DNA of 54,680 bases from Methylobacter sp. (lineage in GTDB: Bacteria; Pseudomonadota; Gammaproteobacteria; Methylococcales; Methylomonadaceae), in contig JAPLRU010000126.1 in assembly GCA_026399025.1 (NCBI GenBank), positions 1 to 54,680 of the forward strand, written 5' to 3'. Within the stretch, counting starts at the first letter, position 1. Every line of letters starts with the position of its first letter. Below the pieces are notes generated by a model. It was not told the origin of the DNA. It ran no database searches and was given only the letters and a program-made list of their open reading frames with translations. Positions 1 through 54,680 of the stretch are shown piece after piece. The position numbers and the translations under genes were made by a program.

Positions 1-66
1 CTCCAGCGGTACGGGGAAGCTGGAGCGTCCCTCACTGCATTCCCACGCAGGAGCGTGGGAACGATG
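1..66. repeat. Palindromic dispersed repeat upstream of bioF
   Basis: Non-coding sequence containing a perfect 9-bp hairpin (TTCCCACGC, 4-nt loop, GCGTGGGAA) at about 41-62, preceded by a block reading GCGTCCCTCACTGCA. Both blocks recur at 35339-35417 inside the large PKS gene, so this is a dispersed repeat family rather than a local terminator. The element is cut by the window edge. What lies upstream (possibly bioB) cannot be seen. Confidence 0.7.
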
Positions 67-92
67 CCATATTGAGTAATTGCGGATTATTT

Positions 93-1259
93 ATGACTCC
101 CTTCCCCGAATTAGCAGGCGGCCTCGACGATATTGCCCGGCAAGGTTTATATCGATCAAGGCGGGTTATAGAATCCCCTCAAGGCATTCATCTGCAAATC
201 GACGGCAAAAATATCGTCAATTTTTGCAGCAACGATTATTTGGGGCTGGCCAATCATCCCGATGTGGTTAACGCGTTTAAAACCGGTGCGGATCGCTACG
301 GCGTCGGCAGCGGTTCGGCGCATTTGATTTGCGGGCACAGCGCGGCTCATCATGCTTTGGAAGACGAGTTGGCGGCGTTTACCGGGCGCGACCGGGCATT
401 GTTGTTTTCTACCGGATATATGGCCAACATCGGCGCGGTCTCGGCTTTGCTGGGGCGCGGCGATACGGTGTTTGAAGACCGCTTGAATCATGCGTCTTTA
501 TTGGACGGCGGGCTGTTGTCCGGCGCGCGCTTTAAGCGCTATGCCCATGCCGATGCGGCCAATCTCGAAGCAAAGCTGGACCAAGCCGTCGGCAACAAAC
601 TGATTGTGACCGACGGCGTGTTCAGCATGGATGGCGATTTCGCGCCGCTGGATGAGTTGGCGATGATTGCTACAAGACATAAGGCCTGGTTGATGGTTGA
701 CGATGCGCACGGGCTGGGCGTAATCGGCGAGCACGGCGGCGGGATTCTGGAACATTACGCTTTGAGCCAAGACGACGTGCCTGTATTAATGGGAACGCTG
801 GGCAAAGGTTTGGGCTCTTTCGGCGCTTTTGTCGCCGGTTCCGAAGTCTTGATTGAAACCTTGATCCAGAAAGCCCGTACTTATATCTATACCACTGCAA
901 TGCCGGCGGCGGTCGCCGAAGCGACTCGGGCAAGTTTAAAAATTGTTATCGAACAAAACTGGCGCCGGGACAAACTTAAACAACTGTCGGAGCGGTTCAG
1001 ACAGGGCGCTGAGCAGTTGGGTTTAACTTTGATGGCGTCATCGTCGGCCATTCAGCCTGTTTTAATCGGCGACAGTCAAACCGCCGTAGACATCAGTATT
1101 GCTTTGTTGGATGCCGGTTTTTTAGTCAGCGCGATACGTCCGCCGACAGTGCCTCAAGGCAGCGCAAGGCTGCGGGTGACTTTTTCGGCGCTGCATGAAC
1201 AGCAACATGTCGACCGCTTATTGGATGCGCTGGCGAAAATTATGATAGGCCGCCAATGA
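93..1259 (+). CDS. bioF: 8-amino-7-oxononanoate synthase (BioF)
   Basis: PLP-dependent enzyme of the alpha-oxoamine synthase family; it condenses pimeloyl-ACP (or -CoA) with alanine to 8-amino-7-oxononanoate, the first step of biotin ring assembly. The glycine-rich start of the fold, the SNDYLGL motif, the conserved DDAHGLG segment and the PLP lysine in TLGKGLG (about residue 238) are all visible. The reading frame is open back to a TTG at 72, but the ATG at 93 gives 388 residues, close to the usual 384-390, and begins just before the conserved N-terminal helix, so 93 is preferred. The stop overlaps the bioH start by 4 nt (ATGA), indicating translational coupling in bioF-bioH-bioC-bioD. Confidence 0.96.
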
Positions 1260-2137
1260 CAAAAATCCATCTGGAAACGTTCGGCGAAGGCAAGCCTATC
1301 GTGCTGGTGCATGGCTGGGCTATGCATACCGGTATCTGGCGCGAGTTTGCGCTGCAATTGGCGCAAAATTATCAAGTAATTTGTGTTGATCTGCCGGGGC
1401 ATGGGCGTAGCGAGGCAATCGATCCGTTTACGTTGCAGCGGATTAGCGCCGAGTTGGTTAAGATAATCCCCCCTAGCCCCCCTTTTACAAAGGGGGGGAT
1501 TGAACAATTCCCCGTTTCTGGAGACGAGAGGACTGAACAGTCTCCCCCCTTTGTAAAAGGGGGGGCGGGGGGGATTTGCTGGCTGGGTTGGTCTTTAGGC
1601 GCTACGGTGGCGCTTGATATAGCCGGCCGTTATCCTGAGCGGGTCTCTTCATTGATTTTGTTGGCCGGAAATCCGTCGTTTATAAGTTCCGGTTTAGGCG
1701 CGCCAGCATGGCCGGGCATGGCTATCCGTCTGTTGGATGCTTTTGCCGAACAGTTAAATGAAAACTGTCAGACAACTTTACTGCGTTTTCTATCTTTGCA
1801 GGTGAACGGCTTGCCCGACCGGAAAGAGCTGTTAAAAGCGCTCAAAACCACCGTGTTCGAGTGCGCTGCGCCGGATACAAATACCTTACAAGGTGGCTTG
1901 AACCTGTTAAAGCAGGCGGACTTGAGACCGGTGTTAGCCGAATTGCATATCCCGGTATCGGTTATCTTGGGCGGCTTGGATACCTTGGTGCCTGTGGCCG
2001 TCGGTCAAAATATGCGGCAGTTATTGCCGAGCCTGGAATTAAACATCATCGACAGGGCAGGGCATGTGCCGTTTTTATCGCACAGCAAGGAAATGCTAGC
2101 CATTATTTCCCGATTTATGGATGAACGATGTATTTAG
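1256..2137 (+). CDS. bioH: Pimeloyl-ACP methyl ester carboxylesterase (BioH), with in-frame insertion
   Basis: Alpha/beta hydrolase that removes the methyl ester from pimeloyl-ACP methyl ester, closing the BioC-BioH route to the biotin pimelate moiety. The oxyanion-hole motif HGWAMH lies near the N-terminus, the nucleophile elbow is GWSLG, and the catalytic His is in AGHVPFLSH near the C-terminus, with an Asp in the preceding LGGLDTLVP segment. At 293 residues it is about 35 longer than the usual 255-260. The excess is residues 70-107, just before the nucleophile strand, and is entirely encoded by a palindromic repeat (1465-1576). The reading frame is preserved, so the enzyme may be active with an extra loop. 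It overlaps bioC by 10 nt. Confidence 0.93.
1465..1576. mobile_element. Small MITE-like palindromic element inside bioH
   Basis: About 112 bp bounded by near-perfect inverted arms of about 33 nt. The left arm begins AATCCCCCCTAG and contains CCCTTTTACAAAGGG; the right arm contains CCCTTTGTAAAAGGG and ends GGGGGGATT. The arms differ at about two positions and enclose a roughly 45-nt centre. It has no coding capacity of its own, yet it is read in frame through bioH, adding segments with SPPFTKGG and SPPFVKGG. Such C-rich arms are a repeat type seen in many bacterial genomes. Mobility is inferred from structure and position; no target-site duplication is obvious. Confidence 0.8.
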
Positions 2138-2901
2138 ATAAAGCCAAAATCAGGCAGTCTTTTGCGGCGGCTTCGCTTACTTACGATGGCGTTGCCGCCT
2201 TGCAGCGTACGGTCGGCAAAGCGCTGCTCGATAGTAGCGATACTGAAAACCTGACCGGAACCCTGTTGGATTTGGGCTGCGGCACCGGATTTTTAACTTC
2301 CCAATTGTCGGTGCCGACACGCCCTATGATTGCGTTAGATATTGCCTTGCCGATGCTGCAACTAACGCGAACAAAATTGGCCGATAAAGTAAATATCGAC
2401 TATATCTGCGCCGACGCCGAACAGTTGCCGCTGGTTGAAAACAGCGTTGACGGCGTATTTTCCAATCTTGCGTTGCAATGGTGCGTTAACTTGGAGGCCG
2501 TTTTTAGCGACATTAAACGGGTGATGAAACCGGGCGCACAGCTGGTTTTTTCGACCTTCGGCCCGCAAACACTACAGGAGTTAAAAGCCGCGTGGACGGA
2601 AGTTGATGCTTACAACCACGTTAACGACTTTTACAATGAACAGCAACTCACACATTTTCTACAGCGGGCGGGTTATACCGAGATAAAAATCGAAAACAAA
2701 GTTTATATCTCGAATTACGCTTCTGTTTGGGCGTTGATGAAGGAGTTAAAGCATATCGGCGCGCATAATGTAATTGCCGGGCGCAACAAAAACATCACCA
2801 CCAAAACGCAGATGCAACGCATGATTACGGCTTACGAACGGCATCGAAACAACGATCTGATTCCCGCGACCTTTGAAGTCATCATGGTTAAGGCAAGCTA
2901 A
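2128..2901 (+). CDS. bioC: Malonyl-ACP O-methyltransferase (BioC)
   Basis: SAM-dependent methyltransferase that methylates the free carboxyl of malonyl-ACP, letting fatty acid synthase elongate it to pimeloyl-ACP methyl ester. At 257 residues it has the family's usual length. The N-terminal KAKIRQSFAAASLTYD segment is typical of BioC, and SAM motif I is LDLGCGTGFLT. Motif II lies around DGVFSNLALQW and post-motif around KPGAQLVFSTFG. Its start lies inside the end of bioH (10-nt overlap), and its stop overlaps the bioD start (TAATG), so the four genes are translationally coupled. Confidence 0.95.
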   Translation: MYLDKAKIRQSFAAASLTYDGVAALQRTVGKALLDSSDTENLTGTLLDLGCGTGFLTSQLSVPTRPMIALDIALPMLQLTRTKLADKVNIDYICADAEQLPLVENSVDGVFSNLALQWCVNLEAVFSDIKRVMKPGAQLVFSTFGPQTLQELKAAWTEVDAYNHVNDFYNEQQLTHFLQRAGYTEIKIENKVYISNYASVWALMKELKHIGAHNVIAGRNKNITTKTQMQRMITAYERHRNNDLIPATFEVIMVKAS

Positions 2902-3560
2902 TGCAACAGGGCTATTTTATAACCGGCACCGATACCAACGTCGGCAAGACTTGGGCGACCATTGCGTTGATGCGTTATTTTAAAAACCAGGGGAAATCGG
3001 TTGCGGGCATGAAGCCGGTCGCTTCGGGCTGTTTCATGCAAAACGGACAGCTGAAAAATGAAGATGCGCTGTTAATACAACAAAATGCGTCTTTGCCTAT
3101 CGACTATGGCTTAATCAATCCTTACGCTTATGAAATGCCGGTCTCGCCGCATATTGCAGGCATAAACAACCCGGCCCAATTGGACGTGCTGACGGCTAAG
3201 TTCGATATTTTGCAAACCTTGGCCGACATCGTTGTCGTGGAAGGCGCGGGAGGCTGGTACTCCCCGATAAACGAACAACAAGCGAATAGCGATTTAGCCA
3301 AAGCGCTGATGTTGCCGGTTATTATGGTGGTCGCTGTCAGATTGGGTTGCATCAATCAGGCAAGACTGGCTTATCAGGCGATAGCGCAGTCCGGCGTAAC
3401 TTGCGCCGGTTGGCTTGCGGTTTGCACCGACCCGGATTTGTTATACCGGGATGAAAATATAGTGACCATCAAGACCGCTGTGACTGCGCCTTTGCTGGGC
3501 GTATTGCCGTATAGGGAAGACGCCGATTTCGATTTTTTCTCGGAACAGCTGAAGCTATAA
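2901..3560 (+). CDS. bioD: Dethiobiotin synthetase (BioD)
   Basis: ATP-dependent synthetase that forms the ureido ring of dethiobiotin from 7,8-diaminopelargonic acid and CO2. The P-loop GTDTNVGKT is at residues 8-16, the substrate-binding KPVASG segment follows at about 40, and VVEGAGGWYSP is the conserved switch-like region at about 115. The 219-residue length is normal. It is the last gene of the biotin operon in the window; bioA and bioB are not present here and must lie elsewhere or upstream. Confidence 0.95.
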   Translation: MQQGYFITGTDTNVGKTWATIALMRYFKNQGKSVAGMKPVASGCFMQNGQLKNEDALLIQQNASLPIDYGLINPYAYEMPVSPHIAGINNPAQLDVLTAKFDILQTLADIVVVEGAGGWYSPINEQQANSDLAKALMLPVIMVVAVRLGCINQARLAYQAIAQSGVTCAGWLAVCTDPDLLYRDENIVTIKTAVTAPLLGVLPYREDADFDFFSEQLKL

Positions 3561-3579
3561 TTAAACTAACGGTTGTTTG

Positions 3580-3595
3580 TATACATTTATGTATA
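3580..3595. promoter_or_regulatory. Palindrome upstream of hicA, candidate HicB operator
   Basis: Perfect inverted repeat TATACAT-tt-ATGTATA ending 10 nt before the hicA start, in an AT-rich 45-bp gap after bioD. HicB and HicAB complexes are known to repress their own promoter through palindromic operators, so this is the natural candidate. Function is inferred from position and symmetry only. Confidence 0.45.
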
Positions 3596-3605
3596 TAATT
3601 AAATC

Positions 3606-3785
3606 ATGAAATACAGCGAATTTAAGAGATGGCTTGAGCAACAGGGTGTGACCTTTGCCGTCGGTAAGGGCAGTCATTTACACGCGGAATTGAAGGGTAA
3701 AAAAAGTATCCTGCCGTTTCACGGCGCTAAAGAAATTCCGGGCCCGTTGGTCAACCGTATTAAAAAAGATTTAGGTCTTAAATAG
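3606..3785 (+). CDS. hicA: HicA family mRNA interferase toxin
   Basis: A 59-residue protein starting MKYSEFKRWL. It belongs to the HicA fold (double-stranded RNA-binding-like), whose members cleave mRNA and halt translation. The catalytic histidine is in the GSHLH motif at about residues 22-26, followed by the conserved LPFHGAKEIPGPLVNRI segment ending in a C-terminal helix. All expected elements are intact, so the toxin should be active. It is followed 9 nt later by hicB, the usual HicA-HicB order, with an AGGAG ribosome-binding site between them (about 3784-3788). Confidence 0.9.
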   Translation: MKYSEFKRWLEQQGVTFAVGKGSHLHAELKGKKSILPFHGAKEIPGPLVNRIKKDLGLK

Positions 3786-3794
3786 GAGCTTACT

Positions 3795-4194
3795 ATGTTT
3801 TGTTATCCGGTTAATCTCGAAAAAGATCCTGACAGCGGTCAAGTGATTGTTGATTTTATCGATATTCCGTTTGCGCATTCCATAGGCGATGATGAAGATG
3901 AGGCGCTGTTGAATGCTGTTGACGCATTGGAGACCGCTTTTGAAGCCATTATGAACAGTCGCGAGCCAATACCGGCAGCCACGCCAGCAAATAACCGCCC
4001 CTGCGTCAACGTGCCGGTGCTAATCGCATGCCATGCTGGCGACCGGTACGCGCAAGGCCGATCTGGCTAGAAATCTGAATATTGCCCCCACTCTGGTCGA
4101 TAGGCTGTTGTCGTTGCGCCATAAAAGCCGGATTGAGCAGATTGAAACCGCGCTGGCGTTATTGGGCAAACGTTTGCTGGTGGATGTACAGTAA
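3795..4194 (+). pseudogene. hicB: HicB antitoxin, frameshifted
   Basis: The first frame (3795-4070) encodes the HicB N-terminal partial RNase-H-like domain: YPVNLEKD, then DFIDIPFAHSIGDDEDEALLNAVDALE. It stops after an unrelated tail. The missing C-terminal ribbon/helix DNA-binding part continues in the +1 frame from about 4033 to 4194 (ATGTRKADLARNLNIAPTLV and LLSLRHKSRIEQIETALALLGKR). At the junction the roughly seven residues normally found between VPVLIA and the AMLATG segment are missing, which suggests a deletion of about 20 nt. The translated product would keep the toxin-binding half but lose the DNA-binding half. A sequencing error alone would not explain the missing residues. Confidence 0.8.
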
Positions 4195-4215
4195 AGCCGT
4201 TGTTCTTGGAGTGGT

Positions 4216-4926
4216 TTATGTCTGCATCGACGGCATTGCTGATTTGCGCTCGGATTCTTTCTTCGCCACCTTATCCCGCAAATAAACCGGCATAGCCTGT
4301 TCGACCGCGACGGCCAAACCCCGCTCGAAACCCCACGCGCCTAAACGGGCAATCGCACCGGCTCTAGGCAACTTATCGGCTTGATAATGAGTGACCAGTC
4401 CTGCCAAACGAGTCGTTAATTCCTGATTATAAACAGCCCAGCCTGAACCGACGCCTACACCGGTTAAATCGGGAAATTCAACCGAAGCGGCCGGAGTAAC
4501 GGCTTCAATGCCTATCAGTTCGGCATAGCCTTGGTCATCCCGCCGATAAACGCCCCAGAATATTTCACCCATCCGTGCATCCATCGCGACATAGGCGACA
4601 TTTTCTGCATTATTATCGAAAAAATCCTGGGCGATGGCGGCCAAAGTCGATACCGGAACTACCGGCAAATCGGCGCCCAACGCAATGCCTTGAATCACGC
4701 CGGTGGCGATGCGGACGCCGGTAAACGAGCCGGGGCCGCGGCTGAAGGTCAGCGCATCCAGCTGTTGCGGTTTTAAACCCGCTTCGGTCATTAACGAATC
4801 GATCATCGGCAGAATCAGTTGGGTGTGTATTTTGGGCGCCAGCTCAAAGCGCTCGGTTATTGTGCCGTCAATAAATAGCGCTGCGGAGCAGGCTTCGGTC
4901 GAGGTTTCTACTGCCAATAATTTCAT
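4216..4926 (-). CDS. tsaB: tRNA t6A biosynthesis protein TsaB
   Basis: Inactive paralogue of TsaD that forms the TsaBDE complex making threonylcarbamoyladenosine at position 37 of ANN-decoding tRNAs. The N-terminus MKLLAVETSTEACSAAL and the RGPGSFTGVRIA motif at about residues 63-74 are diagnostic. At 236 residues it matches the family. It is transcribed away from hicB (convergent, 21-bp gap) and lies downstream of the helicase gene on the same strand, with a palindromic repeat between them. Confidence 0.94.
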   Translation of the reverse strand: MKLLAVETSTEACSAALFIDGTITERFELAPKIHTQLILPMIDSLMTEAGLKPQQLDALTFSRGPGSFTGVRIATGVIQGIALGADLPVVPVSTLAAIAQDFFDNNAENVAYVAMDARMGEIFWGVYRRDDQGYAELIGIEAVTPAASVEFPDLTGVGVGSGWAVYNQELTTRLAGLVTHYQADKLPRAGAIARLGAWGFERGLAVAVEQAMPVYLRDKVAKKESERKSAMPSMQT

Positions 4927-4969
4927 GGTTCGGTTTTTTAATTATTCAGCAAATGCTGGGTTTATGAGA

Positions 4970-5019
4970 AAACGGAGTACAGGCTTTGCCTGTCCGCAAG
5001 CAGAGCTTGCACTCCGTTT
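4970..5019. repeat. Cloverleaf-like palindromic repeat between the helicase gene and tsaB
   Basis: An outer 9-bp stem (AAACGGAGT / ACTCCGTTT) encloses two adjacent hairpins, ACAGGC-ttt-GCCTGT and GCAAGC-aga-GCTTGC. The three-armed arrangement is typical of REP-type intergenic palindromes. It lacks a T-tract in the direction of transcription, so a terminator role is doubtful; an mRNA-processing or stability role between the helicase gene and tsaB is possible. Confidence 0.7.
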
Positions 5020-5086
5020 GGCGTAATCGCCTAAGCTGATAGCCTTTTGATTAGGGTTAATCGGTCTAACCCATGCTATCCATGCC

Positions 5087-7009
5087 CTATTTTTCTATCG
5101 GCTGTTCCTGAAAGAAGCCCCGAACGTCTTCTATATCGCGAGTGCGCTTCATCGCCGGCACGCTGTCTAAAAATATCTGCCCGTAAGATTTTTTTAACAA
5201 GCGCGGATCGCAGACCATCAACACGCCCCGGTCGGTTACGTCGCGAATCAAACGGCCTATGCCTTGTCTTAAGGCAATTACGGCGGTGGGCAGTTGGTAT
5301 TCGAAAAACGAGTTCCGGCCCTGTTTGGTCATCGCGTCCAAGCGCGCTTTTAGTACCGGGTCGCCGGGCGAGGCGAACGGCAGTTTGTCGATAATCACGC
5401 AGGATAAGGCTTCGCCCCGGACATCGACGCCTTCCCAAAAGCTCGATGTACCCAATAACACGGCATTACCGGCGCTTTTAAACTGATCCAGCAACAAAGT
5501 CTTGGGTTTGCTGCCTTGAATCAGCAGCGGAAAATCCACTTTTTTCTCCAGCAATTCAGCCGCCTGTTTCAGCGCGCGATGGCTGGTAAACAGAAAAAAC
5601 GCCCGGCCTTTGCTGGCCTGTAATACCGGCACCGCAAATTCGATGATCATCGGGATAAATTCGGGATCGTTCGGTTGCGGCAAGCCTTTCGGATGATAAA
5701 ACAACGATTGATGGGCGTAATCGAAAGGACTGCCCCAACTTTCGCTGACTGCGTTGCTAAGCCCCAGATTATTGGAAAAATGATCGAACTTGTTGGCCAC
5801 GCTTAAGGTGGCCGAGGTGAAAATCCACGCCGCTTGATGCTGTTGCATAAAAGACCTAAATTCCGCAGCTATGTCCAGCGGTGTTCGGCTCAAAGTAAAG
5901 GTGTTTTTATAGGTTTCATACCAGCGTATCCATTTGCCGCTGTTGTCTTCGAGGATAATCTGTAACTGCTGCACCAGTTCGTCGGCGCGTTTAAAGCATG
6001 AATCCAGGCCTTTGGTTTTAACCGAGGCCAGCTCCAATTGATCGGCCAAGCGCTGCAACTGGTCTTTTACCGCCGTTAATGCTCCGGCGATTTTGGGGTT
6101 ATTTTCGATGTCCTGCCAATCGCCGCGTTTAAGCTCGATACCGAACGCCAGCCTCAAATCCTTGACTTCATACTCCAAGTCTTCGCAGGCGGTGCGCAAG
6201 TCGGGCAGGTCGGTGGCGTCTTTAAAATATTCCATCAACGCGTCTTTGGCTAAGTCGTTCAGTTGCTTGGCGCTGACGGTGATGCCTAAAAAATTGGACG
6301 CGGTATCGGCCAGTTGATGGGCTTCGTCGATAATAACGACCTCGGCATTGGGTAATAATTCGCCGAAACCGTTGTCGCGTATCGACCAATCCGCGCACAA
6401 TAAATGGTGATTAACCACCAGAATTTCGCATTCCTGGGCTTTTTTCCGGGCTTTGACCAAAAAACACTCGGCGTAATCCTTACAATCCTGGCCCAAGCAA
6501 TTATCCAATGATGAAGTGGCTTGGTACCAGACCGGATCGGTTTCTGATACCTCGGACATTTCCGAAGTGTCGCCGGTTTTGGTGCGTTTCGCCCAGGATT
6601 TGATTTTCGCCAGCGCGACGGCGTCTTCCTTGCTAAACCCCAGCGTGGAGGTCAGTGCGTTTTGCAGCCGATAAGTGCAGAGATAATTGCTGCGGCCTTT
6701 TAACAATGCGGCAATAAACGGGGTTTTAAGCGCTTTGCGGATGACCGGCAAATCCTTGTTAAACAGCTGATCCTGAAGATTTTTGGTGCCGGTCGAAATA
6801 ATGACTTTTTTGCCGGATAAAATGGCTGGAACCAAGTAGGCGAAGGTCTTGCCGGTTCCGGTTCCGGCTTCGGCGATTAAATGCCGATTGGCTGCGATAG
6901 CCTGTTCAATCGCTTCGGCCATTTCAAGCTGGGCCGCCCGCGGCTGATAGCCGGGAATGACTTTAGCCAAACCGCCGTCATTGCCGAAAAATACTTCTAA
7001 TTCTGTCAA
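5087..7009 (-). CDS. ATP-dependent DNA helicase, YoaA/DinG (XPD-like) family
   Basis: Superfamily 2 iron-sulfur helicase. Walker A is AGTGTGKT and the DEAH box sits in VVIIDEAHQLAD. Between them lie cysteines (YLCTY, then the NCLGQDC and ECFLV cluster) that fit the 4Fe-4S domain of the XPD/DinG class. Motif VI is QGIGRLIRD near the C-terminus. The frame is open up to 7234, but the first 75 codons look non-coding; the TTG at 7009 has an AAGAG ribosome-binding site 6 nt upstream and gives 640 residues beginning just before the conserved GGLAKVIPGYQPR segment, matching E. coli YoaA (636). Members act in DNA repair and structure resolution. YoaA is the better match than DinG on length and start. 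Confidence 0.9.
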   Translation of the reverse strand: MTELEVFFGNDGGLAKVIPGYQPRAAQLEMAEAIEQAIAANRHLIAEAGTGTGKTFAYLVPAILSGKKVIISTGTKNLQDQLFNKDLPVIRKALKTPFIAALLKGRSNYLCTYRLQNALTSTLGFSKEDAVALAKIKSWAKRTKTGDTSEMSEVSETDPVWYQATSSLDNCLGQDCKDYAECFLVKARKKAQECEILVVNHHLLCADWSIRDNGFGELLPNAEVVIIDEAHQLADTASNFLGITVSAKQLNDLAKDALMEYFKDATDLPDLRTACEDLEYEVKDLRLAFGIELKRGDWQDIENNPKIAGALTAVKDQLQRLADQLELASVKTKGLDSCFKRADELVQQLQIILEDNSGKWIRWYETYKNTFTLSRTPLDIAAEFRSFMQQHQAAWIFTSATLSVANKFDHFSNNLGLSNAVSESWGSPFDYAHQSLFYHPKGLPQPNDPEFIPMIIEFAVPVLQASKGRAFFLFTSHRALKQAAELLEKKVDFPLLIQGSKPKTLLLDQFKSAGNAVLLGTSSFWEGVDVRGEALSCVIIDKLPFASPGDPVLKARLDAMTKQGRNSFFEYQLPTAVIALRQGIGRLIRDVTDRGVLMVCDPRLLKKSYGQIFLDSVPAMKRTRDIEDVRGFFQEQPIEK

Positions 7010-7217
7010 TGGAGTCTCTTGTACGATTTTAGAATTGATTCTACAACTGCGGTTTATCTGAAACGGCATTGAAGTAAAAAGCTGATAAAGATACCAGATT
7101 AAGATTTTAATGATAGGGGAGGGATATCTAAATTTATTCTGATTCAGTATATGATCTATAAGCAAATATAAGCATTGACTAATGATTGCTTGTGTAGTCT
7201 CATCACAGCGTGAAGTT

Positions 7218-7247
7218 TTGATAAAAAATCGCATATTTCACTATGCT
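7218..7247 (+). promoter_or_regulatory. Candidate sigma-70 promoter of the multicopper oxidase gene
   Basis: TTGATA at 7218-7223 and TATGCT at 7242-7247, separated by 18 bp, with the gene start at 7276. A strong ribosome-binding site (GAGGAAGG) lies just before the ATG. No clear CueR-type dyad was identified by eye. Confidence 0.5.
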
Positions 7248-7275
7248 AATAATAATTAAATAGAGGAAGGCCATA

Positions 7276-8907
7276 ATGAAAACGACAACTGATTTACAAC
7301 GCCGAAAACTATTAAAATATACCGCAATCGGCATCGCCGGAGCACTCGCTTACCCGAGCTGGGCCGAGATGGGAGGGCTTGCCAAAGTCAACGCAGCATC
7401 TACCGATTTTCTCCCTGATGTTGAAATCGAACTGAACATGAAACCGGCCGAGGTCGCTATTTTAAACGGCGAAAAAACCCGTGTTTGGAAAATCATCGGC
7501 AAGGTCATCAGCGGGCCTTCCGGTGTGCTTGACAATAATGACGGCACTTATCTTGCGCCTACACTGAGCTTTAAAAAAGGCCAAAAAGTCAGGCTGATTC
7601 TTAATAATAATTTACCGGCGCAATCGATTTTACATTGGCATGGCTTGCATGTCCCCGCCAACATGGACGGCAATCCGATGTACGCCATCAATCAGGGCGA
7701 AACTTATATCTACGAATTCGAGATACTGAACCGGGCGGGCACTTATTTTTATCACTCCCATGCTCACGGCGTGACCGCCAGACAGGTTTATTCCGGCTTG
7801 GCCGGACTGTTAATCGTCAGCGACGATCAGGAACAGGCGCTGAATTTGCCGAGCGGCGATTTTGATGTGCCGCTGGTGCTTCAGGACCGCAGTTTCGACG
7901 GACAAAACCAACTGGTTTATTCGGCGCACATGATGCAACGTATGCAGGGCTTTTTGGGCGACCGAATTTTGGTTAACGGACGGCCCGATTTTGTGTTGCC
8001 GGTGGCGACGCGCGCGTATCGGTTCAGGCTGGTCAACGGCTCTAATTCCCGGATTTATAAACTGGCCTGGGATGACGGTACCCCGATCACCGTCATAGGC
8101 GTTGACGGCGGTTTGCTTGCAGCGCCCGAGCACCATCCTTATGTGATGCTCGCGCCGGGGGAAAGAGTGGATGCCTGGATGGACTTTAGCGGACGCGCGC
8201 TAGGCACCGAGCTGACCTTACGCAGCCTTCCATTTGATGCGGCCGGGCACGGCGGCATGGGTATGATGGGTGGCATGGGTGGCGGTATGATGGGAGGTGG
8301 CGGACACCGAGGCATGATGGGCGGCGGTATGGGCGGTATGATGTCGGTCAGTACTTTGCCTTCAGGATCGGATTACCCGATTGCAAAAATTCGTGTCGCC
8401 AAAAAAGAACAAGGCGAGCACAGCCTGCCCAAAACCTTGACTCCGATTACCGCATTGCAGGTCAAGAATGCGGCCAATGCGGACAAGCCCAAAACCATCG
8501 CTTTATCGATGGAGCACATGTCGGCCCTGCTGAACGGCCGCTCTTATAAAATGGACGATGTGCAGCCGGACGAAATGATCCCGGTTAACAGCCTGCAATT
8601 AATAGAATTCGATAACGGTTTTGGCGGCGGTATGCACAGCATGATGAATATGCCGCATCCGATGCATATGCATGGCGAACAATTTCAGATCGTTAAACGG
8701 GAAATGAGTTCGCGCTCCAGCGAAAACTACGACACCGTCGCCGCAGGTTTTATAAACAGCGGCTGGAAAGATACGGTTCTGGTGATGCCGGGCGAGAAAG
8801 TCACGGTGTTGAAACCGTTTAATGACTTTAAAGGTTTGTTCATGTACCACTGCCACAATCTGGAACATGAGGATTTGGGGATGATGCGGGATTTTTTGAT
8901 CAAGTAA
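7276..8907 (+). CDS. Tat-exported multicopper oxidase, CueO/CopA type
   Basis: Periplasmic copper enzyme likely oxidising Cu(I) to Cu(II). A twin-arginine signal (QRRKLLKYTAIGIAG) occupies the first 30 residues. Copper ligands appear in four motifs: HWHGLH, HSHAHG, HPMHMHGEQF and the C-terminal HCHNLEHEDLGMM, which contains the type 1 Cys-His site with Met ligand. Residues about 320-360 form a glycine/methionine/histidine-rich stretch, comparable in role to the Met-rich substrate segment of CueO. The 543-residue, three-cupredoxin architecture fits CueO-like enzymes. It is monocistronic, divergent from the helicase gene, with its own promoter; it is not obviously part of a copper operon here. 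Confidence 0.92.
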   Translation: MKTTTDLQRRKLLKYTAIGIAGALAYPSWAEMGGLAKVNAASTDFLPDVEIELNMKPAEVAILNGEKTRVWKIIGKVISGPSGVLDNNDGTYLAPTLSFKKGQKVRLILNNNLPAQSILHWHGLHVPANMDGNPMYAINQGETYIYEFEILNRAGTYFYHSHAHGVTARQVYSGLAGLLIVSDDQEQALNLPSGDFDVPLVLQDRSFDGQNQLVYSAHMMQRMQGFLGDRILVNGRPDFVLPVATRAYRFRLVNGSNSRIYKLAWDDGTPITVIGVDGGLLAAPEHHPYVMLAPGERVDAWMDFSGRALGTELTLRSLPFDAAGHGGMGMMGGMGGGMMGGGGHRGMMGGGMGGMMSVSTLPSGSDYPIAKIRVAKKEQGEHSLPKTLTPITALQVKNAANADKPKTIALSMEHMSALLNGRSYKMDDVQPDEMIPVNSLQLIEFDNGFGGGMHSMMNMPHPMHMHGEQFQIVKREMSSRSSENYDTVAAGFINSGWKDTVLVMPGEKVTVLKPFNDFKGLFMYHCHNLEHEDLGMMRDFLIK

Positions 8908-9087
8908 TCGCTCAATAATCGATAATTTTTTTCGCTATTTCAGGCAATCGAACATGGGTGGCGCTGATGACTATGATAATAAATGTTTTTTGAATGATTC
9001 TGAAAGAGTCCGTTTGTTGGCATTTTAGGTCCATTATCAGCGTTATCCGCGTTCCATCCTTTATTAATAGCTGAGCATTTACATTTA

Positions 9088-9116
9088 TTTAGAATAAATT
9101 GCCGAATTTCTATAAA
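9088..9116 (+). promoter_or_regulatory. Candidate promoter of accA
   Basis: TTTAGA at 9088-9093 and TATAAA at 9111-9116 with an ideal 17-bp spacer, placing the start of transcription near 9123 and leaving a leader of about 33 nt before the ATG at 9156. This supports the shorter accA start, since a start at 9099 would lie inside the promoter. Confidence 0.5.
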
Positions 9117-9155
9117 ATTGCCGGTTACCGTAACAATCTTTCAGATCAAGTCTAC

Positions 9156-10121
9156 ATGGACCTAAAATTTCTCGATTTCGAACAACCCATCGCTGAATTA
9201 GAAGCGAAAATTGAAGAACTCCGTAATGTGGAGTTTGATAACAACATTAATATTTCCGATGCGATTAAGCAGTTGGAAGATCGAAGCCATGCCTTAACCG
9301 AGTCGATTTTTACTAATCTCTCCGACTGGCAAATTTCCCAATTATCCCGGCATCCGGGTCGCCCTTATACCATGGATTATGTAGAGCATATTTTTACCGA
9401 TTTCCATGAGCTGCACGGCGATCGGGCTTATGCCGACGATCCGGCAATTATTTGCGGATTAGCGCGCCTTGACGGGCAGCCGGTGATGGTGATCGGCCAT
9501 CAAAAAGGCCGCGATACCAAGGAAAAAATTTACCGTAATTTCGGTATGCCGCGCCCGGAAGGCTACCGCAAGGCCTTGCGCATGATGAAAATGGCTGAGC
9601 GTTTTAAAATGCCGGTTATTTGTCTGATCGACACGCCGGGGGCTTATCCGGGCATCGGCGCGGAAGAACGCGGTCAAAGCGAAGCCATCGCCAGAAACCT
9701 GTTTGAAATGACCACGCTGAAAACGCCGATTATCTGCACCATTATCGGCGAAGGCGGTTCCGGCGGCGCTTTGGCCATCGGTGTCGGCGACCGTTTAATC
9801 ATGCTTGAATACAGCACTTATTCGGTGATTTCTCCGGAGGGCTGCGCCTCCATCCTATGGAAAAGCGCGGATAAATCGCAGTTGGCGGCCGAGGCGATGG
9901 GCATTACCTCGGATCGTATTCGTGAACAGGGCTTTCTCGATGAAGTGGTCCGGGAGCCTTTAGGCGGCGGTCATCGGAATTTTAAACTGATTGCGGCGAA
10001 CTTAAAGGAAACCTTGGTTCGGCACATGAACGATTTGATGCGGCAGCCTATTGAGCAAGTTCTCGAAAATCGCTATCAGCGGATTATGGATTTCGGGGTT
10101 TTTGAAGAAGGGGGAAAGTAG
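9156..10121 (+). CDS. accA: Acetyl-CoA carboxylase carboxyltransferase subunit alpha (AccA)
   Basis: Alpha subunit of the carboxyltransferase that, with AccD, transfers CO2 from carboxybiotin to acetyl-CoA, giving malonyl-CoA for fatty acid synthesis and, in this organism, for the polyketide line. [22 protein letters not shown] is the family's conserved N-terminus, which fixes the start at 9156 although the frame is open to 9099. The crotonase-like core shows [10 protein letters not shown] and [13 protein letters not shown]. The 321-residue length matches E. coli AccA (319). It opens the housekeeping block; tilS begins 14 nt after its stop. Confidence 0.96.
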
Positions 10122-10135
10122 AGCATAGGCGCAAG

Positions 10136-11539
10136 GTGCAAGACAAAAGCGGAAAGCTTAAAGGTGTGCCGCTCTATGAGGATTTATGCGGCAGCCTTGC
10201 CAAGCAACTGGACCCCGAGCGTAAGCGATTAAGGTTTTATGTGGCTTACAGCGGCGGCGTCGATTCCCATGTTTTATTGCATTGCTGCGCATCAATCCCT
10301 CAACTCAAAGGTAAACTGACCGCCGTTTACGTGCATCACGGCTTGCAGGCGGAAGCTGAATTTTGGGCCGAACACTGCGAGAAAACGGCGAAAGAGTTGG
10401 GGGTCGAGTTTTTAAGTCGACGGGTTAACGCCAAAGCCGCGCCGGGCGAAAGCCCGGAAGAAGCCGCTCGGGATGCCCGGTACGCGGCTTTAAAGGCGTT
10501 AATCCAGGTTGACGATGTTTTGTTGCTGGCCCAACACCGGGAAGATCAACTGGAAACGATGCTGTTGCAACTGTTTCGCGGCAGCGGCCTGCGCGGGCTT
10601 TCCGGGATGCCGGAAAGCGCGGCTTTCGGATTGGGCGTTATGCTCAGGCCTTTGTTGAATACGTCCAAACAGGCGATTAACGATTACGCCGAAGCGCATT
10701 GCTTAAGTTGGGTTGAAGATCCCAGCAATCAAAGCCATGACTACGACCGCAATTTTTTGCGCAATGCGGTAGTGCCCTTATTGAAACAACGCTGGCCGGC
10801 CCTCGATAAAACCGTGGCGCGTTCGGCCAAGCATTGTGCGGATGCTCAAGTGTTGGTCGAGCAAGTTGCGGACGAATTCTTTGCCGCCGCCTTTAATCCG
10901 GTCGATAAAACCTTGTCTATCCGTCGCTTGACCGAGCATCAACTTCACCCGCAACAGCTTATCATCAGGCATTGGTTCCGGCGGATGGGGCTAAAAATGC
11001 CCGCGCAGGCTTTCATCGGGAAAATTCTAAATCAAGTGGTTGCCGCAGCCGAACAACGCGATCCGGTGTTATCGGGACGGGGTTACAGCATTCGCCGTTA
11101 TCGGGATAAGCTGTATTGCTTGACCGATCCGGCCGGAACAATTTTGCCGCAAGGCTGTGTTTGGCCCGTCGGGCAAATGTCGATCGACCTCAGCGATGGC
11201 CGGACATTATCTTGGCTACCGTCTTCAAAGGGCATAGCGAATGAGTACTGGATGAATGCCAAGGTCGAAGTCAGGTTTCGCCGAGGCGGCGAAAAAATCC
11301 GTTTGCCGGGACGTCAAGGCCGTCATTCGTTGAAAAATCTGTTTCAGGAGTCGGCTATTCCGACTTGGGAAAGGGACACCATGCCTTTGGTTTACCTGAA
11401 TGACACACTCGCCGCAGTAGGCGACCTGTGGATCGATGCGGCGTTTTATAGCGAAAAATCACACAGCTGCATCGATTTTGAGCTGCAAAGTTATGAATTA
11501 AAGCCAAAAGACAATGACGACAAGCGCAGAGTCGATTAA
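10136..11539 (+). CDS. tilS: tRNA(Ile)-lysidine synthase (TilS)
   Basis: N-type ATP pyrophosphatase that converts cytidine 34 of tRNA-Ile(CAU) to lysidine, allowing AUA decoding. The PP-loop SGGVDS lies at about residues 39-44, HHGLQ and the HREDQLET segment follow, and the C-terminal region (RRGGEKIRLPGR and SLKNLFQE) is the TilS substrate-binding domain. The start used is GTG at 10136; a second GTG at 10166 is a possible alternative, as the first few residues are poorly conserved. At 467 residues it is somewhat longer than E. coli TilS. accA-tilS-pyrG is a conserved gammaproteobacterial order. Confidence 0.94.
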   Translation: MQDKSGKLKGVPLYEDLCGSLAKQLDPERKRLRFYVAYSGGVDSHVLLHCCASIPQLKGKLTAVYVHHGLQAEAEFWAEHCEKTAKELGVEFLSRRVNAKAAPGESPEEAARDARYAALKALIQVDDVLLLAQHREDQLETMLLQLFRGSGLRGLSGMPESAAFGLGVMLRPLLNTSKQAINDYAEAHCLSWVEDPSNQSHDYDRNFLRNAVVPLLKQRWPALDKTVARSAKHCADAQVLVEQVADEFFAAAFNPVDKTLSIRRLTEHQLHPQQLIIRHWFRRMGLKMPAQAFIGKILNQVVAAAEQRDPVLSGRGYSIRRYRDKLYCLTDPAGTILPQGCVWPVGQMSIDLSDGRTLSWLPSSKGIANEYWMNAKVEVRFRRGGEKIRLPGRQGRHSLKNLFQESAIPTWERDTMPLVYLNDTLAAVGDLWIDAAFYSEKSHSCIDFELQSYELKPKDNDDKRRVD

Positions 11540-11632
11540 AATGCACAAGTTCGGTAAGGTGGGCGACGCTTTTTTGTCCATCTTTATAAATCTGCAAATG
11601 GGGCAAGAAGACACCGCCCGCCTTACGTCTAA

Positions 11633-13308
<1,676 letters not shown>

Positions 13309-13309
<1 letters not shown>

Positions 13310-14142
13310 TGAAATTATGCAATTTTGAAGTTGGTTTAAACCAGCCGTTTTTTTTGATCGCCGGTCCTTGCGTTATTGAAAGCGAACAACTCGCTTTAGA
13401 TACCGCAGGTTCTTTAAAAGAACTTGCCACGGCGTTAAACATCCCCTTTATCTATAAATCGTCGTTCGATAAAGCCAATCGCTCATCGCACGAAAGTTAT
13501 CGCGGTCCGGGCGTGGAGCAGGGGCTTAAAATCCTGGAAAAAGTCAAACAACAAATCGGCGTGCCGGTATTGACCGACGTGCATGAAGATACGCCCTTAG
13601 CCGAAGTCGCGGCTGTCGTCGATGTGATGCAAACGCCTGCGTTTTTATGTCGGCAAACCAATTTTATTCAGCAAGTCGCCTCACAAGGCATTCCGGTGAA
13701 TATTAAAAAAGGCCAGTTTCTGGCGCCTTGGGATATGGTGCATGTCGCCAATAAAGCCAAAGCCACCGGAAATCAGCAGATTATGGTCTGCGAGCGCGGC
13801 GTCTCTTTCGGCTATAACAACCTGGTTTCCGACATGCGCTCATTAGCGGTCATGCGCGATACCGATTGCCCTGTGGTTTTCGATGCGACGCATTCGGTGC
13901 AATTGCCCGGCGGACAAGGCACGGTATCGGGCGGGCAACGCGAGTTTGTACCGGTGTTGGCCCGAGCTGCGGTTGCGGTAGGCATAGCGGGTTTGTTTAT
14001 GGAAACCCATCCGAATCCTGCGGAAGCGAAAAGCGACGGCCCTAACTCCTGGCCTTTACACAGAATGCGGGAGTTATTGGAAACTCTGGTGATCTTAGAT
14101 AATGCTGTTAAACGTCAGCCGTTTATCGAAATGACTTTATAA
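13309..14142 (+). CDS. kdsA: 3-deoxy-8-phosphooctulonate synthase (KdsA)
   Basis: Condenses phosphoenolpyruvate with arabinose 5-phosphate to KDO 8-phosphate, a precursor of the lipopolysaccharide inner core; its presence marks a Gram-negative cell envelope. The motifs [31 protein letters not shown] and [13 protein letters not shown] are all in place. A TIM-barrel protein of 277 residues, close to E. coli (284). It is translationally coupled to pyrG and followed closely by the Uma2 gene. Confidence 0.96.
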
Positions 14143-14146
14143 GGAT

Positions 14147-14758
14147 ATGGTGCAGATTACCCGGCTATCGCAACTCGACTTAAGCGCAAGCTATAGCTAT
14201 GCGGATTATTTGACTTGGCGCTTGAATGAAACGGTGGAATTGATTAAAGGCAGGATTCAGTTAATGTCTCCCGCGCCGAATGTTAAACATCAACGCCTTT
14301 CTATTTATTTGAGTAGCCATTTATTTTTTTATTTTGAAAATAAAAGTTGTCAAGTATTCGATGCGCCGTTCGATGTGCGTTTATACGACCGCACTAAATC
14401 GTTATTAGCCAATAAAGACATCACTACCGTCGTACAGCCCGATATTTGCGTGATTTGCGATCAAAGTAAATTGGACGAACAAGGCTGTAACGGCGCGCCG
14501 GATTGGATTATTGAAATATTATCCAAAGGCAACTCCAAACAAGAAGTCAAAATTAAACATGCGCTGTATGCCGAAAGCGGCGTATTTGAATATTGGCTGA
14601 TTTATCCCTATGAAGAAGTCATTCATCAATTTGTGTTAAACGACGAAACCGGACAATATCGCTTGCATAACAGTTATGCCGGCGACGATGTAGCAATTCC
14701 GTATTTATTTCCCGATTTAACGATTGATTTATCCACGCTATTTAAAGATGTGCAGTAA
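14147..14758 (+). CDS. Uma2 family (DUF820) putative endonuclease
   Basis: Member of the Uma2/DUF820 family, which has the PD-(D/E)XK nuclease fold and is abundant in cyanobacteria and some methanotrophs; the physiological role is unknown. Visible family features are the IKGRIQLMSPAPNVKHQ segment near the N-terminus, the acidic QPDICVI motif at about residue 105, and WIIEILSKGN at about residue 120. The start ATG at 14147 follows the kdsA stop by 4 nt, with the AAGGA sequence unusually close; the next codon is GTG and could also be used. It sits between kdsA and eno, normally neighbours, so it is probably a later insertion co-transcribed with essential genes. Confidence 0.82.
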   Translation: MVQITRLSQLDLSASYSYADYLTWRLNETVELIKGRIQLMSPAPNVKHQRLSIYLSSHLFFYFENKSCQVFDAPFDVRLYDRTKSLLANKDITTVVQPDICVICDQSKLDEQGCNGAPDWIIEILSKGNSKQEVKIKHALYAESGVFEYWLIYPYEEVIHQFVLNDETGQYRLHNSYAGDDVAIPYLFPDLTIDLSTLFKDVQ

Positions 14759-14796
14759 TTGATATTTAACCGAAAGCTTTACGCTTTTATTTTTAA

Positions 14797-16098
<1,302 letters not shown>

Positions 16099-16105
16099 AA
16101 AAGCA

Positions 16106-16189
16106 GGCAAAAGGTAAAGGGCGAAAGACGAAAGGTGAACACCCTGAGTCTTGCGCCTTTGTCTTTTGCCCTTCGCCTTGCGTCTTGCC
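16106..16189. repeat. Imperfect palindromic repeat between eno and ftsB
   Basis: Purine-rich left arm (about 16106-16140, GGCAAAAGGTAAAGGGCG...) pairs with a pyrimidine-rich right arm (about 16151-16189, ...TTTTGCCCTTCGCC) with several mismatches. The arms share the words AAAGAC and AAAGGG with the perfect hairpin on the other side of ftsB, so both belong to one repeat family. The right arm ends directly at the ftsB start codon, so in RNA it could fold over the ribosome-binding site. Confidence 0.65.
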
Positions 16190-16190
16190 C

Positions 16191-16460
16191 ATGAAAATTT
16201 TCATTGCCATCATCGTTCTGTTAATCATCCATTTCCAATACAGGATCTGGCTTGGAGACGGTAGCCTTGCGCAGATTGATGCCTATCAGCACCGTCTTGA
16301 CGACCTGAAAGCACAGGTAGAAGAAAAAAGACAGCGTAACGAAGCGCTTTACGCGGAAGTGCTGGATTTAAGAAAAGGCCAGGAAGCGATTGAAGAGCGG
16401 GCTCGGGATGAATTAGGGATGATTAGGGAAGATGAAACGTTTTTTCATGTGCTTGATTAA
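16191..16460 (+). CDS. ftsB: Cell division protein FtsB
   Basis: Small bitopic inner-membrane protein of the FtsQLB divisome complex. Residues 3-18 form a transmembrane helix (IFIAIIVLLIIHFQYRI), followed by a coiled coil (about 30-62) and the conserved GQEAIEERARDELGMIREDETFF segment. The ATG at 16191 gives 89 residues; an in-frame TTG at 16185 is less likely. Position between eno and ispD is the usual one. There is no clear ribosome-binding site, because a repeat arm abuts the start. Confidence 0.92.
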   Translation: MKIFIAIIVLLIIHFQYRIWLGDGSLAQIDAYQHRLDDLKAQVEEKRQRNEALYAEVLDLRKGQEAIEERARDELGMIREDETFFHVLD

Positions 16461-16466
16461 TTAGAT

Positions 16467-16519
16467 AAAAGACGAAAGACAAAGGGTGGAGAATATACCC
16501 CCTTTGTCTTTCGTCTTTT
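16467..16519. repeat. Perfect 20-bp inverted repeat between ftsB and ispD
   Basis: AAAAGACGAAAGACAAAGGG at 16467-16486 and its exact reverse complement at 16500-16519 enclose a 13-nt loop. A long stable hairpin would form in the ftsB-ispD transcript, 20 nt before the ispD ATG. The T-rich sequence after it could give partial termination. It shares sequence words with the repeat before ftsB. Confidence 0.8.
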
Positions 16520-16539
16520 GTCTTTAGCCTTTTTTATCC

Positions 16540-17232
16540 ATGACCCATTCAACAAAATTCTGGGCTATCGTCCCCGCCGCCGGTGTCGGCAAACGTATGC
16601 AGGCCGATAGGCCTAAACAATATCTGGAACTGGCCGGGAAAACCGTCATCGAGCATACCTTGTTGCGATTACTACAGGCCGACGTTTTTACCGCGATTGC
16701 CGTTGCGGTTTCCGAGGAAGATCCTTATTGGCCCGATTTGGCCGTATCGCAACATCAAAATATTATCACCGCTCCCGGCGGCAAAGAACGCGCCGATTCG
16801 GTGCTTTCCGGGTTAAAGACAATCGGAACGCAAGCCTCCGATAACGACTGGGTGTTGGTGCATGATGCGGCCAGACCCTGCATTACCGCTGCCGACATTC
16901 ATCATCTTATTAATTCGTTAGTTAATGATGAGGTGGGCGGAATTTTGGCTTTGGCTTCGCCCGATACTTTAAAACAGGTACAAGGAAACGGCATTACCGG
17001 AACGTTGGATAGAAGTCATATCTGGCGGGCATTAACGCCGCAGATGTTTCGTTACGGCATGTTAAAAACCGCACTGGAGCAAAGCCAAGGCAACCCGGCC
17101 ATCACCGACGACGCCAGCGCTTTGGAGTTACAAGGTTTACAGCCGAAAATCGTCGAAGGCCGTCCTGACAATATCAAAATCACCCGCCCGGAAGATCTGG
17201 CATTAGCACAATTTTATATGGAGCAACAATGA
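16540..17232 (+). CDS. ispD: 2-C-methyl-D-erythritol 4-phosphate cytidylyltransferase (IspD)
   Basis: Third step of the non-mevalonate (MEP) isoprenoid pathway: CTP plus MEP to CDP-methylerythritol. The nucleotide-binding PAAGVGKRM motif is at residues 12-20, PKQYLEL follows, and [10 protein letters not shown] and the C-terminal [14 protein letters not shown] are typical. The 230-residue length is normal. Its stop overlaps the ispF start by 4 nt (ATGA). Confidence 0.96.
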
Positions 17233-17702
17233 TTAGAGTAGGGCAAGGTTACGATGTACACCGCTTCAAAGACGGCGGCGAGGTAATACTCGGCGGCGTA
17301 AAAATAGATTACGAACAAGGCCTGGAAGCGCATTCCGACGGCGATGTGGTGTTGCATGCCTTATGCGATGCGCTGTTGGGTGCCGTGGCTTTGGGCGACA
17401 TCGGCAAACATTTTCCCGATACCGATCCCGAATTTAAAGGCGCCGACAGCCGGGTTTTGTTGTGCCATGTTTACAAAATTGTTCAGGAAAAAGGCTATAA
17501 GCTGGTCAACGCGGACATCACGATTATTGCCCAAGCGCCTAAAATGTCGCCGCACACGGCCGCGATGTGCCGCAATATCGCCGATGATTTGCAGGTAGAT
17601 GTCGATTGCATCAACGTCAAAGCAACGACTACCGAAAAACTGGGCTTTGAAGGACGGAAAGAAGGTATTGCGGTACAGGCGATAGTCTTGGTTGAAAAAT
17701 AA
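17229..17702 (+). CDS. ispF: 2-C-methyl-D-erythritol 2,4-cyclodiphosphate synthase (IspF)
   Basis: Fifth step of the MEP pathway, forming the cyclodiphosphate with release of CMP. Zinc ligands are in GYDVHRF (residues 7-13) and [40 protein letters not shown] is the conserved C-terminal region. At 157 residues it matches the family. It is coupled to ispD and closes the conserved block. The following 123 bp up to the DUF29 gene show nothing recognisable. Confidence 0.97.
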
Positions 17703-17825
17703 ATCTGCTTCAGTCATGCTTTAAAGTTCTACGAGGCGAACAGATTCACCAGCGTAGGCTGAAAATAAAGCTATCTAAGCGCGATATAGTTTTTTGTCAT
17801 CACTTTTGATTTTATTGGAAACGCT

Positions 17826-18263
17826 ATGAATTGGCAGAAGTTATCCAGCACGTCACATTATAAAACCGCGATGGCAGTAAAAAACGAAATAGCCGGCGGC
17901 AACTTAGCTGAGGCCTTTATCGGCATAGAGGAGTTAATCCTAGCCTTGTCCCGTTCCGAAAAACGCGCGCTCAAAAGCCAACTGATTAGGCTGATGTTGC
18001 ACATTATCAAGTGGCAATCGCAACCTGAAAGGCGATCTTTAAGCTGGATTGCCAGTATCAAGGATGCACGCGAGGAAATCGCCGATATTCAGGAAGAAAC
18101 GCCCAGCTTGAATAACAATGTTATTGAGGAATTGTGGGATAAAGTATTTACCATCGCCAAACGCGATGCTCAGGCGGAAATGGGCAAAAAATCCGCTGTG
18201 ACGGCCTTATCGTGGCAAGCCGTATTTCAAGATGATTATGAGCTGCATGATGATGCATTATAG
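17826..18263 (+). CDS. DUF29 family protein
   Basis: Uncharacterised 145-residue helical protein. The central segment LSRSEKRALKSQLIRLMLHIIKWQSQPERRSLSW with the downstream acidic ALSWQAVFQDD tail is typical of the DUF29 family, common in cyanobacteria and some proteobacteria. No catalytic motif or membrane segment is seen. It lies alone between ispF and a repeat that begins within its last codons. No function is assigned. Confidence 0.8.
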   Translation: MNWQKLSSTSHYKTAMAVKNEIAGGNLAEAFIGIEELILALSRSEKRALKSQLIRLMLHIIKWQSQPERRSLSWIASIKDAREEIADIQEETPSLNNNVIEELWDKVFTIAKRDAQAEMGKKSAVTALSWQAVFQDDYELHDDAL

Positions 18264-18409
18264 AGTCCGTAGCTAATATAGCGACATTTGCTCCTTCTCC
18301 CTCAGGGAGAAGGTTGGGATGAGGGGATATAAATAAGCATTTTTCCTTATTTTAGCTCCCCCTCACCCAACCCTCTCCCGCTGGAGAGGGCTTTACGTCG
18401 TTTTATCAA
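18258..18409. repeat. Left copy of inverted repeat flanking the metallophosphatase gene
   Basis: About 150 bp starting at the last codons of the DUF29 gene. It contains two strong hairpins, CCTTCTCCC-tc-AGGGAGAAGG and CCCTCTCC-cgct-GGAGAGGG, joined by about 60 nt that include TTTTTCCTTATTTTAG. A closely similar copy in inverted orientation lies at 20101-20299. The hairpins may act as transcription terminators for both convergent genes. Confidence 0.85.
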
Positions 18410-18437
18410 CTGAGGTATCTATACGTCCCTTATATTG

Positions 18438-20006
18438 CTAACGGGTAATCGTGAAATAGTCCAGCACCTCGCCATTGACATCAATAAAGCTGGCCTTTAA
18501 CGCCGTTCTTGAGGCATCGACAATAACAGAACCCAACACCGGCAAACCATGTCGTTTGGGCGTCGCCGTATCGGCAGCCTGCTGAATATGGGCGGGATGT
18601 TGCAGCCATTCCGCGTCCGTCGTAATACCGCCGCCTGCGGTGTTGGCTTTGCCGGAACTGCCATTCACCGTATAGACCACGCGATTATCGATGCCGCCGC
18701 TGCTGGGGCTTAATTGCGCATAACTTTCGCTGCCCTGGCCTGAAGCCGGTGCATTGGGATCGCCCTTCACTAATTCGGCGTAAGCTTTATGAGAGTAAGT
18801 GTCGGAAGTGCCGGTGTGGTTGTGCAGATAATAGCTGCGCTCATAGGTGTGGGCATGACCGCTGTAGACCAGATCGACGCCATACTCGTCGAAAACCGGA
18901 ACGAACTCGTTGCGGATATCCCAGATAGGACGGTCGACGATATTGTTTTCGGTGTCGTCCGAGTCGTGATTGGCGCCCTTGGTGTACGGAGGATGATGAA
19001 AGATAACGATAGTCCAATCCAGGTTGTTGGCGGAGAGATCGCTTATCAGCCACTGGCGCATCGCCGCGCGCTGGTCGTTATCACGCGCGCTTAGCTGGCT
19101 GTCGAGGCTCACAACATGCACATTGCCCTGATTAAAGGAATAATACTGCTCCGTGCCGCTGGCGACGCCGCCTGCTTCGCCCTTGGCCGGAAAACTGTAA
19201 ATATCCAGATAAGGCATGCTTCCCGAGGCCTGGGTCACGCCGTCAACCCAGCTATTGGGATCGGCTGAAGAACTGACCCCCGGATCGTCACGGACGACTT
19301 CGCCGCAGGGCGCAAGCGGAACGCCGTTACGATCCTTGATGTCGCAATAGTCGATATGTGCGGTCCCCATCTCGTGATTGCCTATGGTCGACCACATCGC
19401 CGTATTTTTTAAAAAATCCTTATGCAAATCAAAAACACCTTGTTGATAATTTGCATCGCTACCGTTCAAGTAAGCGTTATCGCCCAGCATAAGAAACATA
19501 TCGATGGCTTCGCCGCCGTGCTTGCTTACATATTTCAGCATACCGTCCCGAACGGCCGCGGCCTTACCCGCGTTACCGGAGTCTTCATCGGTGCCGCTGC
19601 CGGAATCGCCGACGATCCAGATGCGCGTATTACCGTCGCCCGGCAGGCTGCCCGGTAGCGGCGAGGTTTTGAAATATTGGTTTACAGGCGCTGTCGAAGC
19701 CCCTCCCACTGAATAATAGTAAGTCCGGTCGGGAGCCAAGCCGGTGATCAGCGCTTCTTTGTGCTCGCCTGCGGTCACTATCGCTTTTACTTCCCGGCTA
19801 AGCTGCTTCATATCCGTTCCTACACACAATTTTTCGGCAGCCCCGCGCCATTTTACGATAGCGCCGGTATCCGATACCTGTTGCAGGAACAATCGCGTCG
19901 TTGCCGTTTCGGCGCCCGTACAAACTTGAGATACCGTAGGGGGCATTGGGCTTGCACAAGCCGTTAACAAGACCGGTACTAACATGGGTATTACCTGTTT
20001 ACGCAT
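18438..20006 (-). CDS. Purple acid phosphatase-like metallophosphoesterase, probable lipoprotein
   Basis: Secreted calcineurin-like phosphoesterase. The start at 20006 gives MRKQVIPMLVPVLLTACASP, a lipoprotein signal with lipobox Cys at about 17, and has GGAG 5 nt upstream; the frame is open to 20048. An N-terminal fibronectin-III-like region (to about 110) precedes the metal-binding blocks in order: IVGDSGSG, LMLGDNAY, TIGNHEM, VIFHHPPYT and SGHAHTYERSYY, which together provide the Asp, Asn and His ligands of a dinuclear centre. The arrangement fits the purple acid phosphatase/PhoD-like group; the substrate is unknown. The gene stands alone, enclosed by inverted repeats on both sides. Confidence 0.88.
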   Translation of the reverse strand: MRKQVIPMLVPVLLTACASPMPPTVSQVCTGAETATTRLFLQQVSDTGAIVKWRGAAEKLCVGTDMKQLSREVKAIVTAGEHKEALITGLAPDRTYYYSVGGASTAPVNQYFKTSPLPGSLPGDGNTRIWIVGDSGSGTDEDSGNAGKAAAVRDGMLKYVSKHGGEAIDMFLMLGDNAYLNGSDANYQQGVFDLHKDFLKNTAMWSTIGNHEMGTAHIDYCDIKDRNGVPLAPCGEVVRDDPGVSSSADPNSWVDGVTQASGSMPYLDIYSFPAKGEAGGVASGTEQYYSFNQGNVHVVSLDSQLSARDNDQRAAMRQWLISDLSANNLDWTIVIFHHPPYTKGANHDSDDTENNIVDRPIWDIRNEFVPVFDEYGVDLVYSGHAHTYERSYYLHNHTGTSDTYSHKAYAELVKGDPNAPASGQGSESYAQLSPSSGGIDNRVVYTVNGSSGKANTAGGGITTDAEWLQHPAHIQQAADTATPKRHGLPVLGSVIVDASRTALKASFIDVNGEVLDYFTITR

Positions 20007-20100
20007 AACAACTCCAAAATAAATAAAAAACATCTCAACATGGCTCAATTTTCATTGGAGCCGATTAAATAAACTTGGCATTTTGATATAGAACCCGAAA

Positions 20101-20299
20101 TTGATAAAGCGACGTAAAGCCCTCTCCAGCGGGACGACTGAATGGATGCAGGAGGTAGAGCAACGCATGGAGCGGTTGCCGAGAGGGTTGGGTGAGGGGA
20201 ATCTAAAATAAGGAAAAAAGCTTATTTGAATCCCCTCATCCCAACCTTCTCCCTGAGGGAGAAGGAGTAAGTGTCGCTTTATTAAATGCGGGCTCTATA
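20101..20299. repeat. Right (inverted) copy of the repeat, with 48-bp insertion
   Basis: Reverse complement of the 18258-18409 repeat with few mismatches, ending 2 nt before the stop of the last PKS gene. One hairpin is interrupted by 48 bp (20135-20182) placed exactly between GCGGGA and GAGGG. The insert is itself weakly palindromic (GGATGCAGGAGG, GCAACGCATGG). The gap between the two repeats holds only the metallophosphatase gene. Confidence 0.85.
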
Positions 20300-20300
20300 A

Positions 20301-23300
20301 CTATTCGTTACTCAAGACGCCATGCTTTTTTATGCTCTCCTGCCGGAAAGACTGGAAAAATTCAGGCCTCATTCCAGCCTCGGAATAAAGGACGCGACAA
20401 AAATCGATCAAGGAATTGCAGACGTCGGGTTCCGACAAAAACACCAAATGATTTGAAGCATTCATATCCACTATCGAAAAATGGGGCAGATATTGCTGCC
20501 AGATTTGCCAGTGCGGCTTTTTATCCAGGTCGTAGCCATCCCCGTCGAGTACGAAATAAGGCTCCAACTCGCCCATGTATAAGCCGTTTTTATTGCGAAA
20601 ATAATAGCAATTGACCGACTCCGCCGAGGCCAGCGGAAGCATCCGATAGCGATGCGCTTGGTGGGCTGTTTGCACCTTGGCTTGCTTAGCAATCAGCTCA
20701 TGCATCTGTTCTTCGCTATAAAACAAGCCGCGCGTTTTCGCTAAATCCAGCAATTGCTGCAAAAAGGCCTCATCGCTTAGCGAAACATCTAATTGATCGC
20801 GGTGAATCAATGTTGAGGAAAACGCCTCCGGGTTTTGCATGACCGTGGTTTGCAGCGCAATATTGACGGCCTGCAAAAAATCGTTTTTGGCCGAGTGCTT
20901 AACATCCTTGATCCCGGTAGTATCGAAAGTATCCAGCATCACGATAGTCGCCACCGACTCGCCCCGCTCCTGTAACTGCCGGGTGACTTCGTAGGCAATC
21001 AGCCCGCCTAACGAATAACCGCCCAGATCATAAGGCCCTGTCGGTTGGACCGATTGCATGGCCTGAATATAATAAGCCGCCATTGCGGACACCCCGTGTA
21101 TAGGGGGCTGATCGTTCATCCAACCTCTGGCCTGAATGCCGTAAAAAGGGCGCTCGCATACTTCCGCCAGAATATGGTAGGGCTGCACCCCGCCCAGTCC
21201 GCCATGAAACCAGAATACCGGCTGTCCCCGGCCGTTTTGATTCAGCAAAATAAGCTCGGGAAAGCGGGCGTTGGGCTGAGTGAAAACCGAGCTGTTTACC
21301 AATGTAGCGTAATCCGCAAGCGCAAGCCGAGCAAAAATATCAGCATGATTCTCCCGCAAGTACCCACCCAAGCGGTCAATGCTTCTGTATTCAAATATTA
21401 CGCTCGAAGCGATCTTCCGGCCGGTCAGTTGTTCCAGCGGTTTCAGCATATTCACCAGTCCCAACGAAGTTAAACCCAACTCGAAAAAGTTTCTCCGGCT
21501 ATCGATCCGCTCAATCGGGCAGTCCAATTGATGCGCCAGTATTTTTTTCAGCAACCGTTCCAACTGTTGTGCTTCTGGCGCTTTCTCTTGCTTAGCCGCT
21601 TCCGGTTTATTTTCCGAGCAACCGCTATTGCCGGTCTTGGCAAAAACATAAGTGGGCAGATGCAGCCGTTGCGGCTTAGCCCCGCTGTGTAGCGCTTGCC
21701 AGTCGATGTTGTCTCCGTCGGCCCAGCGCTCGGCAAGCGTAGCCAATCGCGCGGAGTCAAGACTTTGCAGCGAACAGGGCCGATTCCGCGCTGTAGCCTC
21801 GCCCTGCCAATAGTTTTCAAGCCGGTCATTCCCTGCGCCGCCGCGCCCAAGCCATTCCAGTTTCCCGGCCAGTTCCTCAAGCGTTTTAACCTGAAAAATA
21901 CTTCTGTACTTCATGCCTTCCCTGCCGACTTGCAGCGTGTAAGCCAGGGCATTCAAATCCAGCGTGGCGTTTTGCTGAATAAACCGCGCAAGTTTCCGTG
22001 CATATTCCGCCAAGCTCTCGGGCGTCTTTGCCGACAGCGGGATTAAAAAAGCTTCGGGTTGCGTCGTTTGGGACGATACCGGATTGGGCGGATAGTCCTC
22101 CAGCAGCACATGCACATTAGTGCCCCCGTGTCCCAGCGAGGTGACTGCGGCCAAACGCGGTTTGATTGTATTTACCGGCCATGCCTGCAACTTGGTATTG
22201 ACATAAAACGGGCTATTTTCAAAATCGACGTATTCATTGCCCCGCTCGAAATTCAGCGAAGGCGGCATAAACCGATGTTGAAGGCCCAGCAACACCTTGA
22301 TAACGCTCAGTACCCCGGATGCCGCCGTCGTGTGGCCGATGTTGGCCTTGACCGATCCGATGGCGCAATACTGTTTTTTAGCCGTAAATTGTTGAAAGCT
22401 GTGCTTTAACGCATCGACCTCAATCGCATCGCCCAATTTCGTTGCGGTGCCGTGCGCCTCAATATATTGAATATCTTCCACATCGATATGATGATTCTGG
22501 TAAAGCGATGACTGCAATTGGCTTTGCGACAAATAGCTGGGCACGGTCATACCTGCCGTTTGCCCGTTCTGGTTGCTGCCGATTGCCGCAATCGCGCCGT
22601 AAATCGGGTCTTGGTCGCGCTCGGCAGCGTCCAGGCGTTTCAAGATCACCACGCCTGAACCGTCCCCGACAATCATGCCGTCGGCGTTGTTATCGAACGG
22701 ACGGCAAGTGGCCGTCGACGACAGCATTCCGGCATTATTCATCATAATAAAGGCGCGCGGATCGGTATAAATAGTGGCTCCGCCGACTATCGCCAAGTCG
22801 ATTTTGCCGCTACGCAAATACTGACAAGCCACATCCATTGCCACCAACGACGACGAACACGCGGTATTGATGGTCAATGCGGGACCTTTCAAATCCAGGA
22901 AATAAGCAAGGCGCGACGACAGCACGCTGGTATCCGTGCCCAGTAAACTGTGCGTAGACCAATCGGCGGCTTGCGCGCCGCCGCCAACGCTGCCGATAAA
23001 AACGCCTACCGGCTGTTTTTGCAGCGACGACGGCGCTATCCCGGCATCTTCAAGCGCTTTGTAAGTATCTTCCAGCAACACCCGCTGAGGAAAATCCATT
23101 GACGCCGCTTCATCTTGATTGATGCCGAAAAACGCGGCGTCGAAATGTTCCTTGCCTTGCATTTGTCCGTAACGCGCGGGAACCGGCGTTTGCGAGTGCG
23201 CGGCAAAAAAATCGAGCCAGCTTTGTTCCCGGATGCTTTCGATGCAATCTCTTCCCTGCTGCATCAGCGCCCAAAACTCACCGGGATCCGATGCGCCCGC

Positions 23301-23315
23301 ACACCGGCAAGCCAT
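20301..23315 (-). CDS. Trans-AT polyketide synthase, terminal module KS-ACP-TE
   Basis: Last elongation and release module. The KS (to about residue 400) has Cys153 in NTACSSS, His in EAHGTAT and KANIGH, so it is condensation-competent. The ACP (about 580-660) carries Ser617 in the unusual ELGLTSLG motif. The thioesterase has Ser768 in GYSLGG, Asp795 and His956, a complete triad of the type I TE fold, and should hydrolyse or cyclise the finished chain. No AT, KR, DH or MT is present. The first ATG falls inside the KS: the strand IAVIG that every KS needs is encoded just upstream in the same frame with no ATG, GTG or TTG. Real expression is therefore probably as a -1 frameshift fusion with the preceding gene (A9 run at 23371-23379), unless the assembly has a homopolymer error. 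Confidence 0.9.
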   Translation of the reverse strand: MACRCAGASDPGEFWALMQQGRDCIESIREQSWLDFFAAHSQTPVPARYGQMQGKEHFDAAFFGINQDEAASMDFPQRVLLEDTYKALEDAGIAPSSLQKQPVGVFIGSVGGGAQAADWSTHSLLGTDTSVLSSRLAYFLDLKGPALTINTACSSSLVAMDVACQYLRSGKIDLAIVGGATIYTDPRAFIMMNNAGMLSSTATCRPFDNNADGMIVGDGSGVVILKRLDAAERDQDPIYGAIAAIGSNQNGQTAGMTVPSYLSQSQLQSSLYQNHHIDVEDIQYIEAHGTATKLGDAIEVDALKHSFQQFTAKKQYCAIGSVKANIGHTTAASGVLSVIKVLLGLQHRFMPPSLNFERGNEYVDFENSPFYVNTKLQAWPVNTIKPRLAAVTSLGHGGTNVHVLLEDYPPNPVSSQTTQPEAFLIPLSAKTPESLAEYARKLARFIQQNATLDLNALAYTLQVGREGMKYRSIFQVKTLEELAGKLEWLGRGGAGNDRLENYWQGEATARNRPCSLQSLDSARLATLAERWADGDNIDWQALHSGAKPQRLHLPTYVFAKTGNSGCSENKPEAAKQEKAPEAQQLERLLKKILAHQLDCPIERIDSRRNFFELGLTSLGLVNMLKPLEQLTGRKIASSVIFEYRSIDRLGGYLRENHADIFARLALADYATLVNSSVFTQPNARFPELILLNQNGRGQPVFWFHGGLGGVQPYHILAEVCERPFYGIQARGWMNDQPPIHGVSAMAAYYIQAMQSVQPTGPYDLGGYSLGGLIAYEVTRQLQERGESVATIVMLDTFDTTGIKDVKHSAKNDFLQAVNIALQTTVMQNPEAFSSTLIHRDQLDVSLSDEAFLQQLLDLAKTRGLFYSEEQMHELIAKQAKVQTAHQAHRYRMLPLASAESVNCYYFRNKNGLYMGELEPYFVLDGDGYDLDKKPHWQIWQQYLPHFSIVDMNASNHLVFLSEPDVCNSLIDFCRVLYSEAGMRPEFFQSFRQESIKKHGVLSNE

Positions 23316-23359
23316 GCCGATAACCGCAATCTTGTCGGCTACCGACCGACCGGAGCTCT

Positions 23360-26300
23360 CTAGTTCAGGCTTTTTTTTTGAGCGTCGCCCGCTACGCTAA
23401 CGCCCAAAGCTCTGAGGTAGTCAGCCAGTGCGTCCAAGGAATTGCATTCAAACATCACGCTGGTCGGCAAGGTAAGCTGAAATTCGGCGTTGATGGCCTG
23501 CATCAGTTCGACCGCATTGATAGACGTCAGCCCCAGTTCATTGAATTTGTCAGAAGACGACAGATTTTCCCCGGCCAGATTCAAACTATTTACAAACAGC
23601 GCCAGCAATTTTTCCGCTAAAGGGTTTGCAACGACATTTTCGGCCTGGGTTACCGGTAGCGCATTGTCGAGTTTTTCCAGTTGTTGCGGCTGATGTTCGC
23701 TCAGATAGGTTTCCAGATAGCGGGTTAAAGAATCCAATGTGTTATGCGCAAAAATCAAACTGGTCGGTAATGTGAGCCCGAATTCGCCGTTAATCGCTTG
23801 CAGCAGTTCCACCGAATTAATCGATGAAATGCCCAGGTCCTGAAACGTTTCGGCCTGTTCCAGTTCGCCCGGCGGCAACGACAGAGTCGCGTCAAAGAGC
23901 CCGGCAAGCTTGGTTTTCAGTAACGCGAAACGGCTGGCGACTCCCCTATTGACAGGAGATTTGCGCTCGTCAGGATAAGCATCCGCCAGCAGGCTTTCAT
24001 CCAGAATCGGATAGGGTACGTGGCTCAGTTCAAGCATTTCCTGCAACGCAACCGGGTACGGCTTGGGCGCGCGCAACTTAGCCAAATTGTACTGTTCCAG
24101 TTCTGCAACATTGGCGTAAAGGTCTTTACGCAAGCGGAACAACATATAGCTCAACCAGCCCCGGTCAATCGCAATAGCGTTATTAGCGTAATTTCGCCAG
24201 GAATCGCGTACCACTTTGGGACAGTCTTTTACATTCTCCTGATGCTCGGGATCGTACTGAAAATTGGCGATTTGCGGCGACACATCAATGATCTCGTCAA
24301 TCACCAAATGATGTTTGGCCAGGGTTTTGACCCATTGTTCCTGCGTGGGGATATAAATATCGATGCTGGGATCTTCAATCGCACCGTGCAAATTGGCGAT
24401 AAAGTCCATCAACAAGACCCGGCCGTGATTCTTCAAAGAGGATTCGATATTGCTAAACAAGCCATCCTTGTCGGCCACCAAACAACTCACCTCAAACCCG
24501 ATAATCACATCGTAATCGTTTCTGGGGAATTTCACTTTGGAGCTGTCGTGATTGAATATGCGCGCTTGCGCATTGAGACCTTTTTGGCTGATGCGATGAT
24601 TGCCCAACTCGGCCTGCGCCTTGGTAATAGTAAAGCCGTCGGTGTGAACATGCGGATAATGGTTGGCAATCTGGATCACATCGGTACCATGCCCGCAACC
24701 GATGTCCAGCAAACTGCGCATTTGCGTAAAGTCTTCCTTGAAAAACAGCACTTGGCGCATTTCAATCTGTTTGCGCTGAATCAAGGCCATTTCCGCGCGA
24801 TAGTCTTTGGGATTCAAAAACACCCGCGTCATCGAAAAGCCCGGAATCCGCTCCGGAAACGGGCAAAAGGTCAGGTAATCCTCATGAAAATCCTGGTCGC
24901 TGGTTTCGGCGCAATACGTAAACAGCTCAGCCGCTTTCTCGCCCGCGCTGCCTTCGCCTTGGATTATTTCGGGGCTTGCATTCATCATCGTGTCCTTATT
25001 GAAGCTTGTTATTTGTTGAGGTGATTTTTTATTCCGGCAGGTTGCGTTTTCCAACGAATGAGCATCCGGCTTAGTTGCTACGGTCCGCGTATCATCCAGC
25101 CAATAGTCCCGGAGCTCGAAAGGGTAAGTGGGAAGGTGGAGACGCGCCTGCTTATCGACATTATGAGACGGCCAATCGACTTTTTGTCCACGCGCCCAAT
25201 TTTGGGCACGGGTATACGGCTCGGTAGCCGTACAAATGGAAACCTTTGAGCTATCGGCTACGCCTTCAAATACATTATCTTGCGGCCGGTTGCCAAGATA
25301 AGCTTCCGCCTGTTGAATCCACTGATCGCGGCTTGCTGAAACAAAAGCCACGCGGACATTCATCGCGTCCCTGCCGGTTTGCAGGGTATGGGCGATTGAA
25401 GCCTGCGCGTATTCGGGATGTTCCCGCACTGCGGTCAAAAACTCCGCTATCAATGTGCGGCATTGCTGCTGCGTTTTCGCGGAGAACGGCAGCACTTGCA
25501 GTTTGTCCTGAACAACGGCTTGAATCTGTTTTGGCCGGTATTCTTCAAGCAGCAAATGCGCGTTATTGCCGCCTGAACCGTAAGAATGAAGACCGGCCAA
25601 ACGCAGTTGCGCTTGCCGCGGCCAAGGCCGGTTTTCGGTCGCCAATTGACAGGGCTGGTGTTTGCTGTCTATATCGGGACTGCTGTGCTGAAAACCGCGA
25701 ATTTTATGTATCGTATCGGTATCGAAGCTGCGAATAATCTTGAACAATGCGCCGAACGCCGAGGCCGACTGCATATGTCCGAGCGTCGGTTTCAGCGTAC
25801 TGACTGTGCAATTGCCGTGCTTTAAGCTGACATTTTGCTGTTGGGCCAGGGTCTGTAAAGCGCGGTTAAACGCCGACCATTCGGCAATATCCGTTACCGG
25901 ATTCGCCATGCCCTGGGCTTCGATATACTCCAGGTTACGCGGGTCTATACCCGCTTCGCGATAACACTGCAAAATCAGCTCGGTATGCGAAGAAATATTC
26001 GGCGAAGCAATGGACATGCCGCCCTGTCCGTTGAAATTGACGGCAGTATGCTTTAGTACCGCATAAATCGCATCGCCGTCCGCTTCCGCTTGCGCCAAAG
26101 GTTTCAACAAAATACTGGCGACGCCCTCGGCGGGCAGATAACCGTCGGCATCCCGGCCGAAGGAGTTTATCGAACAGCTGGTGCTCATTTGTCCCATCGC
26201 GGACAACGAAATGAAGGTCTCCGGCCGCAACAGCAGGTTGGCGACACCGGCCACGGCCTGACTGCACTCGCCGGAACGCAACGAAGCCACCGCCCGGTGA

Positions 26301-26959
26301 ATGGCTACGGCGCCGCCGGAACACATGGTGTTCATGTATTCGCTAGGGCCGCGCCAGTCGAAAAAATAGGAAACCTGGTTCGCAATCATGCTCGGCGCAT
26401 TGCCGATGCCTTCGCTTTGCGCTTTGTCCCATTGGGACAACTTAACGTATTCGTTTTCCTCCGCGCCGACAAACATCCCGGTGCGGGTTTTGCGCAAGGA
26501 CTCGGGCGCGTAACCGGCGTCTTCCAGGGTATGGTATACCGACATCAACAACAGGCGTTGCCTCGGGTCCAGACGTTTGGCATCGTTCGGCAACATCTGA
26601 AAAAAACGGGCGTCGAAACCGCGAATATCCGGAATGAAGCCGCCCCATTTAGTATGGCTTTTCATCGCATCCGCGGCACTGGGATCGTAATGCTTTTGCC
26701 AGTCGAAACGGCTTTTGGGTATCTCTTCCAATAAGTCTTCATCGTTATCCAGCGCCCGCCAAAAATCCTGCACGGACCGGCTTTTCGGCAAATAGCCGGA
26801 AAGTCCGATGATGGCTATCGGCTGGGGAATGGGTGCAGCGTCTTTCCTGTTTCCGGCAACCGTCTGCGTATTTTGCGTGCTCCCGGCATCATCGGGAGGC
26901 TGCTTAGATAACTCCGAGAGCCTGGCTTTTATCTGTTCTAATATTTCCGGGTTATGCAT
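23360..26959 (-). CDS. Trans-AT polyketide synthase, KS0-methyltransferase-ACP-ACP
   Basis: One module of 1199 residues. KS (about 46-475): Cys213 is present in NTMCSGG, but the first catalytic His is replaced by Gln349 (EAQGMANP in place of EAHGTGT), while KPTLGH keeps the second. Such KS0 domains pass the chain on without elongating it. The methyltransferase (about 660-985, motif LLDIGCGHGTDV) differs from the C-methyltransferases of the other modules (LEIGAGTGGT) and resembles stand-alone SAM enzymes, so O-methylation is plausible. Two ACPs follow with Ser1046 (DLGISSIN) and Ser1146 (ELGLTSIN); both lack the usual Asp before Ser. The gene follows the flavin monooxygenase by 7 bp and probably fuses with the terminal module by frameshift. 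Confidence 0.88.
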   Translation of the reverse strand: MHNPEILEQIKARLSELSKQPPDDAGSTQNTQTVAGNRKDAAPIPQPIAIIGLSGYLPKSRSVQDFWRALDNDEDLLEEIPKSRFDWQKHYDPSAADAMKSHTKWGGFIPDIRGFDARFFQMLPNDAKRLDPRQRLLLMSVYHTLEDAGYAPESLRKTRTGMFVGAEENEYVKLSQWDKAQSEGIGNAPSMIANQVSYFFDWRGPSEYMNTMCSGGAVAIHRAVASLRSGECSQAVAGVANLLLRPETFISLSAMGQMSTSCSINSFGRDADGYLPAEGVASILLKPLAQAEADGDAIYAVLKHTAVNFNGQGGMSIASPNISSHTELILQCYREAGIDPRNLEYIEAQGMANPVTDIAEWSAFNRALQTLAQQQNVSLKHGNCTVSTLKPTLGHMQSASAFGALFKIIRSFDTDTIHKIRGFQHSSPDIDSKHQPCQLATENRPWPRQAQLRLAGLHSYGSGGNNAHLLLEEYRPKQIQAVVQDKLQVLPFSAKTQQQCRTLIAEFLTAVREHPEYAQASIAHTLQTGRDAMNVRVAFVSASRDQWIQQAEAYLGNRPQDNVFEGVADSSKVSICTATEPYTRAQNWARGQKVDWPSHNVDKQARLHLPTYPFELRDYWLDDTRTVATKPDAHSLENATCRNKKSPQQITSFNKDTMMNASPEIIQGEGSAGEKAAELFTYCAETSDQDFHEDYLTFCPFPERIPGFSMTRVFLNPKDYRAEMALIQRKQIEMRQVLFFKEDFTQMRSLLDIGCGHGTDVIQIANHYPHVHTDGFTITKAQAELGNHRISQKGLNAQARIFNHDSSKVKFPRNDYDVIIGFEVSCLVADKDGLFSNIESSLKNHGRVLLMDFIANLHGAIEDPSIDIYIPTQEQWVKTLAKHHLVIDEIIDVSPQIANFQYDPEHQENVKDCPKVVRDSWRNYANNAIAIDRGWLSYMLFRLRKDLYANVAELEQYNLAKLRAPKPYPVALQEMLELSHVPYPILDESLLADAYPDERKSPVNRGVASRFALLKTKLAGLFDATLSLPPGELEQAETFQDLGISSINSVELLQAINGEFGLTLPTSLIFAHNTLDSLTRYLETYLSEHQPQQLEKLDNALPVTQAENVVANPLAEKLLALFVNSLNLAGENLSSSDKFNELGLTSINAVELMQAINAEFQLTLPTSVMFECNSLDALADYLRALGVSVAGDAQKKSLN
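23371..23379 (-). other. Nine-A slippery run at the PKS gene junction, candidate -1 frameshift site
   Basis: On the coding strand the upstream PKS gene ends CAA AAA AAA AGC CTG AAC TAG. A -1 shift on A AAA AAA would read AAG CCT GAA CTA and continue through the missing KS N-terminus (SVADKIAVIGMACRC) into the downstream gene. Both lysyl-tRNA slippage on A-runs and RNA polymerase slippage on nine As are established mechanisms. A one-base indel in the assembly would look the same. Confidence 0.7.
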
Positions 26960-26966
26960 ATTTTTC

Positions 26967-28070
26967 CTAAAGATAAGCTGAGACCAGCTTTTTCAAATGA
27001 GGCAGCGAAGATTTCACCATCGCGTAATCCACGCCAAAATCGACCAGGCAGGCGATATCGTTGACACCCACTTGAAGCGCATGATCGACAACCTGTTTGG
27101 CTTCTTCCACGGTTCCGAACAAGGCTGCGGTTTTTGAGTAACGATGGTAAGCGTACTCCAGCATTTTGGCTTTTTCCGACTCGCCAATATCGTTAACGCC
27201 TTTACTGCTGCCCAATCCCGATGCGACATGCGCATCGAGAAAACTTTTAATGTATTCCATAAACGGCTTTTTGATTGCGGTTTCGACCGTCTGTTTATTT
27301 TCATGAATAAAGGTATGCAGCATCAACGAGATAATCCCTGTTTGCGGATCGTAACCGGCTTGCTCGCGCGCCTGCCGGTATAACGCAAATTTCTTGCCCA
27401 TCGCATCCAGATCGACCCCGGAAAGCATGGTAAAAATATTGTATCCCTGTTTTCCCGCATAAATATAAGCCGCATCGCTTTGTACCGCGAGCAGCCAAAC
27501 ATTGAGTTCCGGCTGTAGCGGACGCGGATAAACCCGAATCGGGATCTCCACGCCCTGAGGTCCCATGAAGTTTACGCTTTCGCCGCGCCAGAGTTTCTGC
27601 ACGATAGGAATCCGTTCATGACAAACATCGCGGCGATTTTCATAAGTGCCGGGAGACAACACAAAATCCTTGATCTGCCAGCCCGAGCCGAAACCCAAAT
27701 CGATCCGGCCGTTGGATAAAATATCGTTCATCGCCCAGGCTTCGACGACCTCCACCGGATGATGCAGCGGCAACGAAATTCCCGCAGTGCGAAAACGAAT
27801 GCGCTCGGTTTGCGGAATCAGGTAGGAGGCCACAAGCGCGGCATTGGCAAAAACCGAACCGTATTCAAAAAAGTGCCGCTCCGGCAGATAGATCGCGGTA
27901 AAGCCTTCACGGTCGCCAAACAGCGTCACATCCTTTGTGAATTGATATTTTTCCCGGTCCGAAATGTCTTTTCGAACATCCGAGAAAAACAAAAAACTGA
28001 ACGAGACAGCAGGCTGCACGGGGTTCGCAGGTTGAGGCTTAAGCCCCAACAGTTCTTCGATGGTTTTCAT
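26967..28070 (-). CDS. Luciferase-like flavin monooxygenase of natural-product type
   Basis: A TIM-barrel FMN-dependent oxygenase of the luciferase-like group found inside or beside PKS and NRPS lines (MupA-like). FFSDVRKDISDREKYQ, YLPERHFFEYG and the LGFGSGWQIKDFVLSPG segment are characteristic. ATG at 28070 is preferred over an in-frame TTG at 28073. The gene lies in a gap of about 11 bp after the 17-kb PKS gene and 7 bp before the KS0 module, so it is made with them. Relatives in trans-AT systems carry out alpha-hydroxylation or Baeyer-Villiger oxygen insertion on ACP-bound chains; which applies here is not decidable from sequence. A reductase partner is not seen. Confidence 0.88.
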   Translation of the reverse strand: MKTIEELLGLKPQPANPVQPAVSFSFLFFSDVRKDISDREKYQFTKDVTLFGDREGFTAIYLPERHFFEYGSVFANAALVASYLIPQTERIRFRTAGISLPLHHPVEVVEAWAMNDILSNGRIDLGFGSGWQIKDFVLSPGTYENRRDVCHERIPIVQKLWRGESVNFMGPQGVEIPIRVYPRPLQPELNVWLLAVQSDAAYIYAGKQGYNIFTMLSGVDLDAMGKKFALYRQAREQAGYDPQTGIISLMLHTFIHENKQTVETAIKKPFMEYIKSFLDAHVASGLGSSKGVNDIGESEKAKMLEYAYHRYSKTAALFGTVEEAKQVVDHALQVGVNDIACLVDFGVDYAMVKSSLPHLKKLVSAYL

Positions 28071-28081
28071 CAATACTACCT

Positions 28082-31000
28082 TTAAGCGTCAGTAAATTCG
28101 GCTTGTTGTCCGATCAGATGTTCGGACAACGCCTGAATTGACGGGAAATCAATCAGCCATTTGGGTTGAATTTCCAGCCCCAATTTTTTTTCCAATCGAA
28201 TCGCCAACTGCACGCCAAATACGGAGTCCATGCCGTAATTCTGAAAAGCCTCACGGTCATCCATCTCGCTCAACTTTAACAACTCGGAAGCCACTGCCTT
28301 GATTGTCGTCTTCAGGTATGACAATGGGTCTTGTTGCGTGTCCAGGCTGTCAGGCCGGTGTTTTTCCGCTGCGGCAGCGGCTAGCGGCGCATCGACTTGC
28401 TCAACCGAAAGCGGCATAGGTTGCTCATTGAACAGCAAGCGGTGAATACGCTGAACCAACGCCGGTTCCAACTGCTTGATCTCGTCAAAATCAACAGCTT
28501 CGGCCAAAATTTCCACAGGCACCGGCTTGCCTTGCAGCGCTTGCTGTTCCCAAGCGCTGACTCTTACTTCCCAAAGCGAAGCCTTGGCATCGACAGCCGT
28601 ATCGCTAGCCTGTTCCGCTAACGCTGCTGTCCCTATGCCCATAACCTGCGCCGCCCTTGCCCTATCCCGAACCGCCCAAATCCCCAGCATGTCTTGCTGT
28701 TGCGCGGGACAGCGATTGAGCAACGGAAAAACCGCGTCGATAGTAATCAAGTCAAAGCCGTCGGCATCGATTTTCTGCCGACGGCTTTTGTCCTTCCCGG
28801 CATGAACCGGGTCGGAAGTCCACGGTCCCCAACACAGGGATAGTGTATTCCCGGTACGTTTACCCTGATTTTTCAAGCGATTCCGATACCCGGCAAACTG
28901 ATTCAGGAAAGCGCAAGCATAGCTGTAACCGGCCGAACCCCGTATCCCGAACGCAACAATCGACGAAAACAGCATGAAAAACGCCAGCGGCTCGTCCGCG
29001 GTCAGCTCATCCAGATGCAAAGTCGCGCAGGTTTTGATTGCGCCCATTTGCCGGCAAGACTCCCAGTCCATTCCGGCGATAAGACCGCCTTCAACGGTAT
29101 TGGCCAAATGAAACACGCCGTGAATCGGCCCAACTTGTTGCTTGATCGCGGCGTAAGTTTGCTGTAGCGCGGCGCGGTCGGTCGCATCGACGCTGTAGTA
29201 ATGCACCGTTGCGCCCAGCGCTTCGAGTTGCCGGCATTGCTCCTGCCGTTTCGGATCGTAATCGCTTCTGGACAAGATAAGCAGCGTGCTTTGATAGCGT
29301 TTAGCCAGTTCGCTACAGAGTTCTTCCCCGATCAGGCCCAAACCGCCCAGCAACAAATAGGTTTTCCGGGGCTGAAATACCGGGCTAAGCGTATTATCGA
29401 AAGCCGCTTGAACCCTGTGTTTGACCTGCCGCCCGGCCCCGTTATAACGCACTTGGGGAAAAGCCCGGCTGTGGAAAATTTGCGCGCCGTTGGCCGAGTC
29501 GTTTTGCTGTCCGGTATTGTCATCCGCCAGCCATTCCCGGACCAGCACTTGCAGCCCGGTAAGCTCCGGCAGGCTGTCATAGCTGCCGATTAATGTCCAG
29601 CTATGCTGCGGATTTTCCATCATCGCCGTACCGATCAAGCCTGACAGCGCCTCGCAATCCAATCGCGGCGAGGCCGAACCGCTTTGGTACAGATAATAAA
29701 GCCGGATCGGCTGTTCCCAGGCTTTTCTCATCAGAAATTGACTCAAACGATAGAGCGCGGAAATATCACCGGCGGCGAATTGACCGAGCGGATCAAGGTC
29801 GGTAGCCGGGCCTAAAAACAGTACGACATCGGGAATGGCCGACCGATGATTTAGCGCCATGTCCTGAGCACTCAACAACTGCACATTCAACGGTGAACAC
29901 AGCCCGGCGACTTCTTGCAGCTGATTCAGCAGTTCCGCAAAAGCGATCCTGTCATGTTCGTGCGTATATACGGCCCAGATAGTCTTGCCCGCATAGCGGT
30001 TAAGCCCGGCTTTCCAGTCCACTGTCTCGGCAATGGGACTGTCCACCCAGTGTTCCTGCACAAACAGCCATTCCTTGGCGGGCGCCGACTCTTTCGCTAT
30101 AACATCGGTTGCTTGCTCGGCAACAGCTGTGCAGGCCCGCTGTACCCAGTAATTTTCCCGAGCAAAAGGATAGGTAGGCAGCGACAGGGTTTGATGGCCT
30201 TGGGCAAACAGACGATGAAAGTCCAGCGCATAGCCCTGAACATAAAGATCGGCAACGGTATCGAGGCATTCAACGTAGCCGTCGACAGTTTGGCTGTGCA
30301 GGCATTTTTCGATGCACTCATTACCAAGGCGCTTTAACGCAGCCTGCTCCCTAATCCTTTCCTCCTGCAACTGGGCGACATGGATCTGACGCACATGCTT
30401 ATTGTCCAACCATTTTTCCAGCATAACGAGCAAACTCTCCGGCGAGTCCACTACACAGGCCCAGCGATGCTGCCAATGCTTTCTCTTCATCAACAGCGTG
30501 TAACTAAGATTACCCAAGTCGACAGGTTTGCCCGGCTCATCCGCTTCGGTACAGAATTCAAGCAGGTTTTTTACTTGCCGCGCCAACTGATCCGGACTGC
30601 GGGCGGACAACACCATCAACCAGGCCGGTTTTTCGCTGTGGCGATGCCCGCTTACGGGCGCTTCTTCAATGACCATATGCGCATTGGTGCCGCCAAAGCC
30701 GAAAGAGCTTAATGCGGCCCTTCTGGGCGCGTTATTGTCAGTGTTCCACTCCTGCAACCGGGTATTGACATAGAAAGGACCGTCCTTAAAACGGATTTCC
30801 GGATTCGCCTGTTGGAAATGCAGCGAAGCCGGAATTTTTTTGTGCTTCATCGCCAGCAAAATCTTAAACATCCCGGCGACGCCTGCCGCCGGCCCGACAT
30901 GGCCGATATTGGTTTTTACCGAGCCTAGCGCGCAATAGTCTTGCTTGTCGGTATAAGCGCGGAAGGATCGCGTCAATGCATTGATTTCAATAGGATCGCC

Positions 31001-34000
31001 CAGTTTGGTGCCGGTGCCGTGCGCCTCAACCATTTGAATATCGGCGGGATCGATACCAAAGCGCTCGTAAACGTAGCGCTCCAAACCTTCCTGCGATTTG
31101 GCGCTGGGAGCGGTAATGCCGTTGGTGCTGCCGTCCTGGTTAATGCCGCTGCCGCGAATGATGCCGTGAATGTGGTCGCCATCCGCTATCGCATCGCTCA
31201 AGCGCTTTAACGCCACCACACCCACGCCTTCGCCGGGGATAAAGCCGTCCGCTTTTGCATCGAAGCTGTGACAGCGGCCGGTAGGAGACAACATCCCCGC
31301 CTGAGTTCCGGTTTGATAGAAGCTGGGCGTACACATCAGCGACACCGCCCCGGCCAGCGCAAGGTCTATTTCCCGAGTCCACAAGGTTTGACAGGCCTGA
31401 TGGATAGCGACCAACGAACCGGAACAGGCGGTATCCACGGTAACGGCCGGGCCTTTGATATTCAGGTAATAAGAAATGCGGGCCGGAATAATCGCCGCCG
31501 AATTACCCCAAAACGCCTGTGCCGGTGCGCTTTCTTTATCAAACAAGTGAGCGTAATCCGAGCCGCCGTAGCCGAGGAATACGCCGTAGGGTTTTTCATC
31601 GACGCTGTCGACCGCATAACCGGCGTCTTCCAGCGCGCTCCACGCGGTTTCAAGGAAGAGCCGCTGCTGCGGGTCCATATAAGTCGCTTCGGCACCGGAA
31701 ATTTTGAAGAATAATGGATCGAAGCGGTCGATGTCGTCGATGAAGCCGCCGTCGGTGCAAAAATCCGGATCGTCCACCACGCTCTGCGGAAAGAATTCGG
31801 ACAAATCCCAACGAAAGGCTTTGCGCACCAAATCTTTTCCTGCCGCCAGATTTTGCCAAAACGCATTCAGGTTCGGCGATTGAGCGAAGCGGCCGCTGAT
31901 ACCGACAATAGCAATAGGCTCTTTAATAAAAGCTTCACCGTCGGCCTGTTTATGCAGGGTTTGTTCACGCTCCGGCTTTGAACTTGAACAGGCGGTTTCG
32001 ATGTCCTTTAAACCGATTTGCTGAGCTTTTCCGGCAAGGCTTGAAGGAAGCCCCGGCGAATCTTTGTAGATTTCGGCTATATAATCCCTCAGCTTCAGCA
32101 CAGAGTTGTAATCGAAAATAACCACGGTTTCCAAATCGAGTTTCAGGCGGCCGTTAAGCGTCCTGATAAAGTTGATGCCCAACAGCGAATCCAGCCCGTA
32201 ATCGGCGAAAGACGCATCCATCGCAATATCTTCAAGTTCCATTTGCAACGCATCGGCCAGTTGCTCTTTGAGCACTTCGGTGATGAAATCCTCTACTATC
32301 CGCTCAGGCACTTCGCTGTGTCCTGTTGCGTTTTTGCTGTCAACAGTCAACCCGCCTGCCCTGCTGTTGTTGGCAATGATGATTTGCTGGCCGAAAACGT
32401 GTTCGGCCCGAGCCGGAAAGTCCACCGAAGCAAAACCGGATTCGGTCAAAATCCGCGACCAGCTGTCGGGATAAAGGCCGGGAATGCCGGGAATTCTCAA
32501 TTCGGCGTCGTCATACAGCCACCAACCTTCAAGCAGCCCGAAAGTCAGATGCACGAACACCGATTTGTCGCTCATTTCGTTGATCAGCAACACACCGTCA
32601 GACCGTAAGGCGGAGCGTGCATGACCCAAAGTGCGCCTGATGTTGCCGGTCGCATGCAAGACATTGGTTGCAATAACAAAATCGAAATGGCCGGTCGGTA
32701 TATCCTGTTCGCTTAAGGGCCGGTCTATATCCAGCAACTGGGTCGATAAATAAGGATTGCCCGGCGCATAGTGCCTTTTCGCGTGGTTCAAAAAGGCTTT
32801 CGACAGATCGGTGTAGCGGTAGTCCGCAATCGCATGTTTGAACGCTTGTAATTGTTTTAGCAGGCCTCGGGTCGTTCCTCCTGTTCCTGCGCCTATTTCC
32901 AGAATGCTGATTGTAGCCTTCGGATTTTCCTGCAAGCGCGCCTGAATCGCTGTAATCAGCGCATCGGTCAGGACTTCATTAAAATAATCCGAGATCAGGT
33001 TGCTTTGGTAAATGCCTTCGACCAGTTCCATGCCGCCGTTGGGGAACATGATGTCCGTCGCCGTTTTTTGTCCGCTCAAAATACCGGGCAAGCCCCGCAC
33101 ACAGGCTTCAACCAAGTTGACCTGCGCGCGCTGGTTGGGATTTTCCAGCCATTGCGGTTTTTCGCCATTCCATTGCCGCCACAGCGCGTCCAGGTTGGCG
33201 TTGTTCTTATTCAACGAAAACACTTTCCCCGCACGTCGGAACAGGTATTGCCTGTCGATCAGCGACTGAATGCTTTCATCGAGCCAGCGTTGGTAGAACG
33301 CCGGAATTCTGTTGGCGTTGCCTAAGGATTTGTCCGCCAGTTCCGCCATCGACAAAAGCGCAAGCTCGCCGCTTTGTTGCTGTCCGTCTAGCCGCGAAAT
33401 AATGCCCGTCGCGTGAAGACTTGCCCAAAGCAGATCGAACAACAGCGCTTCCATTTTTAGATTTTGCAAATCGTTTTTCTGTGCGCGCAGTTGCGCCTGA
33501 AGCTCGCTTTTACGTGCTTCTGCGGGTTGGCTTGGTTGCTGCGGGCCATACTCCGTTTTGGTAAAAACAGAAGTCGGCAAATGCACGCGACTGACTTGCT
33601 TACCGGCGTATGCGGCGGCCCAATCGACTTCTAAGCCCAGACACCAGCGCTGCGCAAGCTTTTCGACGGTATCGATAAACGCTTGCTCTTGGCTTTCTTG
33701 AGCATTGTTTGATTGCCAACAACCTGCGATTGCCTGTTCGCCGTTCAGGAACGCGGCCATTTTACGGGTCAGCTCGGAAACCGTGCGCGCGGAAAAAACA
33801 ACCCGGTGGCGCATGGCTTCCCGCCCGGTTTGCAAGGTATAAGCCATTTCCTCCAGGGTAACAGTCCGGCTTAGCGAACCGTCCTCCAACCAATCAACGA
33901 AAGCCTGAACCAAGCTGCGCAGGTTGCTTTCGGTTTTCGCCGACAGCGGTATCAGCCGGATTTCTTCGCCGCTTTCGGCATTGCCTGCTGCCGACTTTGA

Positions 34001-37000
34001 AGGGGGATATTCCCTGACCACCAGATGAACATTAGTGCCGCTATGACCGAAAGAATTGATCGCCGCCATACGCGGCTTTCCAGCCTGCGGCTGCCAGTCG
34101 GCGGTTTCGGCATTGATATAGAAAGGCGAATTTGCAAACTCGATCAACGGATTGAGCCGGTTGAAATGCAATAGCGCCGGGAGCTTTCGATGGCGCATCG
34201 ACAACAGGGTTTTGATCAGGCCGATGACGCCCGCCGCAGCGGAAGTATGGCCGATATGCGCTTTGGCGCTGCCTACCGCGCAATACGCCTGCTTTTCGGT
34301 CAGTTGCTTAAACGCCCTGACCAGGGCATTGGCTTCAACCGGGTCGCCGAGCTTGGTGCCGGTGCCGTGAGCTTCGATATAAGTAATATCCGCCGGATCT
34401 ATATTAAATTTCCGGTAAACGTCGGTTATCAAGTGTTCCTGAGCGAGACCATTGGGCGCGGTAATGCCGTTGCTGGCTCCGTCCTGGTTGATGCCGGAAG
34501 CGCAAATTACGCCGTCGATGCTGTCGCCGTCGGCAATTGCATCTTGCAGACGCTTCAATACCACCATGCCGATACCTTCGGAGATAATCGTACCGTCAGC
34601 CGCCTCATCGAAGGTTGCACAGGCGCCGCGGGAGGACAGCATATCCGCCGCCGACAAGTTAATCAGCGCATCCTGGTTCATGCAGGCGTTAACGCCGCCG
34701 ACCAACGCAAGATCGGACTCGCCGTTGCGCAAGCTTTCGCAGGCCAGATGAATAGCAACCCCGGACGAGGAACAGCCGGTGTTAACGACCAGCGCCGGGC
34801 CGCTTAAATTCAAATGATAAGACAGCCGGGACGCGATCAATGCATCGGAAGAGCCGGTAAAACTTCCATGAAAATAGCCGGTCGGCTCGGCGCCGATAAA
34901 GATAGCGGTTTTGGAGCCGGAAAGAGCGGTCGGGTCGTAACCGGCATCTTCCAGCGCTTTCCAGCCTTCTTGCATGACCAGACGCTGATGCGGATTCATC
35001 GAATGGGCTTCGCGCGGAGACAAACTAAAAAACTGCGGATCGAAGCAGTTTCTTTCGGCCAAAATGCCGCCCGCTTTGCAATAGCTCTTGCCCGCTTGCT
35101 TGACCGCACTGAAATAATGGGCCTGATCCAGATACTGCGCCGGGTATTCCTGAACACCGTCAACGCCTTGAATCAGGTTGTGCCAAAACGCCTCCACATG
35201 TTCCGCGCGGGGGAATTGTCCCGACATGCCGATCACCGCAATATCGACCGTTGCCGGAACCGGCACGGGCCGACGAGCTTGTTGAGACACCGGCGCGGCG
35301 GCCTCATCGACATTTTGCCGCCCTCCGGCTTGGGCTTCAATGCAGTGAGGGACGCTCTTGCGTCCCGTACCGCTAGAGCGGTACTCCGGCATTCCCACGC
35401 CGGAGCGTGGGAACGATGTCGCTTTATTCACTTCGCGCTCTATATCGTCGCGGTAGCGCTTTATCACGTAGTTGCCAAGACGCGCCAATGACGAATACTC
35501 GAAAATAATCGCCGTATTCAAACGAATATTCAGGCGTTGATTAAGCCGGTTGACAAACCTAACGCCCAGAATGGAATCCATGCCGTATTCGGCAAACGCC
35601 AAATTCGGATCGATTTTTTCTATCGGCGCTTTCAGGGTGTTTGCAAAACTGTCCGTTAGCGTGTCCCTGATGTATCGATCTATATCGATTATCTTGTTAA
35701 CGGCGGCTTGCACCGGAGCTGTTTGCCGGTCATTCATCAGCTCCAGTACCGCCGGCGAAGGTTTAAGGCAAAGCGCTTGCGCCAGCGGTTCTTGCTGCTG
35801 CAACGCAAACACAAACTTTTCGAAACAGTCACAGCCTTCCCGGTCGTCCAGACAGGCAAAGTTTTGCGGAATAGCACCGGGCGGCAGCGAGGATTGCCAA
35901 AAACCCCAATTAATGGTGCCGACAGGAAACGCGGCCCGCTTACGCACAGCCTGCACCCAGGCATCCTGAAAGGTTATGCCGCAGGCATAGGCCGAATGTT
36001 TGGCCGCGCCGGAAAAGGCATACGCTTGTCCTGAAGAAAAATAACACATGAAATCCAGCGGCTCATGTTCCAGCGCGGTATAAAAATGGATGCCGCCCTT
36101 GGTTTTTACCTCCAGAATTTGCCTGAATACGGTCTCCGTGGTTTTATCGACGGCGTTTTCGGCGTCAAACACCAACGCTGAATAAATCGCGCCGTGAATG
36201 GCCGGATATTCCGCCTTGACGTCGGCAACGGCCTGCCGCATCGACTCCCGGCTGGTCGCATCGGCCTGAATATACACCGGCTGTTCGGCAAAGCCGGAAA
36301 ATTCATGCAGCGCTTCTTGTACTTTTACAGAATTTTTGGCGCTGCGTCCCAACCAAATAACCTGCGCCTTATATTGCTTGATCAGATGCCGGGTTATCGC
36401 TTGACCTATCGTGCCGCTACCGCCCAGTATCAAGTAAACGCCGCGTTGCCTGATCGGCGACAGGCCGGTTTCGGACCATGTCAGCGGGTGAAATTCTTGC
36501 CGATAACGGACACCGGCCTGGATTTTTATCACCTCACCCCGATTCGACGCCGGTTCGCGCATGATGACCGGGAGCAAGCGTTGCGGCTGGGCCAGATCGT
36601 GGTAACACAGATCGATATTTCTCAGCGCGAACACATGATTTCCCTGCGCGATTGCGTAAGCCAAGCCGGTAAGACCGGCACCTTGAGGCCGAACCGCTTC
36701 GTTATTCAGCGCATAGTTGTCCAGGGTCAGGATATAGGTATCGATAGTGCGCCGATTATTTTTTATCAGGTATTTAACCAGCCTCAGCAATTGGATTTCG
36801 TTGCTTTCCTGACTGTCGGCCAAATGCGCGATGTCGGCGTTGCTGTCGTCCAACGACAGGAAATACAAGCAATCGATAGTGTCCGCGCCCTGCAAGCAAG
36901 CCGCAAAACCCGATTCGTCTTTTATATCGCACAGCCATTCGTTGGCGGATAAGCGTCTTGATTCGTTTGCCAAGCGAATCACAACCACTTCGGCATCGCG

Positions 37001-40000
37001 GTAGTAATCCGCAATGGTTTGTTCCAGATGAATCGAGGATGCGTTGCCAACGATCAGCACCGTTTGATGGCAAACCGGCTCGCTTTGCGCTATATCGGCC
37101 TGCGCTTGCCATTTGGCCGTAAAAGCGATGCCCGGATCTTGCTTGACTGCATCTGCCTGCTGAGGCTCGGCTTTTGCAACGGCTGCCTTTGGCTGTTGCG
37201 TTTGCTGTTCATGCCAGTAACGCTCTTTCAAAAAAGGATAAGTAGGAAGACTGATACGATAGGGACGCGATTGCGCATCGTACAAACGGTTCCAGTCAAT
37301 GTTGAAACCCAACACCCACAGTTCCAGCAACTTTGAGTATTTGTTTTTGCCAATCCAGGCATCGATCATCGCGGCGGTATCTTCATCGGCCCGAAATACG
37401 CTGACCGACCCGTTTTTTGCAGGCGATAAATAGACGCCTTCCAGTTCGCTTATCCCGCCGTCAGCCTGCGCCAAAAAAGCATCCAGCTTTTGTTCGAGTT
37501 CCTGCATCGACGCAGCCGTAAAGCCCAGACGCGTTTCCATCGGCTCCCGTCCAAGCTGCAAGGTATAAGCCAGGTTGAGCAGGTTAAAGCCCCGACTTCC
37601 CTGGTCAATCGGGGTGTTGCGAATTTGTTGCAATAAGCGCTCGACAACGATACGCAGGCGATCCTCGGTTTTGGCGGAAAGTACAATAATGACAGGCTGT
37701 GCCGGTGCAAGTTGCGCCGCCCGATCTTGTTCGACAGGGACATATTCTTCAACGATCACATGGGCGTTAGCGCCGCCCGCACCGAAAGAGGAAATGCCCG
37801 CAACTCTGGGGCCGCCCGACTGCGGACGCGGCCACGGCATCAGCCTTTGTTGCACCACAAAAGGCGTATCGGCAAATTCAATGGCCGGATTGGTCGTTGC
37901 GCTGTGCAGGGATGCTACCAGTTGTCGATGCTTCAATTGCAGCAATACTTTGGTCAGGCCTGCAATACCGGCCGCGCTCTCGCAGTGGCCGATATTGGAT
38001 TTGATCGAACCGATTGCGCAAGCCTGTTTGGCTGCCGCGCTGTCGGCCGGCGATTTGCCAAACGCGGTGCCCAAGGCTTTGATTTCAATCGGATCGCCCA
38101 AAGCGGTCCCGGTGCCGTGCGCTTCGATATAACCGATGTCGGCCGCTAAAACGCCGGCCCTTTGCAATGCATCGCCGACCATCACGGCCTGCGCTTTGGG
38201 ATTCGGCACCGTGTAACCGTTGGTTTTGCCGCCGGCATTAATCGCGCTGCCTTTCAGCACGCCATAGATAGTATCCCGGTCCGCTATCGCTTGCGCCAAG
38301 GGTTTAAGGATGACAGCGCCGACGCCTTCCGCGGCAATGAAGCCGTCCGCCCCGGCACCGAACGACTTGCATTCGGGGCCTGATGAAAGCATGCCCAATT
38401 CGGTCAGGCCGGTAAAATGGGCAGGGTCCAAAATCAGGTTCACGCCGCCAACTACAGCGCGTTTGCTGGTGCCGCAATACAGGCTTTCCAGCGCAACATG
38501 AAGCGCGGTCAGTGAAGCCGAACACGCGGTATCCACCGCCATGCTCGGCCCTTGAAAATCGAACTGATAGGAAATGCGGTTGGCAATCGAAAAATGGGAC
38601 GACCTGCCCCGGTAGCTTGAGTTCATCGCGCCGACAAAAACCCCGGTTTTGCGGTCGTCGCCGAAATTTTCCGGGGTATAGCCCGCATCCTGCAACGCTT
38701 CGTAAGCGCATTGTAAAAACAGCCGCTCCTGCGGGTCCATGACTTCGGCTTCAATCGGCGAAATATGGAAAAACTGCGGATCAAATTTGTCCACATCCTG
38801 AATGAAACCGCCCCAACGGGTATACATTTTTCCGGCTTTGCCTTTTTCGGGATCGAAATAATCCTGCCAATCCCAGCGTTCGGCCGGAATTTCGCTAATG
38901 CAATTGTTTCCGGCTTTAAGTTGTTGCCACAGCTGATTGACATCGTCGGCTTGCGGGTAACGGCCGCTCAAGCCGATGACCGCGACATCGAATACGTTTA
39001 GCCCCTGTTGTTCGCGGACAGCGCCGGCTGCGCCGGTAAACTGAGGAGTCGTCCCCGAAACCGGCACGCTTAGGCTAAAACGCTTGTTTTTGCTTTCCTG
39101 GCAAGGCGGCGTCTGCTCGACAGACTGTTCCTGCAAGCCCACCAATTGCATCAGCACTTCTTTTTGCGTATCCAGAAAATGCTCGACCAACGCGTCAATA
39201 GTCTGCACTTCAAAAAACAGCGTATTACTGATTTTCTTGAAATCCTTGCGTAAATCATTAGCCAACTGCACCACCAGAATGGAATCGATACCGTAAATTT
39301 CCAAAGGCTTGGCGGAATCGATCTGGCGCGGGCTCATTTTTAAGGTTCGCGCCACTTGTTCCTTCAGATAGTCGGTACTTTTTTCGCGCAGCAAAGATTC
39401 ATTGAAGGCGGCGGTTTTGACCGTTTTCAGTTCGGTTTCGACCGCGATATCCGCCGATTTTTCCGCTATGGCGGCCAACAGCGGCGCCCGGCTCTGGCGC
39501 ACCACACCGTCGCTTTGCGCCGCGATAATTTGCAGGCCCAAAGATCGCGCGTGCTCCACCGGCAAGCTTATCGGTGAAAAGCCTTCTTCGGCCAATAGTT
39601 CCAGCCAGGTTTCCGGGTACAAACCGGGGCTGCCCAAAATCCGCAACGGCGCATCCTGATACAGCCACCAACCTTCGAGCAAACCGAAGGTGAGATGCGA
39701 CAGCAGGGTATGTTGGCTAAGCTCGTTTAACAGCAAAATACCGTGAGTATGCAAAGCCGCCTTGGCATTGCGCAAGGTGTTGCGGATGTCTTTGGTCGCA
39801 TGCAAAACATTGGCGGCAATGACGAAATCGTAACGGTCCGGCGCAACGCCAAGGTCTTCGCCGACCTGTTCGGCAAGCGGCTTTTCCACGTTGAAAATAC
39901 GCGTCGACAGGAACGGGCGGCCAGGCGCGTAATGCTCCTGGGCATGCAGCAAAAACGCCTTGGACAGATCGGTGTAGCAATACTCTTCAATAACCGCTGC

Positions 40001-43000
40001 AAACGGCTGTAGTCGGGGCAAAAGGGTGGCGGTGGTGCCGCCGGTACCCGCGCCGATTTCGAGAATGCGCAACTTGGGAGCGGGCTGTCCGGCGGCAGCG
40101 GCTTCGCTTAAGCGTTGTTGGATCGCGGTGACCAGAAAGTCCGCAAGCGCCTGTTGGAAATAATCCGACACCAGGTTGCCGCGATAAATGCCTTCCACCA
40201 ATTCCATCGAAGCATTGGGAAACATCACATCGGTTGCGGCGACCTTGCCGCTCAGAATATCGGGCAACGCACGTACACAAGTTTCCACCAGAATAACCAC
40301 GGCTTTCAGGTTGGGATTTTCGATCCAGCCGGCTTTTGCCGCCTCCCATTGCCGCCACAGACTATCAAGCGTCTCTTGCTGTCCGCTCGGCAAACCGGTT
40401 GCGGTATCGAGCAAACGCAGGCTTTCTTGCAACCAGCGCTGAAAGTAACGCGGCAACGGGCGTTTGCCGTCGCGCAAGGACAAAGCTTGCAAGGTCGCAT
40501 CCAGCAGTCTCAGCAACAAGGCATCCAGTTCGGCATTTTTCGCTTCCTGTTCCAATCGACGCCATTCCACTTGGGCATGGGGCAATTGATTTTGCGTTTC
40601 ATAAAAACGCTGTTGGGCTTTGCTCAGGATGGCCGGAATGTGCCGGGGGTAAGCCGTGATGTCTTCCGTGCCGCAGGCTTTTGCCACGACTTCGGGGGTC
40701 AAGGCCTTGAACGGAGCCAATTGCCGGAAAGGGCCTGCAATAAACTTGCCGAGAATATCCATGCCTTCTTGCGGCTCAATGGAATCGTCGCCGGCCTCTT
40801 TTCTGCGCTCCCGATAAGCCGCGTCATTGACTATGCCTATCGACCCCCAATAGCCCCAATTGATTACTTTGACCACCGGTTTGTGATAAGTGCTGCCGTT
40901 ACTGAACGTGTAAGGCCATTGCTGGGCGAGTTTCAGCGCAAAAGCATCCTTGAACGTGCAGCCGGCCGCGTAATTGCTCTGCCCCGGCGCTCTGGCAAAA
41001 GCTTGCATCGAGGAAAAGAACAGCACGAAATCCAGCCGCTCTTTCCGGAAAACCTGGGCAATACACACGCTGACGTCCACCTTGGCCGACAAGGATTCTG
41101 TAAAGCCTGGTTCGTCCATCCGAATCAGGCTAAGGTCATTGAGCACGATAGCGGAATGCACCACGCCGTGAATTTTCGGATGGATGCTTTTGATCTCGCG
41201 GTAGGCTTGTTCCAATGCCGCGACATCGCGCGCATCCGCCGCAATATAAGTCACGTTGGCGGGAATCGGCAGCGCATCCAGTTGCTGCTGAATGACCTGA
41301 TCTTTTTCGCGGCGGCCGATCCAGACGATCTTGGCCCGATGGCGTTCGAGCATGAACCGGCTCCAGACTTCGCCGATGCCGCCTGCTCCGCCGATAACGA
41401 CGTAAACGCCGCCGTCTTGGTAAGGAGTCGGCGTACTTGCAGACGGTTGCAACGGATGGACTCGAATCAGCGCTTGTCGGAACCATTCCGGTTCGCGGCT
41501 TGCGTTCGCGTTGCCGCGATAGGCAAGCGCCTGACCATTCGGCTCCAGCGGCAACGCAAACAGCGTTTGCAGCGGCCAATCCTGTTCGGGCTCCAGATCC
41601 AACAAGCGGATTTGCCAGTGCGGGTACTCCTTGGCCAAGCTGCCGACCAAGCCGTGAATGCCCGCGTGGGTCGGGTCGGTGACATCCTGTTCCGTCACTT
41701 GTTGGGTTTTAAAGGTCAGCAGCGTCCATTCCAGTTCCCGTTCATCGTAGCCCCCGGCAAGCAAGGCTTTTATGATCCTGAACAGGAACAGCACGCCCTG
41801 ATTTTGCGCCTGTATCATGCCGCTGTCGGGCTGCCAGTCCGTTGAAATATTTGCCGGTGCAACAAAGACCAAATGATCGAAGACCTCGTCTTTTAAGCGT
41901 TGACCGATCCGCTCTATGGAATAGGCAGGGCTAAGCGGCAAACTTGCAGCCAGCGGGTAAACTTTCCGAATAGCCTGCATTTCTATCTCTGTCGCGCCGA
42001 TGACCAATAAACGGCGGTTGTAATCCGGCGCAAGTCCGGCGTGTTCGTCGGCAGGGACGGCATTCCAGACCGGCATCAGCGCATGAAGCGGTAACGCCGA
42101 TTGGGGCAAGCGAATGTCGTCAATTTTCCTTTCGGACACTAGTCTTGATGATAAGCCTCTGATGCTGACGCAAACCTTACCTTGAAGGTCGCAGAGGTCT
42201 ATATCCAATTTTTGCACCTTATCGGACGACGAGCCGCCGGGCGCAAAACGCAACCATGCCGACATGTGTTGTTCGCACTCGCCCAGAATGTCCAATTGCT
42301 CCAATGCGAAAGGCAGGCTGGGTTGCAGGGCTTCGGAGTTTGTGCCGACAACCAAACCGATAGCGGCCTGAATCGCTGCATCCATCAAGGTCGGATGCAG
42401 GCCATAAATTGATTGCCCACCGCCCAATAGCGCGGGCAGGAACAAATCGGCCAGCGCTTGTCCTTCGCCCACCGCCACTTTACGAATGCCTTGCAAGCGT
42501 TCGCCATGATGAACCCCGGCCGAGCGTATATGCTGATAGCAGGTTTCGGCATCGAGTTCGCGGGGCATCTGTAGGCGCAAGCTTGGAATATCCAGCGTCA
42601 ACCCGGACGGCGCGTCAAACGATCCCAGTATTTTCGCCGTTCCTTCGGCATGAACGACAACGGCTGCCGGTTCGTCTCCGGTTTTTGTATAGATTTCATA
42701 ATGAAGCCGGCTATCCGCCTGCTCGTATAGCCGACAGTGAACTTCCCGTGCTTGATCGATGTAAATAGGCTGAACCCAGACGATGTCGGTAAACACTATG
42801 CGGGTTTTACTGTCGGGTTTACGACCGGTAGCGGCCAACAGCGCCGCCCTGGCCATTTCCAGGTAAACCACGCCGGGCAATACCTTTTGCAATATCCGCG
42901 CGTCTCCCAGAACTTGGTGGTCGGCCAAAAAGAACTCATCCCCTGTGAACAAAGAGGTGTAACGCTGTTCGGATAAATCCGAGGTATTTTCGTGTAGCAG

Positions 43001-45016
43001 AGGATGAAGGTATGCACTCTGTCCAACTGCGCAGGAATCGACTTTTTCCGCAACATGGAGCCAATAACGCTGTTTTGCAAACGGGTAGCTCGGCAAGGCA
43101 ATGCGCCGGGGTGTGCGGTCCGGGTACAGTTGCCGCCAATCCAAGGCTATTCCCTGCTTGTAAAAATCGGCCAAGGATTCAAAGATACGCCCAATCCGAC
43201 TCGGCTCTGTTGCTCGTTGAGCCAGACTGCATAAGCCGTCTTCGGCCGATTTTTTCGCCGCCCTGATGGCGGCGGCAGGCTGTTGCGCCAACTCTGTTTT
43301 ATTGACGCCCTGTTTTTGCAATGCCGATAGCCGGGTTCTTAATTCCTCGACATCGCGCACTACAATAGCTTCCCGATAAGCAAAATGGCTCCTACCCGCT
43401 TGTAAAGTGTAAGCGACATCGGCCAGCGAAAACGCTGCATCGTGCCGATGCGTGTCCAGCCACTGCTCCAGGTCTTCAACGCGTTGCGCCAATGCTTCCG
43501 GCGTTTTCGCCGACAGCACGATCAGATAAGGCAAATGATCGCTCGCCGCTGCGGCCATGTTTCGTAGCGGCGGCTGTTCAACCACCACATGGGCGTTGGT
43601 GCCGCTCATGCCGAACGCACTCACCCCCGCCCGCAGAGGATGAGCGTCGATGCGGGGCCAATCCTGCAATCGGGTATTGACGTAAAAAGGGCTGCCGGCA
43701 AAGGCGATATGCTCGTTGGCTTGGTTGAAATGCAATGAAGGCACCAGTTTTTGCCGCTGCAAGCACAGCAACACCTTGATCAAGCCCATCAAGCCCGCGG
43801 CTTCCAGGGTATGCCCGATATTGGTCTTGATCGAACCGATGGCGCAGTGGTGCTCAGCCACCCGATAGTCGGCAAAGGCATCCGTTAACGCATGAACTTC
43901 AATCGGGTCGCCCAGTTTGGTGCCGGTGCCGTGCGCTTCGATATAATTGATCGTGTTCGGGTCGATACGGAAATTTTTATAAATATCCCTCAGCAAGGCA
44001 GTCTGCGCCGGTCCGCTGGGCGCGGTCAGGCCATTGGTCTTGCCGTCATGGTTGACGCCGTAGCCGCGAATGACGCCGTAAATCCGATCGCCATCGCGCA
44101 AAGCATCGGCCATGCGCTTTAGAATGACGACGCCGACGGCTTCACCGGGAACGATGCCGTTGGCGTCCCGGTCGAAACTGCGGCATTTGCCGTCGACAGA
44201 AATCATGCCGACTTTGTCCATCGTGGTATGCGCTATTGAGGTGCTCATCAGCGAAATGCCGCCGACCAAACCCATGTCGGAACTGCCGCTACGCAGCCGT
44301 TCGCAGGCCATCACCAACGCAGTCAGCGACGACGAACAGGCGGTATTGACCACAATGCTCGGCCCGCGCAGATTGAAAAAATAGGAAATGCGCGCGGCCA
44401 TTGCCGAAACGCTACGGCCGGTCAGCGAATGAGGATTGATGTCACTCGTAGTGGTTTCGCTTAAATAGTCGCCTTGAGTGCAGCCGATGAAGACGCAACA
44501 GGATTTTTGATTCAGGGATTCGGCCGGATAACCGGCATCTTCAAACGCCTTCCAGCTTTCCTGCAACAACAAGCGCTGCTGCGGGTCCATTTGTTCGGCT
44601 TCTTTCGGCGAAATTTCAAAAAAAAGCGGGTCGAAGCAATCGATATCGGATAAAAAAGCGCCCCATTTTTTAGCGCTTCCGGCCGGGTTTTCCTGACCGC
44701 CTTGCTGCCACCGCGACAGCGGAACTTCGCCGACCGCATTCCTGCCTTCACTTAACAGAGCCCACATCCGTTGCAGGTTTGGAGCTCCCGGAATCTGCCC
44801 CGACATGCCGATCACGGCAATCTCCGGCGCTGTCGGCGCTTCGCTCACGGCGTCGCGTTCGGCATCGGCAAGCGGCGCTTTTACAGCGGCGTCCGCTTTT
44901 AAAGCCTCAGCGCCAAGTTCGGCTTGTTCCAATTCGCGGTAAAGCTTAAGACCCGCTTCAGGGGTCAATTGCCGGCTTTTTACCTGCTGCAAAATTTCTG
45001 CTTTTGAGATGCTCAT
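28082..45016 (-). CDS. Trans-AT polyketide synthase, four modules (5644 residues)
   Basis: Domains in order (approximate residues). An N-terminal helical docking segment (1-60). Module KS3 (65-482, Cys227)-DH (669-963, His700 in DHQVLG, Asp879 in HPTLMDAA)-KR (972-1430, GGAGGIG, Tyr1349)-MT (1488-1834, LEIGAGTGGT)-ACP (Ser1912). Module KS4 (2005-2430, Cys2165)-KR (2630-3090, Tyr3010)-ACP (Ser3148). Module KS5 (3254-3672, Cys3415 in NTGCSSS)-MT (3850-4218)-ACP (Ser4277). Module KS6 (4363-4787, Cys4531)-KR (4975-5460, near Tyr5364)-ACP (Ser5598). Every KS keeps both histidines, so all should elongate. No AT motif exists anywhere; malonyl units must come from a trans AT. Residues about 3200-3226 are encoded by a palindromic repeat. 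The start has GAAGGA a few bases upstream. Confidence 0.95.
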   Translation of the reverse strand: MSISKAEILQQVKSRQLTPEAGLKLYRELEQAELGAEALKADAAVKAPLADAERDAVSEAPTAPEIAVIGMSGQIPGAPNLQRMWALLSEGRNAVGEVPLSRWQQGGQENPAGSAKKWGAFLSDIDCFDPLFFEISPKEAEQMDPQQRLLLQESWKAFEDAGYPAESLNQKSCCVFIGCTQGDYLSETTTSDINPHSLTGRSVSAMAARISYFFNLRGPSIVVNTACSSSLTALVMACERLRSGSSDMGLVGGISLMSTSIAHTTMDKVGMISVDGKCRSFDRDANGIVPGEAVGVVILKRMADALRDGDRIYGVIRGYGVNHDGKTNGLTAPSGPAQTALLRDIYKNFRIDPNTINYIEAHGTGTKLGDPIEVHALTDAFADYRVAEHHCAIGSIKTNIGHTLEAAGLMGLIKVLLCLQRQKLVPSLHFNQANEHIAFAGSPFYVNTRLQDWPRIDAHPLRAGVSAFGMSGTNAHVVVEQPPLRNMAAAASDHLPYLIVLSAKTPEALAQRVEDLEQWLDTHRHDAAFSLADVAYTLQAGRSHFAYREAIVVRDVEELRTRLSALQKQGVNKTELAQQPAAAIRAAKKSAEDGLCSLAQRATEPSRIGRIFESLADFYKQGIALDWRQLYPDRTPRRIALPSYPFAKQRYWLHVAEKVDSCAVGQSAYLHPLLHENTSDLSEQRYTSLFTGDEFFLADHQVLGDARILQKVLPGVVYLEMARAALLAATGRKPDSKTRIVFTDIVWVQPIYIDQAREVHCRLYEQADSRLHYEIYTKTGDEPAAVVVHAEGTAKILGSFDAPSGLTLDIPSLRLQMPRELDAETCYQHIRSAGVHHGERLQGIRKVAVGEGQALADLFLPALLGGGQSIYGLHPTLMDAAIQAAIGLVVGTNSEALQPSLPFALEQLDILGECEQHMSAWLRFAPGGSSSDKVQKLDIDLCDLQGKVCVSIRGLSSRLVSERKIDDIRLPQSALPLHALMPVWNAVPADEHAGLAPDYNRRLLVIGATEIEMQAIRKVYPLAASLPLSPAYSIERIGQRLKDEVFDHLVFVAPANISTDWQPDSGMIQAQNQGVLFLFRIIKALLAGGYDERELEWTLLTFKTQQVTEQDVTDPTHAGIHGLVGSLAKEYPHWQIRLLDLEPEQDWPLQTLFALPLEPNGQALAYRGNANASREPEWFRQALIRVHPLQPSASTPTPYQDGGVYVVIGGAGGIGEVWSRFMLERHRAKIVWIGRREKDQVIQQQLDALPIPANVTYIAADARDVAALEQAYREIKSIHPKIHGVVHSAIVLNDLSLIRMDEPGFTESLSAKVDVSVCIAQVFRKERLDFVLFFSSMQAFARAPGQSNYAAGCTFKDAFALKLAQQWPYTFSNGSTYHKPVVKVINWGYWGSIGIVNDAAYRERRKEAGDDSIEPQEGMDILGKFIAGPFRQLAPFKALTPEVVAKACGTEDITAYPRHIPAILSKAQQRFYETQNQLPHAQVEWRRLEQEAKNAELDALLLRLLDATLQALSLRDGKRPLPRYFQRWLQESLRLLDTATGLPSGQQETLDSLWRQWEAAKAGWIENPNLKAVVILVETCVRALPDILSGKVAATDVMFPNASMELVEGIYRGNLVSDYFQQALADFLVTAIQQRLSEAAAAGQPAPKLRILEIGAGTGGTTATLLPRLQPFAAVIEEYCYTDLSKAFLLHAQEHYAPGRPFLSTRIFNVEKPLAEQVGEDLGVAPDRYDFVIAANVLHATKDIRNTLRNAKAALHTHGILLLNELSQHTLLSHLTFGLLEGWWLYQDAPLRILGSPGLYPETWLELLAEEGFSPISLPVEHARSLGLQIIAAQSDGVVRQSRAPLLAAIAEKSADIAVETELKTVKTAAFNESLLREKSTDYLKEQVARTLKMSPRQIDSAKPLEIYGIDSILVVQLANDLRKDFKKISNTLFFEVQTIDALVEHFLDTQKEVLMQLVGLQEQSVEQTPPCQESKNKRFSLSVPVSGTTPQFTGAAGAVREQQGLNVFDVAVIGLSGRYPQADDVNQLWQQLKAGNNCISEIPAERWDWQDYFDPEKGKAGKMYTRWGGFIQDVDKFDPQFFHISPIEAEVMDPQERLFLQCAYEALQDAGYTPENFGDDRKTGVFVGAMNSSYRGRSSHFSIANRISYQFDFQGPSMAVDTACSASLTALHVALESLYCGTSKRAVVGGVNLILDPAHFTGLTELGMLSSGPECKSFGAGADGFIAAEGVGAVILKPLAQAIADRDTIYGVLKGSAINAGGKTNGYTVPNPKAQAVMVGDALQRAGVLAADIGYIEAHGTGTALGDPIEIKALGTAFGKSPADSAAAKQACAIGSIKSNIGHCESAAGIAGLTKVLLQLKHRQLVASLHSATTNPAIEFADTPFVVQQRLMPWPRPQSGGPRVAGISSFGAGGANAHVIVEEYVPVEQDRAAQLAPAQPVIIVLSAKTEDRLRIVVERLLQQIRNTPIDQGSRGFNLLNLAYTLQLGREPMETRLGFTAASMQELEQKLDAFLAQADGGISELEGVYLSPAKNGSVSVFRADEDTAAMIDAWIGKNKYSKLLELWVLGFNIDWNRLYDAQSRPYRISLPTYPFLKERYWHEQQTQQPKAAVAKAEPQQADAVKQDPGIAFTAKWQAQADIAQSEPVCHQTVLIVGNASSIHLEQTIADYYRDAEVVVIRLANESRRLSANEWLCDIKDESGFAACLQGADTIDCLYFLSLDDSNADIAHLADSQESNEIQLLRLVKYLIKNNRRTIDTYILTLDNYALNNEAVRPQGAGLTGLAYAIAQGNHVFALRNIDLCYHDLAQPQRLLPVIMREPASNRGEVIKIQAGVRYRQEFHPLTWSETGLSPIRQRGVYLILGGSGTIGQAITRHLIKQYKAQVIWLGRSAKNSVKVQEALHEFSGFAEQPVYIQADATSRESMRQAVADVKAEYPAIHGAIYSALVFDAENAVDKTTETVFRQILEVKTKGGIHFYTALEHEPLDFMCYFSSGQAYAFSGAAKHSAYACGITFQDAWVQAVRKRAAFPVGTINWGFWQSSLPPGAIPQNFACLDDREGCDCFEKFVFALQQQEPLAQALCLKPSPAVLELMNDRQTAPVQAAVNKIIDIDRYIRDTLTDSFANTLKAPIEKIDPNLAFAEYGMDSILGVRFVNRLNQRLNIRLNTAIIFEYSSLARLGNYVIKRYRDDIEREVNKATSFPRSGVGMPEYRSSGTGRKSVPHCIEAQAGGRQNVDEAAAPVSQQARRPVPVPATVDIAVIGMSGQFPRAEHVEAFWHNLIQGVDGVQEYPAQYLDQAHYFSAVKQAGKSYCKAGGILAERNCFDPQFFSLSPREAHSMNPHQRLVMQEGWKALEDAGYDPTALSGSKTAIFIGAEPTGYFHGSFTGSSDALIASRLSYHLNLSGPALVVNTGCSSSGVAIHLACESLRNGESDLALVGGVNACMNQDALINLSAADMLSSRGACATFDEAADGTIISEGIGMVVLKRLQDAIADGDSIDGVICASGINQDGASNGITAPNGLAQEHLITDVYRKFNIDPADITYIEAHGTGTKLGDPVEANALVRAFKQLTEKQAYCAVGSAKAHIGHTSAAAGVIGLIKTLLSMRHRKLPALLHFNRLNPLIEFANSPFYINAETADWQPQAGKPRMAAINSFGHSGTNVHLVVREYPPSKSAAGNAESGEEIRLIPLSAKTESNLRSLVQAFVDWLEDGSLSRTVTLEEMAYTLQTGREAMRHRVVFSARTVSELTRKMAAFLNGEQAIAGCWQSNNAQESQEQAFIDTVEKLAQRWCLGLEVDWAAAYAGKQVSRVHLPTSVFTKTEYGPQQPSQPAEARKSELQAQLRAQKNDLQNLKMEALLFDLLWASLHATGIISRLDGQQQSGELALLSMAELADKSLGNANRIPAFYQRWLDESIQSLIDRQYLFRRAGKVFSLNKNNANLDALWRQWNGEKPQWLENPNQRAQVNLVEACVRGLPGILSGQKTATDIMFPNGGMELVEGIYQSNLISDYFNEVLTDALITAIQARLQENPKATISILEIGAGTGGTTRGLLKQLQAFKHAIADYRYTDLSKAFLNHAKRHYAPGNPYLSTQLLDIDRPLSEQDIPTGHFDFVIATNVLHATGNIRRTLGHARSALRSDGVLLINEMSDKSVFVHLTFGLLEGWWLYDDAELRIPGIPGLYPDSWSRILTESGFASVDFPARAEHVFGQQIIIANNSRAGGLTVDSKNATGHSEVPERIVEDFITEVLKEQLADALQMELEDIAMDASFADYGLDSLLGINFIRTLNGRLKLDLETVVIFDYNSVLKLRDYIAEIYKDSPGLPSSLAGKAQQIGLKDIETACSSSKPEREQTLHKQADGEAFIKEPIAIVGISGRFAQSPNLNAFWQNLAAGKDLVRKAFRWDLSEFFPQSVVDDPDFCTDGGFIDDIDRFDPLFFKISGAEATYMDPQQRLFLETAWSALEDAGYAVDSVDEKPYGVFLGYGGSDYAHLFDKESAPAQAFWGNSAAIIPARISYYLNIKGPAVTVDTACSGSLVAIHQACQTLWTREIDLALAGAVSLMCTPSFYQTGTQAGMLSPTGRCHSFDAKADGFIPGEGVGVVALKRLSDAIADGDHIHGIIRGSGINQDGSTNGITAPSAKSQEGLERYVYERFGIDPADIQMVEAHGTGTKLGDPIEINALTRSFRAYTDKQDYCALGSVKTNIGHVGPAAGVAGMFKILLAMKHKKIPASLHFQQANPEIRFKDGPFYVNTRLQEWNTDNNAPRRAALSSFGFGGTNAHMVIEEAPVSGHRHSEKPAWLMVLSARSPDQLARQVKNLLEFCTEADEPGKPVDLGNLSYTLLMKRKHWQHRWACVVDSPESLLVMLEKWLDNKHVRQIHVAQLQEERIREQAALKRLGNECIEKCLHSQTVDGYVECLDTVADLYVQGYALDFHRLFAQGHQTLSLPTYPFARENYWVQRACTAVAEQATDVIAKESAPAKEWLFVQEHWVDSPIAETVDWKAGLNRYAGKTIWAVYTHEHDRIAFAELLNQLQEVAGLCSPLNVQLLSAQDMALNHRSAIPDVVLFLGPATDLDPLGQFAAGDISALYRLSQFLMRKAWEQPIRLYYLYQSGSASPRLDCEALSGLIGTAMMENPQHSWTLIGSYDSLPELTGLQVLVREWLADDNTGQQNDSANGAQIFHSRAFPQVRYNGAGRQVKHRVQAAFDNTLSPVFQPRKTYLLLGGLGLIGEELCSELAKRYQSTLLILSRSDYDPKRQEQCRQLEALGATVHYYSVDATDRAALQQTYAAIKQQVGPIHGVFHLANTVEGGLIAGMDWESCRQMGAIKTCATLHLDELTADEPLAFFMLFSSIVAFGIRGSAGYSYACAFLNQFAGYRNRLKNQGKRTGNTLSLCWGPWTSDPVHAGKDKSRRQKIDADGFDLITIDAVFPLLNRCPAQQQDMLGIWAVRDRARAAQVMGIGTAALAEQASDTAVDAKASLWEVRVSAWEQQALQGKPVPVEILAEAVDFDEIKQLEPALVQRIHRLLFNEQPMPLSVEQVDAPLAAAAAEKHRPDSLDTQQDPLSYLKTTIKAVASELLKLSEMDDREAFQNYGMDSVFGVQLAIRLEKKLGLEIQPKWLIDFPSIQALSEHLIGQQAEFTDA
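35339..35417. repeat. Triple-hairpin palindromic repeat within the PKS coding sequence
   Basis: Three adjacent perfect hairpins: GGGACGC-tctt-GCGTCCC, GTACCGCT-ag-AGCGGTAC and TTCCCACGC-cgga-GCGTGGGAA. The first and third blocks recur at 1-66 near bioF. On the minus strand the repeat is read in frame and encodes about 27 residues (SFPRSGVGMPEY and RSSGTGRKS among them) in the linker between the module-4 ACP and KS5, where extra length is tolerated. Confidence 0.85.
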
Positions 45017-45109
45017 ATTCCTTCGACCTTAGGTATTCTAAAATTTTCCGACCTGTAACCCTACGTCCACGAAAACACTCGAACAGCGCTTTCCTTAACA
45101 GCCGTAGAA

Positions 45110-45180
45110 CGCGCCGTGCGCGCCTTCTGCGGTGCTTTAAAACACCTATCGCGTTTAAAACCTTAAGCGCGCACGGCGCG
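45110..45180. repeat. GC-rich inverted repeat in the gap between the dioxygenase gene and the large PKS gene
   Basis: Perfect 14-bp arms CGCGCCGTGCGCGC (45110-45123) and GCGCGCACGGCGCG (45167-45180) enclose 43 nt that contain two TTTAAAAC words. It sits in the 236-bp gap 45017-45252 between two genes of the PKS operon, the longest gap inside the cluster. No ORF or obvious promoter is seen there. A hairpin in the operon mRNA, or a repeat insertion, are both possible. Confidence 0.75.
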
Positions 45181-45252
45181 ACCTCCGGTCACACGTCGTA
45201 AATTTCGTCTATTTCAATTGTTTGAAAACTTAGCTCGGCTACCCGTTAACCG

Positions 45253-46059
45253 CTAACGCTTCCGGTAAACGACCGGGTTGAAATCATCGTTTCTCAAATA
45301 ATCGCCCACGCCGAGACTTTTGACGTAATCATCCGGCAGCACATTGGGTTTACCATTGTAAACGGAGCCGTCGGGCATATAGGCGCACACCCAGGCGGCG
45401 CGTTGATGCGGCGTCATGTTGATTCCCGAGCCGTGTAGGGTCAGGCCGCTGTGAAAAGTGCAATCCCCCGCCTTTAACGGCAGCGATACGGCTTCTCTTT
45501 CGCGCCAGTGCTCATAGCCCGGCAAATCGAACAAACCGGCGACATGGTCGTTAGAGAAAATAGGCAGGCAATAATCAATCTCGCGATGCGAGCCCGGCAT
45601 AAAATACAGCCCGCCGTTATCGGGCCGAGCATCGGTCAACGCGACCCAAACCGTGATGCCGCCGGGCGAATTAAACGACCAATAAGCCGCGTCAAAATGC
45701 CAAGAGGTAGGATTGGCCCAGCCTTGCTTGATAAAAGCCGCGTCATGCCATAAGCGCATCGCATCGACGCCGGCAAGCTCGGCGGCGATTTTTGCAATGC
45801 GCGGGCTCAAGGTAAATTCGCGAATCGGTTCGTAGTCCCGCCATAAGTTCAGCCGTTGCAAAAACATGCGTTCATATACCGGATTATCCTCGCCCAGAAT
45901 ATCCCGGTCGGGATAACGGTACTTGCCCCGCTGCTCCAACGCATTATCCTGATGCCTGCGCAAACGCTCGGTTTCTTCCGGCGTAAGTAGGGAATGAATC
46001 CGAACAAAACCGTACTCATTGTAAAAATCTATATCTTCCTGATTAATGCTGTCTCTCAT
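45253..46059 (-). CDS. PhyH-family Fe(II)/2-oxoglutarate dioxygenase
   Basis: A 268-residue member of the phytanoyl-CoA hydroxylase family, acting as a probable tailoring oxygenase. The metal ligands are visible: His121 and Asp123 in WHFDAAYW and His209 in LHGSGIN, with Asn213 and Arg219 downstream for 2-oxoglutarate binding. The intact Asp in HxD argues for hydroxylation rather than halogenation. It starts 24 bp after the upstream PKS gene, with AGGAAC 7 nt before ATG, so it is co-transcribed with the PKS genes. The substrate is unknown: an ACP-bound intermediate or the released polyketide are both possible. Confidence 0.9.
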   Translation of the reverse strand: MRDSINQEDIDFYNEYGFVRIHSLLTPEETERLRRHQDNALEQRGKYRYPDRDILGEDNPVYERMFLQRLNLWRDYEPIREFTLSPRIAKIAAELAGVDAMRLWHDAAFIKQGWANPTSWHFDAAYWSFNSPGGITVWVALTDARPDNGGLYFMPGSHREIDYCLPIFSNDHVAGLFDLPGYEHWREREAVSLPLKAGDCTFHSGLTLHGSGINMTPHQRAAWVCAYMPDGSVYNGKPNVLPDDYVKSLGVGDYLRNDDFNPVVYRKR

Positions 46060-46083
46060 GAAATTGTTCCTAAAAAATTATTA

Positions 46084-49000
46084 TCAAAGACCCAAAAGCC
46101 TGTCGGCTTCATGAATATCCAATCCCCCGCCATGCAGCTGTTGAAAAACCTCCAGCAGGGCGTCTTGCCGTACTGCGCCGCCCTGCTGCGCCGCGATATG
46201 CGCGGCCAGTTTGTTGACGGTCGCATGATCGAACACGGCCGTCGTCCGTAGCGCGACGCCCAGCTCACGGTTGGCTTGGCTAATGATTTCCAGCGCCAGA
46301 ATGGAGTCCACGCCCATATCGATGTAAGCGCAATCGGGGTTGATTTTTTCCGCTTCAACTTCAATCACCGCAGCGACAATGTGCCTGAGCTTTTGCGCCA
46401 GCATGTTTAGTTTTTCGTCATCTTCCGGCATATCCACAATGCTTGACGCCGCCATTGCCACCGGCTCCGGCTCTTCATGCAAAGAAATTCGGCCGTCGCT
46501 TTGCGCCGCAAATACGTTCTGGCTGACTCCCGTTTCAACCACAGGCGCCAAGGTTTGCACCGACACAAAACCTTCATCTTCCAGCAACCGTTGCCACATC
46601 GGGACACTGAGCAAGGGCGAGCCCGGCAGCCGGTTATGCCGATCTTCCGCCAGCCACCAGCCTTTCAGCAAGCCGAAGGTCAACGTGGAAAAGACATGAG
46701 TTTCCACCGCTTCATTAATAATAAATTTGCCGCCGATACGTAACAGCGACTTGGCGTTTTTCAGCGTGGCGTTCAGGTTGCGCGTGGCGTGCAGCACATT
46801 GGTCGCAATCAGCAAATCGGTGTTTTGGCGAGCAAATCCCTGAGCTTTGACCGCCTTTTCTATATCCAGAACATGAAAATCGACGAATATATAATGGCCG
46901 TACTGCTTTCTGCCGTGCTGAATGAACTTCAATGAAACATCGGTGTAGTCATAGCGAAGATAATCCCGATACGGCCCAATAGCCTTAAGCACCGCAGCGC
47001 TGGTGCCGCCGGTGCCTGCGCCTATTTCCAGCAGATGGAGTTTTTCGCCTTCGGACAGTTTGGGCAACCGTTCGCGAATGAAGGCCACGACCTCGTCGAC
47101 CACGAGCCGATTGTAATAATCCGAGATTGCGTTTTGCTGATAAATCTTCTCAACCAAAGCCATTGAAGCGTTCGGGAACATCACTTCGGTCGCCGGAATA
47201 TTGCCTTGCAAAATCGGGATCATAGTGTCCAGGCATCGCCACAACAACTGAAAGTTAGCGGCCAGTTCGGGATGTTTGTCGCACCAGTAATCAACGGTAT
47301 GCCGTTCAACTTGTTGCGAAACCCGCTCCATACTGCGTATCCTGTCGCCGTCAATGCTCAGATAACCCGCTTTTTGCAGAATGTCCAGCAATGCGTCATA
47401 CAGCAAATCGTACTCGGCAATCAGCCGGATGCGGGCTTTCAATTGGTCTTTGCCGTACTCTTCCTGAGCTTGTCGGAAGCAGCCCATTTGCTGAAATGCG
47501 TTCAGCAAACCGGCGCTGCCCAGCTCGGCCAAATCATCGAAAGCATCCGAATAGCGGACCAGCGGATCGATTGCCGGCTCGGTTTTTTCTAACGATTCGA
47601 CAGTTGTTTTTTCCACGTACCAGTACGGCTTTTTATCGAAGGGATAGGTCGGCAGGGAAATACGTTTTGCCGTCTGATGCCGGTACAACAAGGCTTCCCA
47701 GTCGATGTCGGCACCCGTCAGCCAAAGCTTGGCCAGTTGCTCGTAATCCGATAACGCCACAAGTACGGCAGCGTCAGCCGGAGCAACATTATCCCCGGCT
47801 TGGCCGGTAAAAAACACTGCGTCTCCCGGCTCCGCTTGTCCATTATGTTGCAAAAAGGCGCGCAGTTTCATGCCCACTTCCTGCTTGTGCTTGACGACAC
47901 AAACAAAACGTTCGGGCATCGCTTCCCTGCCCGTTTGCAAGGTGTAGGCAAAATCCTGCAACTGAAGCGCGTCTTGATGCTTTTCCCAAAACGCCAGTAT
48001 TTTTTCCACATAGCAAACCAGCCGCTCCGGCGTTTTAGCCGATATCGGGATAATGTACGGCCCCAATATCGGACTCGCGCTGTAGGCCGTTGACGGCGTA
48101 GCATAATCTTCCAGGATTACATGGGCATTGGCGCCGCCTGCCCCGAACGAGCTGATCGCGGCCCTTCTGGCTTGTCCGGCCTGCTTGGGCTCCCATTTCG
48201 CCAAGCTTTGCTGAACAAAAAACGGCGAATCGGCAAAATCGATTTTGGGATTAAGCTTTTGCGCATGCAGCGATGGCGCTAAGGTCTTGTGCTTCATCTG
48301 CAACAAGATCTTAGTCAATCCCGAAATACCTGCGGCCGCACCCAGATGGCCGATATTCGATTTTACCGAGCCTAAAGCGCAGGACTGTTTTTCGACCGCC
48401 GACTGCCCAGTGGCCTCGGCCCAAGCCCGGCACAAACCCTCAAACTCAACCGGGTCGCCCAACGCGGTTCCGGTGCCGTGCGCTTCGACATAGCCGATGC
48501 TGCCGGGGTCTATCTTGGCCTTGGCGAGGGCGAGTTTGATCAGCTCCGCCTGCGCTTTCGGATTAGGCACCGAATAGCCGTTGCTGCGTCCGCCGTGATT
48601 GACCGAGCTGCCCTTGATGACCGCGTAAATGGGGTCGCGGTCGGCAACGGCTTGCGCGAAGGGCTTCAACAGTACCGCGCCGACGCCTTCTCCGGGCACA
48701 AAGCCATCCCCTTTCTCGCCGAAACTGTGGCATTTGCCGCTAGGAGACAACATCTGGCCCTGACACATCGCCACGTATTGATGGGGATGCACATTAAACG
48801 AAGCGCCCCCGGCCAGCGCCATTGAACACTCGCGGTTGTTCAGACTCACGCAGGCCTGATGAATCGCGCTCAACGACGATGAACAGGCGGTATCGACCGG
48901 ATAGCTGGGGCCGTTAAGATTCATGAAATAGGACACCCGGTTGGCGATAGACCAAAGCCCGCTGCAAGGCGTATAAGAATTGCCTTTCTCCCACTCCTGC

Positions 49001-52000
49001 GGCCCCCACAGGGAGTAACCGTAATTGCTGATACCGGCAAAAACGCCGACGTTCATATCGCCGGTTTCCGCCAGTTTTTTGCGCGTATAACCGGCATCTT
49101 CAAACGCAGCCCATGCGGTTTGCAGGAATAAGCGCTCGCAAGGGTCGATCAACTTGGCTTCGCGCGGCGAAATGTTAAAAAAGAAAGCATCAAAGCAATC
49201 GATGTCGTCAACAAAACCGCCCTTTGTGCAGTACATTTTTCCGTGCATGGCCTGAGTGCGGTCCGGGTCGTAATACTCGTCCGGGTTCCAACGGTTGGGC
49301 GGAACTTCAGTGATCGAATCCCGGCCTGCCTTCAGGTTATCCCAGAAAGCTTCCAGATTGTCCGCTTCGGGATAGATACCGCTGACGCCGATAACCGCAA
49401 TGTCGAACGGGGCGTCATCGTCCCTATCTTGCCTGTTGCCCGCCTGACACGCTTGATTGCTCACAGGGGCCTGCGTTGCCGTATTCCCCGCGATACCGAC
49501 TTGTGCGGCCCTTTGGTAGATGTCGCCGACACTCGGCGTTTTTTTGGCTTCGGCCGCCGAGCAAGAGGCCTGTGCGACGCCGGTTTTATCCGCAACTGCA
49601 CAGGCCTTCGCCGGTACCTGCCGACCGGAGAGATACCCGGTCAACGCCGCCAAGTTAGGGTATTCAAAAAACAGCGTTGCCGATAGCGGCCCGAACCTAG
49701 CGATCAGTTTTTCATTGAGCGCGGTAATCATCAACGAATCCAGACCGAACTCATCGAGCTGACGGTAAACGCCGATTTCCTCGATCGGCAACGTGCTCAC
49801 ATCGGCAACGGCTTGTTTCAGGAACGCCTCAATATCCCGGCGCGCATTAACAAAAGTCATCGGGGCAAGCGTCTCTGCCGCAACAACTCCAGTACTTGGG
49901 GCGGCGTGTCCTATCGCTTCAGCCCTGCTGTAAATATCGCCGACGCCTGAAGACTGTTTGGCTGGGGTTGCCTGCGAAGTTGCTTGATTATTCGCCGAAC
50001 GGCCGGTGCTGTGTTCAAGCTCCGTCATCTTAGCCGACGCCGCTTGTGCAGTTGGTTGACGTGCCGAAAGATACTCGGTCAACGCCGCCAGATCCTGATA
50101 CTCGAAGAACAGCGTTGCCGACAGCGGCCCGAACCTCGCAACCAGCTTCTCGTTAAGCGCGGTAATCATCTTAAGCGCGGTAATCATCAGCGAATCCAGG
50201 CCGAACTCGTCAAATTGACGATGAACGCTGATTTTATCCAGCGGCAATCGGCTCACCTCGACAACGGCCTGTTTTAAAAACATCTCAATATCCCGGCATA
50301 CCGGCGCGGAAGAAGCCACGATTGCTTCTAAAACGCCGACGCTACGGGCGATGCCTTGGACGGCTGCGTGTCCTATCGCCTCGGCTTTTTGGTAAATATC
50401 GCCGACACCGGCCGCGGCTGTCCGACCGGATACCTGTTCGCTCACTGAGTGATCGGCGCTGTGTGCAAGCACGGCCACCGGTTGTGCGGCTTGCTGCCGG
50501 GTTGCAAGATACTCGGTCAATGCCGCCAGATTGTGATACTCAAAAAACAGCGTTGCCGACAGCGAGCCGAAGCGGGCGACCAGCTTTTCGTTAAGCGCGG
50601 TAATCATCAGCGAATCCAGGCCGAACTCGTCAAATTGACGATGAACGCTGATTTTATCCAACGGCAACCGGCTCACATCGGCCACGGCTTGTTTCAGGAA
50701 CGCCTCAATATCGTGGCGCACCGGCATAACGGTCTTTGCCTCGACACTATCGGCATTCCAAACGCCGTGTTCCGCGCTATTAAGCTGACCGACGGTTTCG
50801 GCTTGCCGGTAAATATTTTGAACATCGAAACTTTTGCTCTCGTTTTTTTTGACCCGTTGCGGCTCAGTAAACTGTTGTTCAACGAACTGCCGGATTTTTT
50901 GCCTGTTGCCGGTGAGAAACATGCATTGCGTCAAGCCGGATTGCAAAACGCTTGCCCAAGCCTGAATCCCGATCTCACTGGATAATCCGTGAACGCCCAT
51001 ATCGGCCGCCATGGTTTCCAGCTTGCTGTCGGCAAGCTGCATTCCGCCTTCCCGCCAAAGCGCCCAATTGACGCTGAACATGCGACTGCCGCCTATTCCG
51101 CCTTGCGCGGCGAAAGCGTCGAGAAAACCGTTGGCGTAGGCGTAATCGGCTTGCCCGACATTACCGATCACCGAACTGGCGGAAGAGAAGAAACTCAAAA
51201 AATCGACCTTTTCCCCCGCCAGCGCCTGTTCCAAACAGAGCGTTCCCTGAATCTTGGCGGCCAATACGTCCCGGCATTGGCTTTTGGTTTTTTTCAACAG
51301 GAAAGCGTCCTGTGCGCAACCGGCAAAATGAAAAATCCCGGCGATTCCGCCCAGTCGGCTTCTGGCTTGGGCAACTACATTTTTTGCCTGTTGCGCATCG
51401 GCAATATCGGCTTGCAGGTAAACGACTTCGCACCACGTTGAATTCAACTTTTGCAGCTGTTGCAATTTGTCCGCCGATAAGGGCCTGCGGCCGGTCAAGA
51501 AAACGCGGATGCGATTTTGCTGCGTCTTTGCCTGCCGCTGTAGATATTCGCAAAACAACAGCCCGAGTCCGCCCGCTCCGCCAATCAATAAATAAGTGCC
51601 CTGCTCTTTAAGCGCCAACGGTTTGATTGGCGCGTTGTCAAGATCGACGCTCCGCCAGATTTTTACTTCCCTGACCAATTCGCCGTTGGCATCGCGCCGG
51701 TAGCGGACTTCAACCTGATTGGCCGCGCCGTCTCGGTATTCCCTGTCCGCAATTTGGGGCAATAGCGCGGCTTGCGGTAATTCCAGAGTCTGACAAAAGA
51801 ACGCCGGATTTTCCCGATTCAGCGTTTTGGCAAAGCTTCCGATGGCTTGATTTAAAGCGTAATCCCTGGCTGTCGAGCGGACAAAAGCATAAATCACGCG
51901 GATTTTTTCCGGACGGGCTTTCTGTCCCATCAAAGCCTGAGCGATAAACAACATTGAATAAAAACCGCGATCCAGCTGCTCGGTCAGCTCATCAAACGGC

Positions 52001-54680
52001 TGTTGCGACCAACAATGCAAAATGCGCGTCGGCAGCAAATCGCGCTGTGCGAGAAGATCGGCCAGTTGCCGATAGTCTTCCGGTTCTCCCGCACGAATCT
52101 GAATAACAGCGTCAGCCCCCGGTACAGACCCTTGTGGAGCGACCGAAAAATCCTCGCCCGAAGTCACCAGCACCACCGGCGTATCTTGCCGGCCGGACAG
52201 ATCCTGTTGTCCGGAACCGAATATCAACAGCGGGCCGGTCGGATGGCTTTCAAGCGAAGGATTTAACGGCGATGGTTGCCAGCAAGGTTGCCACCAGGTT
52301 TCTTCCTCTATGCTTGGTCTAGGCATTGCAGCGCCCGGTGCCGCCTGGACTTTAGCCTGGGGCTGTAGCGTTTGCGGTACCGGGAACCAAAAACGGGAGC
52401 GGTCGAACGGATAGCCGGGCAGCGGGACGCGATAACGCACTTCGTCGGCGTACAGTTTCAGCCAGTCTATATCACGACCTTCCCGATACAACGCCGCCAA
52501 AGCATCCAGCCTTGCCAGCGTCTCCGGCAGCGGCAAACTGCGGGCATTGAGCTGCTTCAGCCATAGTTCCGCGTCGCCTGAAAGCTCGGACGTTTTGCGC
52601 GGCATGGCGTCGATGTCGGCTTCGCGCAATTGCCGGAGCAAGTCCTCGCGACTTTGGGCAACCAAAGCAAAACGCTGCCCGAAGTGCTCTCTACCTACAT
52701 GCAAGGTATAAGCAATATGCTCCAAGGAATATTGCCTTCCCTGCGTTTCCAGGCAGGCGGCCAGATCGTGTATTTTTTGTTTGAGCGAATAGTCGGTTTT
52801 TGCCGACAGGCAAATCAGCACCGGCCCTTCTCCCCTTACCGGCCTGGAGTCCAGCCGCACCGGCGATTCTTCCAATACCAGATGCGCATTGGTTCCGCTC
52901 AAGCCAAAGCCGCTGACCGCCGCCCTTCTTGGCAAATCCCCGTGCTTTTTCCACTCGCATAAGCGGGTATTGATATGAAACGGGCTGTCGGCAAAATCGA
53001 TATGCTCGTTGGCTTCGGAAAAATTCAGCAACGGCGGAATTTGATTATGGGCAAAGCATTGCAATACCTTGATAACGCCGGCAACACCGGCTGCCAGCGA
53101 AGCATGGCCGATATTGGTTTTTACCGAGCCCAGCAGGCAAAACCGCTTTTTGTCGGTGTAACGCCGGAACGCTTTGCTTAAGGCTTCAACTTCGACAGGA
53201 TCGCCCAGTTTGGTGCCGGTACCGTGCGCTTCGACATAGCCGATGGTTTCCGGATTAATGCCCGCCCGCTGATAAACCGCCACTTCCAGCTCGGTTTGCG
53301 ACAGCGAGCTCGGCGCGGTCATGCCGTTGGTTTTGCCGTCCTGATTGACGCCCGAAGCCTTCAATACGCCGTAAATATGGTCTTTATCGCGTATCGCGGC
53401 ATCCAGTTTTTTTAGCACAATCACGCCGACGCCTTCGCCGAACACAAAACCGTCCGCTTTTTGATCGAAAGCTTTGCATAGTCCGTCGGCTGCCAGCATC
53501 TGCGCTTTATCGGCGAGCGTATGAAAATGCGGCGTCGTGCAAAGATAGACGCCTCCGGCCAAAGCCATATCGCATTCGCCGGCAAGAATGCTTTGCCGGG
53601 CCGAATGCATCGCCACCAAAGAAGAGGAACAGGCCGTATCGATTGCAATGCTGGGGCCTTTAAGATTCAGGAAATAGGAAATCCGCGCCGGCACCACCGC
53701 CGGAGAATTTCCCCAGAACGACTGCGCTTCGCCGAAATAGCCGCTCTCGCGCATGTTGATCAGGTAATCGCTCATGCCGACGCCGGCAAAGACGCCGCAT
53801 GTCAGTTCCCGAAGCTGGGAGGGTGTATAACCCGCATCTTCCAGCGCGGCGTAGGATTCCTCAAGAAACAGGCGTTGCTGCGGATCGGCCTGTTCGGCTT
53901 CGGCGCCCGACCAATTGAAAAACAGCGGGTCGAACTGCTCGATGTCGTCCAGAAAACCCGCGCGGTAACCTTGCGGGAAACTGCCTTCGGCCCAGCGTCC
54001 CGTCGGCGGCTCGCTAATGCTGGATGTTCCTGAGGCCAGTTGCTCCCAAAATTCATGCACATTGCGGGAACCTGAAAACCGTCCCGACATGCCGATGATA
54101 GCTATGTCGTCCTGTTGCATTTCGGCTATGTTGAACGACCCAGAGGCTGCGGATTCGCTTTCTCTATTATCGGCTTCATCCGCCGATTGCGCTTCCGGTG
54201 CAGCGGCGACCTCCGGCGCGCTCAGGTGCTCGCGGTAATGGTCATAGATAAAAGCCGATAATTCGGTAACGCTCGGATAATCAAACAGGGCTGTGACCCG
54301 CACATTAATGCCGAACTGTTGGTTAATCAGGCTTAAAAAATCAATACCGGAAATCGAGTCCAAGCCGTAATCGGCAAACTGTTTTTCCATCACCAAGTGC
54401 CGGTCGTTCAAGCCCAGAATATGGAATATCGCATCCGTAACCTCTTGCTGAATCCGTTGTTTCAGTGTTTCCGGTTCGGGACGACTTGTTTGCCGAGCGA
54501 CAACCGGTTGCGCTGCCGCGGGTGTCGGATCGTTTGCAAACGCAGCTTCGGAACGCGCGGCCTTGTCTTCCCGCAGTTCCGCAATCAGGATATGCTGGCC
54601 CGGTCCCTTTTCAGCACCGCTCAAACCTTGCGGCGGAGCGACACTAAAACCTTGTTGCTGCAACAACGCGACCCACATCT
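46084..54680 (-). CDS. Trans-AT polyketide synthase (partial; N-terminal part beyond the window)
   Basis: The reading frame is open through the right edge. Counting residues from 54678: the last 40 residues of a C-methyltransferase; ACP (Ser108); KS1 (190-607, Cys350, both His present)-KR (790-1240, GGAGGLG, Tyr1179)-three ACPs (Ser1356, Ser1496, Ser1648); KS2 (1757-2190, Cys1932, EAHGTGT)-MT (2372-2727, LEIGAGTGGT)-ACP (Ser2792). The last 25 residues (VFQQLHGGGLDIHEADRLL) form an amphipathic helix of docking type. There is no AT, DH or ER. The three ACPs are near copies, each preceded by a VGDIY-AE-IGHAA-like linker; the middle one has a six-residue duplication. The second module has no KR, so its beta-keto group should persist. 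Confidence 0.94.
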   Translation of the reverse strand, partial: MWVALLQQQGFSVAPPQGLSGAEKGPGQHILIAELREDKAARSEAAFANDPTPAAAQPVVARQTSRPEPETLKQRIQQEVTDAIFHILGLNDRHLVMEKQFADYGLDSISGIDFLSLINQQFGINVRVTALFDYPSVTELSAFIYDHYREHLSAPEVAAAPEAQSADEADNRESESAASGSFNIAEMQQDDIAIIGMSGRFSGSRNVHEFWEQLASGTSSISEPPTGRWAEGSFPQGYRAGFLDDIEQFDPLFFNWSGAEAEQADPQQRLFLEESYAALEDAGYTPSQLRELTCGVFAGVGMSDYLINMRESGYFGEAQSFWGNSPAVVPARISYFLNLKGPSIAIDTACSSSLVAMHSARQSILAGECDMALAGGVYLCTTPHFHTLADKAQMLAADGLCKAFDQKADGFVFGEGVGVIVLKKLDAAIRDKDHIYGVLKASGVNQDGKTNGMTAPSSLSQTELEVAVYQRAGINPETIGYVEAHGTGTKLGDPVEVEALSKAFRRYTDKKRFCLLGSVKTNIGHASLAAGVAGVIKVLQCFAHNQIPPLLNFSEANEHIDFADSPFHINTRLCEWKKHGDLPRRAAVSGFGLSGTNAHLVLEESPVRLDSRPVRGEGPVLICLSAKTDYSLKQKIHDLAACLETQGRQYSLEHIAYTLHVGREHFGQRFALVAQSREDLLRQLREADIDAMPRKTSELSGDAELWLKQLNARSLPLPETLARLDALAALYREGRDIDWLKLYADEVRYRVPLPGYPFDRSRFWFPVPQTLQPQAKVQAAPGAAMPRPSIEEETWWQPCWQPSPLNPSLESHPTGPLLIFGSGQQDLSGRQDTPVVLVTSGEDFSVAPQGSVPGADAVIQIRAGEPEDYRQLADLLAQRDLLPTRILHCWSQQPFDELTEQLDRGFYSMLFIAQALMGQKARPEKIRVIYAFVRSTARDYALNQAIGSFAKTLNRENPAFFCQTLELPQAALLPQIADREYRDGAANQVEVRYRRDANGELVREVKIWRSVDLDNAPIKPLALKEQGTYLLIGGAGGLGLLFCEYLQRQAKTQQNRIRVFLTGRRPLSADKLQQLQKLNSTWCEVVYLQADIADAQQAKNVVAQARSRLGGIAGIFHFAGCAQDAFLLKKTKSQCRDVLAAKIQGTLCLEQALAGEKVDFLSFFSSASSVIGNVGQADYAYANGFLDAFAAQGGIGGSRMFSVNWALWREGGMQLADSKLETMAADMGVHGLSSEIGIQAWASVLQSGLTQCMFLTGNRQKIRQFVEQQFTEPQRVKKNESKSFDVQNIYRQAETVGQLNSAEHGVWNADSVEAKTVMPVRHDIEAFLKQAVADVSRLPLDKISVHRQFDEFGLDSLMITALNEKLVARFGSLSATLFFEYHNLAALTEYLATRQQAAQPVAVLAHSADHSVSEQVSGRTAAAGVGDIYQKAEAIGHAAVQGIARSVGVLEAIVASSAPVCRDIEMFLKQAVVEVSRLPLDKISVHRQFDEFGLDSLMITALKMITALNEKLVARFGPLSATLFFEYQDLAALTEYLSARQPTAQAASAKMTELEHSTGRSANNQATSQATPAKQSSGVGDIYSRAEAIGHAAPSTGVVAAETLAPMTFVNARRDIEAFLKQAVADVSTLPIEEIGVYRQLDEFGLDSLMITALNEKLIARFGPLSATLFFEYPNLAALTGYLSGRQVPAKACAVADKTGVAQASCSAAEAKKTPSVGDIYQRAAQVGIAGNTATQAPVSNQACQAGNRQDRDDDAPFDIAVIGVSGIYPEADNLEAFWDNLKAGRDSITEVPPNRWNPDEYYDPDRTQAMHGKMYCTKGGFVDDIDCFDAFFFNISPREAKLIDPCERLFLQTAWAAFEDAGYTRKKLAETGDMNVGVFAGISNYGYSLWGPQEWEKGNSYTPCSGLWSIANRVSYFMNLNGPSYPVDTACSSSLSAIHQACVSLNNRECSMALAGGASFNVHPHQYVAMCQGQMLSPSGKCHSFGEKGDGFVPGEGVGAVLLKPFAQAVADRDPIYAVIKGSSVNHGGRSNGYSVPNPKAQAELIKLALAKAKIDPGSIGYVEAHGTGTALGDPVEFEGLCRAWAEATGQSAVEKQSCALGSVKSNIGHLGAAAGISGLTKILLQMKHKTLAPSLHAQKLNPKIDFADSPFFVQQSLAKWEPKQAGQARRAAISSFGAGGANAHVILEDYATPSTAYSASPILGPYIIPISAKTPERLVCYVEKILAFWEKHQDALQLQDFAYTLQTGREAMPERFVCVVKHKQEVGMKLRAFLQHNGQAEPGDAVFFTGQAGDNVAPADAAVLVALSDYEQLAKLWLTGADIDWEALLYRHQTAKRISLPTYPFDKKPYWYVEKTTVESLEKTEPAIDPLVRYSDAFDDLAELGSAGLLNAFQQMGCFRQAQEEYGKDQLKARIRLIAEYDLLYDALLDILQKAGYLSIDGDRIRSMERVSQQVERHTVDYWCDKHPELAANFQLLWRCLDTMIPILQGNIPATEVMFPNASMALVEKIYQQNAISDYYNRLVVDEVVAFIRERLPKLSEGEKLHLLEIGAGTGGTSAAVLKAIGPYRDYLRYDYTDVSLKFIQHGRKQYGHYIFVDFHVLDIEKAVKAQGFARQNTDLLIATNVLHATRNLNATLKNAKSLLRIGGKFIINEAVETHVFSTLTFGLLKGWWLAEDRHNRLPGSPLLSVPMWQRLLEDEGFVSVQTLAPVVETGVSQNVFAAQSDGRISLHEEPEPVAMAASSIVDMPEDDEKLNMLAQKLRHIVAAVIEVEAEKINPDCAYIDMGVDSILALEIISQANRELGVALRTTAVFDHATVNKLAAHIAAQQGGAVRQDALLEVFQQLHGGGLDIHEADRLLGL
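49640..50740 (-). repeat. Tandem triplicated ACP-linker units
   Basis: Three units of about 420-460 bp, each encoding a linker plus an ACP with the identical EFGLDSLMITAL core. The two upstream units (around 50187-50255 and 50607-50675) are almost identical at DNA level over about 70 bp, differing at only a few positions; the third (around 49680-49800) has diverged more. This points to successive duplication or gene conversion. Confidence 0.85.
50153..50188. repeat. 18-bp perfect tandem duplication inside the middle ACP
   Basis: TTAAGCGCGGTAATCATC occurs twice in immediate succession (50153-50170 and 50171-50188). On the coding strand it turns SLMITALNEKL into SLMITALKMITALNEKL, adding six residues to helix II directly after the phosphopantetheine serine. 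The other two ACPs of the triplet lack it. Confidence 0.9.

What the first reader, a model, noticed from the sequence alone, without database searches (positions are those of the whole stretch)
20301..54680. Large trans-AT polyketide assembly line in a presumed methanotroph-like genome
At least 34 kb of colinear PKS genes encode eight KS domains with KR, DH, MT and ACP domains but no AT, which defines a trans-AT system. Four modules are methylating (including the truncated one at the edge), four are ketoreducing, and only one has a DH. I do not recognise this module order as a named pathway. The visible part predicts a chain with several alpha-methyl groups, several hydroxyls and unreduced ketones, modified by two oxygenases.
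Basis: partly seen in the sequence, partly recalled or inferred. Interest (0 to 1): 0.85.

Follow-up and report, generated by a model that had tools for sequence, protein, structure and literature searches.

The report
Uncharacterised trans-AT polyketide cluster in Methylobacter
A methane-eating bacterium carries a large, apparently working enzyme assembly line for an unknown natural product, and two neighbouring enzymes hint that the product may be stored in a phosphate-capped form and uncapped outside the cell.

Summary
In detail: 8 KS, 4 KR, 1 DH and no AT lie on the minus strand of 20301-54680. One count is off: there are four full methyltransferases plus the tail of a fifth, and one of the four is of the O-MT family. 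The window stops at a 5-N assembly gap inside a gene. The line continues to C79:80254: 14 KS in five PKS genes. The genome has two pmoA-family genes and shares its genus with Candidatus Methylobacter oryzae KRF1, which carries the unbroken cluster (dN/dS 0.05-0.21). AMbin10, a MAG of another genus, has it on at least two contigs.

The missing AT is on contig C41 here, but about 6 kb behind the last PKS gene in KRF1. The D/F junction (KR-ACP, MupA-family monooxygenase, non-elongating KS) matches the alpha-hydroxylation bimodule of thiomarinol (oxygenase 55%, KS0 59%), with an O-MT added.

All three genomes also carry a kinase of rifampin-phosphotransferase-like architecture and an exported-looking metallophosphatase. 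This suggests, unproven, a phosphorylated protoxin. The product is unknown; MIBiG and TransATor could not be run. Verdict: new member of a known kind, with an untested self-protection hypothesis.

The parts
18438..20048 (-). exported-looking purple-acid-phosphatase-like metallophosphatase, directly downstream of the TE gene
   Evidence: PF00149 E 9e-13; no NCBIfam family, weak PDB matches to purple acid phosphatases, best E 1.5e-6; GDSG, GDNAY, GNHE, FHHP, GHAH blocks kept in 3 of 3 orthologues; next to the TE gene in KRF1 and AMbin10 too; lipoprotein-like signal read by eye
20301..23315 (-). gene G: KS14-ACP-TE (1004 aa)
   Evidence: KS14 at 22626-23336, TE PF00975 E 7e-30 at about 20676-21224
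23360..26959 (-). gene F: KS13 (predicted non-elongating, EAQGMAN) - O-MT - ACP - ACP (1199 aa)
   Evidence: KS region 59% to the thiomarinol KS0 (50.3% over the longer stretch 52-622); MT best PDB 6hp1, StiE, StiD
23930..25042 (-). embedded O-methyltransferase region of gene F
26967..28073 (-). gene E: trans-acting luciferase-like monooxygenase, MupA/Atu3671 family (predicted alpha-hydroxylase)
   Evidence: TIGR04020 404.7 bits against cut-off 244.45; 54.8% to the pTML1 MupA-family enzyme
28082..45016 (-). gene D: KS9-DH-KR-cMT-ACP / KS10-KR-ACP / KS11-cMT-ACP / KS12-KR-ACP (5644 aa)
45253..46059 (-). gene C: PhyH-type Fe/2-oxoglutarate oxygenase (HFD at residue 121, so hydroxylase-like rather than halogenase-like; motif meaning recalled)
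   Evidence: PF05721 E 1.8e-29
46084..54680 (-). 3' part of gene B: (tail of the cMT of module 6)-ACP / KS7-KR-ACP-ACP-ACP / KS8-cMT-ACP; cut by 5 N at 54681-54685, gene continues to C79:61271
22626..23336 (-). KS14
26087..26824 (-). KS13, HGTGT His replaced by Gln (EAQGMAN)
31190..31921 (-). KS12
34538..35245 (-). KS11
38288..38989 (-). KS10
44102..44824 (-). KS9
48652..49404 (-). KS8
53398..54111 (-). KS7
51049..51600 (-). KR of module 7
   Evidence: PF08659 E 3e-45
40919..41410 (-). KR of module 9
   Evidence: PF08659
42128..43006 (-). DH of module 9, the only DH in the window
   Evidence: PF21089 and PF14765
35894..36442 (-). KR of module 10
   Evidence: PF08659
28817..29362 (-). KR of module 12
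   Evidence: PF08659
46723..47031 (-). C-MT core of module 8
   Evidence: PF08242; NVLHA motif in the KRF1 copy
39734..40063 (-). C-MT core of module 9
   Evidence: PF08242; NVLHA motif
32588..32902 (-). C-MT core of module 11
   Evidence: PF08242; best PDB matches of the MT part DisA, CurJ, AprA

Best explanation
It is the downstream part of a complete, apparently functional trans-AT polyketide synthase cluster of a Methylobacter-type methanotroph. Shown by sequence: five colinear PKS genes run A-B-D-F-G (C79:80254 down to 20301) with 14 KS and no built-in AT; the line ends in a thioesterase; a discrete malonyl-type AT is encoded in the same genome, and near the PKS genes in two relatives. 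Inferred: the AT loads malonyl units on the ACPs; C-methyl branches come from SAM through embedded C-MTs; the KS4-FMO module oxidises the chain once; at the gene D/gene F junction the MupA-family enzyme hydroxylates the alpha carbon of the beta-keto intermediate on the last ACP of gene D; KR12 then reduces the beta-keto group, non-elongating KS13 takes the chain over, and its embedded O-MT methylates one of the two new hydroxyls; KS14 adds the last unit and the TE releases the acid or lactone. A kinase of RPH-like architecture and an exported-looking phosphatase travel with the cluster and may cap and uncap the product (see novel case).
For: No AT in the modules: PF00698 has 4 places in the genome, none on C79. 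Domain orders. AT P0012: TIGR00128 323.2 bits against cut-off 260.9, GHSLG and GAFH motifs (malonyl meaning recalled). In KRF1 the AT sits at C93:216018-217091, TE gene end 210293; in AMbin10 one 646-aa frame matches both type II TE and AT and lies divergent to gene A. MupA-family membership over the curated cut-off. In thiomarinol plasmid pTML1 the MupA-family gene stands directly upstream of a PKS gene starting with a KS0 whose KS region is 59% identical to KS13, with the same EAQGM motif; the two other KS matches listed in that stretch are 33-34%. MupA was shown in vitro to be an alpha-hydroxylase at such a junction (PMC10952193, passages and section 7). Embedded O-MT: best PDB matches 6hp1 (E 6e-114), StiE, StiD, whereas module 11's MT matches DisA, CurJ and AprA. 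Purifying selection on 12 of 12 tested gene pairs, dN/dS 0.049-0.214.
Against: In this genome the AT, type II TE and kinase are on a different contig (C41), and C79 runs from the phosphatase straight into housekeeping genes, so physical clustering is seen only in relatives. Gene B has a 5-N gap. Module 1 has about 400 aa of unknown function and no recognised loading domain, so the starter is unknown. No KS-clade (TransATor) or MIBiG comparison was possible. Which hydroxyl the O-MT methylates is a guess. According to the paper seen, alpha-hydroxylase activity of this enzyme family was assayed for MupA and OocM; it has not been assayed here.
Confidence: 0.8

Rival explanations
1. The RPH-like kinase does not protect the cell but works in biosynthesis: it phosphorylates a hydroxyl as a leaving group for ring formation, or leaves a permanent phosphate ester. 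The phosphatase is a phosphate-scavenging neighbour.
For: P0013 passes no NCBIfam function-level cut-off, and the prodigiosin ligase models score above the RPH model (RedH 279.7 of 1350 bits, PigC 262.3 of 1300, RPH 226.5 of 999), so its substrate class is open. A 'putative phosphoenolpyruvate synthase' MisA was proposed as a possible helper in ring formation in misakinolide (PMC5772238, passage). Distant phosphatase homologues (37-48%, in two pieces each) occur in 3 of 61 genomes (G005, G038, G045), none of which had a match to the gene E enzyme.
Against: Kinase and phosphatase are both present, under purifying selection (0.153, 0.148), in 3 of 3 genomes found with the cluster; the phosphatase directly follows the TE gene in all three.
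Confidence: 0.35
2. The MupA-family enzyme or the FMO domain inserts oxygen into the backbone (Baeyer-Villiger) instead of hydroxylating; for the luciferase-like enzyme this is the rival to alpha-hydroxylation.
For: The FMO domain's best PDB match is 8odw, a 'polyketide synthase modules-related protein'; PKS Baeyer-Villiger enzymes exist (OocK and 'LmbC_OX' are named in PMC10952193).
Against: For the luciferase-like enzyme: membership in TIGR04020, KS0 partner and junction position as in TmlA/TmpA. For the FMO domain this reading stays open.
Confidence: 0.12
3. The cluster is an already characterised pathway under another name.
For: MIBiG could not be searched; trans-AT pathways are numerous, and most subscription papers are not in the library.
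Against: The scan of genome contigs (84,980 species, two short peptide patterns from the gene F MT) gave 70 loci; only KRF1 (91%) and AMbin10 (81%) exceed 62%. The Methylobacter genus survey that used antiSMASH and MIBiG calls its polyketide clusters 'unexplored' (PMC12810054, passages). None of the listings of ten text searches names it.
Confidence: 0.07

Closest known systems
Mupirocin/thiomarinol alpha-hydroxylation bimodule (MupA-MmpD/MmpA; TmlA-TmpA)
   Same: KR-ACP end of one PKS gene, discrete MupA-family flavin monooxygenase gene, next PKS gene starting with a KS0; against thiomarinol the oxygenase is 55% and the KS region 59% identical, same EAQGM motif, oxygenase gene directly before the KS0 gene
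   Different: here the KS0 module carries an embedded O-methyltransferase and two ACPs and is followed by a KS-ACP-TE gene; the fetched thiomarinol stretch shows no hit to this O-MT at E 1e-15
Embedded PKS O-methyltransferases (StiD/StiE; PDB 6hp1)
   Same: sequence family (StiE 4e-53, 6hp1 6e-114); 39 further loci with 43-62% best-segment identity, L075-L113, most in PKS-like surroundings by KS hits
   Different: placed behind a MupA-type KS0; of 54 loci examined (L073-L126) only the KRF1 and AMbin10 orthologues have oxygenase, a KS of 80% or more to KS13, and MT in this order; Methylosinus OB3b has a looser version fused in one protein
PKS oxidation modules (KS-FMO-ACP; PDB 8odw)
   Same: FMO domain in gene A after KS4 with best PDB match 8odw
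   Different: the ACP is on the next protein; the following KS5 has EGQGIGT instead of EAHGTGT in G000 and KRF1
Rifampin phosphotransferase (RPH) architecture
   Same: ATP-grasp N-terminal, phosphohistidine domain C-terminal, His737 (SHAA) and Lys20 (GGKG) kept in 3 of 3 orthologues, best PDB 5fbs (PMC4844700, passages)
   Different: far below RPH cut-offs, middle domain not matched to RPH by the searches run, encoded with a biosynthetic cluster
Calyculin/phosphocalyculin protoxin (CalQ)
   Same: idea of a phosphotransferase capping a trans-AT product that a phosphatase later uncaps (PMC5754374, passages)
   Different: there the phosphatase activity was found in the sponge extract; here a phosphatase gene is beside the PKS; CalQ was not compared by sequence

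Membership tests
trans-AT polyketide synthase | modules lack an integrated AT | tested here: met
   PF00698: 4 places in the genome, none on C79; inter-KS segments show none
trans-AT polyketide synthase | discrete AT supplied in trans | tested here: met
   P0012, TIGR00128 over cut-off; on C41 in this genome, beside the cluster in KRF1 and AMbin10
trans-AT polyketide synthase | KS linkers of the RhiE type, tandem ACPs, non-elongating KS | tested here: met
   PF22336 in 14 of 14 inter-KS segments scanned (module 1 marginal: 27.3 bits against 27); 2, 3 and 2 ACP matches in modules 2, 7, 13; KS13 and KS5 motifs
trans-AT polyketide synthase | KSs fall in trans-AT substrate clades | not testable with these tools
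   no labelled KS reference set; only KS13 was placed, by 59% identity to the thiomarinol KS0
alpha-hydroxylation bimodule | MupA-family oxygenase in trans at the junction | tested here: met
   TIGR04020 404.7 bits against 244.45; gene between D and F
alpha-hydroxylation bimodule | upstream module ends KR-ACP, downstream gene starts with KS0 | tested here: met
   module 12 KR-ACP; KS13 EAQGMAN as in thiomarinol EAQGMGN
alpha-hydroxylation bimodule | catalyses alpha-hydroxylation | not testable with these tools
   needs an enzyme assay
rifampin phosphotransferase-type kinase | ATP-grasp first, catalytic His domain at the C-terminus | tested here: met
   PPDK_N 54-192, PEP-utilizers 704-773; 5fbs best
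rifampin phosphotransferase-type kinase | passes the RPH equivalog cut-off | tested here: not met
   226.5 bits against 999; so 'RPH-like architecture', not RPH
purple acid phosphatase | Metallophos fold with the metal-ligand blocks | tested here: met
   PF00149 52/49.5 bits over 21.5; five blocks in 3 of 3 (block meaning recalled)
purple acid phosphatase | purple-acid-phosphatase N-terminal domain | tested here: inconclusive
   PF16656 20.8/24.0 bits, below its cut-off 30; no NCBIfam family; PDB matches weak, best E 1.5e-6
kinase/phosphatase protoxin system | kinase and exported phosphatase act on the cluster's own product | not testable with these tools
   co-occurrence only

The most novel reading that the evidence does not exclude
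The cluster encodes a phosphate-capped polyketide protoxin with both halves of the switch in the producer itself. The cytosolic RPH-like kinase phosphorylates a hydroxyl of the finished polyketide (or an intermediate), keeping the methanotroph safe, and the exported metallophosphatase encoded right behind the thioesterase gene removes the phosphate outside the cytoplasm to release the active compound. The alpha-hydroxylation/O-methylation junction may create the pharmacophore.
Probability: 0.4. Interest if true: 0.68.

Novelty: new member of a known kind. Interest (0 to 1): 0.5.

Why it matters
Methanotrophs of this group consume methane in many habitats, but the genus survey calls their polyketide clusters unexplored (PMC12810054, passages). 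A 14-KS line conserved in records of two genera, one member being a named strain (Candidatus Methylobacter oryzae KRF1), gives a directly testable product. If the kinase/phosphatase pair acts on the product, it would be a compact self-protection system and a handle for finding phosphorylated polyketides that extraction may miss.

Tried and rejected
AT missing because the line is broken: rejected, a discrete AT exists. Gene B as two genes: rejected, the split is the 5-N gap. Gene F MT as an alpha-C-methylase: rejected on PDB neighbours.

Module 1 as a degenerate AT: the approx. 400 aa between the KS1 linker and the DH-like domain have no Pfam match; profile comparison with five ATs aligns GSGSG with GHSLG but at probability 3.6 and E 0.012. 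Left open.

P-type ATPase as cluster-specific: its close orthologue is beside cluster genes in the three genomes, but 10 of 61 genomes have matches at E <= 1e-100, including paralogues in G000. Not counted as a part.

G009 and G018 as carriers of the same cluster: rejected; their MupA-family enzyme is 64-65% identical but the PKS matches only at 32-45%. Nonomuraea kinase homologue (37.8%): the fetched 32 kb gave no other hit to my query set at E 1e-15, so no help. Plasmid search with whole gene F returned mostly matches to the KS part.

No structure prediction or fold search was run. MIBiG, antiSMASH and TransATor are not available.

On checking the draft against the calls I corrected: the KS E-value range, the MT count (tail only in the window), the identity range for G009/G018, the wording on phosphatase homologues, and the reason given for not folding.
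Full report
Setting. The window is bases 1-54680 of contig C79 of a 5.23-Mb, 138-contig genome. C79 is 136,348 bases long and continues to the right; the window ends where 5 N begin. The genome has two places over the cut-off for the pmoA/amoA family PF02461, with 0 of 14 control genomes ringing. The sister genome G010 is given as same genus. Its contig is identical in length (219,563) and gene E position (202509) with NZ_RYFG02000120.1 of Candidatus Methylobacter oryzae KRF1.

The assembly line. All PKS genes are on the minus strand, in the order A (61268-80254, 6328 aa), B (46084-61271, interrupted by the N gap), D (28082-45016), F (23360-26959), G (20301-23315), with a PhyH oxygenase between B and D and a luciferase-like monooxygenase between D and F. 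Segment-wise Pfam scans and motif reading (gene B's motifs were read in the KRF1 copy) give:
A = KS1-unknown-DH-like-ACP / KS2-DH-KR-cMT-ACP-ACP-second DH / KS3-DH-KR-ACP / KS4-FMO. The second DH of module 2 is a second Pfam stretch whose place after the ACPs I read by eye from the translation.
B = ACP / KS5-cMT-ACP / KS6-cMT-ACP / KS7-KR-ACP-ACP-ACP / KS8-cMT-ACP.
D = KS9-DH-KR-cMT-ACP / KS10-KR-ACP / KS11-cMT-ACP / KS12-KR-ACP.
F = KS13-oMT-ACP-ACP.
G = KS14-ACP-TE.
No enoylreductase family appeared in these scans. KS13 reads EAQGMAN and KS5 EGQGIGT where the other twelve read EAHGTGT or close variants, in both G000 and KRF1. The loss of this His is the usual sign of a non-elongating KS (recalled). 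For KS13 this is backed by the thiomarinol KS0; for KS5 it is an inference.

Is it real and working? KRF1 has every gene A-G plus phosphatase in the same order, unbroken, at 83-97% protein identity. dN/dS is 0.049-0.214 for eight tested pairs on C79 (gene B by its 3' part) and 0.096-0.171 for kinase, AT, type II TE and TPR gene. A third genome, the MAG Candidatus Methylumidiphilus alinenensis AMbin10 (its methanotrophy is recalled, not tested), has the end of D (by eye), the oxygenase, F, G, phosphatase and TPR gene on one contig. On another it has gene A, divergent to a frame matching type II TE and AT, then the kinase and the P-type ATPase.

The AT. The genome's PF00698 places are two AT regions in larger frames on C65 and C107, a fabD-like one on C88 beside a KS, and a free-standing 357-aa one on C41. 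The last is 85% identical to the KRF1 gene that lies about 6 kb behind the TE gene, scores as a malonyltransferase and carries GAFH. Hence no AT is missing; in this assembly it is on another contig. The C41 end and the C79 stretch beside the phosphatase match neighbouring parts of the same KRF1 region, so either a rearrangement or an assembly break lies there; I cannot decide.

The junction between D and F. P0008 is over the curated cut-off of TIGR04020, the MupA/Atu3671 family. Of 80 annotated or unannotated plasmid records with a match, the best is an unannotated Nostoc locus (62.2%) and the best annotated one is the MupA-family gene of thiomarinol plasmid pTML1 (54.8%). The pTML1 gene is directly followed by a PKS gene starting with a KS0 whose KS region is 59% identical to KS13 (50.3% over a longer stretch); the two other KS matches listed in that stretch are 33-34%. 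The pTML1 paper states that tmlA stands immediately upstream of tmpA as mupA does of mmpA, and names OnnC and PedJ as relatives (PMC3069032, passages). MupA is an experimentally shown alpha-hydroxylase acting on the beta-keto intermediate before ketoreduction, and OocM is a second assayed case (PMC10952193, passages and section 7). By anatomy the Methylobacter junction works the same way. The addition is the embedded MT: its nearest solved structures are 6hp1 and StiE and StiD (that StiD/StiE are O-methyltransferases is recalled), while module 11's MT goes with DisA, CurJ and AprA (C-methyltransferases, recalled). So I expect an O-methylated hydroxyl near the carboxyl end. A looser version, oxygenase-KS-MT in one protein (40, 35 and 35%), is in Methylosinus trichosporium OB3b, so the logic is not unique.

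Kinase and phosphatase. Beside the AT lies P0013, with ATP-grasp at the N-terminus and the phosphohistidine domain at the C-terminus, which is the order that distinguishes rifampin phosphotransferase from PEP synthase (PMC4844700, passages). Its best solved matches are 5fbs and its companions 5fbt and 5fbu, which that paper gives as RPH-Lm. It passes no function-level cut-off; the prodigiosin ligase models RedH and PigC score higher than the RPH model, so its substrate is open. Behind the TE gene lies P0009, a metallophosphatase with all five ligand blocks and a lipoprotein-like N-terminus in G000 and KRF1 (read by eye; weaker in AMbin10). Its family evidence is Pfam PF00149 over cut-off, the purple-acid-phosphatase N-domain below cut-off, no NCBIfam family and weak PDB matches. 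Among 61 genomes of relatives, a full-length kinase match occurs in 2 (G000, KRF1), plus 2 partial matches (G052, G055). A phosphatase of 90% identity or more occurs in the same 2, and 3 others have distant homologues. Neither screen included AMbin10, which has both. Against my reading: with three related carriers, co-occurrence may reflect linkage rather than joint function, and distant phosphatases occur in genomes without the gene E enzyme. Phosphocalyculin is the precedent for a phosphate-capped trans-AT product (PMC5754374, passages); MisA is the precedent for another proposed role (PMC5772238, passage).

How far others have it. A scan of 84,980 species genomes with two peptide patterns from the gene F MT profile gave 70 loci; records of the window's own genome may be left out by the tool. 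I compared 54 of them (L073-L126) with cluster proteins; the 16 left out (L127-L142) matched the query only weakly (E 3e-8 or worse). Only L073 (KRF1) and L074 (AMbin10) have oxygenase, KS0, MT, TE, phosphatase and TPR gene together. L080 (a Planctomycetota MAG) has oxygenase 53%, MT 55%, TE 49% and an FMO hit of 28-29% in another arrangement. In a sample of 398 genomes of the phylum, the MT had a match at E <= 1e-15 only in G000 and one other genome.

Known or new. A trans-AT PKS, a MupA-type bimodule, embedded O-MTs and PKS oxygenase modules are all known kinds. Their combination here matches no pathway I could find, but MIBiG was not available and the paper library holds open-licence papers only (search listings). 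The genus survey PMC12810054 (passages) reports large unexplored polyketide clusters in Methylobacter, so the presence of such a cluster is not itself a surprise. I rate it a new member of a known kind, with the kinase/phosphatase pair as the part most worth testing.

Noticed in passing
C79:77225-78853 (-), gene A aa 468-1010, right of the window: About 400 aa between the KS1 linker and a DH-like domain with no Pfam match; 74% identical in KRF1 and 57% in AMbin10; faint resemblance to an AT that has lost its nucleophile.
   Followed up: partly
C79:80769-82868 (+), right of the window: P1B-type ATPase next to gene A, also beside the cluster in KRF1 and beside the kinase in AMbin10; by eye it lacks the usual CPC motif (MLGPVS; motif recalled).
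   Followed up: partly
54681-54685: Five N at the window edge split gene B inside a C-MT; the ATG at 54678 is not a gene start.
   Followed up: yes
17700-18450 and C41 end (L031): In KRF1 the phosphatase gene is followed by TPR gene, kinase, AT and type II TE; here that block is at the end of contig C41 while C79 continues into ispD/ispF/enolase genes: rearrangement or assembly break.
   Followed up: partly
72-17702: Housekeeping-type genes, names inferred from Pfam: bioF/H/C/D-like, dinG-like helicase, multicopper oxidase, accA, tilS, CTP synthase, DAHP-synthase family, enolase, ftsB-like, ispD, ispF.
   Followed up: no
L050-L055 (genomes G009, G018): Two same-genus genomes carry a different PKS locus with a MupA-family enzyme 64-65% identical and a discrete AT 51-52% identical nearby.
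   Followed up: partly
L157:14851-18603 (Methylosinus trichosporium OB3b plasmid pOB3b1): MupA-family oxygenase, KS and this MT type fused in one annotated protein in another methanotroph.
   Followed up: partly
L155 (Nostoc sp. UHCC 0926 plasmid pn1): Oxygenase 62% and KS region 58% adjacent in an unannotated cyanobacterial PKS locus; no hit to the O-MT at E 1e-15.
   Followed up: no
L032, L033 (contigs C65, C107): The genome has other PKS-like genes with built-in AT: a frame of 3600 aa nearly filling contig C65 and one of 1297 aa on C107.
   Followed up: no
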